Shown in pieces: positions 1 through 64,000 of a DNA stretch of 64,000 nucleotides. Location of the stretch: NCBI RefSeq assembly GCF_030730865.1, contig NZ_JAVALZ010000006.1, positions 1 to 64,000 on the forward strand. The letters are read 5' to 3'. This DNA is from Uliginosibacterium sp. 31-16. Its GTDB lineage: Bacteria > Pseudomonadota > Gammaproteobacteria > Burkholderiales > Rhodocyclaceae. Position numbers and translations under genes: made by a program. Under the pieces are notes generated by a model. The model did not search any database, had not been told where the DNA came from, and worked only from the letters and a program-made list of their open reading frames with translations. Each line of letters starts with the position of its first letter. The stretch's first letter is position 1.

Positions 1-202
1 CAACTTCGCTTCAAACCCGCCGTCAGCAGAGAAACGAGATTATGAAGAATCCCGAACAAACCGTCAAGCCCATTTGCCCATATTTGTGCACTGCCCCTTC
101 ACTCCGGTTTGCATCAACTTCCCCCGCCCATACGGTCAGCGGCCCTCTAGATGAATTGCGCTAATATCGGAATCCCATTCATGCCTTCAAGGATTTCGGC
201 GC
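1..202. other. 5' flank of the pilus operon, no gene recognised
   Basis: No open frame here looks like a gene. A TAATAT hexamer at 162-167 could be a -10 box for the secretin operon, but no convincing -35 box stands at the right distance. An AAGGA at 188-192 is a usable ribosome binding site for the GTG at 203. Confidence 0.4.
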
Positions 203-1993
203 GTGATTTATCTTGCCCGCTTACATGGCCTGCTGATCGTCCTGCTCCTGAGTGCGTGCGCGTCCCCCGGCGTCAAGCTGACGGCGGACAAGCATGTCAG
301 TGAGGCAAACAACGCTGTCATCGCCCCGCCCCAGATCCCTCCAGTGGCAATGCGCAGTTTCAGCCTGCCTGCCCCGAAGGCTCAGCCGAAACCAGAGACC
401 TACTCTGTGGTCGTCAGCAATGTGAAGGTGCAAGATTTGCTGTTTGCCTTGTCGCGCGACGCGAAGGTCAACATAGACATCCATCCAGGGTTGAGCGGCA
501 ATGTCACGCTCAATGCGCTGGACCAAACCCTGCCCCAGTTGCTGACCCGCATCGCCAAGCAGGTAGATCTGCGCTTCGAGCTGGACGGACCGAATCTGGT
601 TGTAATGCCGGACACCCCTTATCTGCGCAATTACAAGATTGACTATGTAAACCTCTCCCGCGACACCAGCAGCACCATCTCGGTAGCATCCCAGATCGGT
701 TCGGCAGTGAGCACCGGAACAGACGGCAATACATCACAGAACCAGACTCAAGGCAGCGGATCATCCGCACGCATCCAGAATTCATCCCGGAACCGTTTCT
801 GGGACAGCTTGATCCAGAACGTGAAGGATCTGCTTCGTGAAACGGACAAGGTATTGCCCGAAGGTAGCCTGGAACGCACGGTTCAGGTCGAAACCCAAGG
901 CTCCAGCACCCAGCAGGAAACTCGCAAGAGCAAGGCCGAAGCAGTGTCCCGCACGGGCGGTGACACCGCCAGTACGGCCGCAACAACCGAGAAGGTCGTG
1001 ACTTTCCGCGAAGCCGCTTCAGTCATTGCCAATATAGAGACGGGCGTTCTCACGGTACGGGCGACTTCTCGCCAACAGGAAAAGGTTCAGGAGTTTCTCG
1101 ACCGCGTGATGGCCAGCGCCAAACGTCAGGTACTCATCGAGGCGACGATTGCCGAAGTCCAGCTGACCCAGAATTACCAGCAAGGGATCGACTGGTCTGC
1201 GCTGAATGTCTTCGATTCCGGATTCAACATCATTCAGAAAGCCGCTGGCGCCATCACCGGCACGGCACCTTCGTCACTATTGGAACTAGCCAGCAACGGC
1301 CAGCAGTTCACCAGCTCAATCCGCCTGCTTGAATCCTTCGGCACGGTCAAGGTGCTCTCCAGCCCGAAACTATCCGTACTCAACAACCAGACAGCCGTAA
1401 TGAAGGTGGTGGACGACAACATCTATTTCACCTACGAGATCAAGGAGACCGACGCCTCCACCGTAGGGCCGGCCAAAACTACCATCACCTCCACCTTGCA
1501 CTCCGTACCGGTCGGGCTGGTGCTGACCATCACTCCGCAAGTAGGCGAAGACGACTCCGTCACACTCAACATCCGTCCCAGCCTGTCCCGGGTGATTGGC
1601 CAGAAAACAGATCCAAGCCTGCAATTGATGAGCAAGACAACGACGACCATCACCAACACCATCCCGATCATCCGTGCACGTGAGTTCGACTCTGTAATGC
1701 GCATCAACAACGGGAACATCGCGGTCATGGGCGGCTTGATGGAAGACGCACTCAACAACACCGACGATTCGGTGCCGGGCATCTCCAATACCAAACTGAT
1801 CGGCGGTCTGTTCCAGAATCGCAATGACACCAAGAGCAAAACCGAACTGGTGATTTTCGTTCGCCCGACCATCATTCGCAGCCCGAGCCTAGAGGGCGAC
1901 TACCGCAGCTTTGCGACCCAGGTGCCAACCGAGCAATTTTTCGATGGAAATGCCGGACCCGCCATCCCCCGGCTGCCCGAGGCCAAGCCATGA
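203..1993 (+). CDS. mshL: MshL-like outer-membrane secretin (lipoprotein)
   Basis: Forms the gated outer-membrane channel of a type IV pilus (MSHA type) or related secretion machine. The 596-residue product starts at GTG and has a lipoprotein signal ending in the lipobox LSAC, with Cys19 as the lipidation site. A secretin N-domain lies near residues 65-140. Low-complexity Ser/Thr/Gln stretches follow at about 165-195 and 225-260. The C-terminal half (about 300-575) is the secretin core, with the typical VPVGLVLTITPQV segment and the late GGL..D pattern. It is the first gene of the operon and ends 4 bp into the next start. A T2SS GspD assignment is less likely, because the product is short and has few N-domains. 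Confidence 0.85.
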   Translation: MIYLARLHGLLIVLLLSACASPGVKLTADKHVSEANNAVIAPPQIPPVAMRSFSLPAPKAQPKPETYSVVVSNVKVQDLLFALSRDAKVNIDIHPGLSGNVTLNALDQTLPQLLTRIAKQVDLRFELDGPNLVVMPDTPYLRNYKIDYVNLSRDTSSTISVASQIGSAVSTGTDGNTSQNQTQGSGSSARIQNSSRNRFWDSLIQNVKDLLRETDKVLPEGSLERTVQVETQGSSTQQETRKSKAEAVSRTGGDTASTAATTEKVVTFREAASVIANIETGVLTVRATSRQQEKVQEFLDRVMASAKRQVLIEATIAEVQLTQNYQQGIDWSALNVFDSGFNIIQKAAGAITGTAPSSLLELASNGQQFTSSIRLLESFGTVKVLSSPKLSVLNNQTAVMKVVDDNIYFTYEIKETDASTVGPAKTTITSTLHSVPVGLVLTITPQVGEDDSVTLNIRPSLSRVIGQKTDPSLQLMSKTTTTITNTIPIIRAREFDSVMRINNGNIAVMGGLMEDALNNTDDSVPGISNTKLIGGLFQNRNDTKSKTELVIFVRPTIIRSPSLEGDYRSFATQVPTEQFFDGNAGPAIPRLPEAKP

Positions 1994-3198
1994 GTCTGCT
2001 CATCGAGGCGCTGAAACAGGCCGAAGCAGCGCAGAGGCAGGCAACGACAGACACGCCCGCCAACGGAGCGGCGCTGCAACTGGAGCCCGTCGCGCCCTCC
2101 TTGCCGGAACCCCCGCCAGCCTCCACTCCCGCCGGCGAACCGCAAGCGGCCCCGATTGCAGCCCGTTCGGCGCGTACGGCCACTCGCGTGCCGCCACGCG
2201 AAGCAGTGCGCGAACTCTTCGAGATCAAGCGCGCCGCACCCAGCCGCTTGCCACTGATGCTTGCAGCAGGTGGCCTGCTGATACTGCTGGCGGGTGGTGC
2301 TTACGTCTGGTGGGCCACCCAGCCACGCGGCGGAATGCAGGTGGGCCCCGGCCTTTCGTCGCCCGCCCGGACAGAAACCACACCCCAGCCGATCGCCGTA
2401 CCATCCACTCTCCCTTTGCCGAGCACAGACATCTCGGCAGGAAGCGCAGACGCTTCAGCAGCGCCTTTGTCCGCACAGCCAAGCATGAAGCCGGTCGACA
2501 GGCCTCATGGCTCGAAAGCCGCTGCAGACAAGCCTCTCCAGACCCCATCCCCTGAGACGCCCGTCGTACGCCGCTCTCCACCAAGCCCCATTGCAAACGA
2601 AGCTGCCTCGCCCATTCAACAGGCCTACACTGCCTATACCGCAGGGGATTTGGCCCGGGCACGCCAGGGTTTTCTTGGCATCCTGCGCTCCGAACCGAAA
2701 AATCTTGATGTGCTCAATGCACTGGGGCTGATTGCCCTGCACAGTGGTCGCCAGGCCGAAGCCGAACACTATTACCGGCAGGCACTGGTCATCGACCCCA
2801 AGGATGCCACCGCACGTTCCCAGCTTGCCCTGCTCTACGGAGAAGGTGATCCGGTGACAGCCGAGACACGCCTGCGCAGTCTGCTGATCGAGCAGCCCGA
2901 GTCAGCGCCAGCCCTGTTCGCGCTGGGCAGCATCTATGCCCGTCAATCCCGCTGGAGCGAAGCACAGCAAGCATTCTTCCAGGCCCATGCCCTGGACGCG
3001 GCCAACGCCGATACGCTCTACAACCTTGCCGTCAGCCTCGATCATCTGAATCAGCCCCGGCTGGCACAGGAGTATTACGAACGCTCGGCAGTCGCAGCGC
3101 GTCGCAGCCAGGTCGCGTTCGATCCGGCGGCTGCCCGCCAGCGTGCAGCCGCCCTGCAGGATGCCTCCGCAGCCACAAGCAAACCCGCCAGCCCCTGA
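1990..3198 (+). CDS. TPR protein of the pilus system, MshN/GspB-like
   Basis: The 402-residue protein has a short cytoplasmic start (MSLLIEALKQAE), typical of GspB/MshN-like accessory proteins. One transmembrane helix lies near residues 84-106. A Pro/Ala-rich periplasmic linker runs to about residue 200, and several TPR units fill about 210-385. In MSHA systems the equivalent protein sits between the secretin and the ATPase, as here, and probably helps secretin assembly. The start overlaps the secretin stop (ATGA). The usual ExeA-like ATPase MshM, expected beside it, is absent. Confidence 0.75.
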   Translation: MSLLIEALKQAEAAQRQATTDTPANGAALQLEPVAPSLPEPPPASTPAGEPQAAPIAARSARTATRVPPREAVRELFEIKRAAPSRLPLMLAAGGLLILLAGGAYVWWATQPRGGMQVGPGLSSPARTETTPQPIAVPSTLPLPSTDISAGSADASAAPLSAQPSMKPVDRPHGSKAAADKPLQTPSPETPVVRRSPPSPIANEAASPIQQAYTAYTAGDLARARQGFLGILRSEPKNLDVLNALGLIALHSGRQAEAEHYYRQALVIDPKDATARSQLALLYGEGDPVTAETRLRSLLIEQPESAPALFALGSIYARQSRWSEAQQAFFQAHALDAANADTLYNLAVSLDHLNQPRLAQEYYERSAVAARRSQVAFDPAAARQRAAALQDASAATSKPASP

Positions 3199-3213
3199 GC
3201 GGCGTTTTCAGTC

Positions 3214-4926
3214 ATGAATGCACCTCACCATCAACCTCTCGGGCAGTTGCTGATCACGCATGGCGTGATCACCGATGATCAGCTGCGCATCGCGCTGCAT
3301 GAACAAAGCCGTTCCAATCTCGCTCTGGGGAAGCTCCTGGTGCAGCTCGGTTTCGTTACCGAAGCGGCGCTGCGCGATGCCCTGTCCGAATCGCTGGGCA
3401 AGCAGGGCGTCGATCTGGCGCGCGCAATTGCCGACCCGGACGCCTTGGCGCAGGTGCCGGAAGAGCTCGCCAAACGGCACCGCCTGCTGCCACTGCGCTG
3501 GGACGCCGAGGCTCGTCGCCTGACCGTAGCGATTGCCGACACCGACGATATCGTTGCGCTGGACAAGCTGCGCTCGATCCTGCCCGAAGAAACGCAGGTC
3601 GACACCCTGCTGGCAGGTGAAAACGAGATTGCCCATGCCATCGACCAGTATTACGGCTTTGAACTGTCGATTGACGGCATCCTTACCGAAATCGAAACCG
3701 GAGAGATCGATTACCGCTCACTGGCGGCCAGCGACCAGTACGACCAGCCCATCGTGCGCCTGATCGACGCGCTGATGGCCGATGGCGTGAAGCGCGACGC
3801 GTCCGACATCCACTTCGAACCGGAAGCAAGTTTCCTGCGCATCCGCTACCGCATCGACGGTCTGCTGCGCCAGATCCGCGTATTGCACAAATCCTACTGG
3901 TCGGCCATGGCTGTGCGCATCAAGGTGATGGCTGGGCTGAACATCGCCGAGACGCGCGCGCCGCAGGATGGTCGCATCTCGTTGAATGTGCGCGGGCGCC
4001 CGGTGGATTTCCGCGTCTCGTCGCAGCCCACGATCCACGGTGAGAACGTTGTCCTGCGCATCCTCGACCGGCAGAAAGGCATCGTGCCACTGGACCGTTT
4101 AGGGCTCGGCGACAGCCAGCTTGAAATGCTCAAGCTGATGATTGCCCGCCCTGAAGGAATCATCCTGTTTACCGGCCCCACCGGCAGCGGCAAGACAACC
4201 ACCCTGTACTCGATCCTGAACCACATCAACTCCGAGGGCATCAACATCATGACCCTCGAAGATCCGGTCGAATATCCGATGCCGATGATCCGCCAGACTT
4301 CGGTGTCCGAAGCCACCAAACTGGATTTCGCCAACGGCATCCGCTCGATGATGCGCCAGGATCCAGACGTAATCCTGGTCGGCGAAATCCGCGACGAGGA
4401 AACCGCGGAAATGGCCTTTCGCGCCTCGATGACCGGCCATCAGGTCTACGCCACCCTGCACACCAACTCGGCCATCGGCGTCATTCCGCGCCTGTTCGAC
4501 ATCGGCATCCTGCCCGACATCATGGCCGGCAACATCATCGGTGTCGTCGCCCAGCGTCTGGTGCGCAAGCTGTGCCCGCACTGCCGGCGGCAGCGTGCGC
4601 CAGAGCCGTATGAGCTCAAACTGCTCGGCGTATCCAGCGAACGTCCCGTGCACTCGCTCTACGAAGCAGTTGGCTGCCCTGCCTGCGAGCAGCAGGGTTA
4701 CAAGGGCCGCATGGCGATCATGGAGCTGATGCGCATGGACGCCGACATCGACGAATTGATCGCCCGCCGCGCCACCTATCGCGAAGTGCGCAACGCCGCA
4801 CGCGCAAAGGGCTTCCGCACGCTCGCCGAAGACGGCATCCGCCGCGTCATGGAAGGTCAGACCACGCTGGAAGAACTCGCCCGCGTGGTGGACCTCACCG
4901 AGCGCATGTTCAGCGCCGAGCTCTGA
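3214..4926 (+). CDS. mshE: Type IV pilus/T2SS assembly ATPase, MshE-like
   Basis: Cytoplasmic hexameric ATPase that drives pilus or pseudopilus assembly. The 570 residues begin with two tandem MshEN-type motifs of the LGxxLxxxGxIT..QLxxAL..Q form (residues about 5-60), a fold that binds c-di-GMP in the Vibrio MshE family. The catalytic half shows Walker A GPTGSGKTT at about 321-329 and Walker B LVGEIRDEET near 388. The zinc tetracysteine of PilB/GspE proteins is CPHC near 454 and CPAC near 489. The arginine that normally precedes LG in the first MshEN motif is Pro here, so nucleotide binding is plausible but unproven. Confidence 0.9.
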   Translation: MNAPHHQPLGQLLITHGVITDDQLRIALHEQSRSNLALGKLLVQLGFVTEAALRDALSESLGKQGVDLARAIADPDALAQVPEELAKRHRLLPLRWDAEARRLTVAIADTDDIVALDKLRSILPEETQVDTLLAGENEIAHAIDQYYGFELSIDGILTEIETGEIDYRSLAASDQYDQPIVRLIDALMADGVKRDASDIHFEPEASFLRIRYRIDGLLRQIRVLHKSYWSAMAVRIKVMAGLNIAETRAPQDGRISLNVRGRPVDFRVSSQPTIHGENVVLRILDRQKGIVPLDRLGLGDSQLEMLKLMIARPEGIILFTGPTGSGKTTTLYSILNHINSEGINIMTLEDPVEYPMPMIRQTSVSEATKLDFANGIRSMMRQDPDVILVGEIRDEETAEMAFRASMTGHQVYATLHTNSAIGVIPRLFDIGILPDIMAGNIIGVVAQRLVRKLCPHCRRQRAPEPYELKLLGVSSERPVHSLYEAVGCPACEQQGYKGRMAIMELMRMDADIDELIARRATYREVRNAARAKGFRTLAEDGIRRVMEGQTTLEELARVVDLTERMFSAEL

Positions 4927-4939
4927 GAAGGTCTGCGCC

Positions 4940-6142
4940 ATGGCCATCTTCGCCTACAAAGCCATGAACGCCGGTGGCAATCTCGTGCACGGTGAGCTGG
5001 ATGCACTCAATCCGGTCGATCTGGAGATGCGCCTCAAACGCATGGATCTGGATCTCATCACCGGAGTCCCCTCGCGCAACCCGCTGCGGCATACACGCGG
5101 GCGCTTGCCCGTGCGCGAGCGCATGCATTTCTGCTTCCATCTGGAACAGCTCACCCGCGCCGGCGTCCCCCTGATCGATTCGCTGACTGATCTGCGCGAC
5201 TCCACCGAACACCCGCGCATGCATGCGGTCATCGCCTCGCTGGTCGAGGGCATCGAGGGTGGGCGCAGTCTGTCTCAGGCGCTGGCCGAGCATTCCGATG
5301 CTTTCGATTCCGTATTCTGTGCGCTGGTCCGCGCTGGTGAAACCAGCGGCAACCTGCCCGATGTGCTGAAGGAGCTGAACGAAGCGCTCAAGCGCGAGGA
5401 TGAACTCTCATCCTTCGTGCGCAAGCTGGCGATTTACCCCAGCTTCGTACTCTCCATCACGCTGGTCGCCGTTTTCGTCGCCATGATCTACGTGGTCCCG
5501 GAACTCGCCAAGCTGTTCCGTTCCACCGGCATCGAACTGCCGTTTCAGACCAGACTGCTGATGTGGACATCCACCTTCATTTCGCGCTTCTGGCCTTTCA
5601 TCATTGGCGCAGCTGCAGCAGGTGCCATCATCCTCAGCACCCTGATCCGCACCCACCCGGCGACCACCCGCCGCTGGGACAGATTCAAACTCGGCTTCCC
5701 GCTGCTGGGTACGGTGTACCGCAAAATCGTGCTGTCGCGCTTTGCCAACCTGTTTGCCATGATGTACGCCTCCGGCATCCCGATCATCGACACCATTCGT
5801 GTCGCCCAGGATGTGGTGGGCAACCGCGTGATGCGCGATGCGCTGGAACAGGTGGAACAACTCATTGCCGAAGGGCAGAATGTGACCGCAGCCTTTGCCA
5901 CCGTCGGCCTGTTCCCCCCGCTGGTAGTGCGCATGCTGCGCGTGGGCGAACACACCGGCTCGCTTGATCAGGCGCTGCACAATGTCAGCTATTTCTACGA
6001 ACGCGATGTCCGCGAATCCACCGCCAACCTGCAGGTCACGATGGAAGTGTTGCTGATGGTCTTGCTCGGCGGGCTTATCCTGTGGATCGCGATTTCAGTG
6101 CTCGGCCCGGTGTACGACGTCATCACCAAGATGAAGATCTGA
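4940..6142 (+). CDS. mshG: Inner-membrane platform protein, PilC/GspF/MshG-like
   Basis: Polytopic platform protein that couples the assembly ATPase to the pilin pool. At 400 residues it has the family's usual length. Two T2SSF domains lie at about 65-190 and 268-390, each followed by hydrophobic helices (near 165-190, 215-235 and 370-395). A good GAGAAGG ribosome binding site precedes the ATG at 4940. It sits 13 bp after the ATPase gene and 1 bp before the next one, so it is clearly co-transcribed. Confidence 0.9.
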   Translation: MAIFAYKAMNAGGNLVHGELDALNPVDLEMRLKRMDLDLITGVPSRNPLRHTRGRLPVRERMHFCFHLEQLTRAGVPLIDSLTDLRDSTEHPRMHAVIASLVEGIEGGRSLSQALAEHSDAFDSVFCALVRAGETSGNLPDVLKELNEALKREDELSSFVRKLAIYPSFVLSITLVAVFVAMIYVVPELAKLFRSTGIELPFQTRLLMWTSTFISRFWPFIIGAAAAGAIILSTLIRTHPATTRRWDRFKLGFPLLGTVYRKIVLSRFANLFAMMYASGIPIIDTIRVAQDVVGNRVMRDALEQVEQLIAEGQNVTAAFATVGLFPPLVVRMLRVGEHTGSLDQALHNVSYFYERDVRESTANLQVTMEVLLMVLLGGLILWIAISVLGPVYDVITKMKI

Positions 6143-6143
6143 C

Positions 6144-7631
6144 ATGCTCACACGCTATCTTCACTGCATCGACAACTCCGGCCTCGCCAGCTACATCAGC
6201 GCGGGTGGACAGATCCAGCCCCTGGCTCGATACGCAGACGGCAACGATGGCTCCAGCCAGTTTGCCGCCTGGCTCAGCACGGCCCGCGCCGGGACGCATA
6301 CCATTCTCGTCGATCTGCCGGATGAAGGCTTTCACAGCGAAAGCATTCCCTACGTTGCCGGCACCGATCGCAAGACCCTGATCGCCCGCAAGCAGGCTCA
6401 ACTCTTCTTCGGCTCACCCTTCAGCACGGCCATTTCACTGGGTCGCGAAAAGGAAGGGCGACGCGACGAGCGTGTGCTGTTCACTGCCATCACCCGCCCT
6501 GCCGCACTGGAGCCCTGGCTGGCTGTCCTGCGCCAGCAGGAAGCCCCGCTGGCCGCGCTCTACAGCGTGCCCTTGCTGACGCGCCAACTCCTCGGCGGAC
6601 TGCAGGTCGACGCTCCGCGCGGGCTGATTGTCAGCTTCTCGTCCGCGGGCATCCGCCAGACCTACTTCGAGAACGGCGAGCTGCGTTTCTCGCGTCTCTC
6701 GCCCGCACCCGAAGGTGACTACGCCACCTGGGGCGAAGCCTGCCTGCGTGAAAGCCAGAAAACCCTGCAATACCTCAGCACCCAGCGCTGGATCACCCGC
6801 AGCACACGCCTGCCGGTCTGGCTGCTGCTCGCCCGCCACGATTTCGCTCCGGTGCTGGCGAATCTTGAACGCGCCGAACAGCTCGACTTCCGCCTCGTCA
6901 ATCTGGAAACCCTCTCCCACCATTTTGGCGAGCGCAGTCGCACCACCGCGTCCGACAGCCTCCCGCTGACGATGCGTCTGGCCCTGCGCGCCGGGCACGC
7001 TCCGCAACTGGCGCCCGACAGCGAGCGCCGCAGCTACCGCCTGCAACTGCTGCGTCGAGCCATCCTGTGGGGCGGCTCCCTGGCCGCCATGGTGCTGGCC
7101 AGCCTCGCCCTGCACAACCATCTGAGCAGCCGCAATCTGTGGCAACAACGCACCACCCTGCAGGCCGAAAGCCGGCAGGAAGAGCTGCGCTACCAGCAAC
7201 TGCTGGCCACCTTGCCGCAACTGCCTACCAGCCTCGAATCACTGCACAGTGTGGTCAACGGCATCGATCAACTGGCCGGGCGCCGTGCTGATCCGGCCGA
7301 GGCCTTGCGCCGCCTGTCACTGGCGCTGAACGCCTATGCCGACATCGACGTGCAGCGCATTGACTGGCAGCTCGCAGACGAAGCCCGCAGCAGCGCCAGC
7401 GTCACGCTGGAAGCAGCCCTGCCACTGACGGCCGCCGCCGACCCACGCGCCGCCATCACCCGCATCCGTGCCTTTACCGCCGAATTGCGCAAGCCGGACA
7501 GCGAAGTCAGCCTGCTCGCCCTGCCCTTCGACGTCGAGTCCGACAAGACCTTGCGCAGCAGCGCCGAAACCCTCAACAAACGCCCCGAATTCAAGCTGCG
7601 CCTGCTGATCAGTCAGGGAGTGACCCCGTGA
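6144..7631 (+). CDS. PilM/PilN-like fusion, alignment-complex protein of the pilus system
   Basis: The 495-residue protein has an N-terminal half of about 300 residues that looks like a divergent PilM/MshI/GspL actin-like region. One transmembrane helix follows at about 309-328, then a coiled region and a periplasmic PilN/GspL-type domain to the C-terminus. In type II secretion GspL has this same cytoplasmic-TM-periplasmic plan. The stop overlaps the start of the PilO-like gene as GTGA. The role (linking ATPase and platform to the periplasmic alignment complex) is inferred from domain plan and position, because primary sequence similarity is low. Confidence 0.65.
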   Translation: MLTRYLHCIDNSGLASYISAGGQIQPLARYADGNDGSSQFAAWLSTARAGTHTILVDLPDEGFHSESIPYVAGTDRKTLIARKQAQLFFGSPFSTAISLGREKEGRRDERVLFTAITRPAALEPWLAVLRQQEAPLAALYSVPLLTRQLLGGLQVDAPRGLIVSFSSAGIRQTYFENGELRFSRLSPAPEGDYATWGEACLRESQKTLQYLSTQRWITRSTRLPVWLLLARHDFAPVLANLERAEQLDFRLVNLETLSHHFGERSRTTASDSLPLTMRLALRAGHAPQLAPDSERRSYRLQLLRRAILWGGSLAAMVLASLALHNHLSSRNLWQQRTTLQAESRQEELRYQQLLATLPQLPTSLESLHSVVNGIDQLAGRRADPAEALRRLSLALNAYADIDVQRIDWQLADEARSSASVTLEAALPLTAAADPRAAITRIRAFTAELRKPDSEVSLLALPFDVESDKTLRSSAETLNKRPEFKLRLLISQGVTP

Positions 7632-8263
7632 AAACCACCCGCGCCAGCAGCGTCGTCTCCCGTCAGCTCAGCCTCAGCATCCTCACCGCCGTGATTCTCA
7701 TCGCACTGGGCGCCGGCCTGCTGTGGGGTTCCCAGCAGCAATTGCTGCGCGCCCGGCGCGATCACGCCCAGGAGCGCAGTGCAGCCCAGGCCCTGCATCA
7801 GCGCTACCAGAAAGCCCAGGCCGACGAGCCCACCATCCGCACCACCATCGCCCGCTTCAACCGGTACCAGCAACAAGGCCTGGTCGGTGCCGAGAACCGT
7901 CTGGACTGGGCCAATGCCGTCCGCAGCATCGGCCAGGCCCGGCGCATCGACAAGCTCGAATTCACCCTCGCCCCCCAGCGCGAGCTGGGCAAACTCGATG
8001 CGGAAAGGCACTTCAGCACCCACGCCAGCCAGATGAAACTCAGCATGCAAGTGCTGCACGAAGGCGACCTGCTACGCGTGCTCGCAGACCTGCATGCCTT
8101 GCCCGGCGCCCTGATCCAGCCGCGCCGCTGCAGCCTCAGCCCGTTGAGCAACGGAGCTGATCAAGGCAACAGCCGCCTCGCTGCCGAATGCGAGCTAGAC
8201 TGGATTACCGTCGAAGCGTCCGGCGCCGTGCCGGCCACACCTGCCACCTCGAACCCGCCATGA
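7628..8263 (+). CDS. PilO/GspM-like alignment-complex protein
   Basis: The 211-residue protein starts at GTG, overlapping the previous stop by 4 bp. A short cytoplasmic tail is followed by one transmembrane helix (about 15-37), an Ala/Gln/Arg-rich coiled coil (38-80) and a periplasmic domain. This is the PilO/GspM/MshJ architecture, and the position right after a PilN-like protein agrees. No catalytic motif is present. The assignment rests on topology and gene order. Confidence 0.6.
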   Translation: MKTTRASSVVSRQLSLSILTAVILIALGAGLLWGSQQQLLRARRDHAQERSAAQALHQRYQKAQADEPTIRTTIARFNRYQQQGLVGAENRLDWANAVRSIGQARRIDKLEFTLAPQRELGKLDAERHFSTHASQMKLSMQVLHEGDLLRVLADLHALPGALIQPRRCSLSPLSNGADQGNSRLAAECELDWITVEASGAVPATPATSNPP

Positions 8264-8688
8264 GAGCACCTCGCACAGCCGCTCGCAGCCTCATTCTTCA
8301 AGCCATCACCGCCATAAGCCTTGTCTGGTGCGGCTGTGCATGGGGGCAGGCTGCAGAAGCCCGTCAGGAGCCGCTCTCCGAGCAAGAGCTAGGCCGCCTT
8401 TTCCATACCCCGCAGCAGCGCGCCGTACTTGACGAACTGCGCCGCCGCAACGCCCGCATCAGCCGCGAACAACAATCCGACACCATCACCCTGCAAGGCA
8501 TCGTGCGCCGCTCCAGCGGCCGCAGCACTGTCTGGATCAACGGCCAAGCCCATAGCGAACACGCCCCGGTCGCCAGCTACGGCGACCGCTCCGCCCGCGT
8601 CTTCGTCGGCGAAGGCAAAACCGTGGAGCTCAAGGTCGGCGAGCAGGTGAAGCTCACGCCCGAATCCAGTACGGAGAAACGGCCGTGA
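8260..8688 (+). CDS. PilP/MshK-like periplasmic protein
   Basis: The ATG at 8260 overlaps the preceding stop (ATGA), giving 142 residues. A signal-like hydrophobic segment covers about residues 10-30. The rest contains the pattern GIVRRSSGRSTVWINGQ, typical of MshK/PilP/GspC-like proteins whose small beta domain touches the secretin. It would complete the M/N-O-P alignment complex before the pseudopilins. Support is operon position plus this pattern. Confidence 0.55.
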   Translation: MRAPRTAARSLILQAITAISLVWCGCAWGQAAEARQEPLSEQELGRLFHTPQQRAVLDELRRRNARISREQQSDTITLQGIVRRSSGRSTVWINGQAHSEHAPVASYGDRSARVFVGEGKTVELKVGEQVKLTPESSTEKRP

Positions 8689-9764
8689 AACGCGGGGAGC
8701 GGGGGTATGTGCTGCTGGCAATGCTGGCGCTCGTGCTCGCCGTGTCAGCCGTGGCCCTTGTCTCTGGAGCCAACCACTTTGCCGGAAACCGGGAATTGAG
8801 TGCCCGGCGTGACACCCTGAAAGCACTCCAGACTGCGCGCGAATTGCTGCTGGCCCGCGCCCTGGCGGAAGACAACACCCCGGGCGCCCTGCCCTGCCCG
8901 TCTCCGGACGAGAGCGGCAGCACGGTCACCGAGTGTGCTCCTAACACCACCGGGGTCATCGGCCGCCTGCCCTGGAAAACCCTTGGCACAACGCCGCTGC
9001 TGGACGGCGACGGGGAGTGTCTCTGGTATGCCCTCAGCGTACCGCAACGCAATGGCGTGCCTGCACAGTGCCGTGATGACTCTCACGACGGAGAAGCGCT
9101 CTGTCTGTCGGTGCCGGCAACGCCTCCCATCAATCCAGCGACAGTTCCTTCCCTTGTCGCCAACGGAGAGAAGGTGGTTGCTGTTCTATTCGCTCCGAGC
9201 CGTTCTCTGAGCACACAAACTGGGCGTGGATCTGGAAGTGGAGGTTGCCGCAGTGGAAGCCCAGACCAATTTCTGGAAAGCCCCGGCACATCAGGAACTG
9301 CGGTCAGCACCACCATTTCCAGCCCTCAGCCGGGCGGGAACGATCAGATATTGGTGATAACCCAACAGGATGTAATGAAAGTTGTTGCCGCACGTTTTTT
9401 GCGCCGTTTGGCCGATTCGGGCATTGCATTCACCGATGGACCACTCGCAGACACCCGCGGCCTAACCTCCCCCAGTCAACAGGCTTTCGATCTGAAATTG
9501 CTGACAACTCAGGACACCCCAAATTACGCCAAAGCGACTGGCAGTGCGGCCTGCCCGCGTACAAGCACGCTGGTGGACGGGTTGCCTTCCTCGCTCAACT
9601 ACAAGCACCCCGTCAGCACGCTGTGCCTGAACGACTGGTACACCTGGATCAGCTTCGACAGCAGCAAGAACCTGCTTTCCATCAGCATCCCGCCAGCGAA
9701 TGCCGGGGAAAAAACCGTCATCTGTTCTGCAACGCCTGGCAGCAAAGAGGTTCTCTGTGTCTGA
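8685..9764 (+). CDS. Type II/IV pseudopilin-like protein (large)
   Basis: The 359-residue product starts at GTG (8685), overlapping the previous stop as GTGA. The N-terminus MKRGERGYVLLAMLALVLA resembles a prepilin leader (Gly before an aromatic residue and a hydrophobic helix) but lacks the canonical FTLxE. The body has several Cys pairs and Gly/Ser-rich stretches, and it contains the CPSPDESG pattern also seen in its neighbour as CPAASAESG. It could be a minor pseudopilin of the MshO/GspK class. Function is inferred from the leader and location. Confidence 0.55.
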   Translation: MKRGERGYVLLAMLALVLAVSAVALVSGANHFAGNRELSARRDTLKALQTARELLLARALAEDNTPGALPCPSPDESGSTVTECAPNTTGVIGRLPWKTLGTTPLLDGDGECLWYALSVPQRNGVPAQCRDDSHDGEALCLSVPATPPINPATVPSLVANGEKVVAVLFAPSRSLSTQTGRGSGSGGCRSGSPDQFLESPGTSGTAVSTTISSPQPGGNDQILVITQQDVMKVVAARFLRRLADSGIAFTDGPLADTRGLTSPSQQAFDLKLLTTQDTPNYAKATGSAACPRTSTLVDGLPSSLNYKHPVSTLCLNDWYTWISFDSSKNLLSISIPPANAGEKTVICSATPGSKEVLCV

Positions 9765-10407
9765 ACATCCCGTTTGTCGCATACCGCAACGCGGCTTTAC
9801 TCTGGTCGAACTGGCTATCGCTCTGACCATCATTGCCATTCTGGCGAGCGGTGCCCTGTTCGCCTTCAGTGTACAGATCGAGCGCAGCCGACGGCTGGAA
9901 TCGCGCAACCAGATCGACGACGCTCGTGAAGCACTTCTTCTCTACGCTGCCGCCAATCAGTCGCCCGCCGGAGCACTTCCCTGTCCTGCGGCAAGTGCCG
10001 AAAGTGGCATTGCAGCAGCATCATGCACGGGCGCGGATGTTACCCGTGGTTTCCTCCCCTGGCAGACGCTAGGGCTACCGCAAACGGACGGTTTCGGTCA
10101 GACCCTGCGCTACGCTGTCTCCTGCAAATATGTGAAGACCCCCTCGCTTGCCTCGGAAGGTGACGTCAACATTCGCAGCAAGGATGCCAGTGGCACCGAA
10201 ACCAGTCTCTCGGCAGCAAACAGCGTTGCGCTGGCAATCTGGTCAGTCGGTGGAGATGGCGTGGACGCCTCACCCACCAGCGGCAGCAATGTTATCGGCC
10301 AAAGCCCGGCAGACGATCAGGTCGTGTGGGTTTCGCGTTACATCGTACTTGGTCGCCTGCTGGCCGCAGGTCACAATCTTTCCTCAGCCGCCACCCTGTG
10401 TCCCTGA
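9757..10407 (+). CDS. Prepilin with canonical N-methylation signal
   Basis: I place the start at the GTG at 9757. An AAAGAGG ribosome binding site sits 6 bp upstream, and the start overlaps the previous stop by 8 bp. The resulting 216-residue protein begins with a 13-residue leader ending in Gly, then FTLVELAIALTIIAILAS, a textbook type III prepilin peptidase site with Glu at +5. The rest is a globular domain with conserved Cys residues. A longer reading starting at an ATG at 9700 would put about 30 residues before the leader and is unlikely. Confidence 0.75.
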   Translation: MSEHPVCRIPQRGFTLVELAIALTIIAILASGALFAFSVQIERSRRLESRNQIDDAREALLLYAAANQSPAGALPCPAASAESGIAAASCTGADVTRGFLPWQTLGLPQTDGFGQTLRYAVSCKYVKTPSLASEGDVNIRSKDASGTETSLSAANSVALAIWSVGGDGVDASPTSGSNVIGQSPADDQVVWVSRYIVLGRLLAAGHNLSSAATLCP

Positions 10408-10412
10408 GCTTC

Positions 10413-11744
10413 ATGCCCACCCGCCCCTCCCTCCTCCACCGCCTGCGCACCGCCTGCGTCGAGCCCAGCGACAGCGAGGAGTTGCGCCTGCAGAAAGCGC
10501 TGCTGTTCTTCATCAGCGGGCTGGTCAGCATGGCCGGGGCGATGTGGTTGCTGATCTATTGGGCGCTGGGGCCGCGACTTTCCGCATCGCTGCCCTTCAC
10601 CTTGCAACTGGGTGTGGCGCTGAACCTGCTGATCTACGCCCGCTGGGGCAATTTTGATCTGTTCCGCATTACCCAGATGGCGATCCTGTTGTTCTTCCCC
10701 TTCGTCGCACAGTGGGCGCTGGGCGACTTCGTGGCCGCGTCGGGTCTGATCCTGTGGGGCATGCTGGCGCCGGTGTGTGCCCTGCTGTGCCTGGGGGTGC
10801 GCGAATCGATGCCGTGGTTCGCGGCCTATCTGGTTCTCACCCTGATCACCGGCGGCGCCGATTATTTCCTGGCCGACGTCGGCATGGTGACAACCGCCGT
10901 ACCACGCAAGGTGTCGGTGCTGTTTTTCGCACTGAACTTCGCGACCATCTCGACCATGGTGTATCTGTTCCTGCGTTTCGCGATCCGCGAGCGCGAACGC
11001 ACCCAGGGCATGCTGGAAGAGGCCCACGCCCGGCTGGAAATCGAACAGGCCCGCTCCGAGCGGCTGTTGCTCAACGTTCTACCCGCACCGGTGGCCTTGC
11101 GCCTGAAAGCCTCGGACGAGACGATTGCCGACGGTTTTGCCGAGGTGACGGTGATGTTTGCGGACATCGTGAACTTCACCGAGCTGGCCGCCGGCATGCC
11201 ACCGACCGAGGTATTTGCACTGCTCAACCACGTGTTCGGCCAGTTCGACCAGATGGCCGAAGTGCGCGGGCTGGAGAAGATCAAGACCATCGGCGACGCC
11301 TATATGGTGGCCGGAGGCCTAAACGATGATTCAAACGACCCTTGCGCGGCAATTGCCGATCTGGCGCTGAGCATGCGCGACTGGCTGGCGGAAGACTCGG
11401 CTCTGCACGGACGCAGCCTGCAACTGCGCATCGGCATCGGCACCGGGCCGGTTGTGGCCGGGGTGGTGGGGCGCAAGAAATTCATTTATGACCTGTGGGG
11501 TGACACGGTCAATCTGGCCAGCCGGATCACCACCGAAAGCCATCCCAGCAGCATCCAGTGCGACGCCACCACCTTCGCCCGCCTCAAGTATCGCTTCATC
11601 TTTGAAGACCCGGTCACCCTGCGCCTGAAGGGCAAGGGCATGGTCAGCGTGTGGCGTCTGCTCGGCCGCACCGATGATGCCCCCGTGCTGATCACGCCCG
11701 CCAATCGCTATCCACTGGATATTGATGTGAGCGGCGTTGACTGA
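10413..11744 (+). CDS. Membrane-bound class III adenylate cyclase
   Basis: Makes cAMP from ATP. From ATG 10413 the product has 443 residues: about six hydrophobic helices at 25-195, a short coiled linker, then a class III cyclase domain (about 245-440). The first metal-binding Asp is in FADIVNFT near residue 250. The adenine-specifying Lys is in EKIKTIGDAYM near 289. WGDTVNLASRI carries the second specificity Asp and the catalytic Asn/Arg. It starts 5 bp after the last pseudopilin, so it may be transcribed with the pilus genes, suggesting cAMP signalling linked to pilus function. A frame extending upstream overlaps the pilin gene and is not used. Confidence 0.85.
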   Translation: MPTRPSLLHRLRTACVEPSDSEELRLQKALLFFISGLVSMAGAMWLLIYWALGPRLSASLPFTLQLGVALNLLIYARWGNFDLFRITQMAILLFFPFVAQWALGDFVAASGLILWGMLAPVCALLCLGVRESMPWFAAYLVLTLITGGADYFLADVGMVTTAVPRKVSVLFFALNFATISTMVYLFLRFAIRERERTQGMLEEAHARLEIEQARSERLLLNVLPAPVALRLKASDETIADGFAEVTVMFADIVNFTELAAGMPPTEVFALLNHVFGQFDQMAEVRGLEKIKTIGDAYMVAGGLNDDSNDPCAAIADLALSMRDWLAEDSALHGRSLQLRIGIGTGPVVAGVVGRKKFIYDLWGDTVNLASRITTESHPSSIQCDATTFARLKYRFIFEDPVTLRLKGKGMVSVWRLLGRTDDAPVLITPANRYPLDIDVSGVD

Positions 11745-11810
11745 GCACCTCCGGCGCAGCACCCGGCAGGCGACTGACGCCCCACGTTTCTGCCATGCGT
11801 CATGGATGAT

Positions 11811-11932
11811 GGCCGAAGAGCCGCATCTGCAAAGACTTTGCGGCACACCGGCCTCGAACACCGCAGCGGACAAGCCTCTTCAGCACGCCTGCTCGAAAAG
11901 CCCCGCTGGATGAGGCTCTTCAGGCATGCCGG
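11811..11932. repeat. Dispersed intergenic inverted repeat, copy 1
   Basis: Lies between the convergent cyclase and histidine kinase genes. It holds two half-units, each with the GCCTCTTCAG/GGCTCTTCAGGCATGCC arm and an opposing GAAGAGCC/GAAAAGCC arm. Same family as the other copies listed below. Confidence 0.7.
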
Positions 11933-11969
11933 CGAGAGCTGGCACTCACGACCTTCCAGCCTCCAGAAC

Positions 11970-13715
11970 TCAGCCCTGCACCACAAGCGATTTTTTCGGC
12001 CTCAAGCCGAAGCTGACCGCTCCCGCCTGATTCTCGTCCAGCGTCAGCCGGTAGCCCGCCGATTCGGCCAGTCGATTGGCCTGGTAGAGGCCAATGCCGA
12101 GTCCGGAATCCGAGGCCAGCGGTTGCACGAATAGCTTGGCGGCACGATCTTCTTCAATGGGGTCGCCATTGTTCGTGATGCTCAGGCTGCAGCCGTCCGG
12201 GTCGGCCTCAAGGCGCACCCGGATGGCACTGGCCTGATGGTCCAGTGCATTGCGCAGCAGGTTGTCGGCCACACAATCAAACAGTGCCGCCGGCACCATC
12301 GTCGCGCCCACCTCTCCATCCTGTTCATAACGGATGCGCGCGTCCGGGTGGCGCGCCTGCAGCGCCGCCCACCATAGCCGAAGGGCTTGCGGGCGCAAAT
12401 CATCGGGGCGCGGCTGGCGGATGTTTTGCATGGCCTCGCTCAGGCGCTGCCGGATCGCCGGCAGTTGCTCGCCGAGCAGGCGCTGCACCGCCACCGGATC
12501 GCGTCCGCCATCGCTGAGCACCGCGTGGCACAGCATGTCCAGTGACTGCAGCAGGTTCTTGATCTCGTGCGTAGTCCGCGCGCCGGTCTCATGCACAGCA
12601 CGCAGGAAAGACAGCGCCTGCAGGCGCCGGGCCTGCTGCTTCGCGGCGTGGAATTCGGCCAGAACGCGCAGCATCAGATCAAACTGCCAGGCCGCCGTGG
12701 GCGTCAAGGCCACACTCGTGAAAACATCCACCTGCAACGCACCATGCTCCAGGCGGGCGCGATAACCCGTGCTGCGCCCCAGCCACTGCGCGCGTATCTC
12801 GCCGTTGCCCTCTTCCGCACACACCTGCCAGCTCAAACCCCGCACCCCGCGCCAAGCCGCCAGACGCGTCAGCGCCGTCGCCACAAACCTCTCCGGCGAC
12901 TCCTCACGCACGGCCAGATCCGCCACCTCGCGCATCCACAGCTCAAACGCCTGTCCGCCCCCCAGCAGACGGCGCGACACCTCCAGCCCCAGCCCGGCAA
13001 ACCCCTGCCGCGGCCCCCACGCCAGCCCAAGCGACAACAGGGTCAGAGCCATCGTCCCCAGCGCCTGCAGCAGGGCGCTCAGGTAATCGCTGCCGGCCAC
13101 GAACATGAACGCCAGAGAGCCAAGCAACACGCCCATTACCACCAGCACCAGCACCACGGCGCCGACCACGTCGACCTCGGCCGTTTCCTCGCTGGATGAG
13201 CCTTGCGATGGCGAGCGCTCGGCCCCGAGCAGCGCGATCAGCCCGCACGCCGGCAGCGCAAACCAGGCGGCGAAGCGGGTCAGGGCCAGTGGCACGGCAG
13301 CCACTCCCAGCAGCATCTGCGGCAGCACCAGACCGATCAAGTCCACCACCACGCAAATCAGCGCCAGCCAGTAGCCCAGCCGGCTGCGCAGACTGACGTG
13401 GTGAAACACCTTGCCGCCGAAAATGCCGATCAGCACCAGCCCCCACAGCACCAGCAGCCCCCAGGACAGGAAAACGCCCAAAGCCCCCAGCGCCAGAACC
13501 AGCACCAGCGTGCCGCCACGGGAAACCTCGCGTTCGCCGCTGACCAATGGCTGCCACAGCAGCACCACACCGAAATGCCCGAGCAGCAGCGCCTTGCCAG
13601 CGAGACTCAGTGGCCCCTGCAGCAACGCCGCATGCAGCAACAGCAGGAGCAAGGTCAGCAGAGCCGGATGGGCCAAGCCCCGCCAGCGTCCGGTCAGCCT
13701 AGAAAAAGCAAACAT
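11970..13715 (-). CDS. Orphan membrane histidine kinase
   Basis: Sensor kinase with a large membrane domain. From the ATG at 13715 (581 residues) the first half holds about nine hydrophobic helices. A roughly 150-residue cytosolic linker follows. The kinase core has the H-box HETGARTTHEIKNLLQSL (phospho-His in THEIKN), the N-box DNLLRNALDH, and an abbreviated ATP lid ending SGLGIGLYQANRLAE. The THEIKN form and long helical N-terminus recall PrsK-type kinases. No response regulator is adjacent, so the partner is unknown. A GTG at 13775 would add 20 residues ahead of the first helix. Convergent with the cyclase gene. Confidence 0.8.
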   Translation of the reverse strand: MFAFSRLTGRWRGLAHPALLTLLLLLLHAALLQGPLSLAGKALLLGHFGVVLLWQPLVSGEREVSRGGTLVLVLALGALGVFLSWGLLVLWGLVLIGIFGGKVFHHVSLRSRLGYWLALICVVVDLIGLVLPQMLLGVAAVPLALTRFAAWFALPACGLIALLGAERSPSQGSSSEETAEVDVVGAVVLVLVVMGVLLGSLAFMFVAGSDYLSALLQALGTMALTLLSLGLAWGPRQGFAGLGLEVSRRLLGGGQAFELWMREVADLAVREESPERFVATALTRLAAWRGVRGLSWQVCAEEGNGEIRAQWLGRSTGYRARLEHGALQVDVFTSVALTPTAAWQFDLMLRVLAEFHAAKQQARRLQALSFLRAVHETGARTTHEIKNLLQSLDMLCHAVLSDGGRDPVAVQRLLGEQLPAIRQRLSEAMQNIRQPRPDDLRPQALRLWWAALQARHPDARIRYEQDGEVGATMVPAALFDCVADNLLRNALDHQASAIRVRLEADPDGCSLSITNNGDPIEEDRAAKLFVQPLASDSGLGIGLYQANRLAESAGYRLTLDENQAGAVSFGLRPKKSLVVQG

Positions 13716-13910
13716 GCGCGAAGACTCATGGTTGAACCGCAAGATGGGGAAGCGCAAACGTGCGACTTTCGTCACGGTGCGTTGAAAATCTGACAGATCC
13801 GCTCGAAAAACAGGGCTTTACTTCAGGAAACAGGCCGAAAACCCAACATTTCCCGCAGGCATCATTATTGCTCAAGGCGTGGCAAGAAACTCATCCCACC
13901 GGAGCCCCCC

Positions 13911-14585
13911 ATGAAACGTCCGACCCAGCACACTCTGAAGCGCCAGCAGTCCGGCTTCACCCTTGTAGAAATCGCCATTGTGCTGGTCATCATCGGCCTG
14001 CTGCTCGGTGGCGTGCTGAAGGGGCAGGAGTTGATCAACAGCGCCAAGGCCAAAGCGGTCGTCAACGACTTCCGTAATGTCTCGGTAATGATCAACGCCT
14101 ACCAAGATCGCTTCCGGGCGCTTCCGGGTGATGACTCAAAAGCCGACAAAAACTTTACTGGTGGCGCGCTCGCCAGCACTACTCCTTCCTTACTGGGCAA
14201 TGGCTCAATCGATGGAAAATGGGACTCAACAACAAAAACGGATGAAACCTACTTGGCATGGCAGCACTTACGCTTGGCCAACCTTGCCAATGGCTCCACG
14301 ACAGTCGGTGCCACTGACTTCCAGCAAAAAAATGCTGATGGCGGAGTCATCGGCTTTCAGTCGGGAAAACCAACAGGCGTTGATGCAACAGACAAAATTT
14401 CAGGTCGACTCTTCGTCTGCCAGAGCCAAGTATCCGGAAGGATCGCGCAACAGGTAGATTCAACGATGGACAATGATCGTGATATTGCCGCCGGCTCTGT
14501 GTTCGTGCTGCTGAACGACCAATCCAAGATGGCCGCGGCGCCACTTGATGACGCGACGTTTTACATCGTCTGCGCTGGCTTCTGA
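13911..14585 (+). CDS. Free-standing type IV prepilin-like protein
   Basis: The 224-residue protein has a 15-residue basic leader ending in Gly, then FTLVEIAIVLVIIGLLLGG, a canonical prepilin peptidase and N-methylation site. The long mature domain has a Cys pair near the C-terminus (FVCQS and YIVCAG), like the disulphide-bounded D-region of pilins. It has its own terminator and is separated from the pilus operon by the kinase. It could be the major pilin that the operon lacks, or a minor pseudopilin. Its length is above the 140-180 residues usual for a major pilin. Confidence 0.75.
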   Translation: MKRPTQHTLKRQQSGFTLVEIAIVLVIIGLLLGGVLKGQELINSAKAKAVVNDFRNVSVMINAYQDRFRALPGDDSKADKNFTGGALASTTPSLLGNGSIDGKWDSTTKTDETYLAWQHLRLANLANGSTTVGATDFQQKNADGGVIGFQSGKPTGVDATDKISGRLFVCQSQVSGRIAQQVDSTMDNDRDIAAGSVFVLLNDQSKMAAAPLDDATFYIVCAGF

Positions 14586-14590
14586 GTTGC

Positions 14591-14630
14591 CGGCATGCCC
14601 GAAGAGCCCCGCCCCGCGCGGGGCTTTTTC
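14591..14630 (+). terminator. Rho-independent terminator built on a repeat arm
   Basis: The stem AGCCCCGC (14605-14612) pairs with GCGGGGCT (14618-14625) around a 5-nt loop and is followed by a T-tract. The sequence just before it, GGCATGCCCGAAGAGCCCCGC from 14592, matches the left arm of the dispersed repeat family, so the terminator seems to have grown out of a repeat copy. Confidence 0.85.
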
Positions 14631-14786
14631 TTTGGGCAAATGTGCGTGCGTTTATTGCCGCACGCGGCGTCACTATCGCGGGCTATAGATACGGCCCCAT
14701 GAGGTTTGAACTTTGCACGCTATAAACCGTTCGAGCCGAGAGCCAGGAGAAGCCCGGTGTATCGAGGCTTGGGCCCCACCCTCGAC

Positions 14787-14845
14787 TTGGCCTGTCCTGA
14801 GCCAGTCGAAGGGCGCCTTCGGCACACTCGGGCCGAACGGACTTC
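14787..14845. repeat. REP-like element of the CCTGAGC/GTCGAAGG class
   Basis: Contains CCTGTCCTGAGCCAGTCGAAGGG followed by a partial mirror, CCTTCGG...CCGAACGG. This core is common as an extragenic palindrome in many proteobacterial genomes. A related degenerate copy, CCTTCGACAAGCGCGGGCAG, lies at about 20081-20100. Confidence 0.6.
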
Positions 14846-14968
14846 ACACAAAACGGGCGGCTCAATAAACACACTTCAAAAAACGTGACGGCGCCTCGCA
14901 GAGCCGCGCGCAGCGGACCTCTTGCACATGCTATCCCGGAGGCCCTTGCACCGCCTGTTTGTTCCGAC

Positions 14969-15011
14969 AGGCATGCCGAAGAAGGCCACCAGAAGCGGCT
15001 CTTCAAGCACC
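14969..15011. repeat. Dispersed intergenic inverted repeat, copy 2
   Basis: AGGCATGCCGAAGAAGGCC on the left and GCGGCTCTTCAAGC on the right form the hairpin arms. Located 3' of the antiporter gene. Confidence 0.65.
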
Positions 15012-15040
15012 CCGAATTCACCTGCGACTTGCGCAGAGCT

Positions 15041-17011
15041 TTACGCCCCTTTGAGCAGCCGTTCTTCCGCCGCCGCCAGATCACCGGGCAGACCGAGCAG
15101 CACGAGCACATCGCCGGCTTCAAGCAGCGAGGTGGGCGCGGGGTCGAGGCTGCGCACGCCGCGCCGGCGCACAGCAGCCACTTTCACACTCAGTTCATCC
15201 AGCCCCAGTTCGGCAATCGGCTTGCCTGCCGCCGCGCCGCCGGGCAACAGCGAGACGGAGTGCAGGCGGGCCTCCTGCGCGTCGGGGCGCTCGTCAAGAT
15301 CAGATGAGCCCAGAAAAAAGCCACGCATCAGACTGAATTGCTGACTACGCACAACGCGCATGCGGCGAATCACCCGGGCTATCGGTTTGCCGATCAGGGT
15401 GAGCGTATGGGTGGCAAGCATGATGCTGGTTTCCAGCATCTCAGGCACCACCTCGGCGGCCCCCTGATTGACCAGACGCTCCATGTCGCGATCATCGTGC
15501 GCGCGGGCGACTACCGGGATGTCCGGTCGCGCGGCCTGCACGTGATGGAGCACCTTGAGCGTGGCCTGGACGTCGTTGTAAGACACCACCACCGCGCTGG
15601 CCCGCATCAGGCCTGCGGCGAGCAGCGTTTCGTGCCGGGCAGAGTCGCCGAACACCACCGGATCGCCCGCCGCAGCGGCATCGCGTACGCGGTCAGGGTC
15701 GAGATCCAGCGCGACGTAACTGACCTGCTCCTGCTCCAGCAGACGCGCCAGAAACTGCCCGGTACGACCATAACCACAGATGATCACGTGTTTGTCGGTG
15801 GCGATCGACTTGGCCGCCACGCGGGTCAGCTCCATTGAACGCAGCATCCACTCCGAGGCCACGAAGCGCAGCACGATCTTGTCGCTGTACTGGATGAGAA
15901 TGGGCGCCAGCAGCAGCGAGATGACCAGCGCAGCCAAGACCAACTGCAGGACGGATGCGGGCGCTATCTGCACATCCGAGGCGAGCGTCAGCAGCACGAA
16001 ACCGAACTCGCCACCGGCGCACAGCCACAGACCGGCACGCACGGCAGCCCCGTCCAGCCCTTCGAGCCAGCGCGAAGCGGCAGCGACCACAACAAACTTG
16101 AGCACAAAGATACCCGCCAGAATCAGCAGCACCCATTGCAGGTTGCGGGCGATCACGCCGAAATCGAGGAACATCCCCACGGTGACCATGAACAGGCCGA
16201 GCAGCACGTCGCGGAAAGGCTTGATGTCCTCCTCCACCTGAAGGCGGTATTCGGTTTCCGAGATCAGCATGCCAGCCAGAAACGCCCCCAGCGCCAGCGA
16301 CAGGCCTGCCAGCTCCGTCACCCAGGCCAGACCCAGCGTGGTGAACAGGATGTTAAGCATGAACAACTCGGAGGATTTGCGCCGCGCCACGAGCAGGAAC
16401 CAGCGACGCATCAGCCGCTGGCCGATGAACAGGATCAGCGTCAGCACGACGACTGCCTTGATCGCCGCGATCCCCAGCGTAGGCAGCAGCGAACCCGCCG
16501 GCTGCGCCAGTGCGGGGATCAGGATCAGCAGCGGCACCACCGCAATATCCTGGAACAGCAGCACGCCGATGACCTGCCGGCCGTGCGGGCTTTCCAGTTC
16601 CATGCGATCCACCAGCAGCTTGGAGAGCATGGCGGTCGAGGACATGGCAATCACGCTCGCCACCGCAAAACTGGCCTTCCAGTCCAGCCCCAACAGCATG
16701 CCCAGCAGGCCGAACAGCAGCAAAGTCCCCAGCACTTGCAGACTGCCCAGCCCCAGCACGATGCGTTTCATCGCAAACAGGCGGGGCAGCGAGAACTCCA
16801 GCCCGATGGAGAACATCAGGAAAACCACACCGAATTCAGCGAGATAACGGGCCTGCTCGCTATCCGGCACAACACCTGCAGCATGCGGGCCGAGCACGGC
16901 CCCGACCATCAGGTAGGCCAGTACCGGCGGCAGACCGAAAGCACGAAACAGCGCGACCGCAAACACGGTCACGGCAAGAAGCATCAGGGCTATATTGAAC
17001 AAACCATGCAT
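15041..17011 (-). CDS. Kef-type monovalent cation:proton antiporter (CPA2) with RCK domain
   Basis: Inner-membrane K+/H+ (or Na+/H+) antiporter. From the ATG at 17011 it has 656 residues: about twelve transmembrane helices to residue 385, then an RCK/TrkA-N domain beginning VIICGYGRTGQFLARLLE with the nucleotide-binding GxGxxG pattern. A TrkA-C-like C-terminus follows (GKPIAELGLDELSV). The closest named families are KefB/KefC and YbaL. I cannot choose between them; no KefF/KefG partner is adjacent. A GTG at 17038 would add nine residues. Transcribed divergently from kdsD. Confidence 0.85.
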   Translation of the reverse strand: MHGLFNIALMLLAVTVFAVALFRAFGLPPVLAYLMVGAVLGPHAAGVVPDSEQARYLAEFGVVFLMFSIGLEFSLPRLFAMKRIVLGLGSLQVLGTLLLFGLLGMLLGLDWKASFAVASVIAMSSTAMLSKLLVDRMELESPHGRQVIGVLLFQDIAVVPLLILIPALAQPAGSLLPTLGIAAIKAVVVLTLILFIGQRLMRRWFLLVARRKSSELFMLNILFTTLGLAWVTELAGLSLALGAFLAGMLISETEYRLQVEEDIKPFRDVLLGLFMVTVGMFLDFGVIARNLQWVLLILAGIFVLKFVVVAAASRWLEGLDGAAVRAGLWLCAGGEFGFVLLTLASDVQIAPASVLQLVLAALVISLLLAPILIQYSDKIVLRFVASEWMLRSMELTRVAAKSIATDKHVIICGYGRTGQFLARLLEQEQVSYVALDLDPDRVRDAAAAGDPVVFGDSARHETLLAAGLMRASAVVVSYNDVQATLKVLHHVQAARPDIPVVARAHDDRDMERLVNQGAAEVVPEMLETSIMLATHTLTLIGKPIARVIRRMRVVRSQQFSLMRGFFLGSSDLDERPDAQEARLHSVSLLPGGAAAGKPIAELGLDELSVKVAAVRRRGVRSLDPAPTSLLEAGDVLVLLGLPGDLAAAEERLLKGA

Positions 17012-17065
17012 GGTGTGGTTTTTGCGCTTTGTCCGCACCCCGACAAGCGAGGCGACAAGCGGCTT

Positions 17066-17074
17066 TGTTATACT
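17066..17074 (+). promoter_or_regulatory. Extended -10 promoter of the kdsD operon
   Basis: TGTTATACT gives an extended -10 (TGn) with the TATACT hexamer at 17069-17074, 29 bp before the kdsD start. No clear -35 is seen, which is usual for extended -10 promoters. Confidence 0.5.
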
Positions 17075-17102
17075 CGCCCATCAGTTTAACCGCAGCCTGC
17101 CC

Positions 17103-18107
17103 ATGAGCCCAACTGCCCCAAGGAACAATCCCGCATCCTCAACCGAAGGCGCGCTGAGCACCGCGCGCCGCGTGCTGGCTATCGAGTCGGCCGCCGTGGC
17201 AGCCCTGAGTGAGCGGCTGGGCGCAGATTTCGAGCACGCAGTCGCCCTGATCCTGGCGGCCAGTGGCAGGGTCGTCGTCAGCGGCATGGGCAAGTCCGGC
17301 CATGTCGGACGCAAGATCGCGGCAACACTGGCAAGCACCGGTACGCCGGCCTACTTCGTCCATCCCGGTGAGGCTGCACACGGCGATCTGGGCATGATCC
17401 AGCCTGACGATGTATTGATCGCTCTGTCGAACTCCGGCACTGCCGAAGAACTGCTGATCATCGTGCCGCTGGTCAAGCGCATGGGCGCCAAACTGATCTC
17501 GATCACCGGCAAGCCCGATTCGCCACTGGCTCGCCTGGCCGATGCACATCTGGATGCCGGCGTCGCCGAAGAAGCCTGCCCGCTCAATCTGGCCCCCACC
17601 GCCAGCACCACCGCCGCACTGGCCATGGGTGACGCGCTGGCCGTCGCGCTGCTGGAAGCACGCGGCTTTGGCGCAGAGGACTTTGCCCGCTCGCATCCCG
17701 GTGGTCAGCTTGGCCGGCGCCTGCTGACGCATGTGCGCGACATCATGCGTACCGATCAGGCCATTCCGGCGGTGCCGCTGACAGCCTCCTTCTCTGCCGC
17801 ATTGCTGGAAATCTCGCGCAAGGGTCTGGGTATGACCGCGATTGTCGACGCCGACAACCGCGTTGCCGGCATCTTCACCGACGGCGACCTGCGCCGTCTG
17901 CTTGAGCGCAATCTGGATTTCCAGAGCCTGAGCATCGCCGAAGTCATGCATCGCAACCCGCGAACGATCAGCCCCGACGCACTGGCCGTTGAAGCCGTTG
18001 AAATGATGGATAGCCACCGCATCAGTCAGGTGCTGGTGGTGGATACCGAACAACACCTGGTCGGCGCGCTGAATACGCACGACCTCATGAACGCCAAGGT
18101 GATCTGA
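17103..18107 (+). CDS. kdsD: D-arabinose-5-phosphate isomerase
   Basis: Converts ribulose-5-phosphate to arabinose-5-phosphate, the first step to Kdo of lipopolysaccharide. The 334 residues carry an SIS sugar-isomerase domain (about 45-190, with GMGKSGHVGRKIAATLAS and the SNSGTAEE segment) followed by two CBS domains (about 210-330). The length matches E. coli KdsD (328). The ATG at 17103 is chosen because upstream codons overlap the divergent promoter region. It overlaps kdsC by one base, so the Kdo genes are translationally coupled. Confidence 0.95.
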   Translation: MSPTAPRNNPASSTEGALSTARRVLAIESAAVAALSERLGADFEHAVALILAASGRVVVSGMGKSGHVGRKIAATLASTGTPAYFVHPGEAAHGDLGMIQPDDVLIALSNSGTAEELLIIVPLVKRMGAKLISITGKPDSPLARLADAHLDAGVAEEACPLNLAPTASTTAALAMGDALAVALLEARGFGAEDFARSHPGGQLGRRLLTHVRDIMRTDQAIPAVPLTASFSAALLEISRKGLGMTAIVDADNRVAGIFTDGDLRRLLERNLDFQSLSIAEVMHRNPRTISPDALAVEAVEMMDSHRISQVLVVDTEQHLVGALNTHDLMNAKVI

Positions 18108-18646
18108 TGAGCAAGAAACCCGATCTGGTCAGCGAATCCGCAGGCCGTCTGCATCTGATGGCTTTCGACGTCGATGGCGTGCTGACCAATGGCGACCTGT
18201 ATTTCACCCCCAATGGCGATGAAATCAAGGTTTTTTCCAGCCTCGACGGTCACGGCCTGAAGATGCTGCGCGAGGCTGGCATCGAGGTTGCCATCATTAC
18301 CGGGCGCAAATCCGAAATGCTTGTGCGCCGTGTCGAGAATCTCGGCATCCGCCACCTGTTCCAGGGAGTGGAAGACAAACGTGCCGTCATGCGTGATCTG
18401 CGCTCCACACTCGATCTGGATGCAGACCACTGCGGCTACATGGGCGACGATGTGGTGGATCTGCCGGTACTGCGCGCCTGCGGTTTCTCGGCCACCGTCG
18501 CGGACGGACACGACTTCGTGAAACAGCACGTTGATTACGTCAGCACCAAGGGCGGCGGGCGCGGCGCCGTACGCGAGGTCTGTGATTTCATCCTCGCCGC
18601 TCAAGGCAAGCTTGACGACATGCTCAACGCCTACCTGCACGCATGA
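18107..18646 (+). CDS. kdsC: 3-deoxy-D-manno-octulosonate 8-phosphate phosphatase
   Basis: Removes phosphate from Kdo-8-P. The 179-residue HAD-family protein shows the nucleophile motif FDVDGVLTNG near residues 23-32, ITGRKS (motif II), and GDDVVDLP (motif III/IV) with two acidic Mg ligands. It is the single-domain, tetrameric type with no cap domain. It overlaps kdsD and lptC at its two ends (TGATG and ATGA). Confidence 0.95.
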   Translation: MSKKPDLVSESAGRLHLMAFDVDGVLTNGDLYFTPNGDEIKVFSSLDGHGLKMLREAGIEVAIITGRKSEMLVRRVENLGIRHLFQGVEDKRAVMRDLRSTLDLDADHCGYMGDDVVDLPVLRACGFSATVADGHDFVKQHVDYVSTKGGGRGAVREVCDFILAAQGKLDDMLNAYLHA

Positions 18647-19236
18647 ACCGGCTCAGCTCCCACTTCCCGCTGATCATTGCCGCTCTGCTGGCCGCCGCCA
18701 CCTTCTGGCTGGAGCAGGTCGTGCGCAACGAATACCGCAGCGGGCTGGGCAATGCCCGTCACGATCCCGACCTGATTGTCGATCAGGTCAGCATCGACCG
18801 TTTCGATCTCACCGGCAAACGCATCTCGCGCATGACGGGCAGCAAACTTCTGCACTACCCGGATGACGATACGGCCGAAATCACCAGCCCGGTCATCACC
18901 CTGACGCGCGATGCCCGCCCCACCGTCTTCACCAGCAAGACGGCGCACGTCAACAATGAAACCAAGGTCGTCGTGATGCGCGACTCGGTGCGTGGGGAGC
19001 GCGCGGCAACTGCTGACACACCACTCCAGACACTGGAAACCGAAGTTCTCACGGTACTGACCGACGACGAAATCGCGCGCACCGACAAGCCTGTATTCAT
19101 GACCCAAGGGGCAAGCCACATGTCCGGCATCGGCGCCGAATGGAACAATATCACCGGGCTGTTCACGATCCACAGCATGGTCCGTGCGACCTTGCTTCCC
19201 AAGCCAGGCGCATCCCAACCCCGAGCCCCCGACTGA
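18643..19236 (+). CDS. lptC: LPS export protein LptC
   Basis: Bitopic inner-membrane protein that passes LPS from LptBFG to LptA. The 197 residues begin with one transmembrane helix (about 8-24) and continue as a periplasmic beta-jellyroll domain. Position between kdsC and lptA is the conserved order in proteobacteria. The start overlaps the kdsC stop by 4 bp. Confidence 0.9.
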   Translation: MNRLSSHFPLIIAALLAAATFWLEQVVRNEYRSGLGNARHDPDLIVDQVSIDRFDLTGKRISRMTGSKLLHYPDDDTAEITSPVITLTRDARPTVFTSKTAHVNNETKVVVMRDSVRGERAATADTPLQTLETEVLTVLTDDEIARTDKPVFMTQGASHMSGIGAEWNNITGLFTIHSMVRATLLPKPGASQPRAPD

Positions 19237-19304
19237 TCCGTTAATGAACACATGCGCAGCCATGCCGCGCATGCTTTGCCCCTGATCACAGCGAGACCCC
19301 ATTT

Positions 19305-19862
19305 ATGTCCCCAGCCTTCCGCTTCTCCCTGTTCGCCCTGCTGCTGATTGCGCCACTGGCTCACGCCGAACGTGCGGACCGCAGCAAGCCGGTCACCATC
19401 GAATCAGACCGCCTCAGCGTTGATGATCGCAACAAGGTTCAGGTATTCGAAGGCCGCGTGAAATTGACACAAGGCACGCTGGAAATCACCTCGGACAAAC
19501 TCGTCGTCACACAGGACGCAGAAGGTTTCCAAAAGGGTGTGGCCACCGGTGGCAAGGACGGGCTGGCACGCTTCCGCCAGAAACGCGAAGGCAAGAACGA
19601 ATACACCGAAGGCGAAGCCGAACGCATCGAGTACGAAGGACGCAACGACATGGCCAAGCTGTTCACGCGCGCCATGACCCGCAGCGGACTTGATGAAACC
19701 CGCGGTCAGTACATCGAATACAACGGCTATACCGAGCAATACACCGTAACCAACGGCCCGAACGCCAGCGTTTCAAAGAACAGCAACGAACGCGTGCACA
19801 CCACCATCTGGCCCAAAGGCACTGCGCCTGAAACGGCCGTATCACGTCCGGCTGGCAAATAG
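19305..19862 (+). CDS. lptA: LPS transport periplasmic protein LptA
   Basis: Builds the periplasmic bridge that carries LPS to LptD. The 185-residue precursor has a signal peptide cleaved after SLAHA-type LAHA (about residue 22), and an OstA-like domain opening with KPVTIESDRLSVDDRNKVQVFEGRV. It follows lptC by 68 bp. In most betaproteobacteria lptB and rpoN come next; here the operon stops and a 746-bp non-coding stretch follows, so lptB must lie elsewhere. Confidence 0.93.
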   Translation: MSPAFRFSLFALLLIAPLAHAERADRSKPVTIESDRLSVDDRNKVQVFEGRVKLTQGTLEITSDKLVVTQDAEGFQKGVATGGKDGLARFRQKREGKNEYTEGEAERIEYEGRNDMAKLFTRAMTRSGLDETRGQYIEYNGYTEQYTVTNGPNASVSKNSNERVHTTIWPKGTAPETAVSRPAGK

Positions 19863-20608
19863 GCCTGCGCCGCTTCAAGTTGGTCCGCACTGCACGCGCC
19901 GGACTCCGGCCCTAGCCGGAACAGCCTCTGCGCGTAGGGTTTGTTGCTCCGCTGGCAGCCTCGGTTCAAGTCCTGAACCATGTCCCTGTGGCCGCCCATA
20001 CCCTCTCCGGGGAAGGCGGCCAAGCTGACTCCAGTCGGCTGCCACGCATGGCGTACGCCTGCAATCACCCGCAGGGCGTCCTTCGACAAGCGCGGGCAGG
20101 CCACCTCGATGCACGGCTTTCAAGCCGGACTATTTCGAGGTGTGCGAGGTCCAAACAAATCGGCCTGAATCAATAATCAAAGCCGGAAAACATAGCAAGG
20201 GGAGCCTGCGGCAGGACGACTCAAAAGCACTCCATCTGCCTCTACCTCCTCAAGACCCGCTTCGCGCCTGCTTCTCCAGACAGGATATCTGCACAAGCGC
20301 GCCCCGCCTGCCTCTCTGACATGCCTCCCCTGAAAGCCTTGCGCAGCGCAGCATAGCAAGCACCCTCAAAAGCATTTCGCACCGCATCAAGCAGCCCGCC
20401 CATCCGGACAGCTAACCGGATACAAACCCTTGTGGATAATGGTTACAAGCGGACATAATCGCGATTGATGCAGCGCAACATTTCTTGCTTGACAGGCGCA
20501 AAATCCTTCTTATAATTCGCATTGTGCGGCGCAGCAATGATTGATCAGGCAGCACATGCAGCACCTTGTGTAGCCGCGTTATCCCTAGACCAATATCAGG
20601 AGTCAGAC
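19863..20608. other. 746-bp intergenic region
   Basis: No supported gene. The first 250 bp are GC-rich with several small palindromes, including GGTTCAAGTCCTGAACC at 19964-19980 and a degenerate REP-like core near 20081. Two copies of a loose CATAGCAAG...CTCAAAAGCA pattern start near 20193 and 20353. The last 120 bp hold the phasin promoter. It occupies the place where lptB would be expected. Confidence 0.5.
20489..20516 (+). promoter_or_regulatory. Near-consensus sigma-70 promoter of the phasin gene
   Basis: TTGACA at 20489-20494 and TATAAT at 20511-20516 are both perfect consensus hexamers, separated by 16 bp. This is the strongest promoter visible in the window and fits an abundant granule protein. 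The leader to the start codon is about 85 nt. Confidence 0.85.
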
Positions 20609-21169
20609 ATGTCCCTTCCCGAACAAATCAGCACCGCCAACAAGGCGTCCATTGAAGCCGCACTGACCTTCGCCAACACCGCGTTTGCCAGCGCCGAAAA
20701 GCTCGCCACCCTCAACCTCAATACCGCCCGCGCCATGCTGGAAGACAGCGTCGCCACCGCCAAGACCCTGCTCGGCGCCAAGGATGCACAGGAACTCGTG
20801 TCCCTGCAGTCAGCCCTGGCTCAACCGACCGTGGAAAAAATCGTTTCCTACAGCCGCAGCGTGTATGAAATCAGCGCAGCAGCTCAGGAAGACATCAGCA
20901 AGATCCTAGAATCGCAACTGAGCGAAGTGAACAAGAACGTCTCCGCCGCACTGGACAAGGCAGCCAAGTCCGCTCCGGCCGGTTCCGACGTGGCTGTGGC
21001 TGCCGTCAAGTCCGCCATCGCTGCAGCAAACTCCGCTTACGACAGCATCAACAAGGCCGCCAAACAGGTCGCCGAAATCGCCGAAGCCAATGTGGCCGCA
21101 GCGACCACCGCGACAGTCAAGGCCGTCGGCGCTTCCGCCGCTTCGACCAAAGGCAAGAAGGCCGCCTGA
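20609..21169 (+). CDS. phaP: Phasin, polyhydroxyalkanoate granule protein
   Basis: Coats PHA storage granules. From the ATG at 20609, which has CAGGAG 7-12 bp upstream, the protein has 186 residues. It is almost wholly helical, rich in Ala, Ser and Lys with very few aromatics. The phasin-family core covers about 10-120 (TARAMLEDSVATAKTLLGAKD) and the Ala-rich tail ends in KGKKAA. The length matches betaproteobacterial PhaP (about 180-190). A strong promoter and terminator frame it as a single-gene unit. A longer frame to 20522 lacks a binding site and overlaps the promoter leader. Confidence 0.93.
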   Translation: MSLPEQISTANKASIEAALTFANTAFASAEKLATLNLNTARAMLEDSVATAKTLLGAKDAQELVSLQSALAQPTVEKIVSYSRSVYEISAAAQEDISKILESQLSEVNKNVSAALDKAAKSAPAGSDVAVAAVKSAIAAANSAYDSINKAAKQVAEIAEANVAAATTATVKAVGASAASTKGKKAA

Positions 21170-21211
21170 GTTTCAGCTCATCGGGCCCCGGCCGCAACCG
21201 CCGGGCTTTTC

Positions 21212-21242
21212 AACCCGCAGCCGCAATGGCTGCGGGTTTTTT
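21212..21242 (+). terminator. Rho-independent terminator of phaP
   Basis: AACCCGCAGCC (21212-21222) pairs perfectly with GGCTGCGGGTT (21228-21238) around GCAAT, followed by a run of T. The smaller hairpin GGCCCCGGCC...CCGGG just before it may add to termination. Confidence 0.9.
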
Positions 21243-21574
21243 ACGTCCCGAACAATTTCCATGAAAAGGGTTCTGAAAATGGGCCGGAGATCACGCATCA
21301 GCCCAGCCTCACTACTTGTCAGGCAAAAGTACGACTGAGCCTCTTTTCGAAGAACCCGACGCTGTACCTTTGGCGCAGTAATAAATAGCTCTCGCTGCAC
21401 AAAGAAAAGGACAACCAGCCCCGCAATTTATGGCCAATGTCTTGTCGATTAGACCTTTCACCAAACGACATCTACGAATAGCAGAGCCAAATTTATCCAG
21501 CCACCGCGAGGTATTGTGCGGATGCTGTTTATCTCCCCCTCGTTCCAGAACTTTCCTCGCATCCTGAGCGGTAA

Positions 21575-21606
21575 ACAAAAAAAGGCAGCCCGAAGGCTGC
21601 CCTTTT
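21575..21606 (-). terminator. Rho-independent terminator of the porin gene
   Basis: On the minus strand GGCAGCC-TTCG-GGCTGCC, a 7-bp stem with a stable TTCG tetraloop, is followed by seven T. The plus strand also ends in TTTT, so it may act in both directions. Confidence 0.9.
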
Positions 21607-21632
21607 AGAGAACCAATCGTCCTTGCGGAGGA

Positions 21633-22850
21633 TCAGAATTCCTTCATGATACCGACCTTGATGGTCGTTGCGTCAGCCTTGGTCGCATCGCCGCTGAAGC
21701 CAACTGCGTTGCCGACATACTTGCCGTTAGTAAGCTTCTCTTGACGCTCAAAGTCGGTCTTCTGCAGGTTGGCGTACACTTGCACGCTCTTGCTCAGGAA
21801 GTAGGAACCGCCGATCATGATCGACTTGCCGCTGTTACGGCCGGTCGGGCCGGAACCCATATCCATCAGGTGGGAAACACCCAGACCGACTTCAGCCTTG
21901 CCGTCGAAGTTGTACGACAGCACGAAGTTGGTGGTCTTTTCCTTGTAGTAACCGGCAACAGCATCATCAGGCGACTTGTCACCCACGGAAGCGCCCTTGA
22001 ACACGTTGTATGCGGTCGAGAGTTTCAGGTTCTTGTTGCCCGGGATCGGACGGATGTTCAGGTAAGCGTGGGTGAAATTGCGGCCCAAGCCTTCAGCACC
22101 GCTCTGAGCAGCAGACGGACGCACGTCGGTCACGTCAAAGCCCCAATCCACGATACCGTCCATGATCACGCCTTCGGAACCGATCACGTACACATTGCCG
22201 GAAGACGGATTCGTCAGCGTAGCGCCGCCTTCAGAGTCATTGTTGCCACCCTTCTGGTTGTCGCCGATAGCGTAGGTTGCCTTGACCAGAGTCTTGACCG
22301 GGCCAAGATTGAAGGTCGGCGACCAGTAAGTCGTGTTGCGGTTGGTCAGAGACTCTTCACGGAACTGGGACACACCGAACTTGACCAGCTCGGTATCCTT
22401 CGGCGTCACCATGTAGGGCTTCTCTGCCAGTTTGTATTCGTTGCTGGCCAGGTTAGCAGTACCCCACTGCAGCGTGCCGAACGGGGTGGTGAAAGCCATG
22501 GCCTTCTTATCGTTGGAGTTCAGGCCGCCAGTCGACGTGATCTTGTTCGACGAATCCTGGCTGAAACCCTTGCCTTCATGCACGTTGCCGAAACGAAGAT
22601 CGAAGTCCACACGAACTTCATATCCCGGAGCGATGGTTTCCTTGGCGCCGATGGACACGCGGGTGGTCGAGTTGCAACCGCCTTCTTGCGATTCCTTGGT
22701 ACCGATCATGTTGCCGTCGGCATCCTTGGATTGAGCACGGGCGAACTGATAGCAAGCGTCAAATTTGCCACCCACGGTGACGGAAGTTTGCGCGAAAGCG
22801 GCGCCGGACATCAGACCAGCAACAGCCAGAGCGATGAGTTTCTTCTGCAT
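21633..22850 (-). CDS. Outer-membrane general porin (Omp32/porin_4 type)
   Basis: Trimeric beta-barrel for passive uptake of small solutes. The 405-residue precursor has a signal peptide, MQKKLIALAVAGLMSGAAFA, cleaved before QTSV. Many alternating strands follow, and the chain ends in Phe, the BAM recognition residue. The N-terminal mature segment SVTVGGKFDACYQF is typical of betaproteobacterial porins. A GAGGAGAA binding site precedes the ATG. A -35/-10 like pair (TTGCCC, 17 bp, CACAAT) lies about 90-120 bp upstream. The oligogalacturonide lyase gene is upstream on the same strand but has its own terminator, so the two are probably separate units. Confidence 0.9.
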   Translation of the reverse strand: MQKKLIALAVAGLMSGAAFAQTSVTVGGKFDACYQFARAQSKDADGNMIGTKESQEGGCNSTTRVSIGAKETIAPGYEVRVDFDLRFGNVHEGKGFSQDSSNKITSTGGLNSNDKKAMAFTTPFGTLQWGTANLASNEYKLAEKPYMVTPKDTELVKFGVSQFREESLTNRNTTYWSPTFNLGPVKTLVKATYAIGDNQKGGNNDSEGGATLTNPSSGNVYVIGSEGVIMDGIVDWGFDVTDVRPSAAQSGAEGLGRNFTHAYLNIRPIPGNKNLKLSTAYNVFKGASVGDKSPDDAVAGYYKEKTTNFVLSYNFDGKAEVGLGVSHLMDMGSGPTGRNSGKSIMIGGSYFLSKSVQVYANLQKTDFERQEKLTNGKYVGNAVGFSGDATKADATTIKVGIMKEF

Positions 22851-23049
22851 GAATAATTCTCCTCACAGTTGAAGATCGGGGCGCGGCGTCAGCCATCACT
22901 CCCGTCCCACCTCTCGCGATTCGAGAAGTTGAGGCGATTGTGGCAAGCACCCCACCCCCGGGCAAGACAAAACCATCAATTGCACGCATCCGGAAGACGA
23001 GTTGTTGTGAGGATGCAACACAAAGCATTGTTTTCCAGACGCAGAAAAA

Positions 23050-23076
23050 CAAAACGGGCCCGAAGGCCCGTTTTTA
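23050..23076 (-). terminator. Rho-independent terminator of the lyase gene
   Basis: ACGGGCC (23054-23060) and GGCCCGT (23065-23071) form a 7-bp stem with a TTCG loop on the minus strand, followed by a T-rich tail. Plus-strand TTTTT suggests bidirectional use. Confidence 0.88.
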
Positions 23077-23095
23077 CAGATGCTGCGCCCAGCTA

Positions 23096-24250
23096 TCAGG
23101 TCGGAAGATCCGCCAGATAAACCGCAGGCTCACCTTCAAAGTCCGAGGAGAAGAGCACACGCTTGTTGTCCGGCGTGAACCCAGGGTGTGGATGCGTCAC
23201 CTGACGATCATTGCGATACACCTTCCAGGAGGAGTTGTGTTCGCAGATCTTCTTGGTGGTTTTGTTCTTCAGATCGAACAAGTACAGGAAAGGATCGTTC
23301 TCATGGGTGTGCGAAGCGGTATCCTGGACATCAGCCGGCGTGTCGCAGCCGTCGCCCACGGCCAGCGAACCATCGTAGTTGCTGTACAGGTGCGAGCACG
23401 GCGGCATGGTCAGCACGGCTTCGTTTTCCAGCGTCACCGGATCGGCCACGCAGATCCAGCGATCCGAACTGCCTTTCTTGTAAGACACGTACATCATCTT
23501 GGAGCCATCCGGCACCCAGAATTCGTGCGTGCAGGCTTCGCCTTCTTCCTGCTGCTTGACCTTGCGCGGGTTCGTGCCGTCTTCATTGATCATCCACATG
23601 CGTGAATCGATGAGGTCATGCGGACCTTCGTGACAGAAAGCCACGGTGTTGTCATCAAACGGACGATAGATCGGGTGGCCCATCCAGCGCTTTTCATCGA
23701 CCAGCACTTCACTGGTGCCCTTTTCGATATCGACGATGATCAGGCGGCAGCGCGGCTTCATGTGGAACTGTTCGGCGAACTGCTCCCAGGTCGTCAGCGG
23801 CAGCAGGTCGCCATCGACCACTTCGATGCCCGCCAGTTTGGTGCAATCGCTGTTCGACCCCCAGGTGCCGTAACCCTTCCAGCCGTCCGGCACGGTGTAA
23901 TAGGTTTCTTCCTTGAGTGTAGCCAGGTCAACGCGGCGCATTTCCTTGGTGCCCTGACGGTAATAGAAGGTCTTGTCGTCCGGAGAGAGGAAACAGCCAA
24001 AGGTATTGTTGCCAGCGCCTTCGGTAATCTGGGTGGCCACCTGGGTTTCCAGATCAAGCAGGAAATTGTTCCAGTTGTTGTCGAACCAGCCGCCGAACAT
24101 GAGCTTCTTGCCATCATTGGTGAAACACTTCTGATAGAAGTAGTTGCGATGACAGGTCACGTCAGTGGGGGTCAGCCGGGTGACGCGCACGCCGGTACTG
24201 GGATCGGTATATTCGTGAAACTTGAGCTGGAAGGTATCGCCCTTGGCCAT
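23096..24250 (-). CDS. ogl: Oligogalacturonide lyase (PL22)
   Basis: Cytoplasmic beta-eliminase that cleaves short oligogalacturonides from pectin into 4,5-unsaturated monomer. The 384 residues fit the seven-bladed beta-propeller family (about 388 in enterobacteria). His287 (CSHLY), Gln350, His353 and His355 (QVTHPH) coincide in number and context with the Mn-coordinating residues described for the Yersinia enterocolitica enzyme. No signal peptide is present, as in cytosolic Ogl. No other pectin gene (kduI, kduD, kdgK, a TogMNAB transporter or KdgM) is next to it, which is unusual. The ATG at 24250 has GGGGATAAC upstream. Confidence 0.88.
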   Translation of the reverse strand: MAKGDTFQLKFHEYTDPSTGVRVTRLTPTDVTCHRNYFYQKCFTNDGKKLMFGGWFDNNWNNFLLDLETQVATQITEGAGNNTFGCFLSPDDKTFYYRQGTKEMRRVDLATLKEETYYTVPDGWKGYGTWGSNSDCTKLAGIEVVDGDLLPLTTWEQFAEQFHMKPRCRLIIVDIEKGTSEVLVDEKRWMGHPIYRPFDDNTVAFCHEGPHDLIDSRMWMINEDGTNPRKVKQQEEGEACTHEFWVPDGSKMMYVSYKKGSSDRWICVADPVTLENEAVLTMPPCSHLYSNYDGSLAVGDGCDTPADVQDTASHTHENDPFLYLFDLKNKTTKKICEHNSSWKVYRNDRQVTHPHPGFTPDNKRVLFSSDFEGEPAVYLADLPT

Positions 24251-24433
24251 GTGTTATCCCCTGCAAAAAACCGGAAGCCTGCGGGAATGCGCTTCCGATG
24301 GTCGTCCGGGATTTTACGGCATTTGTCGGAGCAATCTTTAACCTGCCCACAAGATTGTGGTCGCCAGACTTGGCCAATTGACCCAAGGCAAGGCCGGGGG
24401 ATAATGCACTGACTAAGCTTGGAGCCCGTTTCA

Positions 24434-25453
24434 ATGCCCCCATCAATCATGCGCAAACCTGAGCTGGTCTGCCCTGCCGGCAGCCTTCCGGCGCTCAAGA
24501 TGGCCGTCGACAATGGCGCCGACACCGTCTATCTGGGCCTCAAGGATGCCACCAACGCCCGCAATTTTGCCGGCCTGAATTTCGATCAGAACTCCGCCAG
24601 TGAGGGAATTCGCTACGCCCAGAGCCGTGGCCGCCAGGTGCTGATGGCCATCAACACCTACGCCCAGGCCGGCGAAGAGAAGCGCTGGCATCAGGCGGTG
24701 GATATGGCCGCCGGGCTGGGCGTAGATGCGGTCATCATGGCTGACCCCGGCCTGCTGGATTACGCCAGCAAAACCCACCCGCAACTGCGTCGCCATCTGT
24801 CCGTGCAGGGCTCGGCCACCAATTACGAAGCCATCAACCTGTATCGCGATCTGTTCGGGATTTCGCGTGCAGTGCTGCCGCGGGTGCTGACCTTGTCGCA
24901 GGTCGAGCATGTGATCGCTCATACCGATGTGGAGATCGAGGTCTTCGGCTTCGGCAGCCTCTGCGTGATGGTGGAGGGCCGCTGCCTGCTCTCCAGCTAC
25001 GCCACAGGCGAGTCGCCTAACACCGCTGGCGTGTGCTCGCCGGCCAAAGCCGTGCGCTGGGTGGAAACACCCCAAGGCACCGAAGCGCGCCTGTCCGGCA
25101 TCCTTATCGACCAGTACGGCCAGGACGAACCTGCGGGCTATCCGACCCTGTGCAAGGGACGTTTCGAGGTCAATGACGAAACCTACTACGCGCTGGAAGA
25201 GCCCACCAGCCTGAACGTGCTGGCCGCGCTGCCGGAACTGCTGCGCATTGGCGTAGCGGCGATCAAGGTGGAAGGCCGTCAGCGCAGCCCGGCCTATGTT
25301 GCCGAAGTCACCCGCACCTTGCGGGCGGCCATCGATGCCGCCCATGTCGATCCGGCCCGCTTCGCGCCCAAACCCGCCTGGGACGCCGCACTGGGCAAGG
25401 TTTCCGAAGGTCAGCACGTAACGTTGGGCGCCTATCTCCGGCCGTGGAAATAG
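24434..25453 (+). CDS. ubiU: Ubiquinone biosynthesis protein UbiU (U32 family)
   Basis: With UbiV forms a [4Fe-4S] hydroxylase that makes ubiquinone without oxygen, using prephenate as the hydroxyl donor in E. coli. The 339 residues begin KPELVCPAGSLPALKMAVDNGADTVYLG, the U32 signature. The cluster-binding Cys set is visible as GSLCVMVEGRC, GVCSP and LCKGR. I chose ATG 24434, which has GGAG 9 bp upstream; ATG 24449 is also possible. Followed by ubiV and ubiT, the conserved trio. This implies growth at low or no oxygen with ubiquinone-dependent respiration, for example on nitrate. Confidence 0.92.
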   Translation: MPPSIMRKPELVCPAGSLPALKMAVDNGADTVYLGLKDATNARNFAGLNFDQNSASEGIRYAQSRGRQVLMAINTYAQAGEEKRWHQAVDMAAGLGVDAVIMADPGLLDYASKTHPQLRRHLSVQGSATNYEAINLYRDLFGISRAVLPRVLTLSQVEHVIAHTDVEIEVFGFGSLCVMVEGRCLLSSYATGESPNTAGVCSPAKAVRWVETPQGTEARLSGILIDQYGQDEPAGYPTLCKGRFEVNDETYYALEEPTSLNVLAALPELLRIGVAAIKVEGRQRSPAYVAEVTRTLRAAIDAAHVDPARFAPKPAWDAALGKVSEGQHVTLGAYLRPWK

Positions 25454-25582
25454 CATGCCCGCTCAGCCGCATGCAGCGGACGTTTCCGGGCGACTACCCC
25501 GAAGACGTCCGTGCGACAAGCCTCTGCGGCACGGCTATCTGAAGAAGCCCGCAGCAAGCGGCTCTACAGACAGCTTGTTGCA
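25453..25582. repeat. Dispersed intergenic inverted repeat, copy 3
   Basis: Lies between ubiU and ubiV. It contains GACAAGCCTCTGCGGCA, CTGAAGAAGCCCGC and AAGCGGCTCTACAG in the family order. A preceding half has GCATGCCCG...CCGGGCG. It starts within a few bases of the ubiU stop. Confidence 0.7.
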
Positions 25583-25625
25583 AACCCGGCATTTCACAAA
25601 AACATAAAACCAACAGGCAAGTGCA

Positions 25626-26513
25626 ATGAAACTTTCTCTGGGCCCTCTGCTCTATTTCTGGCCACGCGATCAAGTACTGGCCTTCTACCGCGACGCCGCC
25701 AACTGGCCTGTCGACACCATTCACCTCGGCGAAGTGGTATGCAGCCGCCGTCAGCAGGTCCGTCTGGATGACTGGCTGGGTCTGGGGCGTGAACTGGCGC
25801 AGGCAGGCAAGGAGATTGTTCTGTCCTGTCAGGCGCTGCTGGAGTCCGAAAGCGAATTGAAAGCCCTGCGCCGCATCTGCGACAACGGCGAGTTTCTGGT
25901 GGAAGCCAATGACATGGGCGCGGTCAAGCTGCTCAAGGGCACGCGCTGGGTCGCCGGCTCGCATCTGAACATTTACAACGCCAGCGCACTCAAGCTCTTC
26001 GCGGGTATGGGTGCAATGCGCTGGGTGCCGCCGGTGGAGATGGATCGTGCCCGACTTCAGACGCTGCTTGCTGAAGCACCCGCAGGAATGGAAACCGAAC
26101 TCTTCGCCTGGGGTCGCCTGCCGCTGGCCTTCTCGGCACGCTGTTTCACCGCGCGACATTTCAATCTGAAGAAGGACGACTGCCAGTTCCGCTGCCTCGA
26201 AGCGCCAGACGGCCTTGAGCTGGATACGCGCGAGGGCGAACATTTCCTCGCCATCAACGGCATCCAGACCCAGTCGGCCGCCACCCATGCCGTCCTGCCG
26301 CATCTGGAGGGCATATCCAGCACGCGGGTCACCAGCCTGCGCATCAGCCCGCAATCGCAGCACACCGCACGCATTGTCGAAATGCACCGCGCCGCGCTGG
26401 ACGGGCTTGCGCTAGACTCCACAGCACTCGCCGCCTTCGCCCCCACCGCCCTGTGCGATGGCTATTGGACAGGCCGCGAAGGCATCAAGCTTGGAGACGA
26501 ACATGTTTGCTGA
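25626..26513 (+). CDS. ubiV: Ubiquinone biosynthesis protein UbiV (U32 family)
   Basis: Partner of UbiU. The 295 residues begin [21 protein letters not shown]. Cys39 (EVVCSRR) and the later Cys triad in [20 protein letters not shown] match the four [4Fe-4S] ligands of the family. The length agrees with E. coli UbiV (292). The gene is 172 bp after ubiU, with a repeat copy between them, and overlaps ubiT by 11 bp. Confidence 0.92.
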
Positions 26514-26928
26514 ACTGCGCCCACCGAAATTCCTCGCCGAACTCGGCCCGAAACTACCACAACGCCCGTGGAGCGACGCGCTGTGTGCCAGCCTTGAAGT
26601 AGCCCGCCTGACGAAACAGCTCGACGCCGATTTCAGTTTTCTGGAAGGGCGCACGCTGCGCATCTTCATCGAAGACCTCGGCGCCCGCGCCACCCTGCGC
26701 TACGTCAACGGCCATTTCCGTCCTGCAGCAGCGGATATCGAGGCAGATGTTAGCTTTCGCGCCAGCACCGAGAACTACCTCAAACTTCTGCGTCGCACGG
26801 AAGACCCGGACACTCTGTTCTTCCAGCGCAAGCTGCGCATCGAAGGCGACACCGAGCTGGGGCTGCATCTGAAGAACCTGCTCGACAGCATCGAACCGCC
26901 CGCCTGGTTCAGCAAACTGGTGGCCTGA
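26503..26928 (+). CDS. ubiT: Ubiquinone biosynthesis accessory factor UbiT (SCP2 domain)
   Basis: Lipid-binding accessory factor of the oxygen-independent ubiquinone pathway. The ATG at 26503, with GGAG 7 bp upstream, gives 141 residues. An SCP2-type domain fills about 30-135 ([22 protein letters not shown], and [25 protein letters not shown], the latter diagnostic of YhbT proteins). It overlaps the end of ubiV, so translation is coupled. Confidence 0.9.
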
Positions 26929-26930
26929 GC

Positions 26931-27221
26931 GTGACCGAGCAGCCCTACGCGCGCTTCCGGAAAGACGAACTGATCCTGCGTGACGAACTTGCCATTGACC
27001 GCACCCTGCTGGCCAACGAAAACACCCTGCTCGCCTATCTGCGCAGCGCGCTGACGCTGGTCATCGCGGGAATCACTTTCATCCACTTCTTTTCTGAAAG
27101 CTGGCTGCTCTGGCTGGGCATCGCCCTGATTCCGCTGGGACTGGGGGTTGGCCTGTTCGGAGGCAGGCGCTTTCGGCGCATGCAGCACAACATCGACAGT
27201 GTGCGCAAGCGCGCGAACTGA
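26931..27221 (+). CDS. DUF202 inner-membrane protein
   Basis: The 96-residue protein starts at GTG 26931, two bases after ubiT. RTLLANENTLLAYLRSALTLV is the DUF202/YidH signature. Two transmembrane helices lie near 40-57 and 62-80, and the C-terminal tail is basic. The function is not known; the family is widespread and not tied to quinone synthesis. It overlaps truC by one base. Confidence 0.8.
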   Translation: MTEQPYARFRKDELILRDELAIDRTLLANENTLLAYLRSALTLVIAGITFIHFFSESWLLWLGIALIPLGLGVGLFGGRRFRRMQHNIDSVRKRAN

Positions 27222-28006
27222 TGCTCGACGTCATTTTTCGCGATGAACATCTGATCGCGATTCACAAACCCGCCGGCCTGCTTGTGCATCGTTCCGAAAT
27301 CGATCGGAGCGAGACGCGCTTCGCGATCCAGTTGCTTCGCGACCAGATCGGGCAAAGGGTTTTTCCTGTTCACCGGCTGGATCGTGGCACCTCCGGCGTC
27401 CTGCTCTTTGCACTGACTCGCGAAGCACTGGTAGCTGCCAACCGGGCCTTTGAACTCAACGAAGTCGATAAAACTTACCTGGCCGTCGTACGTGGATGGC
27501 CTGATGAACACGGCGAAATTGATCATCCGTTAACACGCCAGTACGACAACCACGAGCATCGCCCGGAAGGTGCGGGCACAGAAGCCCAAAGTGCGCTTAC
27601 ACGCTTCAAGCGACTGGCAGCAGTGGAACTACCCATCGCGGTGGACAGCCATCACTCGACAAGCCGTTATGCTCTGCTACAGCTGTCCCCAAAAACAGGC
27701 CGACGTCACCAAATTCGCCGCCACCTCAAGCACATCGCCCACCCGATCATTGGCGATTCCACGCATGGAAAAGGCATTCACAACCGCATGTTCGCAGAGC
27801 ATTTCGGTTGCCGGAGAATGTTGTTGATGTGCGACACGCTAAATCTTGTTCACCCCGTTTTGCATACTCGCCTTGAGTTATGCGCAGCCACTGACGAAAC
27901 GTTTGAAAGCGTTCTGACTTCTCTTGGCTGGCAACGACCGCCTAGCGAATCCAGATCTTTTGATCCGGCAGGATTTGCACGGCAAAATCAGCGTTTTTCG
28001 GAATAG
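27221..28006 (+). CDS. truC: tRNA pseudouridine synthase TruC
   Basis: Makes pseudouridine at position 65 of tRNAs. The 261 residues belong to the RluA family, with the catalytic Asp54 in VHRLDRGTSG, the start IFRDEHLIAIHKPAGLLVH, and GRRHQIRRHLKHI..PIIGD, which together mark the TruC branch (no S4 domain). The last 65 bp overlap the convergent glycosyltransferase-like gene, and the C-terminal tail from about residue 240 is unique. Confidence 0.9.
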   Translation: MLDVIFRDEHLIAIHKPAGLLVHRSEIDRSETRFAIQLLRDQIGQRVFPVHRLDRGTSGVLLFALTREALVAANRAFELNEVDKTYLAVVRGWPDEHGEIDHPLTRQYDNHEHRPEGAGTEAQSALTRFKRLAAVELPIAVDSHHSTSRYALLQLSPKTGRRHQIRRHLKHIAHPIIGDSTHGKGIHNRMFAEHFGCRRMLLMCDTLNLVHPVLHTRLELCAATDETFESVLTSLGWQRPPSESRSFDPAGFARQNQRFSE

Positions 28007-28622
28007 TAGAGCGAAATTCCGAGTAGCGGTCCCCGGTAAACTGTTTCAGTATTCCCGTAAAAGGCAGGAATCTTTCTGCCGTCATATTGCAAAAGGTTGT
28101 TGGATCCCTCTGCGACAACAGACGCAGCGCACCAAACTGGTCTGAACAAATAACCTGCAAGGCGGACTCCGGAAACGCCTGGCTTTCACACCACGCAGCC
28201 CACCAGCCGTACTCCAGCCCCAGCAAGCCCCGGAACATCTTCCTGCTGAACAGATAGGCGTCGGACTCGACATGAATGATCTTGTCGCAAGACAAGGCCC
28301 GTGCAATCGAGGCAGATGCCAGAAAACTCCGCCACCACCCCGGATAAGACAGCAGACCACTCCTGCCCAAACGCTCTTCAAACCTGAACATGAATGGTCC
28401 CTTCACTGCCGGAGACAACCCATCCAAACTGGTGTAAACAGGAAGAGTCTGCTTGTTCGGAACGTATGGCGAGCCATCGTCTATGAAGCACATCACGCAT
28501 TCGTCGCCAGCCAGTTGCCGATGATGAGACAGCCACCTGGCATACCGATTCCGCCACGAATCCATATCCTCGATGTAACTCGTGCAAAACAACAACACCC
28601 TGCTTTTTTTATTCGTCATCAT
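27942..28622 (-). CDS. Putative glycosyltransferase-like protein of unknown family
   Basis: The 226-residue protein has no signal peptide. It opens KSRVLLFCTSYIEDMDSW. In the middle the segment KIIHVESDAYLF resembles the acidic nucleotide-sugar/metal site of GT-A enzymes (D-x-D-like E-S-D). It starts inside the stop of the upstream TPR-glycosyltransferase (ATGA overlap), so the two are coupled and probably act on one pathway. I do not recognise the family; a role in glycan or protein glycosylation is inferred from the operon. The 3' end overlaps truC on the other strand by 65 bp. Confidence 0.65.
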   Translation of the reverse strand: MMTNKKSRVLLFCTSYIEDMDSWRNRYARWLSHHRQLAGDECVMCFIDDGSPYVPNKQTLPVYTSLDGLSPAVKGPFMFRFEERLGRSGLLSYPGWWRSFLASASIARALSCDKIIHVESDAYLFSRKMFRGLLGLEYGWWAAWCESQAFPESALQVICSDQFGALRLLSQRDPTTFCNMTAERFLPFTGILKQFTGDRYSEFRSTIPKNADFAVQILPDQKIWIR

Positions 28623-30265
28623 CTGCCCTGCAACACCGCCGAGATGTGATCAACGACGGGAATCCAGTCATTCGGAGAAGGCTGTCTGAAAAGACGGGCC
28701 GTCGGATACCACGGACAATCATCGCGCCCAATCATCCAGCGCCAATCAGCCGCAAAAGGAAGCATGATCCAGACAGGTTTTCCCAATGCTCCCGCCAGAT
28801 GAGCCACTGATGTATCAATGGAAACAATAACGTCCATGCAGGAAACCAGTGCGGCGGTATCCGCAAAATCATCCAACTCTTTGTCATACAAAAAAAGATT
28901 TGAAAATCGACCTAACACGGTTCTGTCACCATCACCGACCCCCTTTTGAATGCAGAAATAGTCGTTGCCTTCATGGATCAGCTTCTCCAGCATTGATATC
29001 GGGAGATTTTTGTTCCCTTTTGTGGTGGTTGCCCAGATCAGTCCGATACGCCGCCGCCCAACAGCCGGGATCAAGTTTTGCCATTTCTCCAATATCTCGT
29101 GGGGAGCAGAAAGATATGCAGAGCCATCCGGAATCTGGTCAACCCTTGTCCTCAGCAGTCGCGGCAAACTCAGGAGCGGACAGTGCAGATCAAATTCCGG
29201 CAGTTCCGCACCTTTCGCCACGATCTGACTCACGCCCTCAAGTGAGGAAAGCAGCTTCACTAAAGAACCCTGGACTTCAAGCACAACCCTTGCACCAAGA
29301 TCGGCCACCAGTCTGGCGTAACGGCAAAATTGCAAGGTGTCGCCAAAGCCTTGTTCGGCATGCAGCAGGATAGTCCGACCATCCAGGGACTCGCCCTGCC
29401 ACTGCGGCTGTTTGAAATCCCTTATCCAGTTCTTTCGCTGTTCCTTCCAGCGCCATTCGTACTTCTCCCAGCCCGTCTCGTATTCGCCGATCTTCAAACG
29501 ACACAAGGCTTCGTTCCAATGCGCATCCGCGTAGCCGGGAGAAAGTTTCTGCGCTTGCAGGTAGTGTTCCAAGGCCAGCGGAATCAGGCCTTTTTCTTCC
29601 AGCACAACACCTCGGTTGACCAACGCAGGAACATGATCCGGCTCGACCTCCAGAATGCGATCATAGATCTTCAACGCATCGTCGAGTTGCCCGAGCTTTT
29701 CCAGAGCACTGGCTTTGTTCACCTGTGCGTCGACGTGCCCTGGTTCAATAGCCAGCACTCGATCAAAGTAAGTTATAGCCTCCGCGTATTTTTCCGCCTT
29801 CCACAGTATCGACCCGCAATTGTTGAGCGCATCAGCATACATAGGCTGGAATTGAAGAACCCTCAGAAAACTCTCAAATGCATCCTGAGTTCGCCCCATG
29901 TCACGCAGAAGATTGCCCCGGTTGAAATGCGCCTCGACTACATCTGGCGCGATCGCGATTGCACGGTCATAAGTTTCCAGCGCCTCTTCATGTCGCCCAA
30001 GGCGCCGCAATGCAAGCCCCAGGTTGACATGCGCCGCAGCAAATCCGGGGTTCAGGGTTAGCGCCTGGCCTATCCACCGGACAGCCGACTCATCATCACC
30101 TGCATCACTGCACAGCAGCCCCAGCAGATGCAAAGCATCAACCTGACGCGGGTCTATCTGCAGAACGGCCTGATAGAGTTGCCTGGCTTCCACGTAACGC
30201 CCTGTCTGATGCGAGGCAAAGGCTTTCGATAGCAGCCCAAAAACCACAGGCGATTGTGTATTCAT
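28619..30265 (-). CDS. TPR-glycosyltransferase, paralogue A
   Basis: A soluble protein with about seven TPR units (residues 5-270) and a C-terminal GT-B-type domain (about 285-545). The latter is of the heptosyltransferase/O-GlcNAc-transferase-like kind found with bacterial protein glycosylation. Signatures are LLHAEQGFGDTLQFCRYA and SIDTSVAHLAGALGKPVWIMLPF..DWRW. I start at ATG 30265, which aligns with the paralogue; an upstream GTG would add five residues. The substrate is unknown. The first 132 codons are nearly identical in DNA to those of the next gene, while the rest has diverged. Confidence 0.8.
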   Translation of the reverse strand: MNTQSPVVFGLLSKAFASHQTGRYVEARQLYQAVLQIDPRQVDALHLLGLLCSDAGDDESAVRWIGQALTLNPGFAAAHVNLGLALRRLGRHEEALETYDRAIAIAPDVVEAHFNRGNLLRDMGRTQDAFESFLRVLQFQPMYADALNNCGSILWKAEKYAEAITYFDRVLAIEPGHVDAQVNKASALEKLGQLDDALKIYDRILEVEPDHVPALVNRGVVLEEKGLIPLALEHYLQAQKLSPGYADAHWNEALCRLKIGEYETGWEKYEWRWKEQRKNWIRDFKQPQWQGESLDGRTILLHAEQGFGDTLQFCRYARLVADLGARVVLEVQGSLVKLLSSLEGVSQIVAKGAELPEFDLHCPLLSLPRLLRTRVDQIPDGSAYLSAPHEILEKWQNLIPAVGRRRIGLIWATTTKGNKNLPISMLEKLIHEGNDYFCIQKGVGDGDRTVLGRFSNLFLYDKELDDFADTAALVSCMDVIVSIDTSVAHLAGALGKPVWIMLPFAADWRWMIGRDDCPWYPTARLFRQPSPNDWIPVVDHISAVLQGR

Positions 30266-30266
30266 C
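29871..30266. repeat. Near-identical direct repeat block A (5' ends of TPR-GT genes)
   Basis: 396 bp that align without gaps to 31681-32076 with five mismatches (at 29888, 29933, 30205, 30257 and 30259). Beyond 29871 the two genes diverge sharply. On the other side similarity ends two bases before the start codons' upstream regions. Confidence 0.95.
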
Positions 30267-30401
30267 TTGAACATCTGCACGAATTGAAGATCGGCAATTA
30301 TTGGTGAAGGTCGGAGAGATGAGAGCGCGTATGCTCAAGAGCGAACTAGGCAACAAGTTCTCATAATGGCGATTTTTCTTGAATGCACATAGAGCCTCTC
30401 G

Positions 30402-32075
30402 TCAATGAATATCCAAACCCTTTATCGCCTCAGCCAACCCCTTAAGTACGGGTGACCAATCACCTGAATCGGTCTGTCTCAACAGCCTGGCCGTCGGATA
30501 CCAAGGGCTGTCATCCCGTTGTTGCAACCAGCGCCATTCCGCGGGGTAGGGCAACATGACAATGACTGGCTTGGCCATGGATCCAGCCAGATGTGCTACG
30601 CCCGTATCAATGGATACGACAACATCCATCAGCGAAACCAGAGCGGCAGTATCACCAAAATCCTGCAGCATCCCTTCAAAAGAAAAAACATTCGGATAGT
30701 CGTCCATCCGTAATTTATCTTCTTCACTCACCTCTTTCTGCAATACACAGATCGCGACTTTCTCCCCGAGCGTAGACACCAAGCGTTCCAAGGCGACTCG
30801 GCGCTTTGCGTTATTCCGTGTAACCGTATCCCAAACAATACCGATACGCCCGCCTCGATCGGGAACACCATACTGATCCAAGATCCCCCGCCACTTTGAA
30901 ACAGCAGCCTCCGCAGGAAATACATAAGGTGTTCTGGATGGAATGGTATCAAGTGTCGTTTGCAGTACCCTGGGGAGGCTCATGAGCGGGCAATGCACAT
31001 CAAACTCGGGCAAGTCATCTCCTCTGGCAACAATATGACTCACACCTTCAAGAGCACCCAGCAGACTCACAAGAGATGGCTGAACCTCCAGAATTACTTT
31101 TGCTCCCAAACCGGCGACTAAACTCGCGTAGCGACAAAACTGCAAGGTATCGCCAAACCCTTGCTCTGCGTGCAGCAGAATTGTTCGTTCGTTCAGCGAT
31201 TCGCCTTGCCATTGCGGTGATTGAAAATTCCTTGTCCAAGCATTTTGCGTCCCTTTCCATCGCCATTCATATTTCTTCCAGCCAATTTCGTATTCTCCGA
31301 TTTTCAGGCGACACAAGGCTTCATTCCAGTGCGCGTCAGGAATATCAGGAGCAAATTTTTGTGCCAGCAGATAATCGCCCAAGGCTTCCGAATTCAACCC
31401 TTTGTCCTCAAAAATGCTGCCTCGATTGACTCGCGCAACAATATGTTCGGGCTGCATTTCAAGCACGCAATCGTAAATGGGCAGCGCTTCGGCAGTTTTG
31501 CCAAGTTTTTCAAGTGAACTGGCTTTGTTGACCAGTGCATCAACATGTCTTGCGTCAGCAACAAGCGCCCGATCAAAGTAATCAATCGACTCCTCGTAAC
31601 GCTCTGCCTTCCACAGTATCGACCCGCAATTATTGAGCGCATCAGCATGCTCTGGCTGATATTGCACAACGCGCAGGAAACTCTCAAATGCATCCTGGGT
31701 TCGCCCCATGTCACGCAGAAGATTGCCCCGGTTGAAATGCGCTTCGACTACATCTGGCGCGATCGCGATTGCACGGTCATAAGTTTCCAGCGCCTCTTCA
31801 TGTCGCCCAAGGCGCCGCAATGCAAGCCCCAGGTTGACATGCGCCGCAGCAAATCCGGGGTTCAGGGTTAGCGCCTGGCCTATCCACCGGACAGCCGACT
31901 CATCATCACCTGCATCACTGCACAGCAGCCCCAGCAGATGCAAAGCATCAACCTGACGCGGGTCTATCTGCAGAACGGCCTGATAGAGTTGCCTGGCTTC
32001 CACGTAACGCCCTGCCTGATGCGAGGCAAAGGCTTTCGATAGCAGCCCAAAAACCACAGGCGATTGCGGATTCAT
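30402..32075 (-). CDS. TPR-glycosyltransferase, paralogue B
   Basis: The 557-residue paralogue has the same plan: TPR units to about residue 270 and a GT-B-type C-terminal domain with LLHAEQGFGDTLQFCRYA and SIDTGVAHLAGSMAKPVIVMLPYPAEWRW. The start at 32075 is an ATG without a clear ribosome binding site. It is separated from paralogue A by 136 bp and transcribed ahead of it. The C-terminal domains have diverged enough to suggest different acceptor or donor use. The neighbours give no flagellin or pilin target directly, but this genome has pilins a few kilobases away. Confidence 0.8.
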   Translation of the reverse strand: MNPQSPVVFGLLSKAFASHQAGRYVEARQLYQAVLQIDPRQVDALHLLGLLCSDAGDDESAVRWIGQALTLNPGFAAAHVNLGLALRRLGRHEEALETYDRAIAIAPDVVEAHFNRGNLLRDMGRTQDAFESFLRVVQYQPEHADALNNCGSILWKAERYEESIDYFDRALVADARHVDALVNKASSLEKLGKTAEALPIYDCVLEMQPEHIVARVNRGSIFEDKGLNSEALGDYLLAQKFAPDIPDAHWNEALCRLKIGEYEIGWKKYEWRWKGTQNAWTRNFQSPQWQGESLNERTILLHAEQGFGDTLQFCRYASLVAGLGAKVILEVQPSLVSLLGALEGVSHIVARGDDLPEFDVHCPLMSLPRVLQTTLDTIPSRTPYVFPAEAAVSKWRGILDQYGVPDRGGRIGIVWDTVTRNNAKRRVALERLVSTLGEKVAICVLQKEVSEEDKLRMDDYPNVFSFEGMLQDFGDTAALVSLMDVVVSIDTGVAHLAGSMAKPVIVMLPYPAEWRWLQQRDDSPWYPTARLLRQTDSGDWSPVLKGLAEAIKGLDIH

Positions 32076-32076
32076 C
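31681..32076. repeat. Near-identical direct repeat block B (5' ends of TPR-GT genes)
   Basis: Partner of block A, offset by exactly 1810 bp. It encodes residues 1-132 of paralogue B. Confidence 0.95.
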
Positions 32077-32156
32077 GTTGAAGAACAGGAAATGGAAGGT
32101 TGCGAATTTTAACGGGAAAGATGGCGTACCAGTACGTACCGCAAGCCCTGGAACAA

Positions 32157-33539
32157 TCAGGAATCGGCCTCTGATGCAAAGCGGACGCGTGCCAGCAGGC
32201 CCTGTCCGCCTGGCGCCTCCAGCAACTCCAAGCGCGCCTGATGGCCGGCGGCAATCTCGGCGACGATGGCCAGCCCCAGCCCGCTGCCGGAGCCACGCGT
32301 GCCGGGCAGGCGCACAAAGCGTTCGAGTACCTTGCTGTGCAGCTCGGGAGGGATGCCGGGGCCGTTGTCTTCCACTGCGAAGAAGCTGCGGCCTTCCATC
32401 TGACCGGCATGCACGGTGACGCGCCCGCCTGCCGGGGTGTATTCAAGAGCGTTGTGGAGCAGGTTCACCATCATCTCGCGCAACAGTAGTGGCGAGCCTT
32501 GCACGGGAGCGGCTGCAAGTTCGAAGCCCAGGTCGATCTGGCTGTTGATTGCCCGCGGCACCCACTCATCAACCAGTTCGGCGGCCAATTTCGCCAGATC
32601 CACCGGCAGCATGGCATCTGCCACGCTGGCGCCGGGCTCGACCCGCGCCAGCGAAAGCAATTGCACGGCCAGACGCGCCGAGCGCACGGCAGACTCATGA
32701 ATCTCGCCGAGACGGACACGGTTTTCGGGGTCACGGGTTTCCAGTAGCGCCAGTTCGATGCGCGACTGCAGACCGGCCAGCGGGGTCCGCAGCTGATGCG
32801 CCGCGGTCGCGAGAAAGGCCTGCTGGGCCTGATTCGCTTCGCCCAGCTGCTGCATTAGACGATTGACAGCGGAAACCAGCGGACTGATCTCATCCGGTGC
32901 ATCGCGCAACTTCACCGGCGAAAGATCGCGCGGAGAGCGACGCCCGATCTCGCGCGACAGCCGCACCAGCGGGCGCAAACCACTGCCCAGCCCGAACCAC
33001 ACGAGCGCAAAGGCTACGCTGCCGGCCAGCACAACCGGCACCAGTGCAGAAAGTTGCATGTCCCGGATCAGGCGGCCACGTTTCTTGAGCGTCGCAGCGA
33101 GCACCACGCCACACTCGAGCGCACCACAGGCTTTCTTGACCGCCACAGCACGCACCGGGCGATCATTGATCACGGTATCGAAGTAGTAGGGTTCGCCGCG
33201 CACGAAATTCACGGCTGGCCACTCGATCCCTTCTTCACCGGCGATCCGCTTGAAACGCTCGTCGAAGGCGGCGTACCAGTTGTAATCCAGTGCATCGGCG
33301 TCGAGCAGGGCCGCCGCTTCATCAGACAGCACGAAGTTGATGTCACCGGAATCTTCCACCACCACATGCTCGGCCAGCGCCACGGCCACGTCGCTCATGG
33401 CACGGTCGAATTCACGCTGCATCGGACGCACCGCCAGCAGGTACTGCACAAAGGCGCTGGCCAGCAGCAACACCAGCAGGCTGGGCAGCAGGATCAGCGC
33501 CAGACGCCGACGCAGGCTGCCGGAGAGGCGCTTCAGCAT
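32157..33539 (-). CDS. QseC/TctE-like sensor histidine kinase
   Basis: Membrane sensor kinase of 460 residues from ATG 33539; the frame extends upstream but that part overlaps the regulator gene. A transmembrane helix near 12-35, a TctE-type periplasmic domain (DAMSDVAVALAEHV..., about 50-160), a second helix near 165-190 and a HAMP-like segment lead to the kinase core. The phospho-acceptor His248 lies in ATAAHQLRTPLAGLQ. The N-box is NLLHNALEYTP, followed by DNGPGIP and GSGLGLAIV. It overlaps the regulator gene by 7 bp. Confidence 0.9.
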   Translation of the reverse strand: MLKRLSGSLRRRLALILLPSLLVLLLASAFVQYLLAVRPMQREFDRAMSDVAVALAEHVVVEDSGDINFVLSDEAAALLDADALDYNWYAAFDERFKRIAGEEGIEWPAVNFVRGEPYYFDTVINDRPVRAVAVKKACGALECGVVLAATLKKRGRLIRDMQLSALVPVVLAGSVAFALVWFGLGSGLRPLVRLSREIGRRSPRDLSPVKLRDAPDEISPLVSAVNRLMQQLGEANQAQQAFLATAAHQLRTPLAGLQSRIELALLETRDPENRVRLGEIHESAVRSARLAVQLLSLARVEPGASVADAMLPVDLAKLAAELVDEWVPRAINSQIDLGFELAAAPVQGSPLLLREMMVNLLHNALEYTPAGGRVTVHAGQMEGRSFFAVEDNGPGIPPELHSKVLERFVRLPGTRGSGSGLGLAIVAEIAAGHQARLELLEAPGGQGLLARVRFASEADS

Positions 33540-34225
33540 GCGGCGCCCGGCTCCGAAGCCTCTTCCAGCATGTAACCAAAGCCCCGCACAGTGCGGATGC
33601 GCAGACCGGAATCCGCCAGCTTGGTGCGCAACCGGGAAACATAGACTTCCACAGCGTTTTCGCTTACGTCGCCCTCCCAGCCGGAAAGCGAACTGACCAG
33701 ATGCTCCTTGCTCACCACCTTGCCAAGATTGCGCAGCAGGTATTCGACCAGCTGCCATTCGCGTGCCGGCAGGTCGATCTCCTCGCCAGCCACCCAGGCA
33801 CGGCGTGCCGCAGCATCCATGACCAGTTTGCCCACCGTGGTCTGAGCCCCGGCGGACTGGCCCCGCGCACGGCGCACCAGCGCCTTGGCGCGTGCCACCA
33901 TTTCAGGCAGGGCAAAGGGTTTCACCATGTAATCATCGGCGCCCAGTTCGAGCCCATGCACGCGATCGTCAATTGCCTCGCGGCCGGTCAGCACCAGCAC
34001 CGGCAGGCGCAATTGCGCAGCGCGCACGCGGCGCAGCACTTCAAAACCGTCGATGCCAGGCAGGCCGATGTCCAGCACCATCAGATCGTAATCATCAGCC
34101 TGCAGCGAGTTGAGCACCGGCTCACCTTTGCTGGTCCAGTCCACCTGCGCCTCAGCCTGGCTCTGCAAGGCCCGCGAGATCGTGTCGGCCAGCGCCGGAT
34201 CGTCTTCCACCAGCATTACGCGCAT
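33533..34225 (-). CDS. OmpR-family response regulator, QseB/TctD-like
   Basis: The 230-residue regulator has a receiver domain with the acidic pair Asp8/Asp9, phospho-acceptor Asp52 (VLDIGLPG) and Lys near 102 (MVKPF). A winged-helix DNA-binding domain occupies about 125-222. QseB/TctD-type sequences such as LSGWEGDVSENAVEVYVSRLRTKL are clear. It forms an operon with the kinase gene. The nearby small exported protein is a candidate target, but no binding site was proven. Confidence 0.92.
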   Translation of the reverse strand: MRVMLVEDDPALADTISRALQSQAEAQVDWTSKGEPVLNSLQADDYDLMVLDIGLPGIDGFEVLRRVRAAQLRLPVLVLTGREAIDDRVHGLELGADDYMVKPFALPEMVARAKALVRRARGQSAGAQTTVGKLVMDAAARRAWVAGEEIDLPAREWQLVEYLLRNLGKVVSKEHLVSSLSGWEGDVSENAVEVYVSRLRTKLADSGLRIRTVRGFGYMLEEASEPGAAC

Positions 34226-34269
34226 GTCGGCTCCCTGAATTCAATTGACGCTATGGTGCCAGAAAAGCA

Positions 34270-34300
34270 CAGGCGCCCGTGGAGGTAGGCGGGCGCCTGT
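34270..34300 (-). terminator. Rho-independent terminator of the small exported protein gene
   Basis: A perfect 10-bp stem, CAGGCGCCCG (34270-34279) with CGGGCGCCTG (34290-34299). On the minus strand it is followed by a TGCTTTTCT tail. It separates the small gene from the two-component operon. Confidence 0.8.
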
Positions 34301-34345
34301 TTGATGCAAGCCTGCACCGGGACCTCCGGCGCGGGCTGATGAACC

Positions 34346-34561
34346 TTATTTCTTGGCGGCCGGCTTGGTGACTGGCGCAGAAGCCGCCGGAGCCGGTGTC
34401 GCAGCGGGAGCCGAAGCAGCCGCCGGAACAACCGTTTTTTCGGTTTTTTCGATCTTGCCCGCAGCTTTAACCGGGGCAGGAGCAGTTGCCGGCGCATCGG
34501 CAGCAAAGGCGGTGGAAGCAGCAAAGGCAACAGCAGCAACGGACAGGATGAACTTGGTCAT
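34346..34561 (-). CDS. Small exported Ala/Pro/Lys-rich protein
   Basis: A 71-residue product from ATG 34561, which has AGGAG 8 bp upstream. The signal peptide MTKFILSVAAVAFAASTAFA is cleaved before ADAP. The mature 51 residues are made almost only of Ala, Pro, Lys, Thr and Val, with no Cys and no aromatic residue. The composition recalls acid-shock (Asr-like) and histone-like tail proteins, but this is only resemblance. It is monocistronic, with its own terminator, right upstream of a two-component operon that might regulate it. Confidence 0.7.
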   Translation of the reverse strand: MTKFILSVAAVAFAASTAFAADAPATAPAPVKAAGKIEKTEKTVVPAAASAPAATPAPAASAPVTKPAAKK

Positions 34562-34870
34562 TTTGCAACTCCTCGTAGCGGGTGATGTTCCGGACCGGCG
34601 TGATTGCCTGTCCGACACCTGCAGATTACGTATCGAAGCTGACCGAAACCTGAGGGGAAGCTGACAGCCACCTGACGCTAGCCACGTGCGTTCGAGGGAG
34701 CTGAAGCCCGGCGCCTGACAAGAGTCTTCAGCATCGGAGCGCCAAGACCCGCGCCAGTCAAGCCTTTATGGCATGCCTATCTGCAGGAGTACGCCGCAAG
34801 CGGCTTTCCGGGCATCCTGAAAAAGCAATAGCGCAGGCGGAAACGCCCGCTCGACACGGGCGCCGCGTTC
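34562..34870. other. 309-bp region between relA and the small exported protein gene
   Basis: Holds a copy of the dispersed repeat near the relA 3' end and, on the other side, the promoter region of the small gene. No open frame has gene-like features. Confidence 0.5.
34758..34820. repeat. Dispersed intergenic inverted repeat, copy 4
   Basis: AAGCCTTTATGGCATGCCT and GCAAGCGGCTTTCCGGGCAT carry the two arms. Lies 3' of relA. Confidence 0.6.
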
Positions 34871-37075
34871 CTAGCCCCGACTGACCGACACCACCCCCTG
34901 CACTTCACCAATCTGCTGGATGGCGCGCTGGACGGGTTCGGTGCCAGTCACTTCAATGGTGAAGCGCATGTGGGCACGGCCGGATTTCGACACGGTATTC
35001 ACGCCGATGACATTGAGCTTGTCACGCGTGAATACATCCGAGATATCGCGCAGCAGACCGGGGCGGTCATGTGCCTCCAGTGCAATATCGACCGGGAACA
35101 CTTCGTTGTGTTGCTTGGCGTGCGTGGCGTGCGTCCCCCACTCGGCCGGCACGATGCGCTCCGGATGGTGGCGGGCGATGTTCTGGAAGCTGGAGCAATC
35201 AGAACGGTGAATCGACACACCGCGCCCGCGTGTGACGAAGCCCTGGATCGCATCCGGTGGCACCGGCTTGCAGCACCGCGCCAGTTGCGTCAGCAAGCGT
35301 CCGACCCCCACCACCAGCACCTTGTCTTCCGAACTGGGCTTGTGGCTTTGACGAATGATCAACTCCGGCTCGGGCGCGACAGGCACCTCGGGCAGCACGG
35401 CGTTGTGGATCTGACGCCCGCTGATGTCCCCGCGTCCGACCGCCAGATAGAAGCTGTGCGTATCCTTGAAGCCGAGCTTGCTGGCCAGATCATCCTGATT
35501 GGCCTGGGTCATGCCGCCGCGCTGCAGTTCCTTGAGGACAATGGCTTTGCCATGCGCAGCGGTTTCCTCCTCCTCCTGCTGCACGAACCAGCGCCGCACC
35601 TTGGCACGCGCATTCGAGGTAACGAGGTAGCCCTGCTGCGGGTTGAGCCAGTCGCGCGAAGGCCCGCCCTGCTTGGCGGTGACAATCTCGACCTTCTGCC
35701 CGCTCTGCAGGGGCGTGTCCAGCGGCACCATCTGACCATCGACCTTGGCACCGCGGCAGCGATGGCCCAGATCGGTGTGCAGGCGATAGGCGAAGTCGAT
35801 CGGCGTGGCGCCGGCGGCGAGGTCAATCACGCGCCCCTGCGGCGTCACCACATACACCGTGTCGTCGAGCGCGGCAGCCTTGGTGTGCTCTTCCCACATG
35901 GCGCCGTCGGTGACCTCGTCACGCCAGCTCAGCAGATTGCGCAACAGGGCGATCTTCTCGTCGTAATCCGAGCCGCCGTCCTTGGCGCCTTCCTTGTAGC
36001 GCCAGTGCGCCGCCACGCCCATCTCGGCATGGCGATGCATGTCGCGGGTGCGGATCTGCACTTCCATCGAACGTCCGTCGGCGGTGCGCACGGCGGTATG
36101 CAGGGACTGATAGTTGTTGCCCTTGGGTTTGAGGATGTAGTCGTCAAACTCCTTGGCAATCGGCTCCCACAGTTCATGCACCAGGCTCAGCACGGCATAG
36201 CAGTCGCGCACTTCGTCGACCAGCACGCGCAAGGCGCGCACGTCATAGACCTGATCGAAGTCGACGTTCTTGTTACGCATCTTGTTCCAGATGCTGTAGA
36301 TGTGCTTGGGGCGGCCATACACCTCGGCTCCCGTCACACCGATCGCTGCGACGTCATGTTTGAGCCGGTCGATCGATTCGGCGATGAATGCCTCGCGCTC
36401 CACGCGGCGCTCGTCGAGCTGTTTGGCAATTTTCTTGTAGGTGTCCGGCTCCAGAAAGCGGAAGGACAGATCCTCCAGCTCCCACTTCAGTTGCCACACC
36501 CCCAGGCGATTGGCCAGCGGGGCGTAGAGATCCATGCTCTCGCGGGCGATGTCGAGATTGGTGCATTCCTTGTGGGCGGCGAAATGGCGCAGGGTCTGCA
36601 CGCGGGAGGCCAGGCGCAGCAACACCACCCGGATGTCTTCGGCCAGCGCCAGCACCATCTTGCGCAGCACTTCGGTCTGCGCGCGCAAATCGGCCGGCGT
36701 GCCGGTTTCGGTGCGCGAAGTCATCTGCAACCGGTTCAGCCGCCGCAAGCCTTCAGCAAGCTTGGCAATCAGAGGGCCGAAGGCTTCCTCGATATGTTCG
36801 TCGGCCTTGGCATCGAATTCATGCAGTGCAAACAACAGCGCGGCGACCCGTGCATCCGCATCCAGCCGCAGCGAAACCGCGATCAGGGCCATGCCTAGCG
36901 CGTGTTCCCATACCCCTTCGCCGCTGGAGAGCTGGCGATCGCCATAGCAGGATTGGGCAAGCTCGACGGCACGCGCCAGCATGCTGCGCGACTCGGGCGG
37001 CAGACCTGCGGCGAGAACTTCGTCAAAAGGGGTTTCGCCATCGGTATTGGCGACTGAGTGCTGAACGGAAACCAT
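34871..37075 (-). CDS. relA: (p)ppGpp synthetase, RelA type
   Basis: Ribosome-associated synthetase of the stringent response, 734 residues. The N-terminal HD hydrolase region is degenerate: the HD pair is replaced (FALHEFDAKADEHIEEAFG), so hydrolase activity is not expected. The synthetase domain has VYGRPKHIYSIWNKM and the acidic EFDDYILKPKGNNYQSLHTAV. EFDD is the ExDD form of monofunctional RelA rather than the RxKD of bifunctional SpoT/Rel. TGS (about 400-465), a zinc-finger/helical region and a C-terminal ACT domain follow. A separate SpoT must be present elsewhere in the genome. Confidence 0.95.
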   Translation of the reverse strand: MVSVQHSVANTDGETPFDEVLAAGLPPESRSMLARAVELAQSCYGDRQLSSGEGVWEHALGMALIAVSLRLDADARVAALLFALHEFDAKADEHIEEAFGPLIAKLAEGLRRLNRLQMTSRTETGTPADLRAQTEVLRKMVLALAEDIRVVLLRLASRVQTLRHFAAHKECTNLDIARESMDLYAPLANRLGVWQLKWELEDLSFRFLEPDTYKKIAKQLDERRVEREAFIAESIDRLKHDVAAIGVTGAEVYGRPKHIYSIWNKMRNKNVDFDQVYDVRALRVLVDEVRDCYAVLSLVHELWEPIAKEFDDYILKPKGNNYQSLHTAVRTADGRSMEVQIRTRDMHRHAEMGVAAHWRYKEGAKDGGSDYDEKIALLRNLLSWRDEVTDGAMWEEHTKAAALDDTVYVVTPQGRVIDLAAGATPIDFAYRLHTDLGHRCRGAKVDGQMVPLDTPLQSGQKVEIVTAKQGGPSRDWLNPQQGYLVTSNARAKVRRWFVQQEEEETAAHGKAIVLKELQRGGMTQANQDDLASKLGFKDTHSFYLAVGRGDISGRQIHNAVLPEVPVAPEPELIIRQSHKPSSEDKVLVVGVGRLLTQLARCCKPVPPDAIQGFVTRGRGVSIHRSDCSSFQNIARHHPERIVPAEWGTHATHAKQHNEVFPVDIALEAHDRPGLLRDISDVFTRDKLNVIGVNTVSKSGRAHMRFTIEVTGTEPVQRAIQQIGEVQGVVSVSRG

Positions 37076-37145
37076 GCGCCGGATTATCCCACACCGGCCC
37101 CCGGCTTCTCGCTACCCTATGGGGAAAACCTGACCCGCCCGCCCC

Positions 37146-37907
37146 ATGTTTGCCGCCCTGTTTGCCAGATTTTTCCAGCGCACCGACCGCACCGCCAGCG
37201 TAGCCGCCAGCCTGTGGCAGGCCGTTGAAGCCAGCCTGCCCTGCCTCGCCCATCTGAATCCTGAAGAACGCCAGGCACTGCGCGAGATGGCGCTGGACTT
37301 CCTGGACCACAAGGTTTTCAGTGGTGCAGCGGACTTCGAGCCGGACAATTTCGCGCGCCTGTCGATTGCCCTGCAGGCCTGCCTGCCGGTGCTCAAGCTG
37401 GGACTTGAGGCTTACGCCGGCTGGCGCGGGATCATCGTGTATCCGGGCGACTTCATCATCCCGCGCCGCGAAGTCGACGAGAACGGCCTGCTCCACGAAT
37501 ATGAAGAAGACGCTTTGGGTGAATCCTGGGACGGCGGGCCGGTGGTGCTCTCCTGGTTCGATGACCCGGCCGATTACGCAGGCGCCAATGTCGTCATCCA
37601 CGAATTCGCCCACAAGCTGGACATGCTCGCCGGCGAGCCCGACGGCATGCCTCCCCTGCATGCCGGCATGAACGTGGAGGCCTGGCGGGAAGCCTTCGAT
37701 GCGGCGTATGAAGACTTCTGCCAGCGTGTCGACGCGGAGGAGAACACCGAGCTCGATCCCTACGCCGCTGAACACCCGGCGGAGTTCTTCGCGGTCGCCT
37801 CGGAAGCCTTCTTCACCGCGCCGGACGAGCTTTTCCGCGACTACCCTGCCGTATACCGGCAACTGGCGGCCTTCTACAGGCAGGACCCGCGCAAAGCCAC
37901 GCCCTGA
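37146..37907 (+). CDS. mtfA: MtfA-type zinc metallopeptidase (M90)
   Basis: The 253-residue cytosolic peptidase (E. coli MtfA has 265). The gluzincin motif HEFAHKLD has His152, Glu153 and His156, and a third ligand Glu is in the AEFFAVASEAFF region near 220. In E. coli MtfA binds the glucose repressor Mlc and relieves ptsG; a PTS link is not visible here. It is transcribed divergently from relA with a 70-bp gap. Confidence 0.9.
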   Translation: MFAALFARFFQRTDRTASVAASLWQAVEASLPCLAHLNPEERQALREMALDFLDHKVFSGAADFEPDNFARLSIALQACLPVLKLGLEAYAGWRGIIVYPGDFIIPRREVDENGLLHEYEEDALGESWDGGPVVLSWFDDPADYAGANVVIHEFAHKLDMLAGEPDGMPPLHAGMNVEAWREAFDAAYEDFCQRVDAEENTELDPYAAEHPAEFFAVASEAFFTAPDELFRDYPAVYRQLAAFYRQDPRKATP

Positions 37908-37971
37908 GCGCGTCTCCCGGGCATAGCCAAATTTGATTGGCTTCCGCCCTGAACGGCTTCCTAGGCTGATA

Positions 37972-38099
37972 GACCGGGCAAAACTCCAGTTCCAGACAGA
38001 GACGAGACACGAAGACGAGCCGCTGACAGTGCTGTAGCACGGCCAGGCGAAGTCGACAAAGTATCGTCTCTGTCTGGGGCTGGAATAACAGGCCCGGTC
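37972..38099. repeat. Isolated 128-bp interrupted inverted repeat
   Basis: The left arm, 37972-38005, starts GACCGGGC, has CCAG in the middle and ends CCAGACAGAGACGA. The right arm, 38064-38099, is the reverse complement of the same three blocks (8, 4 and 14 bp), with short asymmetric bulges between them. The 58-bp centre holds a small GTGC/GCAC hairpin. It occupies most of the space between mtfA and the attachment-family gene and does not belong to the dispersed family. No T-tract follows, so it is not a normal terminator. Confidence 0.85.
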
Positions 38100-38127
38100 A
38101 TCCCGTCTCACTTCCAAGGAGCTTCCC

Positions 38128-38529
38128 ATGTCGATTACCTGGATCGTCGTTGCCAACGCCCGTCATGCCCGCATCTTTGCCCAGAATGGCCCGAACAAAG
38201 CCCTCGAACTGGTGCAGGAATCCGCGCTGGACGAAGACGCGACGGCGATGCCGGAATCCGTCGGGCGGGCCTCTCCACGGCGAGGGCAGCCCGAGCGCAA
38301 CGGGGCGCGCAGCTTTGCCCACCAGATCGGCAGCGAGCTGTGCAGCGGACGAAGTCGAGGGCGCTTCAGTCGGGCCATCCTCGTCGCGCCACCCGCCTTC
38401 ATGGGCATGCTCAACGCCGAGCTGGACGCACCCACCGCGTCGCTGGTCAGCAGCCGCCTGGACAAGGATTACACCCGCAGCCAGACTCAGGAACTCAGCG
38501 GACACCTGAGCCAGTGCCTGTGCATCTGA
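38128..38529 (+). CDS. Host attachment protein family (PF10116)
   Basis: The 133-residue protein opens TWIVVANARHARIF, typical of the family named after an Agrobacterium protein needed for attachment to plant cells. The later FMGMLNAELDAPTASLVSSRLDKDYT is also characteristic. There is no signal peptide, so a cytosolic role is likely despite the name. The true biochemical function of the family is not established. It is a single gene between two repeat elements. Confidence 0.8.
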   Translation: MSITWIVVANARHARIFAQNGPNKALELVQESALDEDATAMPESVGRASPRRGQPERNGARSFAHQIGSELCSGRSRGRFSRAILVAPPAFMGMLNAELDAPTASLVSSRLDKDYTRSQTQELSGHLSQCLCI

Positions 38530-38830
38530 GGGCTTAGGGATCGCTCCGGAGAGCCGCTTCTGTCAAGGCTCTCCGGCTTGACTGCTTGAAGACCCTCACT
38601 GGACAAGCCTCTGCGGCATACCTGCCTGAAGAGTTCCGCCAGAAGCGGCTCTCCGGGCCAACAGGAAAACACACCTCACACATGGCCGCCAGATGAATCC
38701 GGCCCGGCCAAAACCCCGTACCGGCGCCCGCTCACGGAAACTTTAGCCCGCACGCAAACCTCAGAACGCGGAACTCCGCCACCGGCGGCTGTAGAATCGC
38801 ACCCTGATCTTCACTCGCGGTTCCTTCCAC
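38530..38830. other. 301-bp intergenic region
   Basis: The first 135 bp are a double copy of the dispersed repeat (next entry). The rest is GC-rich with no gene and no clear promoter box before the acyltransferase gene. Confidence 0.5.
38546..38665. repeat. Dispersed intergenic inverted repeat, copy 5 (double unit)
   Basis: The first unit is a perfect 10-bp hairpin, CCGGAGAGCC (38546-38555) with GGCTCTCCGG (38567-38576), 17 bp after the stop of the upstream gene. The second unit has AAGCCTCTGCGGCATACC, TGAAGAG and AAGCGGCTCTCCGGG. Confidence 0.8.
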
Positions 38831-39709
38831 ATGCTGCGCTGGCTTCCCGCCCCCCTCAAGGCCCTGTTCGTCGCTCTGGCGATTGCCCTCAACACCCTGA
38901 CGGTGTTCGTCGCCTTCATCCCGTTTGCGCTGCTCAAGCTGTGCATCCCCTTGCGCCCGCTGCGCGTCTTCGCCGACCGTTGCCTGACCGCGTTGGCCGA
39001 TGCCTGGGTGCGCGTCAATGGTCTGTGGATGAGCGCCATCGAGCGGCGTGACTGGCAGATTTCCGGCACCGACAAGCTGCATCTCAAGGGCTGGTATCTG
39101 GTGAGCTGCAATCACCAGAGCTGGGCAGACATCCTCATCCTGCAGCGGGTCTTCCTCGGCAAGATTCCGTTCCTGAAATTCTTTCTCAAGAAAGAACTGA
39201 TCTACATCCCGGTCATCGGCCTGGCATGGTGGGCACTGGATTTCCCCTTCATGCGCCGCGGCGGCAAGACGCTCTCGTCAGCCGCTGCCGACATGGCCAC
39301 CGCACGCAAATCCTGCGAAAAATTCCGCCACATCCCGACCTCGGTGATCAATTTCGTCGAAGGCACGCGCTTCACCGCCGCCAAACATCAGCAGCAGAAG
39401 TCGCCCTACACGCACCTGCTCAAACCCAAGAGCGGTGGCGCTTCAATCGCCTTGGGCACCATGGGCGAGCTGTTCGAAGCCCTGCTCGACGTGACCATCG
39501 TCTACCCCGATGGCGTGCCCTCTTTCTGGCACGTCATGACCGGGCGCATGGGCCGCGTGCTCGTGACCGTCAACAAGGTCGCGATTCCGGCCGAGTTCAT
39601 TGGTGAAGCCGCCAGCCGCGATCCGCAATACCGCTCGAAGATCCAGGCCTGGCTGAATGATCAGTGGGCAGACAAGGATCGCCACATCGGCGAATTGCTG
39701 GGTCGCTGA
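38831..39709 (+). CDS. Membrane acyltransferase of the PlsC family (YihG-like)
   Basis: The 292-residue protein has an N-terminal hydrophobic helix (about 10-35). The HX4D acyltransferase motif is NHQSWAD (His95, Asp100), and the second motif FVEGTRFT is near 178. The long LCLAT/YihG-type form, rather than the short PlsC, fits the length and the spacing. It likely acylates a lysophospholipid or glycerophosphate at the inner membrane. The exact substrate cannot be read from sequence. Confidence 0.85.
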   Translation: MLRWLPAPLKALFVALAIALNTLTVFVAFIPFALLKLCIPLRPLRVFADRCLTALADAWVRVNGLWMSAIERRDWQISGTDKLHLKGWYLVSCNHQSWADILILQRVFLGKIPFLKFFLKKELIYIPVIGLAWWALDFPFMRRGGKTLSSAAADMATARKSCEKFRHIPTSVINFVEGTRFTAAKHQQQKSPYTHLLKPKSGGASIALGTMGELFEALLDVTIVYPDGVPSFWHVMTGRMGRVLVTVNKVAIPAEFIGEAASRDPQYRSKIQAWLNDQWADKDRHIGELLGR

Positions 39710-39719
39710 AGCGGGATCA

Positions 39720-39833
39720 CTGAAGAGCCTCTTCCGGCAAGCTTCTGCAGGCAGGCTTGTTGCAAAACAGCGCCCAGCGCGGAGTTCCCGAATGCCTGCT
39801 GAAGAGCAGCACGACATGCGGCTCTGCGGGCGG
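39720..39833. repeat. Dispersed intergenic inverted repeat, copy 6 (double unit)
   Basis: Sits between the convergent acyltransferase and moaE genes. It shows GAAGAGCCTCTTCCGGC, TGCAGGCAGGC, AATGCCTGCTGAAGAGC and ATGCGGCTCTGCGGGC. Confidence 0.75.
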
Positions 39834-39852
39834 GTCGATGTGCAGGACGGCT

Positions 39853-40293
39853 TTACGCCCAGCGCGCCAGCGCGGCTTCGTCACTGTCGCGGGCATCCAC
39901 CCAGCGCGCGCCCTCGGGGGTTTCTTCCTTCTTCCAGAACGGGGCACGAGTCTTCAGATAGTCCATGATGAAAGCGCAGGCTTCGAAGGCGGCAGCGCGA
40001 TGGCTGCTGGCGACGCCGACGAAGACAATGCGTTCGCCGGGCAGGAGCCGGCCGACACGATGGATTACACGCACGGCCTGCAGCGGCCAGCGTGCTTCGG
40101 CCTGAGCCACGATGCCGGCCAGGGCTTTCTCGGTCATCGCCGGATAGTGTTCAAGGCTCATGGCGACAAGCCCGCCATCGCCACGCACCAGACCGAGAAA
40201 AGTGGCGATGGCACCGATATCGCTGCGCCCGGCAGAGAGAGCTGCGGTTTCAGCGGCGAGATCGAAGTCTTCGTGCTGCACGCTTACCGCCAT
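39853..40293 (-). CDS. moaE: Molybdopterin synthase catalytic subunit
   Basis: Inserts two sulphurs into precursor Z together with MoaD. The 146 residues include the family pattern IGAIATFLGLVR, LEHYPAMTEK and the C-terminal PFWKKEETPEGARWVDA with the active-site Lys pair. It follows moaD by one base. The moaA, moaB and moaC genes are not here. Confidence 0.93.
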   Translation of the reverse strand: MAVSVQHEDFDLAAETAALSAGRSDIGAIATFLGLVRGDGGLVAMSLEHYPAMTEKALAGIVAQAEARWPLQAVRVIHRVGRLLPGERIVFVGVASSHRAAAFEACAFIMDYLKTRAPFWKKEETPEGARWVDARDSDEAALARWA

Positions 40294-40294
40294 A

Positions 40295-40552
40295 TCAGCC
40301 TCCGGTTACGGGCGGGAAAAAGGCGATTTCATCACCCTCTGCCAGCGGGCTGGCAGCCTGCGCCAGGCTCTGGTTGACGGCCGCCCGCACGGCTTTGTCC
40401 GGAGCCAATGCACTCCAGTCACCGCCGCGCGCGCACAGCCATTCACGCAAACCGCCCGCCGTGGTGACGCCAGCCGGCAAGCTTTCCAGCGTTTCTTCGG
40501 CGCACCCCAGTGTTTCACGCAGGCTGGCGAAGTAGAGGATCTTCACGCTCAC
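40295..40552 (-). CDS. moaD: Molybdopterin synthase sulphur carrier subunit
   Basis: The 85-residue ubiquitin-like protein ends in the required Gly-Gly (PPVTGG), the site of thiocarboxylation. It starts MSVKILYFASLRE, typical of MoaD. The start overlaps the moeA stop (ATGA), so moeA-moaD-moaE form one unit. Confidence 0.92.
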   Translation of the reverse strand: MSVKILYFASLRETLGCAEETLESLPAGVTTAGGLREWLCARGGDWSALAPDKAVRAAVNQSLAQAASPLAEGDEIAFFPPVTGG

Positions 40553-41736
40553 AGCGCACCTCCGAAAGGAATGAAGGCAACCGTATCGCCGGGCTGGATC
40601 ACCTGTCCCGGCGGGTTGCTGACGAAGCCGTCGGCCCAGGCGCAGGAGCTGAGCACGCCACTGCCCTGCTTCGGGTAGAGATCCAGCCCGCCTGCGGCAT
40701 TACAGCGCACACGCAGGAATTCGCGCACCGGGCCGGCCTTGGGCCAGGCGAAATCGGCGCGCACCGCCAGCGGCCGCGGCAGCACCTCGGCCTCGCCCTG
40801 GCGCCGGCGGATGTAGGGCTGCGCGAGCATCAGGAAAGTGGCGAAGCTGGAGACGGGATTGCCCGGCAGGCCGATGAAGGGCGTATCGGCGACGCGCCCC
40901 AGCGCAAAGGGCTTGCCGGGCTTGATGGCGACCTTCCAGGTATCCAGCGCGCCTTCCGCCTGCACGGCGGCCTTGACGTGATCTTCCTCGCCCACCGACA
41001 CTCCGCCACAGGTGAGCACCAGATCGTGGTCTGCAGCGGCCGCACGCAAGGCGGCACGGGTGGCGGCAAGATCATCCGGGATGATGCCCAGATCGGTAAC
41101 GGCACACCCCAGCGCCCCGAGCAGGCCGTGCAGCACGTAGCGGTTGGAGTTGTAGATCTGGCCGGGCCCGAGCGGCGCGCCAGGCATCACCAGTTCGTCG
41201 CCAGTGAAGAACACCGCCACCCGCAAGGGCACAAACACCTCGACCTGCGCCACGCCGATCGACGCGAGCAAGCCCATGTGTGCCGCGCCGAGCCGCGTGC
41301 CGGCGGGCAGCACTTCTGCACCGATGGCAATGTCTTCGCCGGCACGGCGGATGTTCTCACCGGATTTCGGAGCGTGCTCGATGCGTACGTCCGCATCGTC
41401 GGCCACGCATTTTTCCTGCATCACCACGGCGTCCGCCCCGGCGGGGATCGGCGCGCCGGTGAAGATGCGTGCGACCGTGCCCGGCCGCAAGGGCTGCGGG
41501 CTGCTGCCGGCGGGAATGCGCTGGCTGATCGCGAGTACCGAGCCGGCCTTCACGTCGTCCAGGCGCAGGGCATAGCCATCCATGGCGGAGTTGTCGGCCG
41601 GCGGCACGTTGAGCGTGGCACAGACCGGCACGGCGAGCACCCGACCCAGTGCCAGATGCGTGGTCAGGCTTTCACGGCGGACGGGCGGCTGCGCTGCCGC
41701 GAGCAGGGTTTCGAGCGCGTGTTCGTAGCTGAGCAT
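40549..41736 (-). CDS. moeA: Molybdopterin molybdenumtransferase
   Basis: Inserts molybdenum into adenylated molybdopterin. The 395 residues show the family marks VPPADNSAMDGYA, GTVARIFTGAPIPAGADAVVMQE and TCGGVSVGEEDHVK. The C-terminal domain (about 320-395) is complete. It is the second gene after mobB, with a 63-bp gap. Confidence 0.94.
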   Translation of the reverse strand: MLSYEHALETLLAAAQPPVRRESLTTHLALGRVLAVPVCATLNVPPADNSAMDGYALRLDDVKAGSVLAISQRIPAGSSPQPLRPGTVARIFTGAPIPAGADAVVMQEKCVADDADVRIEHAPKSGENIRRAGEDIAIGAEVLPAGTRLGAAHMGLLASIGVAQVEVFVPLRVAVFFTGDELVMPGAPLGPGQIYNSNRYVLHGLLGALGCAVTDLGIIPDDLAATRAALRAAAADHDLVLTCGGVSVGEEDHVKAAVQAEGALDTWKVAIKPGKPFALGRVADTPFIGLPGNPVSSFATFLMLAQPYIRRRQGEAEVLPRPLAVRADFAWPKAGPVREFLRVRCNAAGGLDLYPKQGSGVLSSCAWADGFVSNPPGQVIQPGDTVAFIPFGGAL

Positions 41737-41799
41737 GTTCGTGGGGAGCGTGGAGTCGAAAATCGGATTTTTGAGAAGCGTGGCAACGGCTTCCTTGAT

Positions 41800-42294
41800 T
41801 CAGGCCAGTTCCGTAAACCGCAGGATGTAAGCGGCAATCGCCGGCGGGTCATTCAGGTCCAGCACGGGCAGCTCGACGGCCAGCGGGGCATCACTGGCAA
41901 TGGCCACCACATTGGGGAATTCGGTGTGAAAGAAAGGTTTGCCTACAGCGGGGCGATGCACTTCGATCTTGGGCAGTTCAGCCGACTTGAAACCTTCCAC
42001 CAGCACCAGGTCGCAAGGCGACAGATGCGACACCAGCTCGGCCAGCGTGGGCTGGTCTTCATCACGCAATTCGCGCATCAGCGCCCAGCGCGCCGCACCC
42101 GCCAGCATCACCTCGGAGGCGCCAGCCTCGCGGAAGCGAAAGGAATCCTTGCCGGGGCGGTCGATGTCAAATCCGTGGTGGGTGTGCTTGACCAGTGAAA
42201 CTTTCAGTCCGCGTGCCGTAAACAAGGGAATGAGATGTTCAATCAGGGTCGTCTTGCCTGAACCGGACCAGCCGGAAATACCGAAGAGCTTCAT
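41800..42294 (-). CDS. mobB: Molybdopterin-guanine dinucleotide biosynthesis protein MobB
   Basis: GTP-binding accessory protein for molybdenum cofactor guanylation. The 164 residues begin KLFGISGWSGSGKTTLIEHLI, which holds the P-loop GWSGSGKTT, and VKHTHHGFDIDRPGKDSF follows. It is the first gene of the mobB-moeA-moaD-moaE run. mobA is not beside it. Confidence 0.92.
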   Translation of the reverse strand: MKLFGISGWSGSGKTTLIEHLIPLFTARGLKVSLVKHTHHGFDIDRPGKDSFRFREAGASEVMLAGAARWALMRELRDEDQPTLAELVSHLSPCDLVLVEGFKSAELPKIEVHRPAVGKPFFHTEFPNVVAIASDAPLAVELPVLDLNDPPAIAAYILRFTELA

Positions 42295-42473
42295 GAGGAG
42301 ACTCCAGACGTGATGCCGGATTGTAAGCGCAGCAAGCAGCTGCGCGCTCGGGAAGCCGCCTTTCTGCCGCCCCCCGGCAATGGCTGCAGCGGAAACAGTG
42401 ACTTTCGGGCGTCCACCACCCTTGCAGGCAGGCCGGCTGCTAGGCTGCTGGCGTCCCTTGGTTTGCCTTGCCG

Positions 42474-44765
42474 ATGATCCCCTTGACCCGCAAACGTGCT
42501 CTGGTCGCAGCCAGCTATTGCGGCACAGCGCTCGCCTGTGCCGGGGTGGCGCACATCCTGCAATGGCCGGCGTGGCTCACGGGTCTGCTCTGTGCCGTGC
42601 TGGCCATGCTGGTGCCGGCCTGGCGCCTGTCGCAGGAGCGTACCGAGGCGGCGCGGCGCCAGGAGCAGACGCAAGCCTTCGTGCAGCGCCTGCTGGATGT
42701 GATCCCGGAGCCGGTTTACATCAAGGATGAACAGGGGCGCTACACACTCATCAATGAAGCCTTTGCACACCGGCGCAACCAGAACGCCAGCACCATCATC
42801 GGCCGTACGGCAGCGGAACTGGCTCCCGACCCCGACACGGTGAAGCTGGTTTCCGACGAAGATGCGCGGGTGCTGGCCGGCGCCACGGTTTACAAGGAAG
42901 ACCGGGTCCGCAATCCGCTCACCGATGAAATCCAGTACCGCATCGTGACCAAGGGGGCCTGTCTGAATGCTGAAGGCCAGCGCGTGATCATCGGCGCCAA
43001 CTTCGACATCACCGGCATGCGCGTCGCCGAGCTACAGGTGCAGGCGGCGCTGAAGCACCAGACGGCGGTAGCCGAACACACGCACACTTTCATCCAGCAC
43101 ATCCTCGACGTGATTCCGTACCCGATGTACGTGCGGGATGCGCAAAGCCGCTACCAGATCGTCAATGCCGCCTTCGTGCAGGAACGCGCCCTGCCACGTG
43201 AGGAAGTCATCGGCCTGTCTCCCATGGATCTGGCGCCAGACACCCCGCAAGCGCGTCGCTCCATGGAGGAAGACCGGGCCATCCTTGCCGGCAGTTCGCT
43301 GCAGAAGGAAGAGGGTGGCCAGCATCCGGCCACCGGCGAACTCTACTTCCAGCGAGTCATCAAGGGGCGCTGCACCGATAGCGGAGGCAAACCGGTCATC
43401 GTCGGCGTGAACATCGACATCACTGAACTGCGCAGCTCCGAACTCAAGCTGACGACAGCCCTGGAGCAACAGCGCGAGCACCACCAGCACACTCTGGAAT
43501 TCGTGCAGCGCGTGCTCGATCTGCTGCCTTACCCTGTGTATGTGAAGGATGCCCAGAGCCGCTACCTGATGGTCAACGAAGCCATGGCGCGCGACCATTT
43601 CATGCGCCGCGAGCAATTGATCGATCACATGGGGCTCACCGAATCAGCCAGCCCGGATCTGGTACGCAAGTTGTTTGAAGAAGACGGTGCAGTCCTCGCC
43701 GGTGAGCGAATCCTGCGCGAGGATCATGGCCAGCATCAATACACCGGGCGTGAAACCTTCCGCATCATTTCCAAAGGCACCTGCGCCAACGCACTGGGTG
43801 AGCCGGTGATTGTCGGCGCCATCGTGGACCTGACCGATCTGCGTCTGGCTGAACGCGAACTGAAATCCGCTTTCGAGCGGGAGGTGCAGTTGCGCGAACG
43901 CACCCAGGAATTCCTCCAGCGCCTGATTGATGTGATTCCCGATCCGTTCTATGTGAAGAAGGCCGGCGGCCTGTACCTCATGGTCAACGATGCCTTCGCC
44001 AACTATCACGGCGTATCCAAGCAGCAGATCGTCGCCACGGGGTTGCCCACAAACAATCGTCCCGCCACCCGGATGCAGTCCAGCCAGGAGGATCAGGAAG
44101 TGCTCGCGGGGCGGGAGGTTTTCAAGGAAGAGCACACCAGCCGCGAAACTACCGGTGAGGAAGTCTTTCGCATTGTCTGCAAACGTCGCAGCGTGTACTT
44201 CGACGGCCAGCCGGTCGTTGTCGGCATCGACCATCACATCACCCAGTGGCGGGTGGCCGAGCGCGAACTTCAGCGCCTGGCACAGGAAGATGCGCTGACC
44301 GGGCTTTCCAACCGGCGGCACTTCCACACCGAAGCCGCCCACGCAATCGCCCGCGCCAAACGCTACAGCGAGGCACTGTCACTGCTGATGCTGGATCTGG
44401 ATCATTTCAAGCAGGTCAACGACAGCTGGGGCCACCAGGTCGGCGATGAGGTGCTGGTCGAAACCGTGCGGCGCATCCGCAAAAGCCTGCGCAACACGGA
44501 CATCCCGGCTCGCTGGGGTGGCGAGGAATTCATCGTGATGCTGCCTCACACTGCAACTCGCGAGGCCATGCAGGTCGCCGAGCGCCTGCGCCAGCATCTG
44601 GCCGAAACCCCGATCATCACCAGCGCTGGCGGGCTGGCCGTCACCGTCAGTGTGGGGGCCGTACAGTGGCTACGCGATGAACCGCTGGCTCATCTGGTCT
44701 CGCGTGCCGACGCCGCGCTGTATCGTGCCAAGGAAGAGGGGCGCAATCAGGTCGTCATGCTCTGA
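42474..44765 (+). CDS. Diguanylate cyclase with four tandem PAS repeats
   Basis: Makes c-di-GMP. From ATG 42474 it has 763 residues. Two hydrophobic helices lie near 10-30 and 33-50. Four tandem PAS units of about 137 residues each then start near 69, 206, 343 and 480. Every unit opens with the same pattern (F-[VIL]-Q-[RH]-x-[LI]-D-[VL]-[IL]-P). A GGDEF domain (about 600-763) carries the active motif GGEEF and the product-inhibition site RNTD five residues ahead of it. The PAS units resemble each other more than typical PAS domains do, which points to internal duplication. Their ligand is unknown. Confidence 0.9.
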   Translation: MIPLTRKRALVAASYCGTALACAGVAHILQWPAWLTGLLCAVLAMLVPAWRLSQERTEAARRQEQTQAFVQRLLDVIPEPVYIKDEQGRYTLINEAFAHRRNQNASTIIGRTAAELAPDPDTVKLVSDEDARVLAGATVYKEDRVRNPLTDEIQYRIVTKGACLNAEGQRVIIGANFDITGMRVAELQVQAALKHQTAVAEHTHTFIQHILDVIPYPMYVRDAQSRYQIVNAAFVQERALPREEVIGLSPMDLAPDTPQARRSMEEDRAILAGSSLQKEEGGQHPATGELYFQRVIKGRCTDSGGKPVIVGVNIDITELRSSELKLTTALEQQREHHQHTLEFVQRVLDLLPYPVYVKDAQSRYLMVNEAMARDHFMRREQLIDHMGLTESASPDLVRKLFEEDGAVLAGERILREDHGQHQYTGRETFRIISKGTCANALGEPVIVGAIVDLTDLRLAERELKSAFEREVQLRERTQEFLQRLIDVIPDPFYVKKAGGLYLMVNDAFANYHGVSKQQIVATGLPTNNRPATRMQSSQEDQEVLAGREVFKEEHTSRETTGEEVFRIVCKRRSVYFDGQPVVVGIDHHITQWRVAERELQRLAQEDALTGLSNRRHFHTEAAHAIARAKRYSEALSLLMLDLDHFKQVNDSWGHQVGDEVLVETVRRIRKSLRNTDIPARWGGEEFIVMLPHTATREAMQVAERLRQHLAETPIITSAGGLAVTVSVGAVQWLRDEPLAHLVSRADAALYRAKEEGRNQVVML

Positions 44766-44766
44766 G

Positions 44767-44777
44767 CCCCCCCCCCC
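44767..44777. repeat. Homopolymer of 11 C
   Basis: A run of eleven C directly after the stop of the four-PAS cyclase gene. It lies outside the coding frame, so length change would not alter the protein. Confidence 0.8.
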
Positions 44778-44786
44778 GCAAGCCGC

Positions 44787-44885
44787 ATCGGACAACACTC
44801 TTCAGCACCATGGCCTGAAGACCCTTACCCAAAGCCATTCTGCAGCACGACCACCCGCCAAGGCCCGTCAGACGCGGCTTGGCGA
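44787..44885. repeat. Dispersed intergenic inverted repeat, copy 7 (degenerate)
   Basis: GCATCGGACAACACTCTTCAG, TGGCCTGAAGACCC and ACGCGGCTTGGCGAG follow the family order with several substitutions. Confidence 0.55.
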
Positions 44886-45057
44886 GCCCCATCCCGTGCC
44901 ATGGTGGCCCGATACATGACGTTCTGCCAGCGACGGAAGGCGGCCTGCCCTAAGGACCATCGCAAGTTTCAGGCAAATCCGTCGTAGAGTCTGGTGACGC
45001 ACGGGTTGAGAGGTGCCTGCATGCCCGCCGGCCACCCGCCCAGTACCCTCCGGAACC

Positions 45058-48000
45058 ATGCCCGCTGATTTGCGCGAGACCCTTCGCCTGAACATCCTGC
45101 TGGCCGTCGCCTACATTGCGAGCGGCTGGCTGGCACTCTTGGTTGCCCTGCCTCCAGGCTATGTGTCGCCCTTGTATCCGCCGGCCGGCATCGCCCTGGC
45201 AGCAGTCCTGATCTATGGCTGGCGCATGAGTGCGGGCCTGTATGCCGGCGCTTTTCTGGTCCAGGTGCTGGCGCATGTACACACCAGTCTGCCAATTGAT
45301 CTGCCGATCCTCGCGCTGAGCAGCATCGGCCCGCTGCTGCAAGCCCTTGCCGGCGCATGGCTGATGCGCCAGATGAAAATCTGGCCCGGTGGTCTGGACA
45401 GCGCCCGCAGCGTCGTTCTTTTTGTTGGCATGACCGCCCCGGCAGGCTGTCTGATCAGCGCCTCGCTGGCAATGCCCACCCTGTTCTCCATCGGAACTTC
45501 AGACTGGAGCGTCGCGTTCCAGAACTGGAGTGCCTGGTGGGCAGGCGATACGCTGGGGGTCTTGCTGTTCACCCCGATCAGTCTGGCCCTGATCGGCCTG
45601 CCCGAGCAGGAGTGGCGCGGGCGCCGGCGCAGCGTGGCACTGCCGCTGCTGATCTGCGCCCAGGTACTGGCGGGCGCATTGATGTTCGTGCGCCAGCGCG
45701 AAGAGAGCCGCATCACCGATGAATTCCAGCGCAATGCCGAGCATCTGGCCAACACCCTGAGCTCGCGTCTGGCGGCACAGACGGACATGCTGATGGCGGT
45801 GGAGCGCTTCGCCTCGGTTGACCCGGAATTTTCACGCGAAGACTGGCGCCGCATCACCACGCGCTGGCTGGATCGCTACCCTGGCACCCAGAATCTGACC
45901 TGGAACCCGCTGGTCCGCCACGCCGAACGTGCCCGCTTCGAGGCTCGCCTGCGTGCCGAGGGTTGGCCAGACTTCCGCATCATGGACCGCGACGCCGCAG
46001 GCAAAACCCGGATTGCAGCAGACGCTCCCGATTACCTGCCGATCACTTACGTAGAGCCCATGTCCAGCAATCTGCGCGCTCTGGGCCTGAATCCGGGCTC
46101 CTACGAAATACTTGCAGCGGCCATCAACCTGACCCGTGAAACCGGCCGGGCCGCTGCCACCGAAGCCGTCCGGCTGGTGCAAGCGCCGGACTCACCCCAC
46201 AGCGTGGTGGTATACCAGGCCGTGTTCGAGCGCGAAAACGATCCTGCCTCACCCCTGCGCGGCATCGTGTCGATGGCCCTGCAACTGGAAAACATCGTAC
46301 ATTTTGCCCGCGAACAGCTGCAGAGTGACGGGATCGATCTGTGCATGGCCGACCGCAGCAACCCCCCTGAGCGCCAGCGGCTGTATGGCCCGGCGGGCTG
46401 CAGCAGCCCGGTCTGGCTGGATCACCACCGCTTCCTGATCCGCCAGATGAACTACGCTGACCGCCAATGGCAGATCCTGCTGCGCGCAGGTGACCACTAC
46501 AGCGCACGCTCGCGCAGCTGGGCCTCAGGGGCAACACTGGGCACCGCCCTGTGTTTCTCGGGCATGCTCAGTGCATTCCTGCTGATGATGACCGGACGCA
46601 CCCGGCGCATCGAGGAACAGGTGGCTCAGCGCACCGCCGAGCTGGCCAGCGCCACAGCCCAGTTGCGCGACCAGAAAGCCTCACTCGCGCATGCCCAGCG
46701 CATCGCGCGCATGGGCAGCTGGGAGATCAGCAGTGGCGCGAGCAACCTGCACTGCTCCGAAGAATTCCGGCGCCTGCTGGATCTGCCCGCCGCCGGCCGC
46801 ATCCTGCTCGGCGACGTATTGGCGCGCCTGAGTCCGGAAGATCGCCCCCGGCTGGACGAAGCCATCAAGGAAGCCAGCCGCGCGCCCGAAAACATCGCTC
46901 TGGACTGCAGCACCCGGAGCGATGACGAAAATCTGCAGGTGCTGCATTTCCAGATTGAAAGCGAATGGATGATGGGCCGCCTGCTGCGCCTGCATGGCAC
47001 CGTGCAGAACGTGACAGCGACGCGTCAGGCCGAGGCACACATTCAGTATCTGGCGCGCTTTGACTCGCTCACCGGCCTGCCCAACCGCAGTTACTGGCAG
47101 GAGCTGGCCCGCTCCGCGCTGAGCTCTGCACGCCGTCACCACGATCAGGCCGCCGTGCTGTTTCTCGACCTTGACCACTTCAAGACCATCAACGATTCAC
47201 TCGGCCACCCCGTCGGTGATCAACTGCTCACGGCAGTGGCGGCACGCCTGAAACACAGCCTGCGCGCCGACGACATCCTGGCGCGCCAGGGTGGTGACGA
47301 GTTTGTGGTTCTGCTGCCGCGCCTCTCCAGTTTTGAGGAAGTCAGCAGCGTGGCCAGCAAACTGGTCAAAAGCCTGACCGAGCCCTTGCAACTGCAGGAG
47401 CATGAACTGACGGTTTCAGTCAGCATCGGCATCGCCCACTTCCCCAGCGACGGCGACGATATCGACACCCTGCTCAAACATGCTGACGTGGCGATGTACA
47501 GCGCCAAGCAGGCCGGGCGCAACAACTTCCAGTTCTTCGTGCCGGAGATGAACCAGCGCGCGATGCAGCGTCTGGAGATGGAAAATGCGCTACGCCGTGC
47601 CATCGACCGTGGTGAGCTGATCCTGCACTACCAGCCCCAGCTGAACCTGGAAAGCGGGCTGATCGAAGGCTGTGAAGCCCTGGTGCGCTGGCAGCATCCG
47701 GAGCGCGGCATGATTCCACCGATCCAGTTCATCCCGCTAGCCGAGGAATCCGGCCTGATCCTGGCGCTGGGCGACTGGGTGATGCGCGAAGCCTGCCTGC
47801 AACAGGCGCGCTGGGCCGCCGAGGGGATTCCGCTGATGATGGCCATCAACATCTCGGCCCTGCAATTCCAGCAAGCCGACTTCGTCCAGAAAGTGGCACG
47901 CATCATTGAGGAATCCGGCGCCGACCCGCGCGCAATCGAACTGGAAATTACTGAAAGCGCCCTGCTCGCCTCGACCGAGGAACTGATCGATCAGCTCGAA

Positions 48001-48354
48001 CGCGTGCGTGCGCTAGGCGTCAGCTTGGCGCTGGACGACTTCGGCACCGGCTATTCCTGCTTGGCCTACCTCAAGCGTCTGCCCATCGAACGCCTGAAGA
48101 TCGACCGCTCCTTCATCAAGGATCTGCCCGGCGATGCAGAAGACTCCGCCATCGCCTCGGCCACCCTGTCGATGGCGCGCGATCTGGGCATGCTGGTCGT
48201 CGCCGAAGGCGTGGAGAACGCAGCCCAGCGCGATTACCTGATCAATCGCCGCTGCCGCTCGATCCAGGGCTACTTCGTGTGCAAGCCCCAGACCGCGGAG
48301 GCGCTGACTACGTGGCTGCGGGAGCGGATGACAGCACCGACAACAGGTGCCTGA
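45058..48354 (+). CDS. MASE1-CHASE-GGDEF-EAL c-di-GMP protein
   Basis: A 1098-residue membrane protein from ATG 45058; a GTG at 45013 would add 15 residues. The MASE1 domain (about 10-210, eight or so helices) is followed by a CHASE periplasmic sensor (about 215-470), a further helix near 495-515, a short coiled segment and a PAS-like region. GGDEF (about 680-835) has the intact GGDEF motif and RADD inhibition site. The EAL domain (about 850-1090) has CEALVRW, ITESALL and DDFGTGYS with the metal-binding acids. Both activities could be active. The stop codon lies inside the first arm of a repeat copy. Confidence 0.92.
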   Translation: MPADLRETLRLNILLAVAYIASGWLALLVALPPGYVSPLYPPAGIALAAVLIYGWRMSAGLYAGAFLVQVLAHVHTSLPIDLPILALSSIGPLLQALAGAWLMRQMKIWPGGLDSARSVVLFVGMTAPAGCLISASLAMPTLFSIGTSDWSVAFQNWSAWWAGDTLGVLLFTPISLALIGLPEQEWRGRRRSVALPLLICAQVLAGALMFVRQREESRITDEFQRNAEHLANTLSSRLAAQTDMLMAVERFASVDPEFSREDWRRITTRWLDRYPGTQNLTWNPLVRHAERARFEARLRAEGWPDFRIMDRDAAGKTRIAADAPDYLPITYVEPMSSNLRALGLNPGSYEILAAAINLTRETGRAAATEAVRLVQAPDSPHSVVVYQAVFERENDPASPLRGIVSMALQLENIVHFAREQLQSDGIDLCMADRSNPPERQRLYGPAGCSSPVWLDHHRFLIRQMNYADRQWQILLRAGDHYSARSRSWASGATLGTALCFSGMLSAFLLMMTGRTRRIEEQVAQRTAELASATAQLRDQKASLAHAQRIARMGSWEISSGASNLHCSEEFRRLLDLPAAGRILLGDVLARLSPEDRPRLDEAIKEASRAPENIALDCSTRSDDENLQVLHFQIESEWMMGRLLRLHGTVQNVTATRQAEAHIQYLARFDSLTGLPNRSYWQELARSALSSARRHHDQAAVLFLDLDHFKTINDSLGHPVGDQLLTAVAARLKHSLRADDILARQGGDEFVVLLPRLSSFEEVSSVASKLVKSLTEPLQLQEHELTVSVSIGIAHFPSDGDDIDTLLKHADVAMYSAKQAGRNNFQFFVPEMNQRAMQRLEMENALRRAIDRGELILHYQPQLNLESGLIEGCEALVRWQHPERGMIPPIQFIPLAEESGLILALGDWVMREACLQQARWAAEGIPLMMAINISALQFQQADFVQKVARIIEESGADPRAIELEITESALLASTEELIDQLERVRALGVSLALDDFGTGYSCLAYLKRLPIERLKIDRSFIKDLPGDAEDSAIASATLSMARDLGMLVVAEGVENAAQRDYLINRRCRSIQGYFVCKPQTAEALTTWLRERMTAPTTGA

Positions 48355-48475
48355 AGAGCCGCATCTGTAAAGGCTTTTCAGGCACGCCATCCGCACCCCC
48401 AATACTGACGCGCCTTTTCGCCACCCCATCCCGCTCAGGTCCGCGGGAAGAGGCTCTCCGGGCATGCCCACTCAG
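48347..48475. repeat. Dispersed intergenic inverted repeat, copy 8, overlapping a stop codon
   Basis: GTGCCTGAAGAGCC (48347-48360) pairs with GGCTTTTCAGGCAC (48372-48385), a 14-bp hairpin with one G-T pair. The TGA stop of the upstream gene is inside the left arm. A second half-unit ends in GAGGCTCTCCGGGCATGCCC at about 48450-48470. Confidence 0.8.
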
Positions 48476-48492
48476 CACTCAATCCCCGCGGT

Positions 48493-51411
48493 TCAGCTCT
48501 GCGTTGCAGACGGCCTGCTCAGCAAACCGGCAATATCCACGGCATCAATCTGCTCCGCCAGCAGGAAGCGTTCGGCATATTCCCGATACACGCCGGAACT
48601 CAGGAACAGATCGAACAGATCTGCATCCAGATGCTGTTCACGCGCCATCCGGGCCATGATGCGCAGGGATTCGGACAGGGTCTTGGGCGGTTTGTAGGGG
48701 CGATCCGCTGCCGTCAGTGCCTCGAACACATCGGCAATCGCCATGATCCGCGCCGGAATGCTCATCTGCTCGCCACTCAGGCGTTTCGGATAACCACGCC
48801 CGTCCATGCGCTCATGATGCCCGCCCGCGATCTCCGGCACGCCCTTCAGGTGCCGCGGGAAGGGCAGTCGTCCGAGCATCATGATGGTCTGCACGATGTG
48901 ATCATTGATCAGGTAACGCTCTTCATCGGTCAGCGTGCCGCGCGAGATCGACAGGTTGTAGATCTCGCCACGATTGAACTTGTACTGCGGCACTTCCAGC
49001 TGGAAGCCCCAGGGATTGTCGGCCGGGATGATCTCGCCGGGCGGGCGTGGCACCCGATGCTCGGGCTTGTCGGCCAGCAAGGCTTCGCTCGCCGGCAAGC
49101 GGGCGGAGGGCACATCCTGCAACTGACGCTCTTCCTCGCGCGACAGGCCCAGTCGGTCGTCAATCGTGCGCTGCCAGCTGCGCTGGGCGATCAGACGCAG
49201 ACGCTCGATCTTGTCGGCATCGAGGAACTCGCCACCCTTGTTGCACTCGGCCACGAAAGCAAATTCCTCATCCAGCGTGCGCCACACCGCCTGCAGGCCG
49301 GCCAGCGCCGCGGGCTCTGGTACGCCCGCGCTGCGCTCTTTCCAGAACGCCACCTCGGCATCACGCTTGAGCACTTCGAAGCGCATGCGCACTTCGTGGA
49401 TCCGGTTGTAAAGCGCTTCGAGTTTGGTCGCCTTGTCGACCACATATTCCGGCGTCGTGACCTTGCCACAATCATGCAGCCAAGCCCCGATATGCACGGC
49501 TTCACGGTCTTCATCGCTGAGGCTGAAATCACGGAACGGCCCCTCCTGCACATCGTTGGCGGCCTCGGCCAGCATGCGCGTGAGCACTGGCACGCGCTGG
49601 CAGTGCCCGCCGGTGTAGGGGCTCTTGGCATCAATGGCTCCGGCGAGCAACTGGATCATGGCTTCCAGCAAGGCCTTCTGGCTGTCCACCAGACGCCGGG
49701 TCTCGATCGCCACCGCCGCCGTCGAGGACAGGGCTTCGATAAAGGCCACCAGCGGATCACGCCGGCCTTTGCGCTCCGGCTCGACCGGACGGGCCAGCTC
49801 CAGCACCAGCACACCAACAAATTCCTTTTCCAGGGTTTCCAGCGCCACGGCAAACAGTTCCGGGCCTGCCTGTCCAATCCGCCCGGCCACACTGCAGCGC
49901 CGTGTCGCCACCTGCACGACAGGGTGTTCCTGATCGGCATCGCACTGCAGGCTCTGGGCGTAATCGACCCGGCTGCCATCCCCCGTACGATCCTGCGAAC
50001 GACGCAACACCCGGGCCTCGGGCTCGTACAGATAAAGCGCGCCAGAGCGGGCCTGGGTGGCCAGCGCCACATCATCGAGCACCACATCCAGCAGGCGCTC
50101 CAGACGCATCTCGGAATTGAGCGCAGCACTCACATCGAGAAAACGCGCAATCGTCGAGCGCATCTGGCTGGTGGCATTGGTCAGCAGATCAACTTCCGCA
50201 ATCCGCGAGCGCGGCAGGCGGGTCGGCCGGAAATCGAAACTCGCGACCAGCTTGGCCTCCTCGGCCAGCAGGCGCAATGGCTCGACAATCCGCTGGGTCA
50301 GCCAGAAACCCGCGGGCACCGACAGGACGATCAGCCCCAGGGTGATGAACAGCTGGAGCTGCAGGAGCTTGCGCGCCTCGCCAAACAATTCAGCGTCCGG
50401 CACCGCCATCAGCACCCGCAGGGCGCGCCCATCCGCGCGCAGCGCCAGAGGCACGGAGATCAGCTCCCACTCCTGCTTGCCCACCAGCGCGTGCTGCCGT
50501 TCCACCCCCGTCGCCGGCAGGGCGGCGGCGGCGCTCAAGGCCGGCATGCCCAGATCTGCGACCTGTGCCAGCCGGGGCTCGCCGCTGACATCCAGCGCCA
50601 CCGACTTGCCGGCATCTTCAAGCGCGACAACCCGCTCGCCCGGATCAATGATCGCGACCAGCGAACCGGAAGTGATCTTCAGATCGGTGATTTCCCGGCC
50701 CAGATCCGCCAGTGTGGCATCCGCCCCCACCACCGCTCCGCCACTTTCAGCGCGTCGCGCCAGGGTCGCGCCGACCTGACGCGTGGTGTAGAACAGGTAA
50801 GGATCGGTAATAACGGCTTCGCGCTCCTGCAAAGCCTGACGGAACCAGGGGCGTTCGCGCGGATCAAAAGCGTAGGTTGCGCGCCGCTCACGCCGCAGCA
50901 GGCGCCCCCCTTTGTCATAGAACAGGAATTCTCCCACCCGCGGGCCATTGCCTTGCAGGCTGACAGCCTGCACCATCAGGCTGGCATCGGCCGGGGCGCG
51001 ATGAATCCGGCGCAGGGTCGGCTCGCGCAGCGGCCGGAACAGCACGAAGTCGCCATTGGCATAGCCCACATACCAGGCATCCATCAATGGATTGGAGGCC
51101 AGCACGGCCGCAGCCATCGGCACGGCCTGCAAGCGCTCGGCAAGCGTCGTACTGCGGGTGATCTGGTGATAGGCCAGCAGTTCCAGCTGGTTCTCGGCGG
51201 GCTGCAGGATGCCGCGAATCTTGTCCTTCAACGACCGCGAGACATGCCGGATCGATTCGTCGACGGCAGACGAAATCACTTCGCGTGTGCTGCGATACGA
51301 GTTCCATGCCAGGATGAAAGCCACCAGCAGCAACAGGAAGGTTGACCCTGCTGCTGCCAGCACGTGCAGCGGAATCTTGAAGTGATGCTTTTCTGCAGAT
51401 CCGAACGACAT
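48493..51411 (-). CDS. HD-GYP phosphodiesterase with periplasmic sensor
   Basis: Degrades c-di-GMP. The 972-residue protein has a helix near 17-38, a dCache-type periplasmic region to about 345, a second helix near 350-372, a HAMP segment and a GAF-like domain (about 430-590). The HD-GYP domain at about 600-960 shows AWLHDCGKVTTPEYVVDK and the GYP motif HHERMDGRGYPKRL. About 100 extra residues between the HD and GYP parts (charged, ending in RPPGEIIP) are longer than in many HD-GYP proteins. Convergent with the GGDEF-EAL gene. Confidence 0.92.
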   Translation of the reverse strand: MSFGSAEKHHFKIPLHVLAAAGSTFLLLLVAFILAWNSYRSTREVISSAVDESIRHVSRSLKDKIRGILQPAENQLELLAYHQITRSTTLAERLQAVPMAAAVLASNPLMDAWYVGYANGDFVLFRPLREPTLRRIHRAPADASLMVQAVSLQGNGPRVGEFLFYDKGGRLLRRERRATYAFDPRERPWFRQALQEREAVITDPYLFYTTRQVGATLARRAESGGAVVGADATLADLGREITDLKITSGSLVAIIDPGERVVALEDAGKSVALDVSGEPRLAQVADLGMPALSAAAALPATGVERQHALVGKQEWELISVPLALRADGRALRVLMAVPDAELFGEARKLLQLQLFITLGLIVLSVPAGFWLTQRIVEPLRLLAEEAKLVASFDFRPTRLPRSRIAEVDLLTNATSQMRSTIARFLDVSAALNSEMRLERLLDVVLDDVALATQARSGALYLYEPEARVLRRSQDRTGDGSRVDYAQSLQCDADQEHPVVQVATRRCSVAGRIGQAGPELFAVALETLEKEFVGVLVLELARPVEPERKGRRDPLVAFIEALSSTAAVAIETRRLVDSQKALLEAMIQLLAGAIDAKSPYTGGHCQRVPVLTRMLAEAANDVQEGPFRDFSLSDEDREAVHIGAWLHDCGKVTTPEYVVDKATKLEALYNRIHEVRMRFEVLKRDAEVAFWKERSAGVPEPAALAGLQAVWRTLDEEFAFVAECNKGGEFLDADKIERLRLIAQRSWQRTIDDRLGLSREEERQLQDVPSARLPASEALLADKPEHRVPRPPGEIIPADNPWGFQLEVPQYKFNRGEIYNLSISRGTLTDEERYLINDHIVQTIMMLGRLPFPRHLKGVPEIAGGHHERMDGRGYPKRLSGEQMSIPARIMAIADVFEALTAADRPYKPPKTLSESLRIMARMAREQHLDADLFDLFLSSGVYREYAERFLLAEQIDAVDIAGLLSRPSATQS

Positions 51412-51486
51412 GGGACGGCACTCCCTTCACAGGATTACGCAACGCGGCGCCCCCTGATTAACGGCAAATACCGCCCGTACTGAAAT

Positions 51487-52521
51487 CTACACGGTCAGCG
51501 CACGTCCCTCCGCCATGCTGCGCGCCACCGCATCGGTAAATTGCATGTACTTCAGCCCGTCGGCAAACGTGGTGTGCGTGACCGGTTCGATGCCACGGAT
51601 GGCATTGATGAACTCTTCCTCCACGCGCCAGCCGCCGGCCTCCTCCGCCGGAACCGGCACCATCTGCAGGGCCGCATCGCCCTTGCGTGCGCCGTAGAGA
51701 TGGCCGTCGGCAAAGCGCAGCGTGCCTTCCGAACCGCACAGCACGATTTCGCTGGATTTCATCAGGCCTGTCACCGCCGAAACGGTGAATGTCGCCTGTG
51801 CTCCACACACCATGTCAGCCAGCACCACCACATGCTCGGGTACGCGCACGGCGCGCAGCCGGCCAGAGGTGTCGACACGCTGGGTCACGAAGGTGCGACC
51901 CCTGGCCATCACGCTGTCGGCCTCACCCACCCAGCGCATCACGCTCTCGTACCAGATGCCCAGACTCATCACGTTCAGCCCCGAAAGGTCCGCATCCTGC
52001 CGCCAGGAGAGCGGCGCCTGCGTATCCAGGAATTTGCCATCCGCTACGCGCACCTCAATCGTCAGCAAGCGGCCAAGAAAACCCTCGCGCAGCAGGCGCT
52101 GCACCGTGCGATCCACCCCCAGCGTGAACGGTGCCGGCACCACCTGCGCCACCCGATCCGGCCGGGCCTGCGCGGCCTGCAGCATCTGCAGCGCCTCGGT
52201 CGCATTCATCGCCAGACGCGCTTCGGTCAGCACATGCTTGCCGGCAGCCAGCGCCGCCAGGGTAATTGGGCAATGCAAATAGGGCCAGGTGCCGATCATC
52301 ACCGCATCGATCCCGGAGTCCTCGACCAATGCGCGCCAGTTGTCCGCCACGTTCGGGATGCCAAGCTCGCGCGCCGCCTTTTCGGACGACGCGCGCGAGC
52401 GGTTCACCACGCTCACCACTTCCACCCCTGGCTGTGCTCGCAGGCCTGGAATATGCCGTTCGCGGGTATTCGTCCCGGCGCCCACCACGCCTACGCGAAT
52501 CACCTGTTTGCCTGATGTCAT
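51487..52521 (-). CDS. Gfo/Idh/MocA family oxidoreductase
   Basis: A 344-residue NAD(P)-dependent oxidoreductase with an N-terminal Rossmann fold (RVGVVGAGTNTRERHIPGL), the GKHVLTE segment near 95 and a C-terminal alpha/beta domain. The EKP active-site motif of the family is TEARL here, so the catalytic Lys is missing at that place. I use ATG 52521 with AGGAG 9 bp upstream. The substrate is unknown; sugar or inositol derivatives are usual. Divergent from the YedF-like gene by 62 bp. Confidence 0.85.
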   Translation of the reverse strand: MTSGKQVIRVGVVGAGTNTRERHIPGLRAQPGVEVVSVVNRSRASSEKAARELGIPNVADNWRALVEDSGIDAVMIGTWPYLHCPITLAALAAGKHVLTEARLAMNATEALQMLQAAQARPDRVAQVVPAPFTLGVDRTVQRLLREGFLGRLLTIEVRVADGKFLDTQAPLSWRQDADLSGLNVMSLGIWYESVMRWVGEADSVMARGRTFVTQRVDTSGRLRAVRVPEHVVVLADMVCGAQATFTVSAVTGLMKSSEIVLCGSEGTLRFADGHLYGARKGDAALQMVPVPAEEAGGWRVEEEFINAIRGIEPVTHTTFADGLKYMQFTDAVARSMAEGRALTV

Positions 52522-52583
52522 GTTCAACTCTCCTGTGCGCTCTTATCCTGAACAGAATGCAGCCTACTCCTCGGGAGACAAGA

Positions 52584-52934
52584 ATGAATCCGGACTTTCA
52601 CGCAACTGCCCTCATGATCAACAGCGACGGCATGGGCCACGGCGACGAGACCCTGCGCCAGCGCCTGCTCGTCAATTACCTGAGGACTCTGGTCGAGCTG
52701 GAAACGCCTCCGCAAGCCATCCTGCTCTACGCGGCAGGCGTCAAGATGGTCATCAACACATCGCCATGCCGGGCCGAGATCACCCGTCTGCGCGAAGCCG
52801 GCACCCGGGTCATCGCCTGCCGTACCTGTCTGGATCATTACGGCCTGATGGAGCACGTGCCGGAAGCCGAGATCGGCAACATGCTGATGATCGTCGAAGC
52901 GCAAGGCGCCGCGGCGAAAGTGATCACCCTGTAG
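52584..52934 (+). CDS. YedF/DsrE-like protein without a TusA domain
   Basis: A 116-residue single-domain protein from ATG 52584 (GGGAGA upstream). It has MINSDGMGHGDETL at the start and IACRTCLDHYGLMEHV near 85, a pattern seen in the C-terminal domain of YedF selenium-metabolism proteins. In YedF proper a TusA-like sulphur carrier domain precedes this; it is absent here. The conserved Cys pair in CRTC and the earlier Cys of SPCR could carry sulphur or selenium. Its exact role is unknown. Confidence 0.65.
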   Translation: MNPDFHATALMINSDGMGHGDETLRQRLLVNYLRTLVELETPPQAILLYAAGVKMVINTSPCRAEITRLREAGTRVIACRTCLDHYGLMEHVPEAEIGNMLMIVEAQGAAAKVITL

Positions 52935-52958
52935 CCCCGCACACGGCGGCCTTCTGCA

Positions 52959-53010
52959 GCATGCCTGCCGGAAGAAGCCCGCCCTGTGCGGCTCTGCAGG
53001 CAGAGCATGC
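52959..53010. repeat. Dispersed intergenic inverted repeat, copy 9
   Basis: A clear hairpin with GCATGCCTGCCGGAAGAAGC on the left (52959 on) and GCGGCTCTGCAGGCAGAGC on the right (52988 on), separated by a few bases. It is 25 bp after the YedF-like stop. Confidence 0.8.
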
Positions 53011-53115
53011 GAAGCGTGCAAACATGGGTACCCGCGACCTCCGGTCTGGTTCATAATTGTTGCCTGCCCTACCTCCCGTAAGGCGCCCTGAATCACTCAG
53101 ACCCGGAGAACCATC

Positions 53116-54234
53116 TTGAACCTGCACCGCATTGCACTGGGCGTCGCCCTGCTGAGCCTGGCTGGTACCGCCAGCGCTGACCTCACCGTTAAACTCGGCG
53201 CCGCCGGTCCGCTCACCGGCCCGATCGCCCACATCGGCAAGGATGGCGAAAACGGCATCCGTCTGGCCATCGAGGATGCCAACGCCAAGGGCATCACCAT
53301 CGGCGGCCAGAAGGTCAAGTTCGAGCTGGTCAGCGAGGACGACCAGGCAGATCCCCGCACCGCCACCACCGTGGCCCAGCGTCTCGCCGACGCGGGTGTG
53401 AAGGGCGTGATCGGTCACGTCACCTCCGGCGCCTCGATCCCGGCTTCGCGCGTGTATGAACAGGCCGGCATTCCGGTCATCACCCCATCCTCGACCAGCC
53501 CGACGCTGACCCAGCAAGGCTTCAAGGTGACCTTCCGCGTCATCGCCAACGACCTGCAGCAGGCTGAAGCCATGGCCAGCTACGCCGTCAAAAAGCTCGG
53601 CCTGAAGAAGATCGCCATCGTTGATGACCGCACCGCGTATGGCCAAGGTCTGGCTGACGCACTCGCCAACGCCATGAAGAAGCTCGGCGCCCAGGTGGTG
53701 GCACGTGAATTCACCAATGACAAGGCCACCGATTTCATGTCGATCCTGACCAAGCTCAAAGGCCAGAATCCGGATGCCATCTTCTACGGCGGCATGGATG
53801 CCCAAGGCAGCCCGCTGCTGCGTCAGATCCGCCAGCTCGGCATGAAGGCGACCTTCCTCTCCGGCGACGGCCTGTGCACCGCCGAGATGCTCAAGCTCTC
53901 GGCCAAGGAACTGGACAACCGCGTGTTCTGCACCCAGGCCGGCATCCCGATGGAAAAGATGCCCGGCGGCGCGAAGTTCCGCGAGCGCTTCAAGCAGCGT
54001 TACAACGGTGACGTGCAGCTCTACGCCCCGTACAACTACGACGCTGCCACCGCGCTGATCGAAGCCATGAAGGCAGCCAACTCGGCCGAACCGGCCAAGT
54101 ACCTGCCAGCCCTGAAAGCGCTGAACATCAAGGGCATTACCGGCAACATCGCCTTCGATGCCAAGGGCGACATCAAGGAAGGTGGCGTGACCTTCTATTC
54201 GTACAAAGATGGCAAGTGGGCCGCTGCTGAATAA
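53116..54234 (+). CDS. Branched-chain amino acid ABC transporter substrate-binding protein (LivJ-like)
   Basis: Periplasmic binding protein of 372 residues starting at TTG 53116, with GGAGA 7 bp upstream. The signal peptide is cleaved after TASA (about residue 21). The mature chain has KLGAAGPLTGPIAHIGKDGENGIRLAIEDAN and GVIGHVTSGASIPASRVYEQAGIPVITPSSTSP, the Leu/Ile/Val-binding family hallmarks. No LivHMGF permease genes are adjacent, so the partner is encoded elsewhere or this is an orphan. It is monocistronic, with a terminator right after. Confidence 0.9.
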   Translation: MNLHRIALGVALLSLAGTASADLTVKLGAAGPLTGPIAHIGKDGENGIRLAIEDANAKGITIGGQKVKFELVSEDDQADPRTATTVAQRLADAGVKGVIGHVTSGASIPASRVYEQAGIPVITPSSTSPTLTQQGFKVTFRVIANDLQQAEAMASYAVKKLGLKKIAIVDDRTAYGQGLADALANAMKKLGAQVVAREFTNDKATDFMSILTKLKGQNPDAIFYGGMDAQGSPLLRQIRQLGMKATFLSGDGLCTAEMLKLSAKELDNRVFCTQAGIPMEKMPGGAKFRERFKQRYNGDVQLYAPYNYDAATALIEAMKAANSAEPAKYLPALKALNIKGITGNIAFDAKGDIKEGGVTFYSYKDGKWAAAE

Positions 54235-54259
54235 GCAAACCCCGCCAGGCAAACATGAC

Positions 54260-54286
54260 AAGGCCCCGCAAGGGGCCTTTTCTTTG
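54260..54286 (+). terminator. Rho-independent terminator of the LivJ-like gene
   Basis: AAGGCCCC-GCAA-GGGGCCTT (54260-54279), an 8-bp perfect stem with a T-rich tail. Confidence 0.92.
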
Positions 54287-54432
54287 GTGCCGCAGAACAG
54301 CCCCTCCACGGATCAGGGTCTTCATCCATTTTCGTCAGACAAATACGTCAGTAGCATGACAATCCCGGCGGAATATCCTCACTTTGCATGACAAAGCCGG
54401 GCGTTCATTCAACCAAATCAGGAGCTGACATC

Positions 54433-54870
54433 GTGTTCAAGAAATTGCTGTGTCTCGTATCTGTCTGTACCTTCGGTTTTCTGGCCCAGACCGCCTTCGC
54501 GGCGGACGAAACGGCTGGCGTCAATGCAGCAGTGGAACAGCTGCGCGTGCTGATGGTGACGCCGGACAAGGCGGCACTCGAAGCCATCGTTGCTGACGGT
54601 CTGAGCTATGGCCACTCTGGCGGCAAGATCGACACCAAGGCCAGTTTCATCGACGATCTGCTGACAGGCGCCTCCGATTTCGTGAGCATCGAACTCTCGG
54701 ATCAGACGGTCCGCGTGAGCGGCAATGTCGCCTTTGTCCGTCACACCCTGTTTGGCGCAACAGCCGACAAGGGCAAGATGCCGGGCACCGTCAAGCTGCA
54801 CATCCTGAGCGTGTGGGAGAAACAGGGTGGCAAGTGGAAGCTGGCCGCCCGTCAGGCGGTCCGGATCTGA
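54433..54870 (+). CDS. Exported NTF2/SnoaL-like protein (DUF4440 type)
   Basis: From GTG 54433, with AGGAG at 54420-54424 as a good ribosome binding site, the product has 145 residues. The signal peptide FKKLLCLVSVCTFGFLAQTAFA is cleaved before ADET. The mature domain has the pattern LEAIVADGLSYGHSGGKIDTKASFIDDLL...AFVRHTL...WEKQGGKWKLAARQAVRI, typical of DUF4440 cone-fold proteins. A ligand or enzymatic role cannot be assigned. An ATG at 54388 would place 15 residues ahead of the signal peptide and is unlikely. Confidence 0.8.
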   Translation: MFKKLLCLVSVCTFGFLAQTAFAADETAGVNAAVEQLRVLMVTPDKAALEAIVADGLSYGHSGGKIDTKASFIDDLLTGASDFVSIELSDQTVRVSGNVAFVRHTLFGATADKGKMPGTVKLHILSVWEKQGGKWKLAARQAVRI

Positions 54871-54890
54871 GCGTCACCGGCAGCTACGGC

Positions 54891-54915
54891 AAGGCCCCGC
54901 AAGGGGCCTTTTTGT
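54891..54915 (+). terminator. Rho-independent terminator of the NTF2-like gene
   Basis: The same 20-bp AAGGCCCC-GCAA-GGGGCCTT hairpin as at 54260, at 54891-54910, followed by TTTTG. Confidence 0.9.
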
Positions 54916-54917
54916 TG

Positions 54918-55003
54918 CATGCCCGGAGAGGCGCACCGGGCGGGCCTGCCCACGGCTCCGTGCTGCAGAACAAGGCGGGATGCGGCTCTTCAGGCATCAC
55001 GCC
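54918..55003. repeat. Dispersed intergenic inverted repeat, copy 10
   Basis: GCATGCCCGGAGAGGCGC, GTGCTGCAGAACAAGGC and GATGCGGCTCTTCAGGCAT show the family pattern. Lies between two converging genes. Confidence 0.7.
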
Positions 55004-55204
55004 TCAGGCCTTACCACCCCGGATATGCTCAAGCTGGAGGCGCGCCTGATGCAACATGGCATTGAACTCATGCACGCCAGCGTAGGCGTCGCCATGTGTC
55101 TCATTGGCCAGGCGCTCACCCATTTCCTGCAGCACCGCCAGCAGATCACCCAACTCGTCGAGAGTCTCCAGCCGTTCCTCTTCCCTGCTATCGTCGCGCA
55201 TCAT
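55004..55204 (-). CDS. Small acidic hypothetical protein
   Basis: A 66-residue frame from ATG 55204 with AAAGG 4-8 bp upstream. It is rich in Glu, Leu and Asp with heptad-like spacing (EERLETLDELGDLLAVLQEMGERL), suggesting a helical or coiled-coil peptide. No Cys is present, so it is a poor RiPP precursor candidate for the nearby radical SAM enzyme. The opposite strand also has an open frame here; the composition of this one is the more protein-like. No family is recognised. Confidence 0.45.
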   Translation of the reverse strand: MMRDDSREEERLETLDELGDLLAVLQEMGERLANETHGDAYAGVHEFNAMLHQARLQLEHIRGGKA

Positions 55205-55377
55205 CGAACCTTTCTGGTGGAGCAAACCGCGCCCTCCTGATTTCTTTATAGAAGGCACAGCCCTGCCGGAACAGGCTATTCAGACGCCTGCACCGAGCCT
55301 TAGGACTGAGCCACCGCAAAGCACGGAGCGGAAACCTCTCTAAAATCGCGCTCTTCCGATTTTCAGCCCACCGTTCC

Positions 55378-56550
55378 ATGACCAGCGCCCAGCCGATCAC
55401 CCTGCTCCGCCCGACCCGACCAGCCACCGACGGCCAGCCCGCCATCCCCGGCCACCGTGTCGAGCTGCAACTGCTCACCACCCTCAAGTGCAATCTCAAA
55501 TGCACCTACTGCTCGCTCGGCGTGGGCGAAGTGCTTGGCTCGCAGCAACACGTGGATTACTCGCTGGAGCAACTCGCCGCTTTCGTCGACACGCAGCTCA
55601 AGGGCTACGAGACCTACGTCACCTTCTACGGCGGCGAACCGACGCTGAACCGGCCCTACATGGAAGAGGTGATCGCGCGCTTTCCGAACTTCCGTTATCA
55701 ACTGCAGACCAACGGCACGCTGCTCGACGGCCTGCCGGACGCAGTGCTGGCACGCATGTCCAACTTCCTGATTTCGATTGATGGCGGCGAAGGCACCACT
55801 GACGGCTATCGCGGCCGTGGCATCTACCGCCAGGTCATGAAGAACCTCGCGGCGATCCGCCCGAAAACCAGCGGCAGCATCACCGCGCGCATGACCTGGA
55901 GCCACCCGGAGATCAGTTTCGAGGAGATCGACCACCTCACCGAAGTGTTCGATTACCTGTACTTCCAGTTCGTTGCGGATATCGGCGCCTACCCGGCCGA
56001 GGGCATGGCTAAGCGCAAGGAAATCCTCGCCCGCTTGATCGCCAAATTCTTCCGCCATAGCGACCGGCTCTACCCGATCATTCCGATCATGGGCATGGTG
56101 CGCAACAAGGTGATGCCCTCGAAGGCGCAGGAGCTGTACCAGGGCAAGACCCAGTGCCGCGCCTCGACCCACATCCTGAATGTGATGCCGGACGGCCGCA
56201 TCTTCCCCTGCCCCGACCTGCTCTACCTGCCCGAGATGCAGCAAGGCAGCGTGGTCGACAACTGGCTGCGCGCCAGTCCGCTGCAACCGGACCCGGCCAT
56301 GCCCTGCAGCACCTGTGATGCTTACGCTTTCTGCCGCGGCAACTGCATGAAGAATCTGTACCTCGCCTACGTGAAGAAGGACGAGACCTACCGCCGCGAA
56401 GTTGTCGAACCGATCTGCGAACTGGTGAAATTCATGGGCGAAGAGATCGACCGCCACCAACCGCAGGAATGGTTCGCCCGCGCCAGCCTGCCGGTGAGAA
56501 AGCTGATCACCGACTGCGAAGTCTACGAGTACGTCGAAATCATGCCCTGA
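55378..56550 (+). CDS. Radical SAM/SPASM domain enzyme
   Basis: The 390-residue enzyme has the radical SAM cluster motif C38NLKCTYC45 (CX3CX2C), the GGEP-like segment YGGEPTLN near 82, and a SPASM-type C-terminus. The latter holds TQCRASTHILNVMPDGRIFPCPDL and CSTCDAYAFCRGNCMKN, enough Cys for auxiliary clusters. This plan is shared by peptide-modifying maturases and sulfatase-maturing enzymes. No sulfatase is nearby and no Cys-rich precursor peptide was seen within 500 bp. The downstream cupin gene is 189 bp away, with a repeat between. Substrate unknown. Confidence 0.8.
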   Translation: MTSAQPITLLRPTRPATDGQPAIPGHRVELQLLTTLKCNLKCTYCSLGVGEVLGSQQHVDYSLEQLAAFVDTQLKGYETYVTFYGGEPTLNRPYMEEVIARFPNFRYQLQTNGTLLDGLPDAVLARMSNFLISIDGGEGTTDGYRGRGIYRQVMKNLAAIRPKTSGSITARMTWSHPEISFEEIDHLTEVFDYLYFQFVADIGAYPAEGMAKRKEILARLIAKFFRHSDRLYPIIPIMGMVRNKVMPSKAQELYQGKTQCRASTHILNVMPDGRIFPCPDLLYLPEMQQGSVVDNWLRASPLQPDPAMPCSTCDAYAFCRGNCMKNLYLAYVKKDETYRREVVEPICELVKFMGEEIDRHQPQEWFARASLPVRKLITDCEVYEYVEIMP

Positions 56551-56554
56551 CCAG

Positions 56555-56680
56555 GCCTGCCCGAAGAGCCTCTTCCCGCTTGGATCTTCAGACATGACAC
56601 CCGGACAAGCAGACGGGGAGAGAATCTTCAGCATACCTGCCGGAAGATGTCCGTCCGGTGCGGCTAACCAGGCGCACCGG
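56555..56680. repeat. Dispersed intergenic inverted repeat, copy 11 (double unit)
   Basis: CCTGCCCGAAGAGCCTCTTCC, TTGGATCTTCAGACATG, then GGACAAGCAG...AATCTTCAGCATACCTGCCGGAAGATGTCCG and GGTGCGGCTAACCAGGC. Starts five bases after the radical SAM gene stop. Confidence 0.75.
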
Positions 56681-56739
56681 CGCAGAGTGCAGAAAGAAGT
56701 CCGACCTGCAACACGCAAGGCTCGCAACAGGAGGAAACC

Positions 56740-57060
56740 ATGTTTGGTCTAAACAGCAACGAAGGTTACATCCCCGCCCTGCCCGGCATCGAACGCAAGA
56801 CACTGGTGCACGGCGAGAAGACCCTGATGGTCGAATTCCGCCTGCAGAAAGGTTTTCCCCTGCCCCGCCACGCTCACCCGCACGAGCAGACCGGCTACCT
56901 CGTCAGTGGCAGCCTGCGTCTGTCCATCGGCGACGAAGTCCGCGACCTCAAGCCCGGCGACAGCTGGTGCATTGCCGGCGGCATCGAGCACGGCGCCGAA
57001 GTACTCGAAGACAGCGTCGCCATCGAAGTTTTCACCCCGGTACGCACCGACTACCTTTGA
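56740..57060 (+). CDS. Small cupin protein
   Basis: The 106-residue single-domain cupin has PRHAHPHEQTGYLVSGSLRLSIG (motif 1, with metal-binding His, His and Glu) and GDSWCIAGGIEHGAEVLED (motif 2, His). These give the usual 3-His/1-Glu metal site. Its ATG has AACAGGAGGAAACC, a strong ribosome binding site. The reaction is not identifiable; it could be a metal-dependent sensor or isomerase. It follows the radical SAM gene on the same strand. Confidence 0.85.
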   Translation: MFGLNSNEGYIPALPGIERKTLVHGEKTLMVEFRLQKGFPLPRHAHPHEQTGYLVSGSLRLSIGDEVRDLKPGDSWCIAGGIEHGAEVLEDSVAIEVFTPVRTDYL

Positions 57061-57099
57061 GCACGCGTCTGCCCCGGAAATTCGTGCCCCGGAATGCAC

Positions 57100-58269
57100 T
57101 CACGCCCGGACCGTGATCGCCTCGCATTTCAGGTGGTGCATGAATTCTCGCAGGATCAGCAATCTCGCCGCAAAAATCCGGCCTGCCGGCAACCCTTCGG
57201 CAGACGCCGGCCGCCCCTGAGAGACCGCCACCAGACGCGCGAAGGTACGTTCGATGGCCTCCCGGCTCAGCACGACCTCCGCCTGAGCGGGCAACCCGGC
57301 AAGTCGTGCGATTTCATGAATGCCGGCGTCCTGCGCAAACAATCGCGCATTTGCGGGGATGGCCGTACGCCAGTGCTCAAGCGCATCTTCGACGACCATG
57401 ATGGCCTCTTCCAGCTCCACGGGCTGCGGGGATTCATGCCTGAAACAGGTCTGCGCAATGTTCTCCGTTCCGATCTCAAGCGCCAGGGTCTCCGGCGGAT
57501 GCGCACCCTCCCTGACGAGCAGGCCAATCTGCTCGCTCCCGATGCTCAGCTCCACAGAAGCAGCGGCCTCTTCCGTCGGCCTGGCGATCAGCGCATGACT
57601 CCAGCGGAGAAAATCTGCCTGCATTTCAGCGCTCAGCACATGGCCGACCGGGAAACGACGGGTCGCGTAAGCAACGCCCAGCTCACTTAACCATTGCTCC
57701 GCGCGCAGCGCCCAGCTTGCGGGCAGAACGTTGTCCAGCTCCCCGTGGCTGATGAAGGCTTGCATGCCCTTCAGGCGGGCGGGGCTGGCCAGATGCGGAG
57801 CCAGCTCGGGAAGGATGCGGCCGGAGAGGATGCCGAAACCCAGTACGCGTTCGGGCTCGCTCAACGCGACACTGGCGCTCATAATGCCCCCCTGGCTGAA
57901 TCCGGCAATAATCGTTCGGCCCGGGCTCAGCCCATAAGCGGCCTCCAGCTCGGAAATGAAACGCAGCAAGGTTTCGCGTGCCTGGTCGGCTTCGGCAAGA
58001 TCAGGTCTCGGGCCGTCAGCCGTGAAAGTGACCCTGAACCATCCGTATTGAGCGGGCCCCAGCAGCAGCGGGCCACGCGGCAACACGACCAGCACCCGGG
58101 GATCCAGCGCTTCGGCAATCTCGGCAAGATTGGTTTCATTGCCGCCCACGCCGTGCAGCAAGATCACACAGGCTGTCGGGCGGGAGGAAACGGGCTCGCG
58201 CAAACGGAAGGACAGGGAAAAACCGGCATCCTCCCGCAGCGCACTGATCGAGGCTGGCTGTGCTTGCAT
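57100..58269 (-). CDS. Fusion of a carboxylesterase-type alpha/beta hydrolase with an unknown C-terminal domain
   Basis: A 389-residue protein. Residues about 1-222 are a phospholipase/carboxylesterase-like hydrolase with nucleophile Ser in GFSQGG, an Asp after a strand and His in SHGELDN. From about 223 there are some 165 residues, beginning SVELSIGSEQIGLLVREG and ending AITVRA, that I do not recognise; they have no signal peptide or transmembrane helix. Family members usually end near 220. The gene starts two bases after the stop of the F420-reductase-like gene, so they are co-transcribed. Confidence 0.75.
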   Translation of the reverse strand: MQAQPASISALREDAGFSLSFRLREPVSSRPTACVILLHGVGGNETNLAEIAEALDPRVLVVLPRGPLLLGPAQYGWFRVTFTADGPRPDLAEADQARETLLRFISELEAAYGLSPGRTIIAGFSQGGIMSASVALSEPERVLGFGILSGRILPELAPHLASPARLKGMQAFISHGELDNVLPASWALRAEQWLSELGVAYATRRFPVGHVLSAEMQADFLRWSHALIARPTEEAAASVELSIGSEQIGLLVREGAHPPETLALEIGTENIAQTCFRHESPQPVELEEAIMVVEDALEHWRTAIPANARLFAQDAGIHEIARLAGLPAQAEVVLSREAIERTFARLVAVSQGRPASAEGLPAGRIFAARLLILREFMHHLKCEAITVRA

Positions 58270-58271
58270 GA

Positions 58272-58904
58272 TCAGGCCTTGTGCAGCCAGGTCGGGGCAA
58301 TCGCCGTGCCTTGCCCGGCACCATAGCCAAAGAAAATGTTCAGGCCTCCCAGCGGCTCCAGATAGCGCGCATTCTTCAGGCCGCCCGCATCAATCGTGGC
58401 AAAGCCGATGCTCTGCGCCAGCGCCTGCACGCTTTGTTTGGCCGTCGCATCATCACTGGCGACGAACACCGGCACGGTCTGACCCGCGCCAAAATCGGCA
58501 CCCTCTGCCAGCACCTGCGCAAACACCGTATTGAACGCCTTGACGATCGTGGCGCCCGGCACGGCACGAGCGATTTCCTCTGCCGCCGAGTTGCTGTGGC
58601 CAATCGTAAGGCCCATGTAGTCAGGCGTCAGCGGATTGGTGATGTCGACCACAACCTTGCCTTGCAGGCTCCCCAGCGACTCCAGCGCTGCAATGGCTTC
58701 GTTGAAGCCGGTGGCGAGTACGATGATGTCGGCCTGAGCAGCGGCAGTTTCAGGGGAAACTGCGCTGGCTCCCGGATTGGCCGCCGCAAGCGCTTGCGCT
58801 TTGGCGAAGTTGCGGGCCGTCACAAACACTTCATGCCCTGCCCGTGTGAGTTGTTTGACGAAACCCGAACCCATATTGCCTGCGCCGATGATGCTGACTT
58901 TCAT
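58272..58904 (-). CDS. NADP/F420-reductase-like oxidoreductase, paralogue 1
   Basis: A 210-residue Rossmann-fold protein, KVSIIGAGNMGSGFVKQLTRAGHEV, with KVVVDITNPLTPDY and GATIVKAFNTVFAQVL, typical of the NADPH-dependent F420 reductase/YwnB-like group. These proteins in proteobacteria do not use F420 and the real substrate is not known. It is 3' of the LysR gene on the same strand and resembles the 60104-60730 protein, which is on the other side of the regulator. Confidence 0.82.
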   Translation of the reverse strand: MKVSIIGAGNMGSGFVKQLTRAGHEVFVTARNFAKAQALAAANPGASAVSPETAAAQADIIVLATGFNEAIAALESLGSLQGKVVVDITNPLTPDYMGLTIGHSNSAAEEIARAVPGATIVKAFNTVFAQVLAEGADFGAGQTVPVFVASDDATAKQSVQALAQSIGFATIDAGGLKNARYLEPLGGLNIFFGYGAGQGTAIAPTWLHKA

Positions 58905-59090
58905 GATCTGTTCTCCATGCTGTGATGATTGGCGGTTTGTCGCCAGGACCGCAACGCGCGGTGCATGGAAGATACTTTAAACACCTCATTTACTGAGATA
59001 AACAACATTATTGTCCATTGTTTATTGCGAAAAACGGGATTAATGAAATAAGCGATGCGAGAGATTTTCAAGCAGCAGTCTGTCTCATAC
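58905..59090. promoter_or_regulatory. AT-rich upstream region of paralogue 1
   Basis: A 186-bp region, AT-rich against its surroundings. CATTTACTGA at 58987-58996 resembles CATTTATCTGA at 60044-60054 in front of paralogue 2, a possible common LysR site. Confidence 0.35.
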
Positions 59091-60005
59091 TCAGGATGCT
59101 TTCGTACCGGCAGGCTGTGCGTCGCCCCCAAACGCAGCCAGCGCAAAATCGACGAAGCTGCGCAGCTTGGGCGTCATGCGCCGGTCTGGCGCATACACGA
59201 GGTGGAAGGGGCGGGTCGGCACCGGAAAGTCCGGCAGCAATTCGACAAGCAGGCCGGCGGCAAGGTCATCACGCACCAGTTCACAAGGCTGCAACAGGAC
59301 GCCCATGCCGGCGCGCGCGGCCATCAGCAGCGCTTCACCACTATCGACCATCAGCTTGCCAGAGACCGCGACGGTGATCGGCCCCTCCGGCCCCTCGAAA
59401 CTCCAGCGTGTTCTCAACTCGGTGTAGGAAAAGCCGAGGCACTCGTGTTGCTCAAGATCGGCAGGATGGGTGATTGGCGCATGGCTGGCGAGATAGGCGG
59501 GCGCCGCGCACAGGCGCAGCCGATAGGGCGCGAGCCGGCGCGCGATCAGCCCGCTGTCTGAAAGCTCGCCAACCCGGAAGGCCACATCAAAGCCTTCATC
59601 GATCAGGTCAACGAAACGGTTGGCGAGCGACATATCGACCGACACTTCAGGATACGCGGCCAGGTACTCGGGCAAGCGCCTGGACAGGGCATGTATCCCG
59701 AAGGACACCGGCGCATTGATACGCAGCCGTCCGCGTGGCGTGCCACCGCTCATGGCCGCCATGCCTTCAGCCGCGTCCACCTCGGCGAGGATGATCTTCA
59801 CCCGCTCGTAGAAAGCGAAGCCGGCTTCGGTGAGATGCTGACGCCGCGTTGTACGATTGATCAGGCGTACGCCCAGATGCTGCTCCAGAGTCTGCACATG
59901 CTTGCCGACCAGTTGCGAGGACATGCGCAAGACTTCTCCAGCGGCCGAGAAGGAGCCGGACTCCACAGCCTTGGCGAACACGCTCATGCTCAGCAGACGA
60001 TCCAT
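59091..60005 (-). CDS. LysR-type transcriptional regulator
   Basis: A 304-residue LysR protein with an N-terminal winged helix-turn-helix (VFAKAVESGSFSAAGEVLRMSSQLVGKHVQTLEQHLGVRLINRTTRR, about 8-58) and a substrate-binding domain in the remaining part. It is transcribed away from the second F420-reductase-like gene (98 bp divergent region), the classic arrangement for autoregulation. The likely targets are the two reductase-like genes on either side. The inducer is unknown. Confidence 0.9.
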   Translation of the reverse strand: MDRLLSMSVFAKAVESGSFSAAGEVLRMSSQLVGKHVQTLEQHLGVRLINRTTRRQHLTEAGFAFYERVKIILAEVDAAEGMAAMSGGTPRGRLRINAPVSFGIHALSRRLPEYLAAYPEVSVDMSLANRFVDLIDEGFDVAFRVGELSDSGLIARRLAPYRLRLCAAPAYLASHAPITHPADLEQHECLGFSYTELRTRWSFEGPEGPITVAVSGKLMVDSGEALLMAARAGMGVLLQPCELVRDDLAAGLLVELLPDFPVPTRPFHLVYAPDRRMTPKLRSFVDFALAAFGGDAQPAGTKAS

Positions 60006-60103
60006 TACAAACGCTCTGTTTCAAGTAATGACGATTATCGATCATTTATCTGAAGTAGTTTCAAGTTTTAAAGTGAGCGCTCCAACCAACAAGGAGCACG
60101 AAC
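60006..60103. promoter_or_regulatory. Divergent control region of the LysR gene and paralogue 2
   Basis: AT-rich. It holds TTTCAAGT twice, at 60019-60026 and 60059-60066, exactly 40 bp apart, and between them a near-palindrome ATTATCGATCAT at 60034-60045. Spacing of about four helical turns would suit a LysR tetramer. Confidence 0.45.
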
Positions 60104-60730
60104 ATGAAAATCGCCATCATCGGAACGGGCAACATGGGCGCAGGCTTGGCCTCGGCACTGGCTACAGCAGGACACGAAATCAGCGTCGGGGCGCGTGATC
60201 TGACCAAAGCCGCCGCATTGGCAGAGAAGATCGGTCACGGCGCAGTGGGTGGCGGGATTACCGCCGTAGCCCAGCTTGCTGACGTGGTGATTCTGGCGCT
60301 GCCGTTTGGCGCCGCAGCCGAGGCCATCAAGCTGGCCGGAGACCTCGCCGGCAAGCTGCTGATCGATATCTCCAACCCGATCAGCGCGGACTACAAGGAA
60401 CTCACCATCGGTCACACCACTTCGGCCGCCGAAGAAATCCAGAAGCTCGCCCCGCAGGCCCGCGTGGTGAAAGCCTTCAACACGATCTTTGCGCAATTGC
60501 TGGCGCCCGAATCCCGCACCGGCAAAACCCTGCAAGTGTTCGTGGCGGGCGATGACGCTACCGCCAAGGCCACCGTATCCGGGCTGGCGCAGTCCATCGG
60601 CTTCGAGGCCGTGGAAGCCGGCCCGCTTTCCAATAGCCGTTTCATCGAGCCTATCGGCGAGATGAACATTCATTTCGGCTACTTCCTTGGCAAGGGCCCG
60701 AGCGTCGCGCCGGCCTGGGTTCAGATTTAA
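60104..60730 (+). CDS. NADP/F420-reductase-like oxidoreductase, paralogue 2
   Basis: The 208-residue protein starts KIAIIGTGNMGAGLASALATAGHEI, with KLLIDISNPISADYKELTIGH and ARVVKAFNTIFAQLL. It is clearly homologous to the 58272-58904 protein, with the same SAAEEI and FVA.DDATAK segments. An AAGGAG site precedes the ATG. It is the first gene of a plus-strand run with an exported hydrolase and a tautomerase. Confidence 0.85.
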   Translation: MKIAIIGTGNMGAGLASALATAGHEISVGARDLTKAAALAEKIGHGAVGGGITAVAQLADVVILALPFGAAAEAIKLAGDLAGKLLIDISNPISADYKELTIGHTTSAAEEIQKLAPQARVVKAFNTIFAQLLAPESRTGKTLQVFVAGDDATAKATVSGLAQSIGFEAVEAGPLSNSRFIEPIGEMNIHFGYFLGKGPSVAPAWVQI

Positions 60731-60792
60731 ACCGTTTGCCCTCACCAGGCGGCCTGCGTCAGCGGGCCGCTGGATTGCCTTCAAGGATCATC

Positions 60793-61791
60793 ATGGACTT
60801 CCGTATTCGCACAGTGCTGGGCGCACTCGCCCTGCTGGTCTGCTCCAGCCTTGCACTGGCCGCTCCGGCCATCGAAGTGCTGGGCCGCGACTTCAGCTTT
60901 CCCAACAAGCTGGAGGGCCTTCCTGCAAAGCTCTCTGACTTCAAGGGCCTGCAGATCAACAGTTTCACCACCAGTGATGACGTGCAGCTCAGCTACTGGG
61001 AGGCGGGTTCCGGCAAGCCGCTGGTGTTCATCCCGGGCTGGTCGGCCAACGGCGCCGAGTACATCAATGTGATGTACCTGCTCAGCAAGAATTACCACGT
61101 TTATGTGCTGGACCCGCGCAATCAGGGCCTGTCGCAACGCGTCGATTACGGCACGCGCATCGCACGCTTTTCGGTGGACCTCAAAGAGTTCTCGGCGCAC
61201 CTTGGCCTAAAGTCGGCCGATTACATCGGCTGGTCAATGGGGGCCTCCGTGCTGTGGGGCTACATCGACCTCTTCGGTACGCAAGGCATGCGTAAGGCTG
61301 TCTTCGTGGATGAGCCGGTGTCGATCTATTCGCACGCGGACTGGTCGGAGCAGGAGCGTCTGGAGGCCGGCGGCATGACTTCCTCAGTCGAGCGCATGGT
61401 CGCCAGTTTCACGGCCGGCGCGCCGACCAACCAGCTCGTGGTCGACATGAAGGTCATCGAGCGTGCGATGGCCACAGATTCGCCCTATTACGTGAACTCG
61501 CAAGCCTTCGCCAACGCGTTCATCAAGACCGACCCTGCCTTTACCGCCAAGGTGCTGTTCGATCACGCGACCAATGACTGGCGCGACGTGATCCGCCACA
61601 AGATCACAGTTCCCACTGCGATCTTCTCGGGTGAATACAGCCACAACCTGCCCAGTCAGCGCTGGATGGCCTCGGTGATTCCGAATGCCCGGCTCTATGC
61701 CTATACCGAGGCTGAGCAGGGCGACCACTTCCTCATGTTCAAGAACCCGCACAAATTCACCCTGGATCTGCGCGATTTTCTCGAACACTGA
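60793..61791 (+). CDS. Exported alpha/beta hydrolase
   Basis: From ATG 60793, with AAGGA 6 bp upstream, it has 332 residues. The signal peptide MDFRIRTVLGALALLVCSSLALAA precedes APAIEVLG. The alpha/beta hydrolase core has the oxyanion motif FIPGWSANG near 97, the nucleophile elbow GWSMGAS near 150 and a late His in GDHFLMF. The substrate is unknown. Export to the periplasm sets it apart from the cytosolic fusion hydrolase at 57100-58269. Confidence 0.82.
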   Translation: MDFRIRTVLGALALLVCSSLALAAPAIEVLGRDFSFPNKLEGLPAKLSDFKGLQINSFTTSDDVQLSYWEAGSGKPLVFIPGWSANGAEYINVMYLLSKNYHVYVLDPRNQGLSQRVDYGTRIARFSVDLKEFSAHLGLKSADYIGWSMGASVLWGYIDLFGTQGMRKAVFVDEPVSIYSHADWSEQERLEAGGMTSSVERMVASFTAGAPTNQLVVDMKVIERAMATDSPYYVNSQAFANAFIKTDPAFTAKVLFDHATNDWRDVIRHKITVPTAIFSGEYSHNLPSQRWMASVIPNARLYAYTEAEQGDHFLMFKNPHKFTLDLRDFLEH

Positions 61792-61862
61792 GTTCGCGCC
61801 GGCCTCGGCCGGCTAACTTCCCCAACCCCAACCTCAATCTCATTTCATTCAAGGAGAAACCC

Positions 61863-62045
61863 ATGCCCGTCGTACGCGTCAGCTGGTTCGAAGGTAAAGA
61901 CACCCCCACCAAACAGGCTGTAGCCGCTGAAATCACCGAAAGCATCGTGCGCAATACCGGCACCGATGCAAAGTACATCTACGTCATCTTCGAAGACGTG
62001 AAACCCTCTGACTGGGCCGGTGAAGGCAAGCTTTTCGGCGGCTGA
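61863..62045 (+). CDS. 4-oxalocrotonate tautomerase family protein
   Basis: A 60-residue protein, the normal 4-OT size. Pro after the initiator Met is the catalytic base (MPVVRVSWFEGK). A strong AAGGAG binding site is 5 bp upstream. It is 71 bp after the exported hydrolase and may share a transcript. The substrate is unknown. Confidence 0.85.
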   Translation: MPVVRVSWFEGKDTPTKQAVAAEITESIVRNTGTDAKYIYVIFEDVKPSDWAGEGKLFGG

Positions 62046-62084
62046 GTCCTTGGTCCCTGGCGGTGCGCCTGCCAGCGCGCCGCC

Positions 62085-62495
62085 TTACTCTGCCGTCGAA
62101 GACACACATCTCAGCAAGCGCTGACAATTCACAGCGGCTGGCTGGAACACGGCCAGTAACGCATCCATCAGCTGTTCAGCCCGCGTCGTGTTGTCGGCCG
62201 AGTAGTTGCACACATACACATCCAGCGTGACGACGCCGAATTCCGGCCAGGTGTGCAGAGCGACGTGCGATTCGGCGAGCAGCAGGGTGCCGGTGACTCC
62301 GCCGGCCTGTTCTCCCGCATCCGGAAAACGGTGAAAGGCTTCGCCGACAACGGTAAGTCCGGCAGCCAGCACCGCTTCGCGCGCCAGCAGGGCAAGTGCC
62401 GGAGCATCGCTGAGCAAGGCCGGCGCACAGGCGCAAGCCTGCAGGTCGGCAACCAGATGCAGGCCTTGCATGGCGGCGGGAACGGATGGATTCAT
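62085..62495 (-). CDS. speD: S-adenosylmethionine decarboxylase proenzyme
   Basis: Makes decarboxylated AdoMet for spermidine synthesis. The 136-residue SpeH-type proenzyme has LLAESHVALHTWPE; self-cleavage between Glu75 and Ser76 creates the pyruvoyl group. Downstream VCNYSADNT carries the Cys general acid. No speE is adjacent. The tautomerase gene converges on it. Confidence 0.92.
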   Translation of the reverse strand: MNPSVPAAMQGLHLVADLQACACAPALLSDAPALALLAREAVLAAGLTVVGEAFHRFPDAGEQAGGVTGTLLLAESHVALHTWPEFGVVTLDVYVCNYSADNTTRAEQLMDALLAVFQPAAVNCQRLLRCVSSTAE

Positions 62496-62589
62496 CAGGG
62501 GTCCTGAGGCGTTCAGTCAAAACGGCAGGCGAATGGTGACATGAATCCGGCGGGAATGCGGCTGTACTGCCGGGCGGCGGAAGAGGCGC

Positions 62590-62692
62590 TTGCAGCCTTG
62601 ATCTGCAGGCAGGCATGCTGGCAAGACCCGACAGGCATGGTTCTCCAGCACATCCGCCTGAAGAAGACCGCCGGATGCGGCTCTTCGAGCCC
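62590..62692. repeat. Dispersed intergenic inverted repeat, copy 12 (double unit)
   Basis: GCAGGCAGGCATGCTGG, GACAGGCATGGTTCTCCAGC, CCGCCTGAAGAAGACCGCC and GGATGCGGCTCTTCGAGC. Lies between the GltD-like gene terminator and the speD start. Confidence 0.75.
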
Positions 62693-62700
62693 CCGCTCAG

Positions 62701-62738
62701 CAAGAAAAACGCCCGCTGGCACGAGGCGAGCGGGCGTT
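62701..62738 (-). terminator. Rho-independent terminator of the GltD-like gene
   Basis: AACGCCCGCT (62708-62717) and AGCGGGCGTT (62729-62738) form a perfect 10-bp stem, followed on the minus strand by TTTTTCTTG. Confidence 0.9.
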
Positions 62739-62760
62739 CAAGGCGAGCGGACCAGAGCGA

Positions 62761-64000
62761 TCAGGTCTGCTCGGATTCCATCTTGATGGCGCCGCAAGGA
62801 CATTCTTCCACGCACACACCGCAACCCTTGCAGTAGTCGTAGTTGAATTCGAAACCCTTGCCGGGGCCGAGCTTGATCACTGCGTTATCCGGGCATACGC
62901 CGTAGCAGTTATCGCACTCGAAACAATTGCCGCAGGAGAGACAGCGACGTGCTTCAAACAGGGCGTTGTCTTCGTTCAGGCCACCCTGCACTTCATCAAA
63001 GGTCGATTGACGACGGATGATGTCCAGCATCGGACGCACCGTCTTGTCGGCATCGGTGTAGTACCAGGTGTTGAGCTTCTCGAAGTTGGCCAGTTCGGGC
63101 TTGGCCGGCTTGACGTAGGTCGTGCCGTTGAGCCATGCGTCGATGTGGCGTGCGGCGAGCTTGCCGTGACCGATACCGACGGTGACGGTACGGTCGGACG
63201 GGACCATGTCGCCACCGGCGAAGATGCCGGCGTAACCGGTCATCATGTTGTCACCCACCTGTACGACGCCGTCCTGGAAGGTCAGGTCGGGCACGCCGTT
63301 GAGCAGGCCCAGATCGACGTCCTGACCCAGCGCCAGCACCACGGAGTCGGCTTCCAGCGTGTCGAATTCGCCGGTCGGAACGGGCTTGCCGTTCTCGTCC
63401 AGCTCCATCTTCTCGACCTGGATGGCACCCTCGCCCACATGCTTGATGGTGGACAGCCAGCGCATCATCACGCCTTCCTGCAGCGCCTCTTCGACTTCGA
63501 AGTCGTGCGCCGGCATCTTGTCGCGGGTGCGGCGGTACACGATGATGGCTTCTTCAGCGCCAAGACGCTTGGCGGTACGGGCCACGTCGATGGCGGTGTT
63601 GCCGCCGCCATACACGACCACGCGCCGGCCCAGCATCGGCTTGTCTTCACCTTCCATGCTGCGCAGCACGGCCACGGCATCGAGGATCTTGGCCGATTCG
63701 GCAGCCGGAATGGCGGTGCGCTTGGCGATGTGCGCGCCCACAGCCAGGAAGGCCGCGTCGAATTTCTCGTCCTTCATGGTCTTGAGGAGATCTTCGACCT
63801 TGGTGTTCAGACGCATTTCAACGCCCATGTCGATGATGCGCTGCACTTCGGAGTCCAGCACTTCACGCGGCAGACGGTACTTCGGAATGCCGAAGCGCAT
63901 CATGCCACCCGCCAGCGGACCGGCTTCGAAGATCACGACCTGGTGCCCCATGCGGCGCAGCTGATAGGCGGCGGACAGACCGGAAGGGCCTGCGCCGACA
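62761..64000 (-). CDS. GltD-like FAD/NAD(P) oxidoreductase with ferredoxin tail (5' end outside window)
   Basis: The reading frame is open through to base 64000, where it encodes an FAD-binding AGPSGLSAAYQL segment, so the start lies beyond the edge. Visible are the GltD/DPD-type FAD and NADPH domains (VVVYGGGNTAIDVARTAKRLG). A C-terminal tail carries two [4Fe-4S] sites (CLSCGNCFECDNCYGVCP and CKGCGVCVEECP). Such proteins serve as the NAD(P)H-linked partner of 2-oxoacid oxidoreductases or glutamate synthase-like enzymes; a KorC-like role is possible. The partner genes are not in view. Confidence 0.8.
   Translation of the reverse strand, partial: VGAGPSGLSAAYQLRRMGHQVVIFEAGPLAGGMMRFGIPKYRLPREVLDSEVQRIIDMGVEMRLNTKVEDLLKTMKDEKFDAAFLAVGAHIAKRTAIPAAESAKILDAVAVLRSMEGEDKPMLGRRVVVYGGGNTAIDVARTAKRLGAEEAIIVYRRTRDKMPAHDFEVEEALQEGVMMRWLSTIKHVGEGAIQVEKMELDENGKPVPTGEFDTLEADSVVLALGQDVDLGLLNGVPDLTFQDGVVQVGDNMMTGYAGIFAGGDMVPSDRTVTVGIGHGKLAARHIDAWLNGTTYVKPAKPELANFEKLNTWYYTDADKTVRPMLDIIRRQSTFDEVQGGLNEDNALFEARRCLSCGNCFECDNCYGVCPDNAVIKLGPGKGFEFNYDYCKGCGVCVEECPCGAIKMESEQT

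What the first reader, a model, noticed from the sequence alone, without database searches (positions are those of the whole stretch)
11811..62692. Dispersed family of intergenic inverted repeats, at least 13 loci in 51 kb
Intergenic sites at 11811, 14591, 14969, 25453, 34758, 38546, 39720, 44787, 48347, 52959, 54918, 56555 and 62590 share one unit. The left arm is about GGCATGCCTGAAGAGCCGC and the right arm about GCGGCTCTTCAGGCATGCC, separated by a few bases, and units are often doubled into 100-130 bp. Every site lies 3' of at least one gene and none lies between divergently transcribed genes (checked at 17.0, 24.3, 37.1, 42.3, 52.5, 55.3 and 60.0 kb). This placement is known for REP/BIME elements. 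I do not recognise the unit as a named family.
Basis: partly seen in the sequence, partly recalled or inferred. Interest (0 to 1): 0.7.

Follow-up and report, generated by a model that had tools for sequence, protein, structure and literature searches.

The report
Phased arrays of 40-bp protein-site-like units
Several hundred short DNA arrays, each usually two or three 40-base units in exact register, sit mostly just after genes in this bacterium; they look like landing sites for an unknown DNA-reading protein rather than mobile hairpin repeats.

Summary
In detail: 12 of the 13 listed sites are full elements and four more lie in the window. The REP/BIME reading is only partly supported. In 1.264 Mb (32%) of the genome I elements against 3 with the reversed matrix, about 750 genome-wide by extrapolation. 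225 of 242 hold two (83 bp) or three (123 bp) 40-bp units; 161 of 168 non-zero end-to-end centre distances are exactly 40 or 80. Elements share about 49% identity, with no close dispersed pair in 864 kb. No base-pair covariation was found at any register. Instead two adjacent bases 4-5 bp from each unit centre are tightly coupled: six dinucleotides fill 722 of 780 variable halves (422 if independent), and 155 of 162 in four other genera. Some elements lie inside conserved protein domains without an insertion, so they arose there by substitution. Elements favour convergent gaps and are rare in divergent ones. Against this reading, both RAYT-like genes have an element on their 3' side. Best explanation: cis arrays read as duplex DNA by an unidentified protein, perhaps organising the chromosome. 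The DNA-level reading is well supported; the function is inferred.

The parts
2505..2587.
   Evidence: score 46.8; variable dinucleotides TT/CC
8265..8387 (.).
   Evidence: score 61.9
11807..11929 (.). 3-unit element between convergent genes
   Evidence: score 81.2; sequence; gene calls
14592..14610 (+). isolated outer half-site joined to an ordinary hairpin/T-run terminator; not a full element
14890..15012 (.). 3-unit element between convergent genes
   Evidence: score 71.2; gene calls
20243..20365 (.).
   Evidence: score 60.7; gene calls
25453..25575 (.). 3-unit element starting at the stop codon of the upstream gene
   Evidence: score 81.4; gene calls
34695..34817 (.). 3-unit element downstream of a RelA/SpoT-family gene
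   Evidence: score 59.9; family
   Evidence: score 32.8
38540..38662 (.). 3-unit element, highest score in the window
   Evidence: score 90.9
39714..39796 (.). 2-unit element; a third unit seems to follow after a 1-bp deletion (to about 39837, read by eye)
   Evidence: score 48.3; sequence; offsets of 79
44769..44891 (.). 3-unit element starting 4 bp after the stop codon of a GGDEF gene
   Evidence: score 54.5
48345..48467 (.). 3-unit element overlapping the stop codon of a GGDEF/EAL gene
   Evidence: score 70.8
52923..53005 (.). 2-unit element between tandem genes
   Evidence: score 56.3
54917..54999 (.). 2-unit element directly after an ordinary-looking terminator
   Evidence: score 60.1; sequence
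56555..56677 (.). 3-unit element downstream of a radical SAM gene
   Evidence: score 75.8
62572..62694 (.). 3-unit element
   Evidence: score 81.7

Best explanation
The elements are cis-acting DNA arrays recognised as double-stranded DNA by an unidentified sequence-specific protein. Each 40-bp unit is a pseudo-dyad: A-n-A at -11/-9 and T-n-T at +9/+11 (a 20-bp rhythm along the array), usually a GC dinucleotide 4-5 bp from the centre on one half, and a variable two-base word on the other. Two or three units at exactly 40 bp form a working array. Arrays arise and persist at individual loci by substitution and selection rather than by transposition. Shown here: register, coupling, lack of pairing covariation, in-place origin for elements in coding sequence, placement. 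Inferred: the protein, cooperative binding, in-place origin of the intergenic majority, and the role, most likely a chromosome-structuring or insulating site at the ends of transcription units about every 6 kb.
For: Exact register: all 9 long matches were 107 bp although 97-127 was allowed; of 168 non-zero centre distances 161 are 40 or 80, 5 are 39 or 79, 2 are other values, none 41 or 81. At about 50% identity between elements, neutral decay should have left many indels (inference). Coupling of adjacent bases near 1 bit at +-4/5 against 0-0.11 in the flanks; pairs 8 or more apart average 0.003, the largest (0.20) being between the two words of the middle unit. The additive matrix contains no pair term, yet the rule holds in 400 kb used neither for the matrix nor for the rule (186/208, permuted mean 108.8), in in-gene elements (106/110, partly overlapping the defining set) and in four other genera (155/162, permuted 104). 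No Watson-Crick covariation; RNAalifold predicts 0 pairs on 38 elements; folding energies of 40 three-unit elements match draws from the matrix (-53.0 vs -52.2), of 40 two-unit elements are slightly lower (-36.4 vs -32.7, sd 7.5). In-place origin: EarP, CobD/CbiB and Polysacc_synt domains run through elements without insertion, and the orthologues compared, of EarP and CobD, have no element there. Placement: elements in 42 of 59 convergent and 71 of 225 tandem gaps of 80 bp or more; 9 elements in divergent gaps, 93 of that size. Spacing more even than a slot-based null, CV 0.68 vs 0.90, P 0.003, after leaving out two deserts over 20 kb.
Against: No binding protein was identified. With the deserts kept in, the spacing CV does not differ from the null (0.92 vs 0.92); only the lack of close neighbours (P 0.003) and, weakly, the shortage of long intervals (P 0.04) do. 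Isolated half-sites outside elements are only slightly in excess (150 vs 115 in the reversed control above score 12, 16 vs 2 at 17 or more, 410 inside elements), so stepwise assembly leaves few visible intermediates, awkward for in-place evolution. Both RAYT-like genes have an element on their 3' side, while only 69 of 387 genes in 540 kb do. None of four positions that could be compared with the nearest congeners (two gaps in G005; earP and cobD in G002 and G005) is shared, so single sites turn over. Five congeners show no elements in samples of 40-72 kb, so the function cannot be universal. Placement bias is weaker in relatives (of 53: 25 tandem, 11 convergent, 5 divergent, 12 coding or edge). 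Variation among elements slightly exceeds independent draws.
Confidence: 0.5

Rival explanations
1. REP/BIME-type mobile palindromes spread by a RAYT, later diverged.
For: 3' placement, high copy number, palindromic look, patchy distribution; two PF01797 genes in this genome, both with a three-unit element on their 3' side (L030 1061-1183, score 54.8; L031 1016-1138, score 71.0). This was checked last and raised my odds from 0.08 to 0.1.
Against: Only one side of each RAYT-like gene carries an element in the 3.3 kb held. No GTAG/CGTC tag; no compensatory changes; best dispersed pair only 73% identical among 7537 pairs, in 22% of the genome; no insertion at the earP and cobD elements; G026 has elements and no PF01797 match; all five congeners without clear elements carry PF01797 genes.
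Confidence: 0.1
2. DNA-uptake watermark (DUS/USS-like): sites accumulate because DNA carrying them is preferentially taken up and recombined.
For: Consensus differs between lineages, foreign-like genes and an acquired-looking region lack elements, the two in-gene elements compared lie in locally more divergent stretches, close neighbours are rare. Similar traits are reported for Neisseria DUS (PMC2397512, abstract and passages).
Against: A single DUS suffices for transformation according to that paper, whereas here single half-sites outside elements are only slightly in excess and two or three units in exact register are the rule; competence was not examined.
Confidence: 0.15
3. Preferred topoisomerase or gyrase sites that relieve supercoils at transcript ends.
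For: Length of 123 bp, 20-bp rhythm, strong preference for convergent gaps; the BIME/gyrase precedent is recalled, not searched.
Against: Gyrase is conserved (recalled) while the consensus changes between genera and several congeners show no elements; the ribosomal-protein/rpoBC cluster, expected to be highly transcribed, is a desert.
Confidence: 0.1
4. RNA-level 3' elements (terminators or mRNA stabilisers) acting as hairpins in either strand.
For: Median 14 bp after the stop codon; elements fold somewhat better than shuffles (mean z -1.6 and -2.3); canonical terminators somewhat rarer where an element is present (13/42 vs 9/17 convergent, 9/71 vs 29/154 tandem).
Against: No pairing covariation, pairs avoided at some central positions (z -8.5 at +-5), no T-run in the consensus, an ordinary-looking terminator directly beside an element (54879-54917), elements in mid-gene.
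Confidence: 0.1

Closest known systems
REP/BIME elements with RAYT transposases (PMC2817692, PMC3733652; passages read)
   Same: Hundreds of copies, mostly 3' of genes, palindromic units combined in small arrays, some inside genes; RAYT-like genes present, with an element on the 3' side.
   Different: REPs have hairpin stems with complementary alternative residues, a GTAG or CGTC tag and variable spacers; here the spacing is fixed, no covariation, no tag, no insertion at the coding copies that could be tested.
DNA uptake sequences (PMC2397512; abstract and passages read)
   Same: Dispersed, in permissive places of the core genome, absent from acquired genes, spacing not random; lineage dialects (title of PMC3630211 in the listing).
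   Different: DUS are 10-12 bp and work singly; these are 83-123 bp arrays with a two-base word rule.
Beta-proteobacterial repeat element BRE (PMC3110155; one section and passages read)
   Same: Betaproteobacteria, about 90 bp, intergenic with some copies in genes, one copy reported in Azoarcus EbN1.
   Different: BRE: at most 29 copies above 70% identity, tandem and variable in number; its sequence is not in the text, so the two could not be compared directly.
Dispersed chromosome-organising sites such as matS or KOPS (recalled, no call)
   Same: Genome-wide protein-read DNA motif with a bias in placement.
   Different: Those are single short motifs; no arrays of asymmetric dyads with coupled dinucleotides are known to me.

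Membership tests
REP (GTAG/CGTC superfamilies) | GTAG or CGTC tag at one end of the unit | tested here: not met
   Of 320 ends at most 11 have GTAG at any one offset, 5 CTAC, 14 CGTC, 22 GACG
REP (GTAG/CGTC superfamilies) | Hairpin stem kept by complementary alternative residues | tested here: not met
   No covariation on 228 units or 322 ends; 0 consensus pairs on 38 sequences
REP/RAYT | Associated RAYT transposase (PF01797) in genomes with elements | tested here: not met
   G026 (99% complete) has 0 matches at E 0.001 but 8 called elements; five congeners with PF01797 genes show no clear elements in samples. Other element-bearing genomes do have PF01797 genes
REP/RAYT | RAYT gene bordered by the repeat | tested here: inconclusive
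   Both PF01797 genes of this genome have a three-unit element on their 3' side and none on the other side in the 3.3 kb held
BIME | Extragenic placement 3' of genes, avoidance of divergent gaps | tested here: met
   42/59 convergent and 71/225 tandem gaps of 80 bp or more contain elements; 9 elements in divergent gaps; but 22/163 inside strong genes
MITE or other inserted element | Copies added by insertion | tested here: not met
   Shown for three in-gene copies by continuous Pfam domains, for two of them also by orthologues, none with more than 14 gap residues in the segment. Intergenic copies not tested
DNA uptake sequence | Short motif that suffices singly and occurs singly | tested here: not met
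   Outer half-sites above score 12: 410 in elements, 150 outside, 115 in the reversed control (16 vs 2 at 17 or more)
DNA uptake sequence | Enriched in core, absent from recently acquired genes | tested here: inconclusive
   Low-codon-score genes 3% vs 16-28% with a 3' element, but the ribosomal cluster is also empty
DNA uptake sequence | Raises transformation efficiency | not testable with these tools
   Needs an experiment
Intrinsic terminator | Stable hairpin followed by a T-run | tested here: not met
   No T-run in the consensus; no sign that structure is conserved
BRE of Bordetella and relatives | Sequence similarity to the ~90-bp BRE | not testable with these tools
   The text of section 14 gives no sequence; it points to a figure and additional files
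Known RNA family | Match to an Rfam model at gathering score | tested here: not met
   0 matches in the window

The most novel reading that the evidence does not exclude
The variable two-base words form a code: several related proteins, or one protein with alternative reading modes, read GC, CC, TT, AG, AA or AC at each half, so that each array carries a locus-specific address used to pair or order chromosomal segments in this group of Rhodocyclales.
Probability: 0.1. Interest if true: 0.95.

Novelty: categorically new. Interest (0 to 1): 0.78.

Why it matters
Dispersed palindromes behind bacterial genes are usually filed as mobile hairpins. Here the same appearance seems to hide something else: a genome-wide set of long arrays, in exact register, some of which demonstrably evolved in place, with a dinucleotide rule kept across genera while the rest of the sequence drifts. 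If a protein reads them, it would be a major and so far unnoticed organiser or watermark of these chromosomes, and the two-base rule gives a direct handle for testing how non-additive DNA recognition evolves. It also gives a general test (base-pair covariation against adjacent-base coupling, and gap-free copies inside genes) to separate protein-site arrays from REP-like repeats in other genomes.

Tried and rejected
Hairpin/RNA reading: covariation at unit centres, junctions, whole-element and all column pairs, plus folding energies and RNAalifold; no support beyond the symmetry of the consensus. Polarity of three-unit elements against transcription: tandem counts 22/7 on + and 10/12 on - genes, suggestive at most; the likelihood of polarity lay within the range of symmetric null draws (one of ten exceeded it), so not claimed. 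RAYT bordered by the unit: both PF01797 genes have a three-unit element on their 3' side, none on the other side in the loci held; kept as evidence for the rival. Orthologous intergenic comparison: 76 syntenic pairs, 8 with an element here, 3 of them with a counterpart in an element-bearing relative (two in G005, one in G026), none shared; too few. A neighbour of one G005 element had only a 31%-identical match here, so that comparison failed. R1 across the class: 0 of 184 other genomes at 1e-4, with at most 19 candidates scored per genome. Exact-word patterns found almost nothing outside this genome, presumably because the consensus differs between lineages. Literature: eight searches ran; no description of such arrays was seen in their listings, and I read passages of four papers only.
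Full report
OBSERVATION. The window belongs to a 3.90-Mb, 8-contig genome of a Rhodocyclales bacterium; the RelA/SpoT-family protein of the window is 72% and 65% identical to a Rhodocyclales MAG and an Uliginosibacterium MAG.

REGISTER. GAAGAGCCGC-N-GCGGCTCTTC with 77-107 free bases gave 9 elements, all exactly 107 bp. In the first 464 kb the distances from the motif to its complement (one mismatch allowed, within 200 bp) are 97 in 11 and 57 in 7 cases; seven other values, 17, 56 and 96 among them, occur once each. I trained an additive, ungapped matrix of 40-bp units with one to seven units allowed and applied it to 400 kb not used in training: 83 elements against 1 for the reversed matrix. 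On all 1.264 Mb, training parts included, it gives 242 elements (155 with three units, 70 with two, 14 with one, 2 with four, 1 with five) against 3 controls; scaled to 3.90 Mb this is about 750 (my extrapolation). End-anchored half models lie 0 bp apart in 90 cases; the 168 other pairs lie 40 (76) or 80 bp (85) apart, 39 in 2, 79 in 3, 2 and 102 once each, never 41 or 81. An ungapped model can miss elements broken by indels, but this end-anchored test would have shown them.

SEQUENCE LOGIC. The most conserved bases are A-n-A at -11/-9 and T-n-T at +9/+11 of each unit centre, so these marks alternate every 20 bp along the array, plus CTG/CAG outside them and GC at -5/-4 of the outer halves. 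Mean identity between elements is 0.52 (two units) and 0.49 (three units), near independent draws from the matrix (0.50, 0.48) but with a somewhat wider spread. Among 7537 pairs of equal unit number in 864 kb the best dispersed pair is 73% identical; the three pairs above that are local (0.74-0.83, within 1-2.6 kb).

NOT A HAIRPIN FAMILY. Watson-Crick pairing shows no clear excess over shuffles at unit centres, junctions or the whole element (largest z 2.1), and is avoided at +-4, 5 and 7 (z -4.6, -8.5, -4.8). A scan of all column pairs on 322 element ends finds no pairing diagonal; the one strong positive pair (z 7.4) is 3 bp apart, all others are 3.7 or less. RNAalifold on 38 elements predicts no pairs. 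Folding energies equal those of matrix draws for three-unit elements and are 3.7 kcal/mol lower, half a standard deviation, for two-unit elements (40 elements each).

THE TWO-BASE RULE. Adjacent positions 4 and 5 from the centre carry 0.8-1.0 bit of mutual information, against 0-0.11 in the flanks; pairs at least 8 bp apart average 0.003, the largest being 0.20 between the two words of a middle unit. Read towards the centre, the variable halves hold GC, CC, TT, AG, AA or AC in 722 of 780 cases, 422 if the two bases were independent; one-step intermediates between GG and AA on the other strand (AG 0, GA 4 of 320) are nearly absent. The rule was defined on 864 kb. In the 400 kb fetched later it holds in 186 of 208 (permuted mean 108.8, maximum 137); in elements inside strong genes in 106 of 110 (25 of 26 in the later 400 kb). 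In other genomes, where elements were found with retrained matrices, it holds in 83/88 (G034), 30/30 (G019), 20/20 (G031), 22/24 (G026) and 21/28 (G005); 6/8 in G038 is not significant. The additive matrix cannot produce this coupling. In middle units of three-unit elements exactly one GC half is commoner than chance (94 of 155, expected 71).

IN-PLACE ORIGIN. Of 163 elements scoring 30 or more in 864 kb, 22 lie wholly inside strong genes. I ran Pfam on ten such genes. In EarP, CobD/CbiB and Polysacc_synt the domain alignment runs through the element without room for an insertion (for example EarP residues 6-374 on profile 1-372). The other seven lie in linkers, tails, a start or regions without a domain and do not discriminate. 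Orthologues of EarP (27) and CobD (13) align through the segment, without gaps in 10 and 6 cases and otherwise with 1-14 gap residues; none scores as an element there (best within 3 bp -13.8), and the protein of this genome keeps family residues although the segment is more divergent (EarP 38% vs 75% elsewhere against G005; CobD 66% vs 84% against G002). Intergenic elements could not be tested this way.

PLACEMENT. With my own gene calls, of the 163 elements 73 are in tandem gaps, 45 in convergent, 9 in divergent and 36 in coding or at edges; 42 of 59 convergent and 71 of 225 tandem gaps of 80 bp or more hold one; there are 93 such divergent gaps. The median distance to the stop codon is 14 bp. 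In 540 contiguous kb (83 elements above 25) the two gaps over 20 kb are, by protein starts that I recognised by eye, mostly the ribosomal-protein/rpoBC/tuf cluster (43.8 kb) and a lower-GC polysaccharide-type region (21.7 kb). Leaving these two out, spacing averages 5.8 kb with CV 0.68 (null 0.90, P 0.003) and few pairs under 1.5 kb (7.5% vs 19%, P 0.001). With them in, CV is not unusual (0.92), but close pairs are still rare (7% vs 18%, P 0.003); in the window alone the CV is 0.54 vs 0.78, P 0.05. Genes with low codon scores rarely have a 3' element (3% vs 16-28%), which may be confounded by doubtful gene calls.

DISTRIBUTION. The exact 12-mer CTGAAGAGCCGC is nearly private to this genome (174 vs 0-5 in 40 relatives). 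A sequence-only covariance model of 38 elements has matches up to E 0.01 in 22 of 61 genomes including this one, with 11 or more in G005, G034, G026, G038, G031, G019 and G022 (both strands counted, at most 58 candidates scored per genome). Stretches around some of those hits gave elements with lineage-specific consensus (matrices trained on few sequences). A generic matrix trained without the target genome (own matrix included) still scores 18, 12, 8, 8 and 5 elements above 20 in G034, G005, G026, G019 and G031 against 0-2 for reversed or respaced controls; G038 and G002 have 3 each; samples of 40-72 kb from G001, G003, G004, G006 and G007 have none. The stretches were chosen by hits, so these are not density estimates. 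Among 184 other genomes drawn from the class none matches at 1e-4.

RAYT. PF01797 has no match in G026, which has elements, and is present in the five element-poor congeners. But both PF01797 genes of this genome have a three-unit element on their 3' side (scores 54.8 and 71.0), whereas 69 of 387 genes in the 540 kb do.

MECHANISM. Fixed register, non-additive local recognition and lack of pairing point to a protein reading duplex DNA, probably as two or three asymmetric dimers side by side (inference). Rarity in divergent gaps and in the ribosomal cluster, preference for convergent ends and the shortage of close neighbours fit a structural or insulating role; a DNA-uptake watermark is the most serious rival, since uptake sequences show several of the same traits (PMC2397512), but single half-sites are only slightly enriched. 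What is missing is the protein. The verdict 'categorically new' rests on the architecture and the two-base rule; the general kind 'dispersed protein-read motif' is known.

Noticed in passing
window 44767-44777: A run of 11 C just after the stop codon of a GGDEF gene, at the edge of an element; possible slippage site.
   Followed up: partly
L154 (G038:C93:1-18000): Eight single-unit copies resembling CCTGAAACCCTTGGTGGGAGCGGGTCTCAGG within 18 kb, by eye more alike than elements elsewhere; may be a recently amplified single-unit relative or a different REP-like family.
   Followed up: partly
L015 9146-9268 and 11774-11896: Two elements 2.6 kb apart, 74% identical, each with an ordinary-looking terminator hairpin and T-run in the left part (by eye).
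   Followed up: no
L013 18620 and 19576; L167 13007 and 13987: Pairs of elements about 1 kb apart with 80-83% identity, apparently local segment duplications.
   Followed up: no
L030 1061-1183 and L031 1016-1138: Both RAYT-like (PF01797) genes of the genome have a three-unit element on their 3' side.
   Followed up: partly
G000:C1:391560-435380: The ribosomal-protein/rpoBC/fusA/tuf cluster (recognised by eye) is the longest stretch without elements in the 540 kb examined.
   Followed up: partly
L014 16163-16245: A two-unit element lies mostly in the linker between the two Pfam domains of dprA, a gene of natural transformation.
   Followed up: no
window 29130-29429 and 30940-31239: Two 300-bp stretches 69% identical, apparently duplicated adjoining genes.
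   Followed up: no
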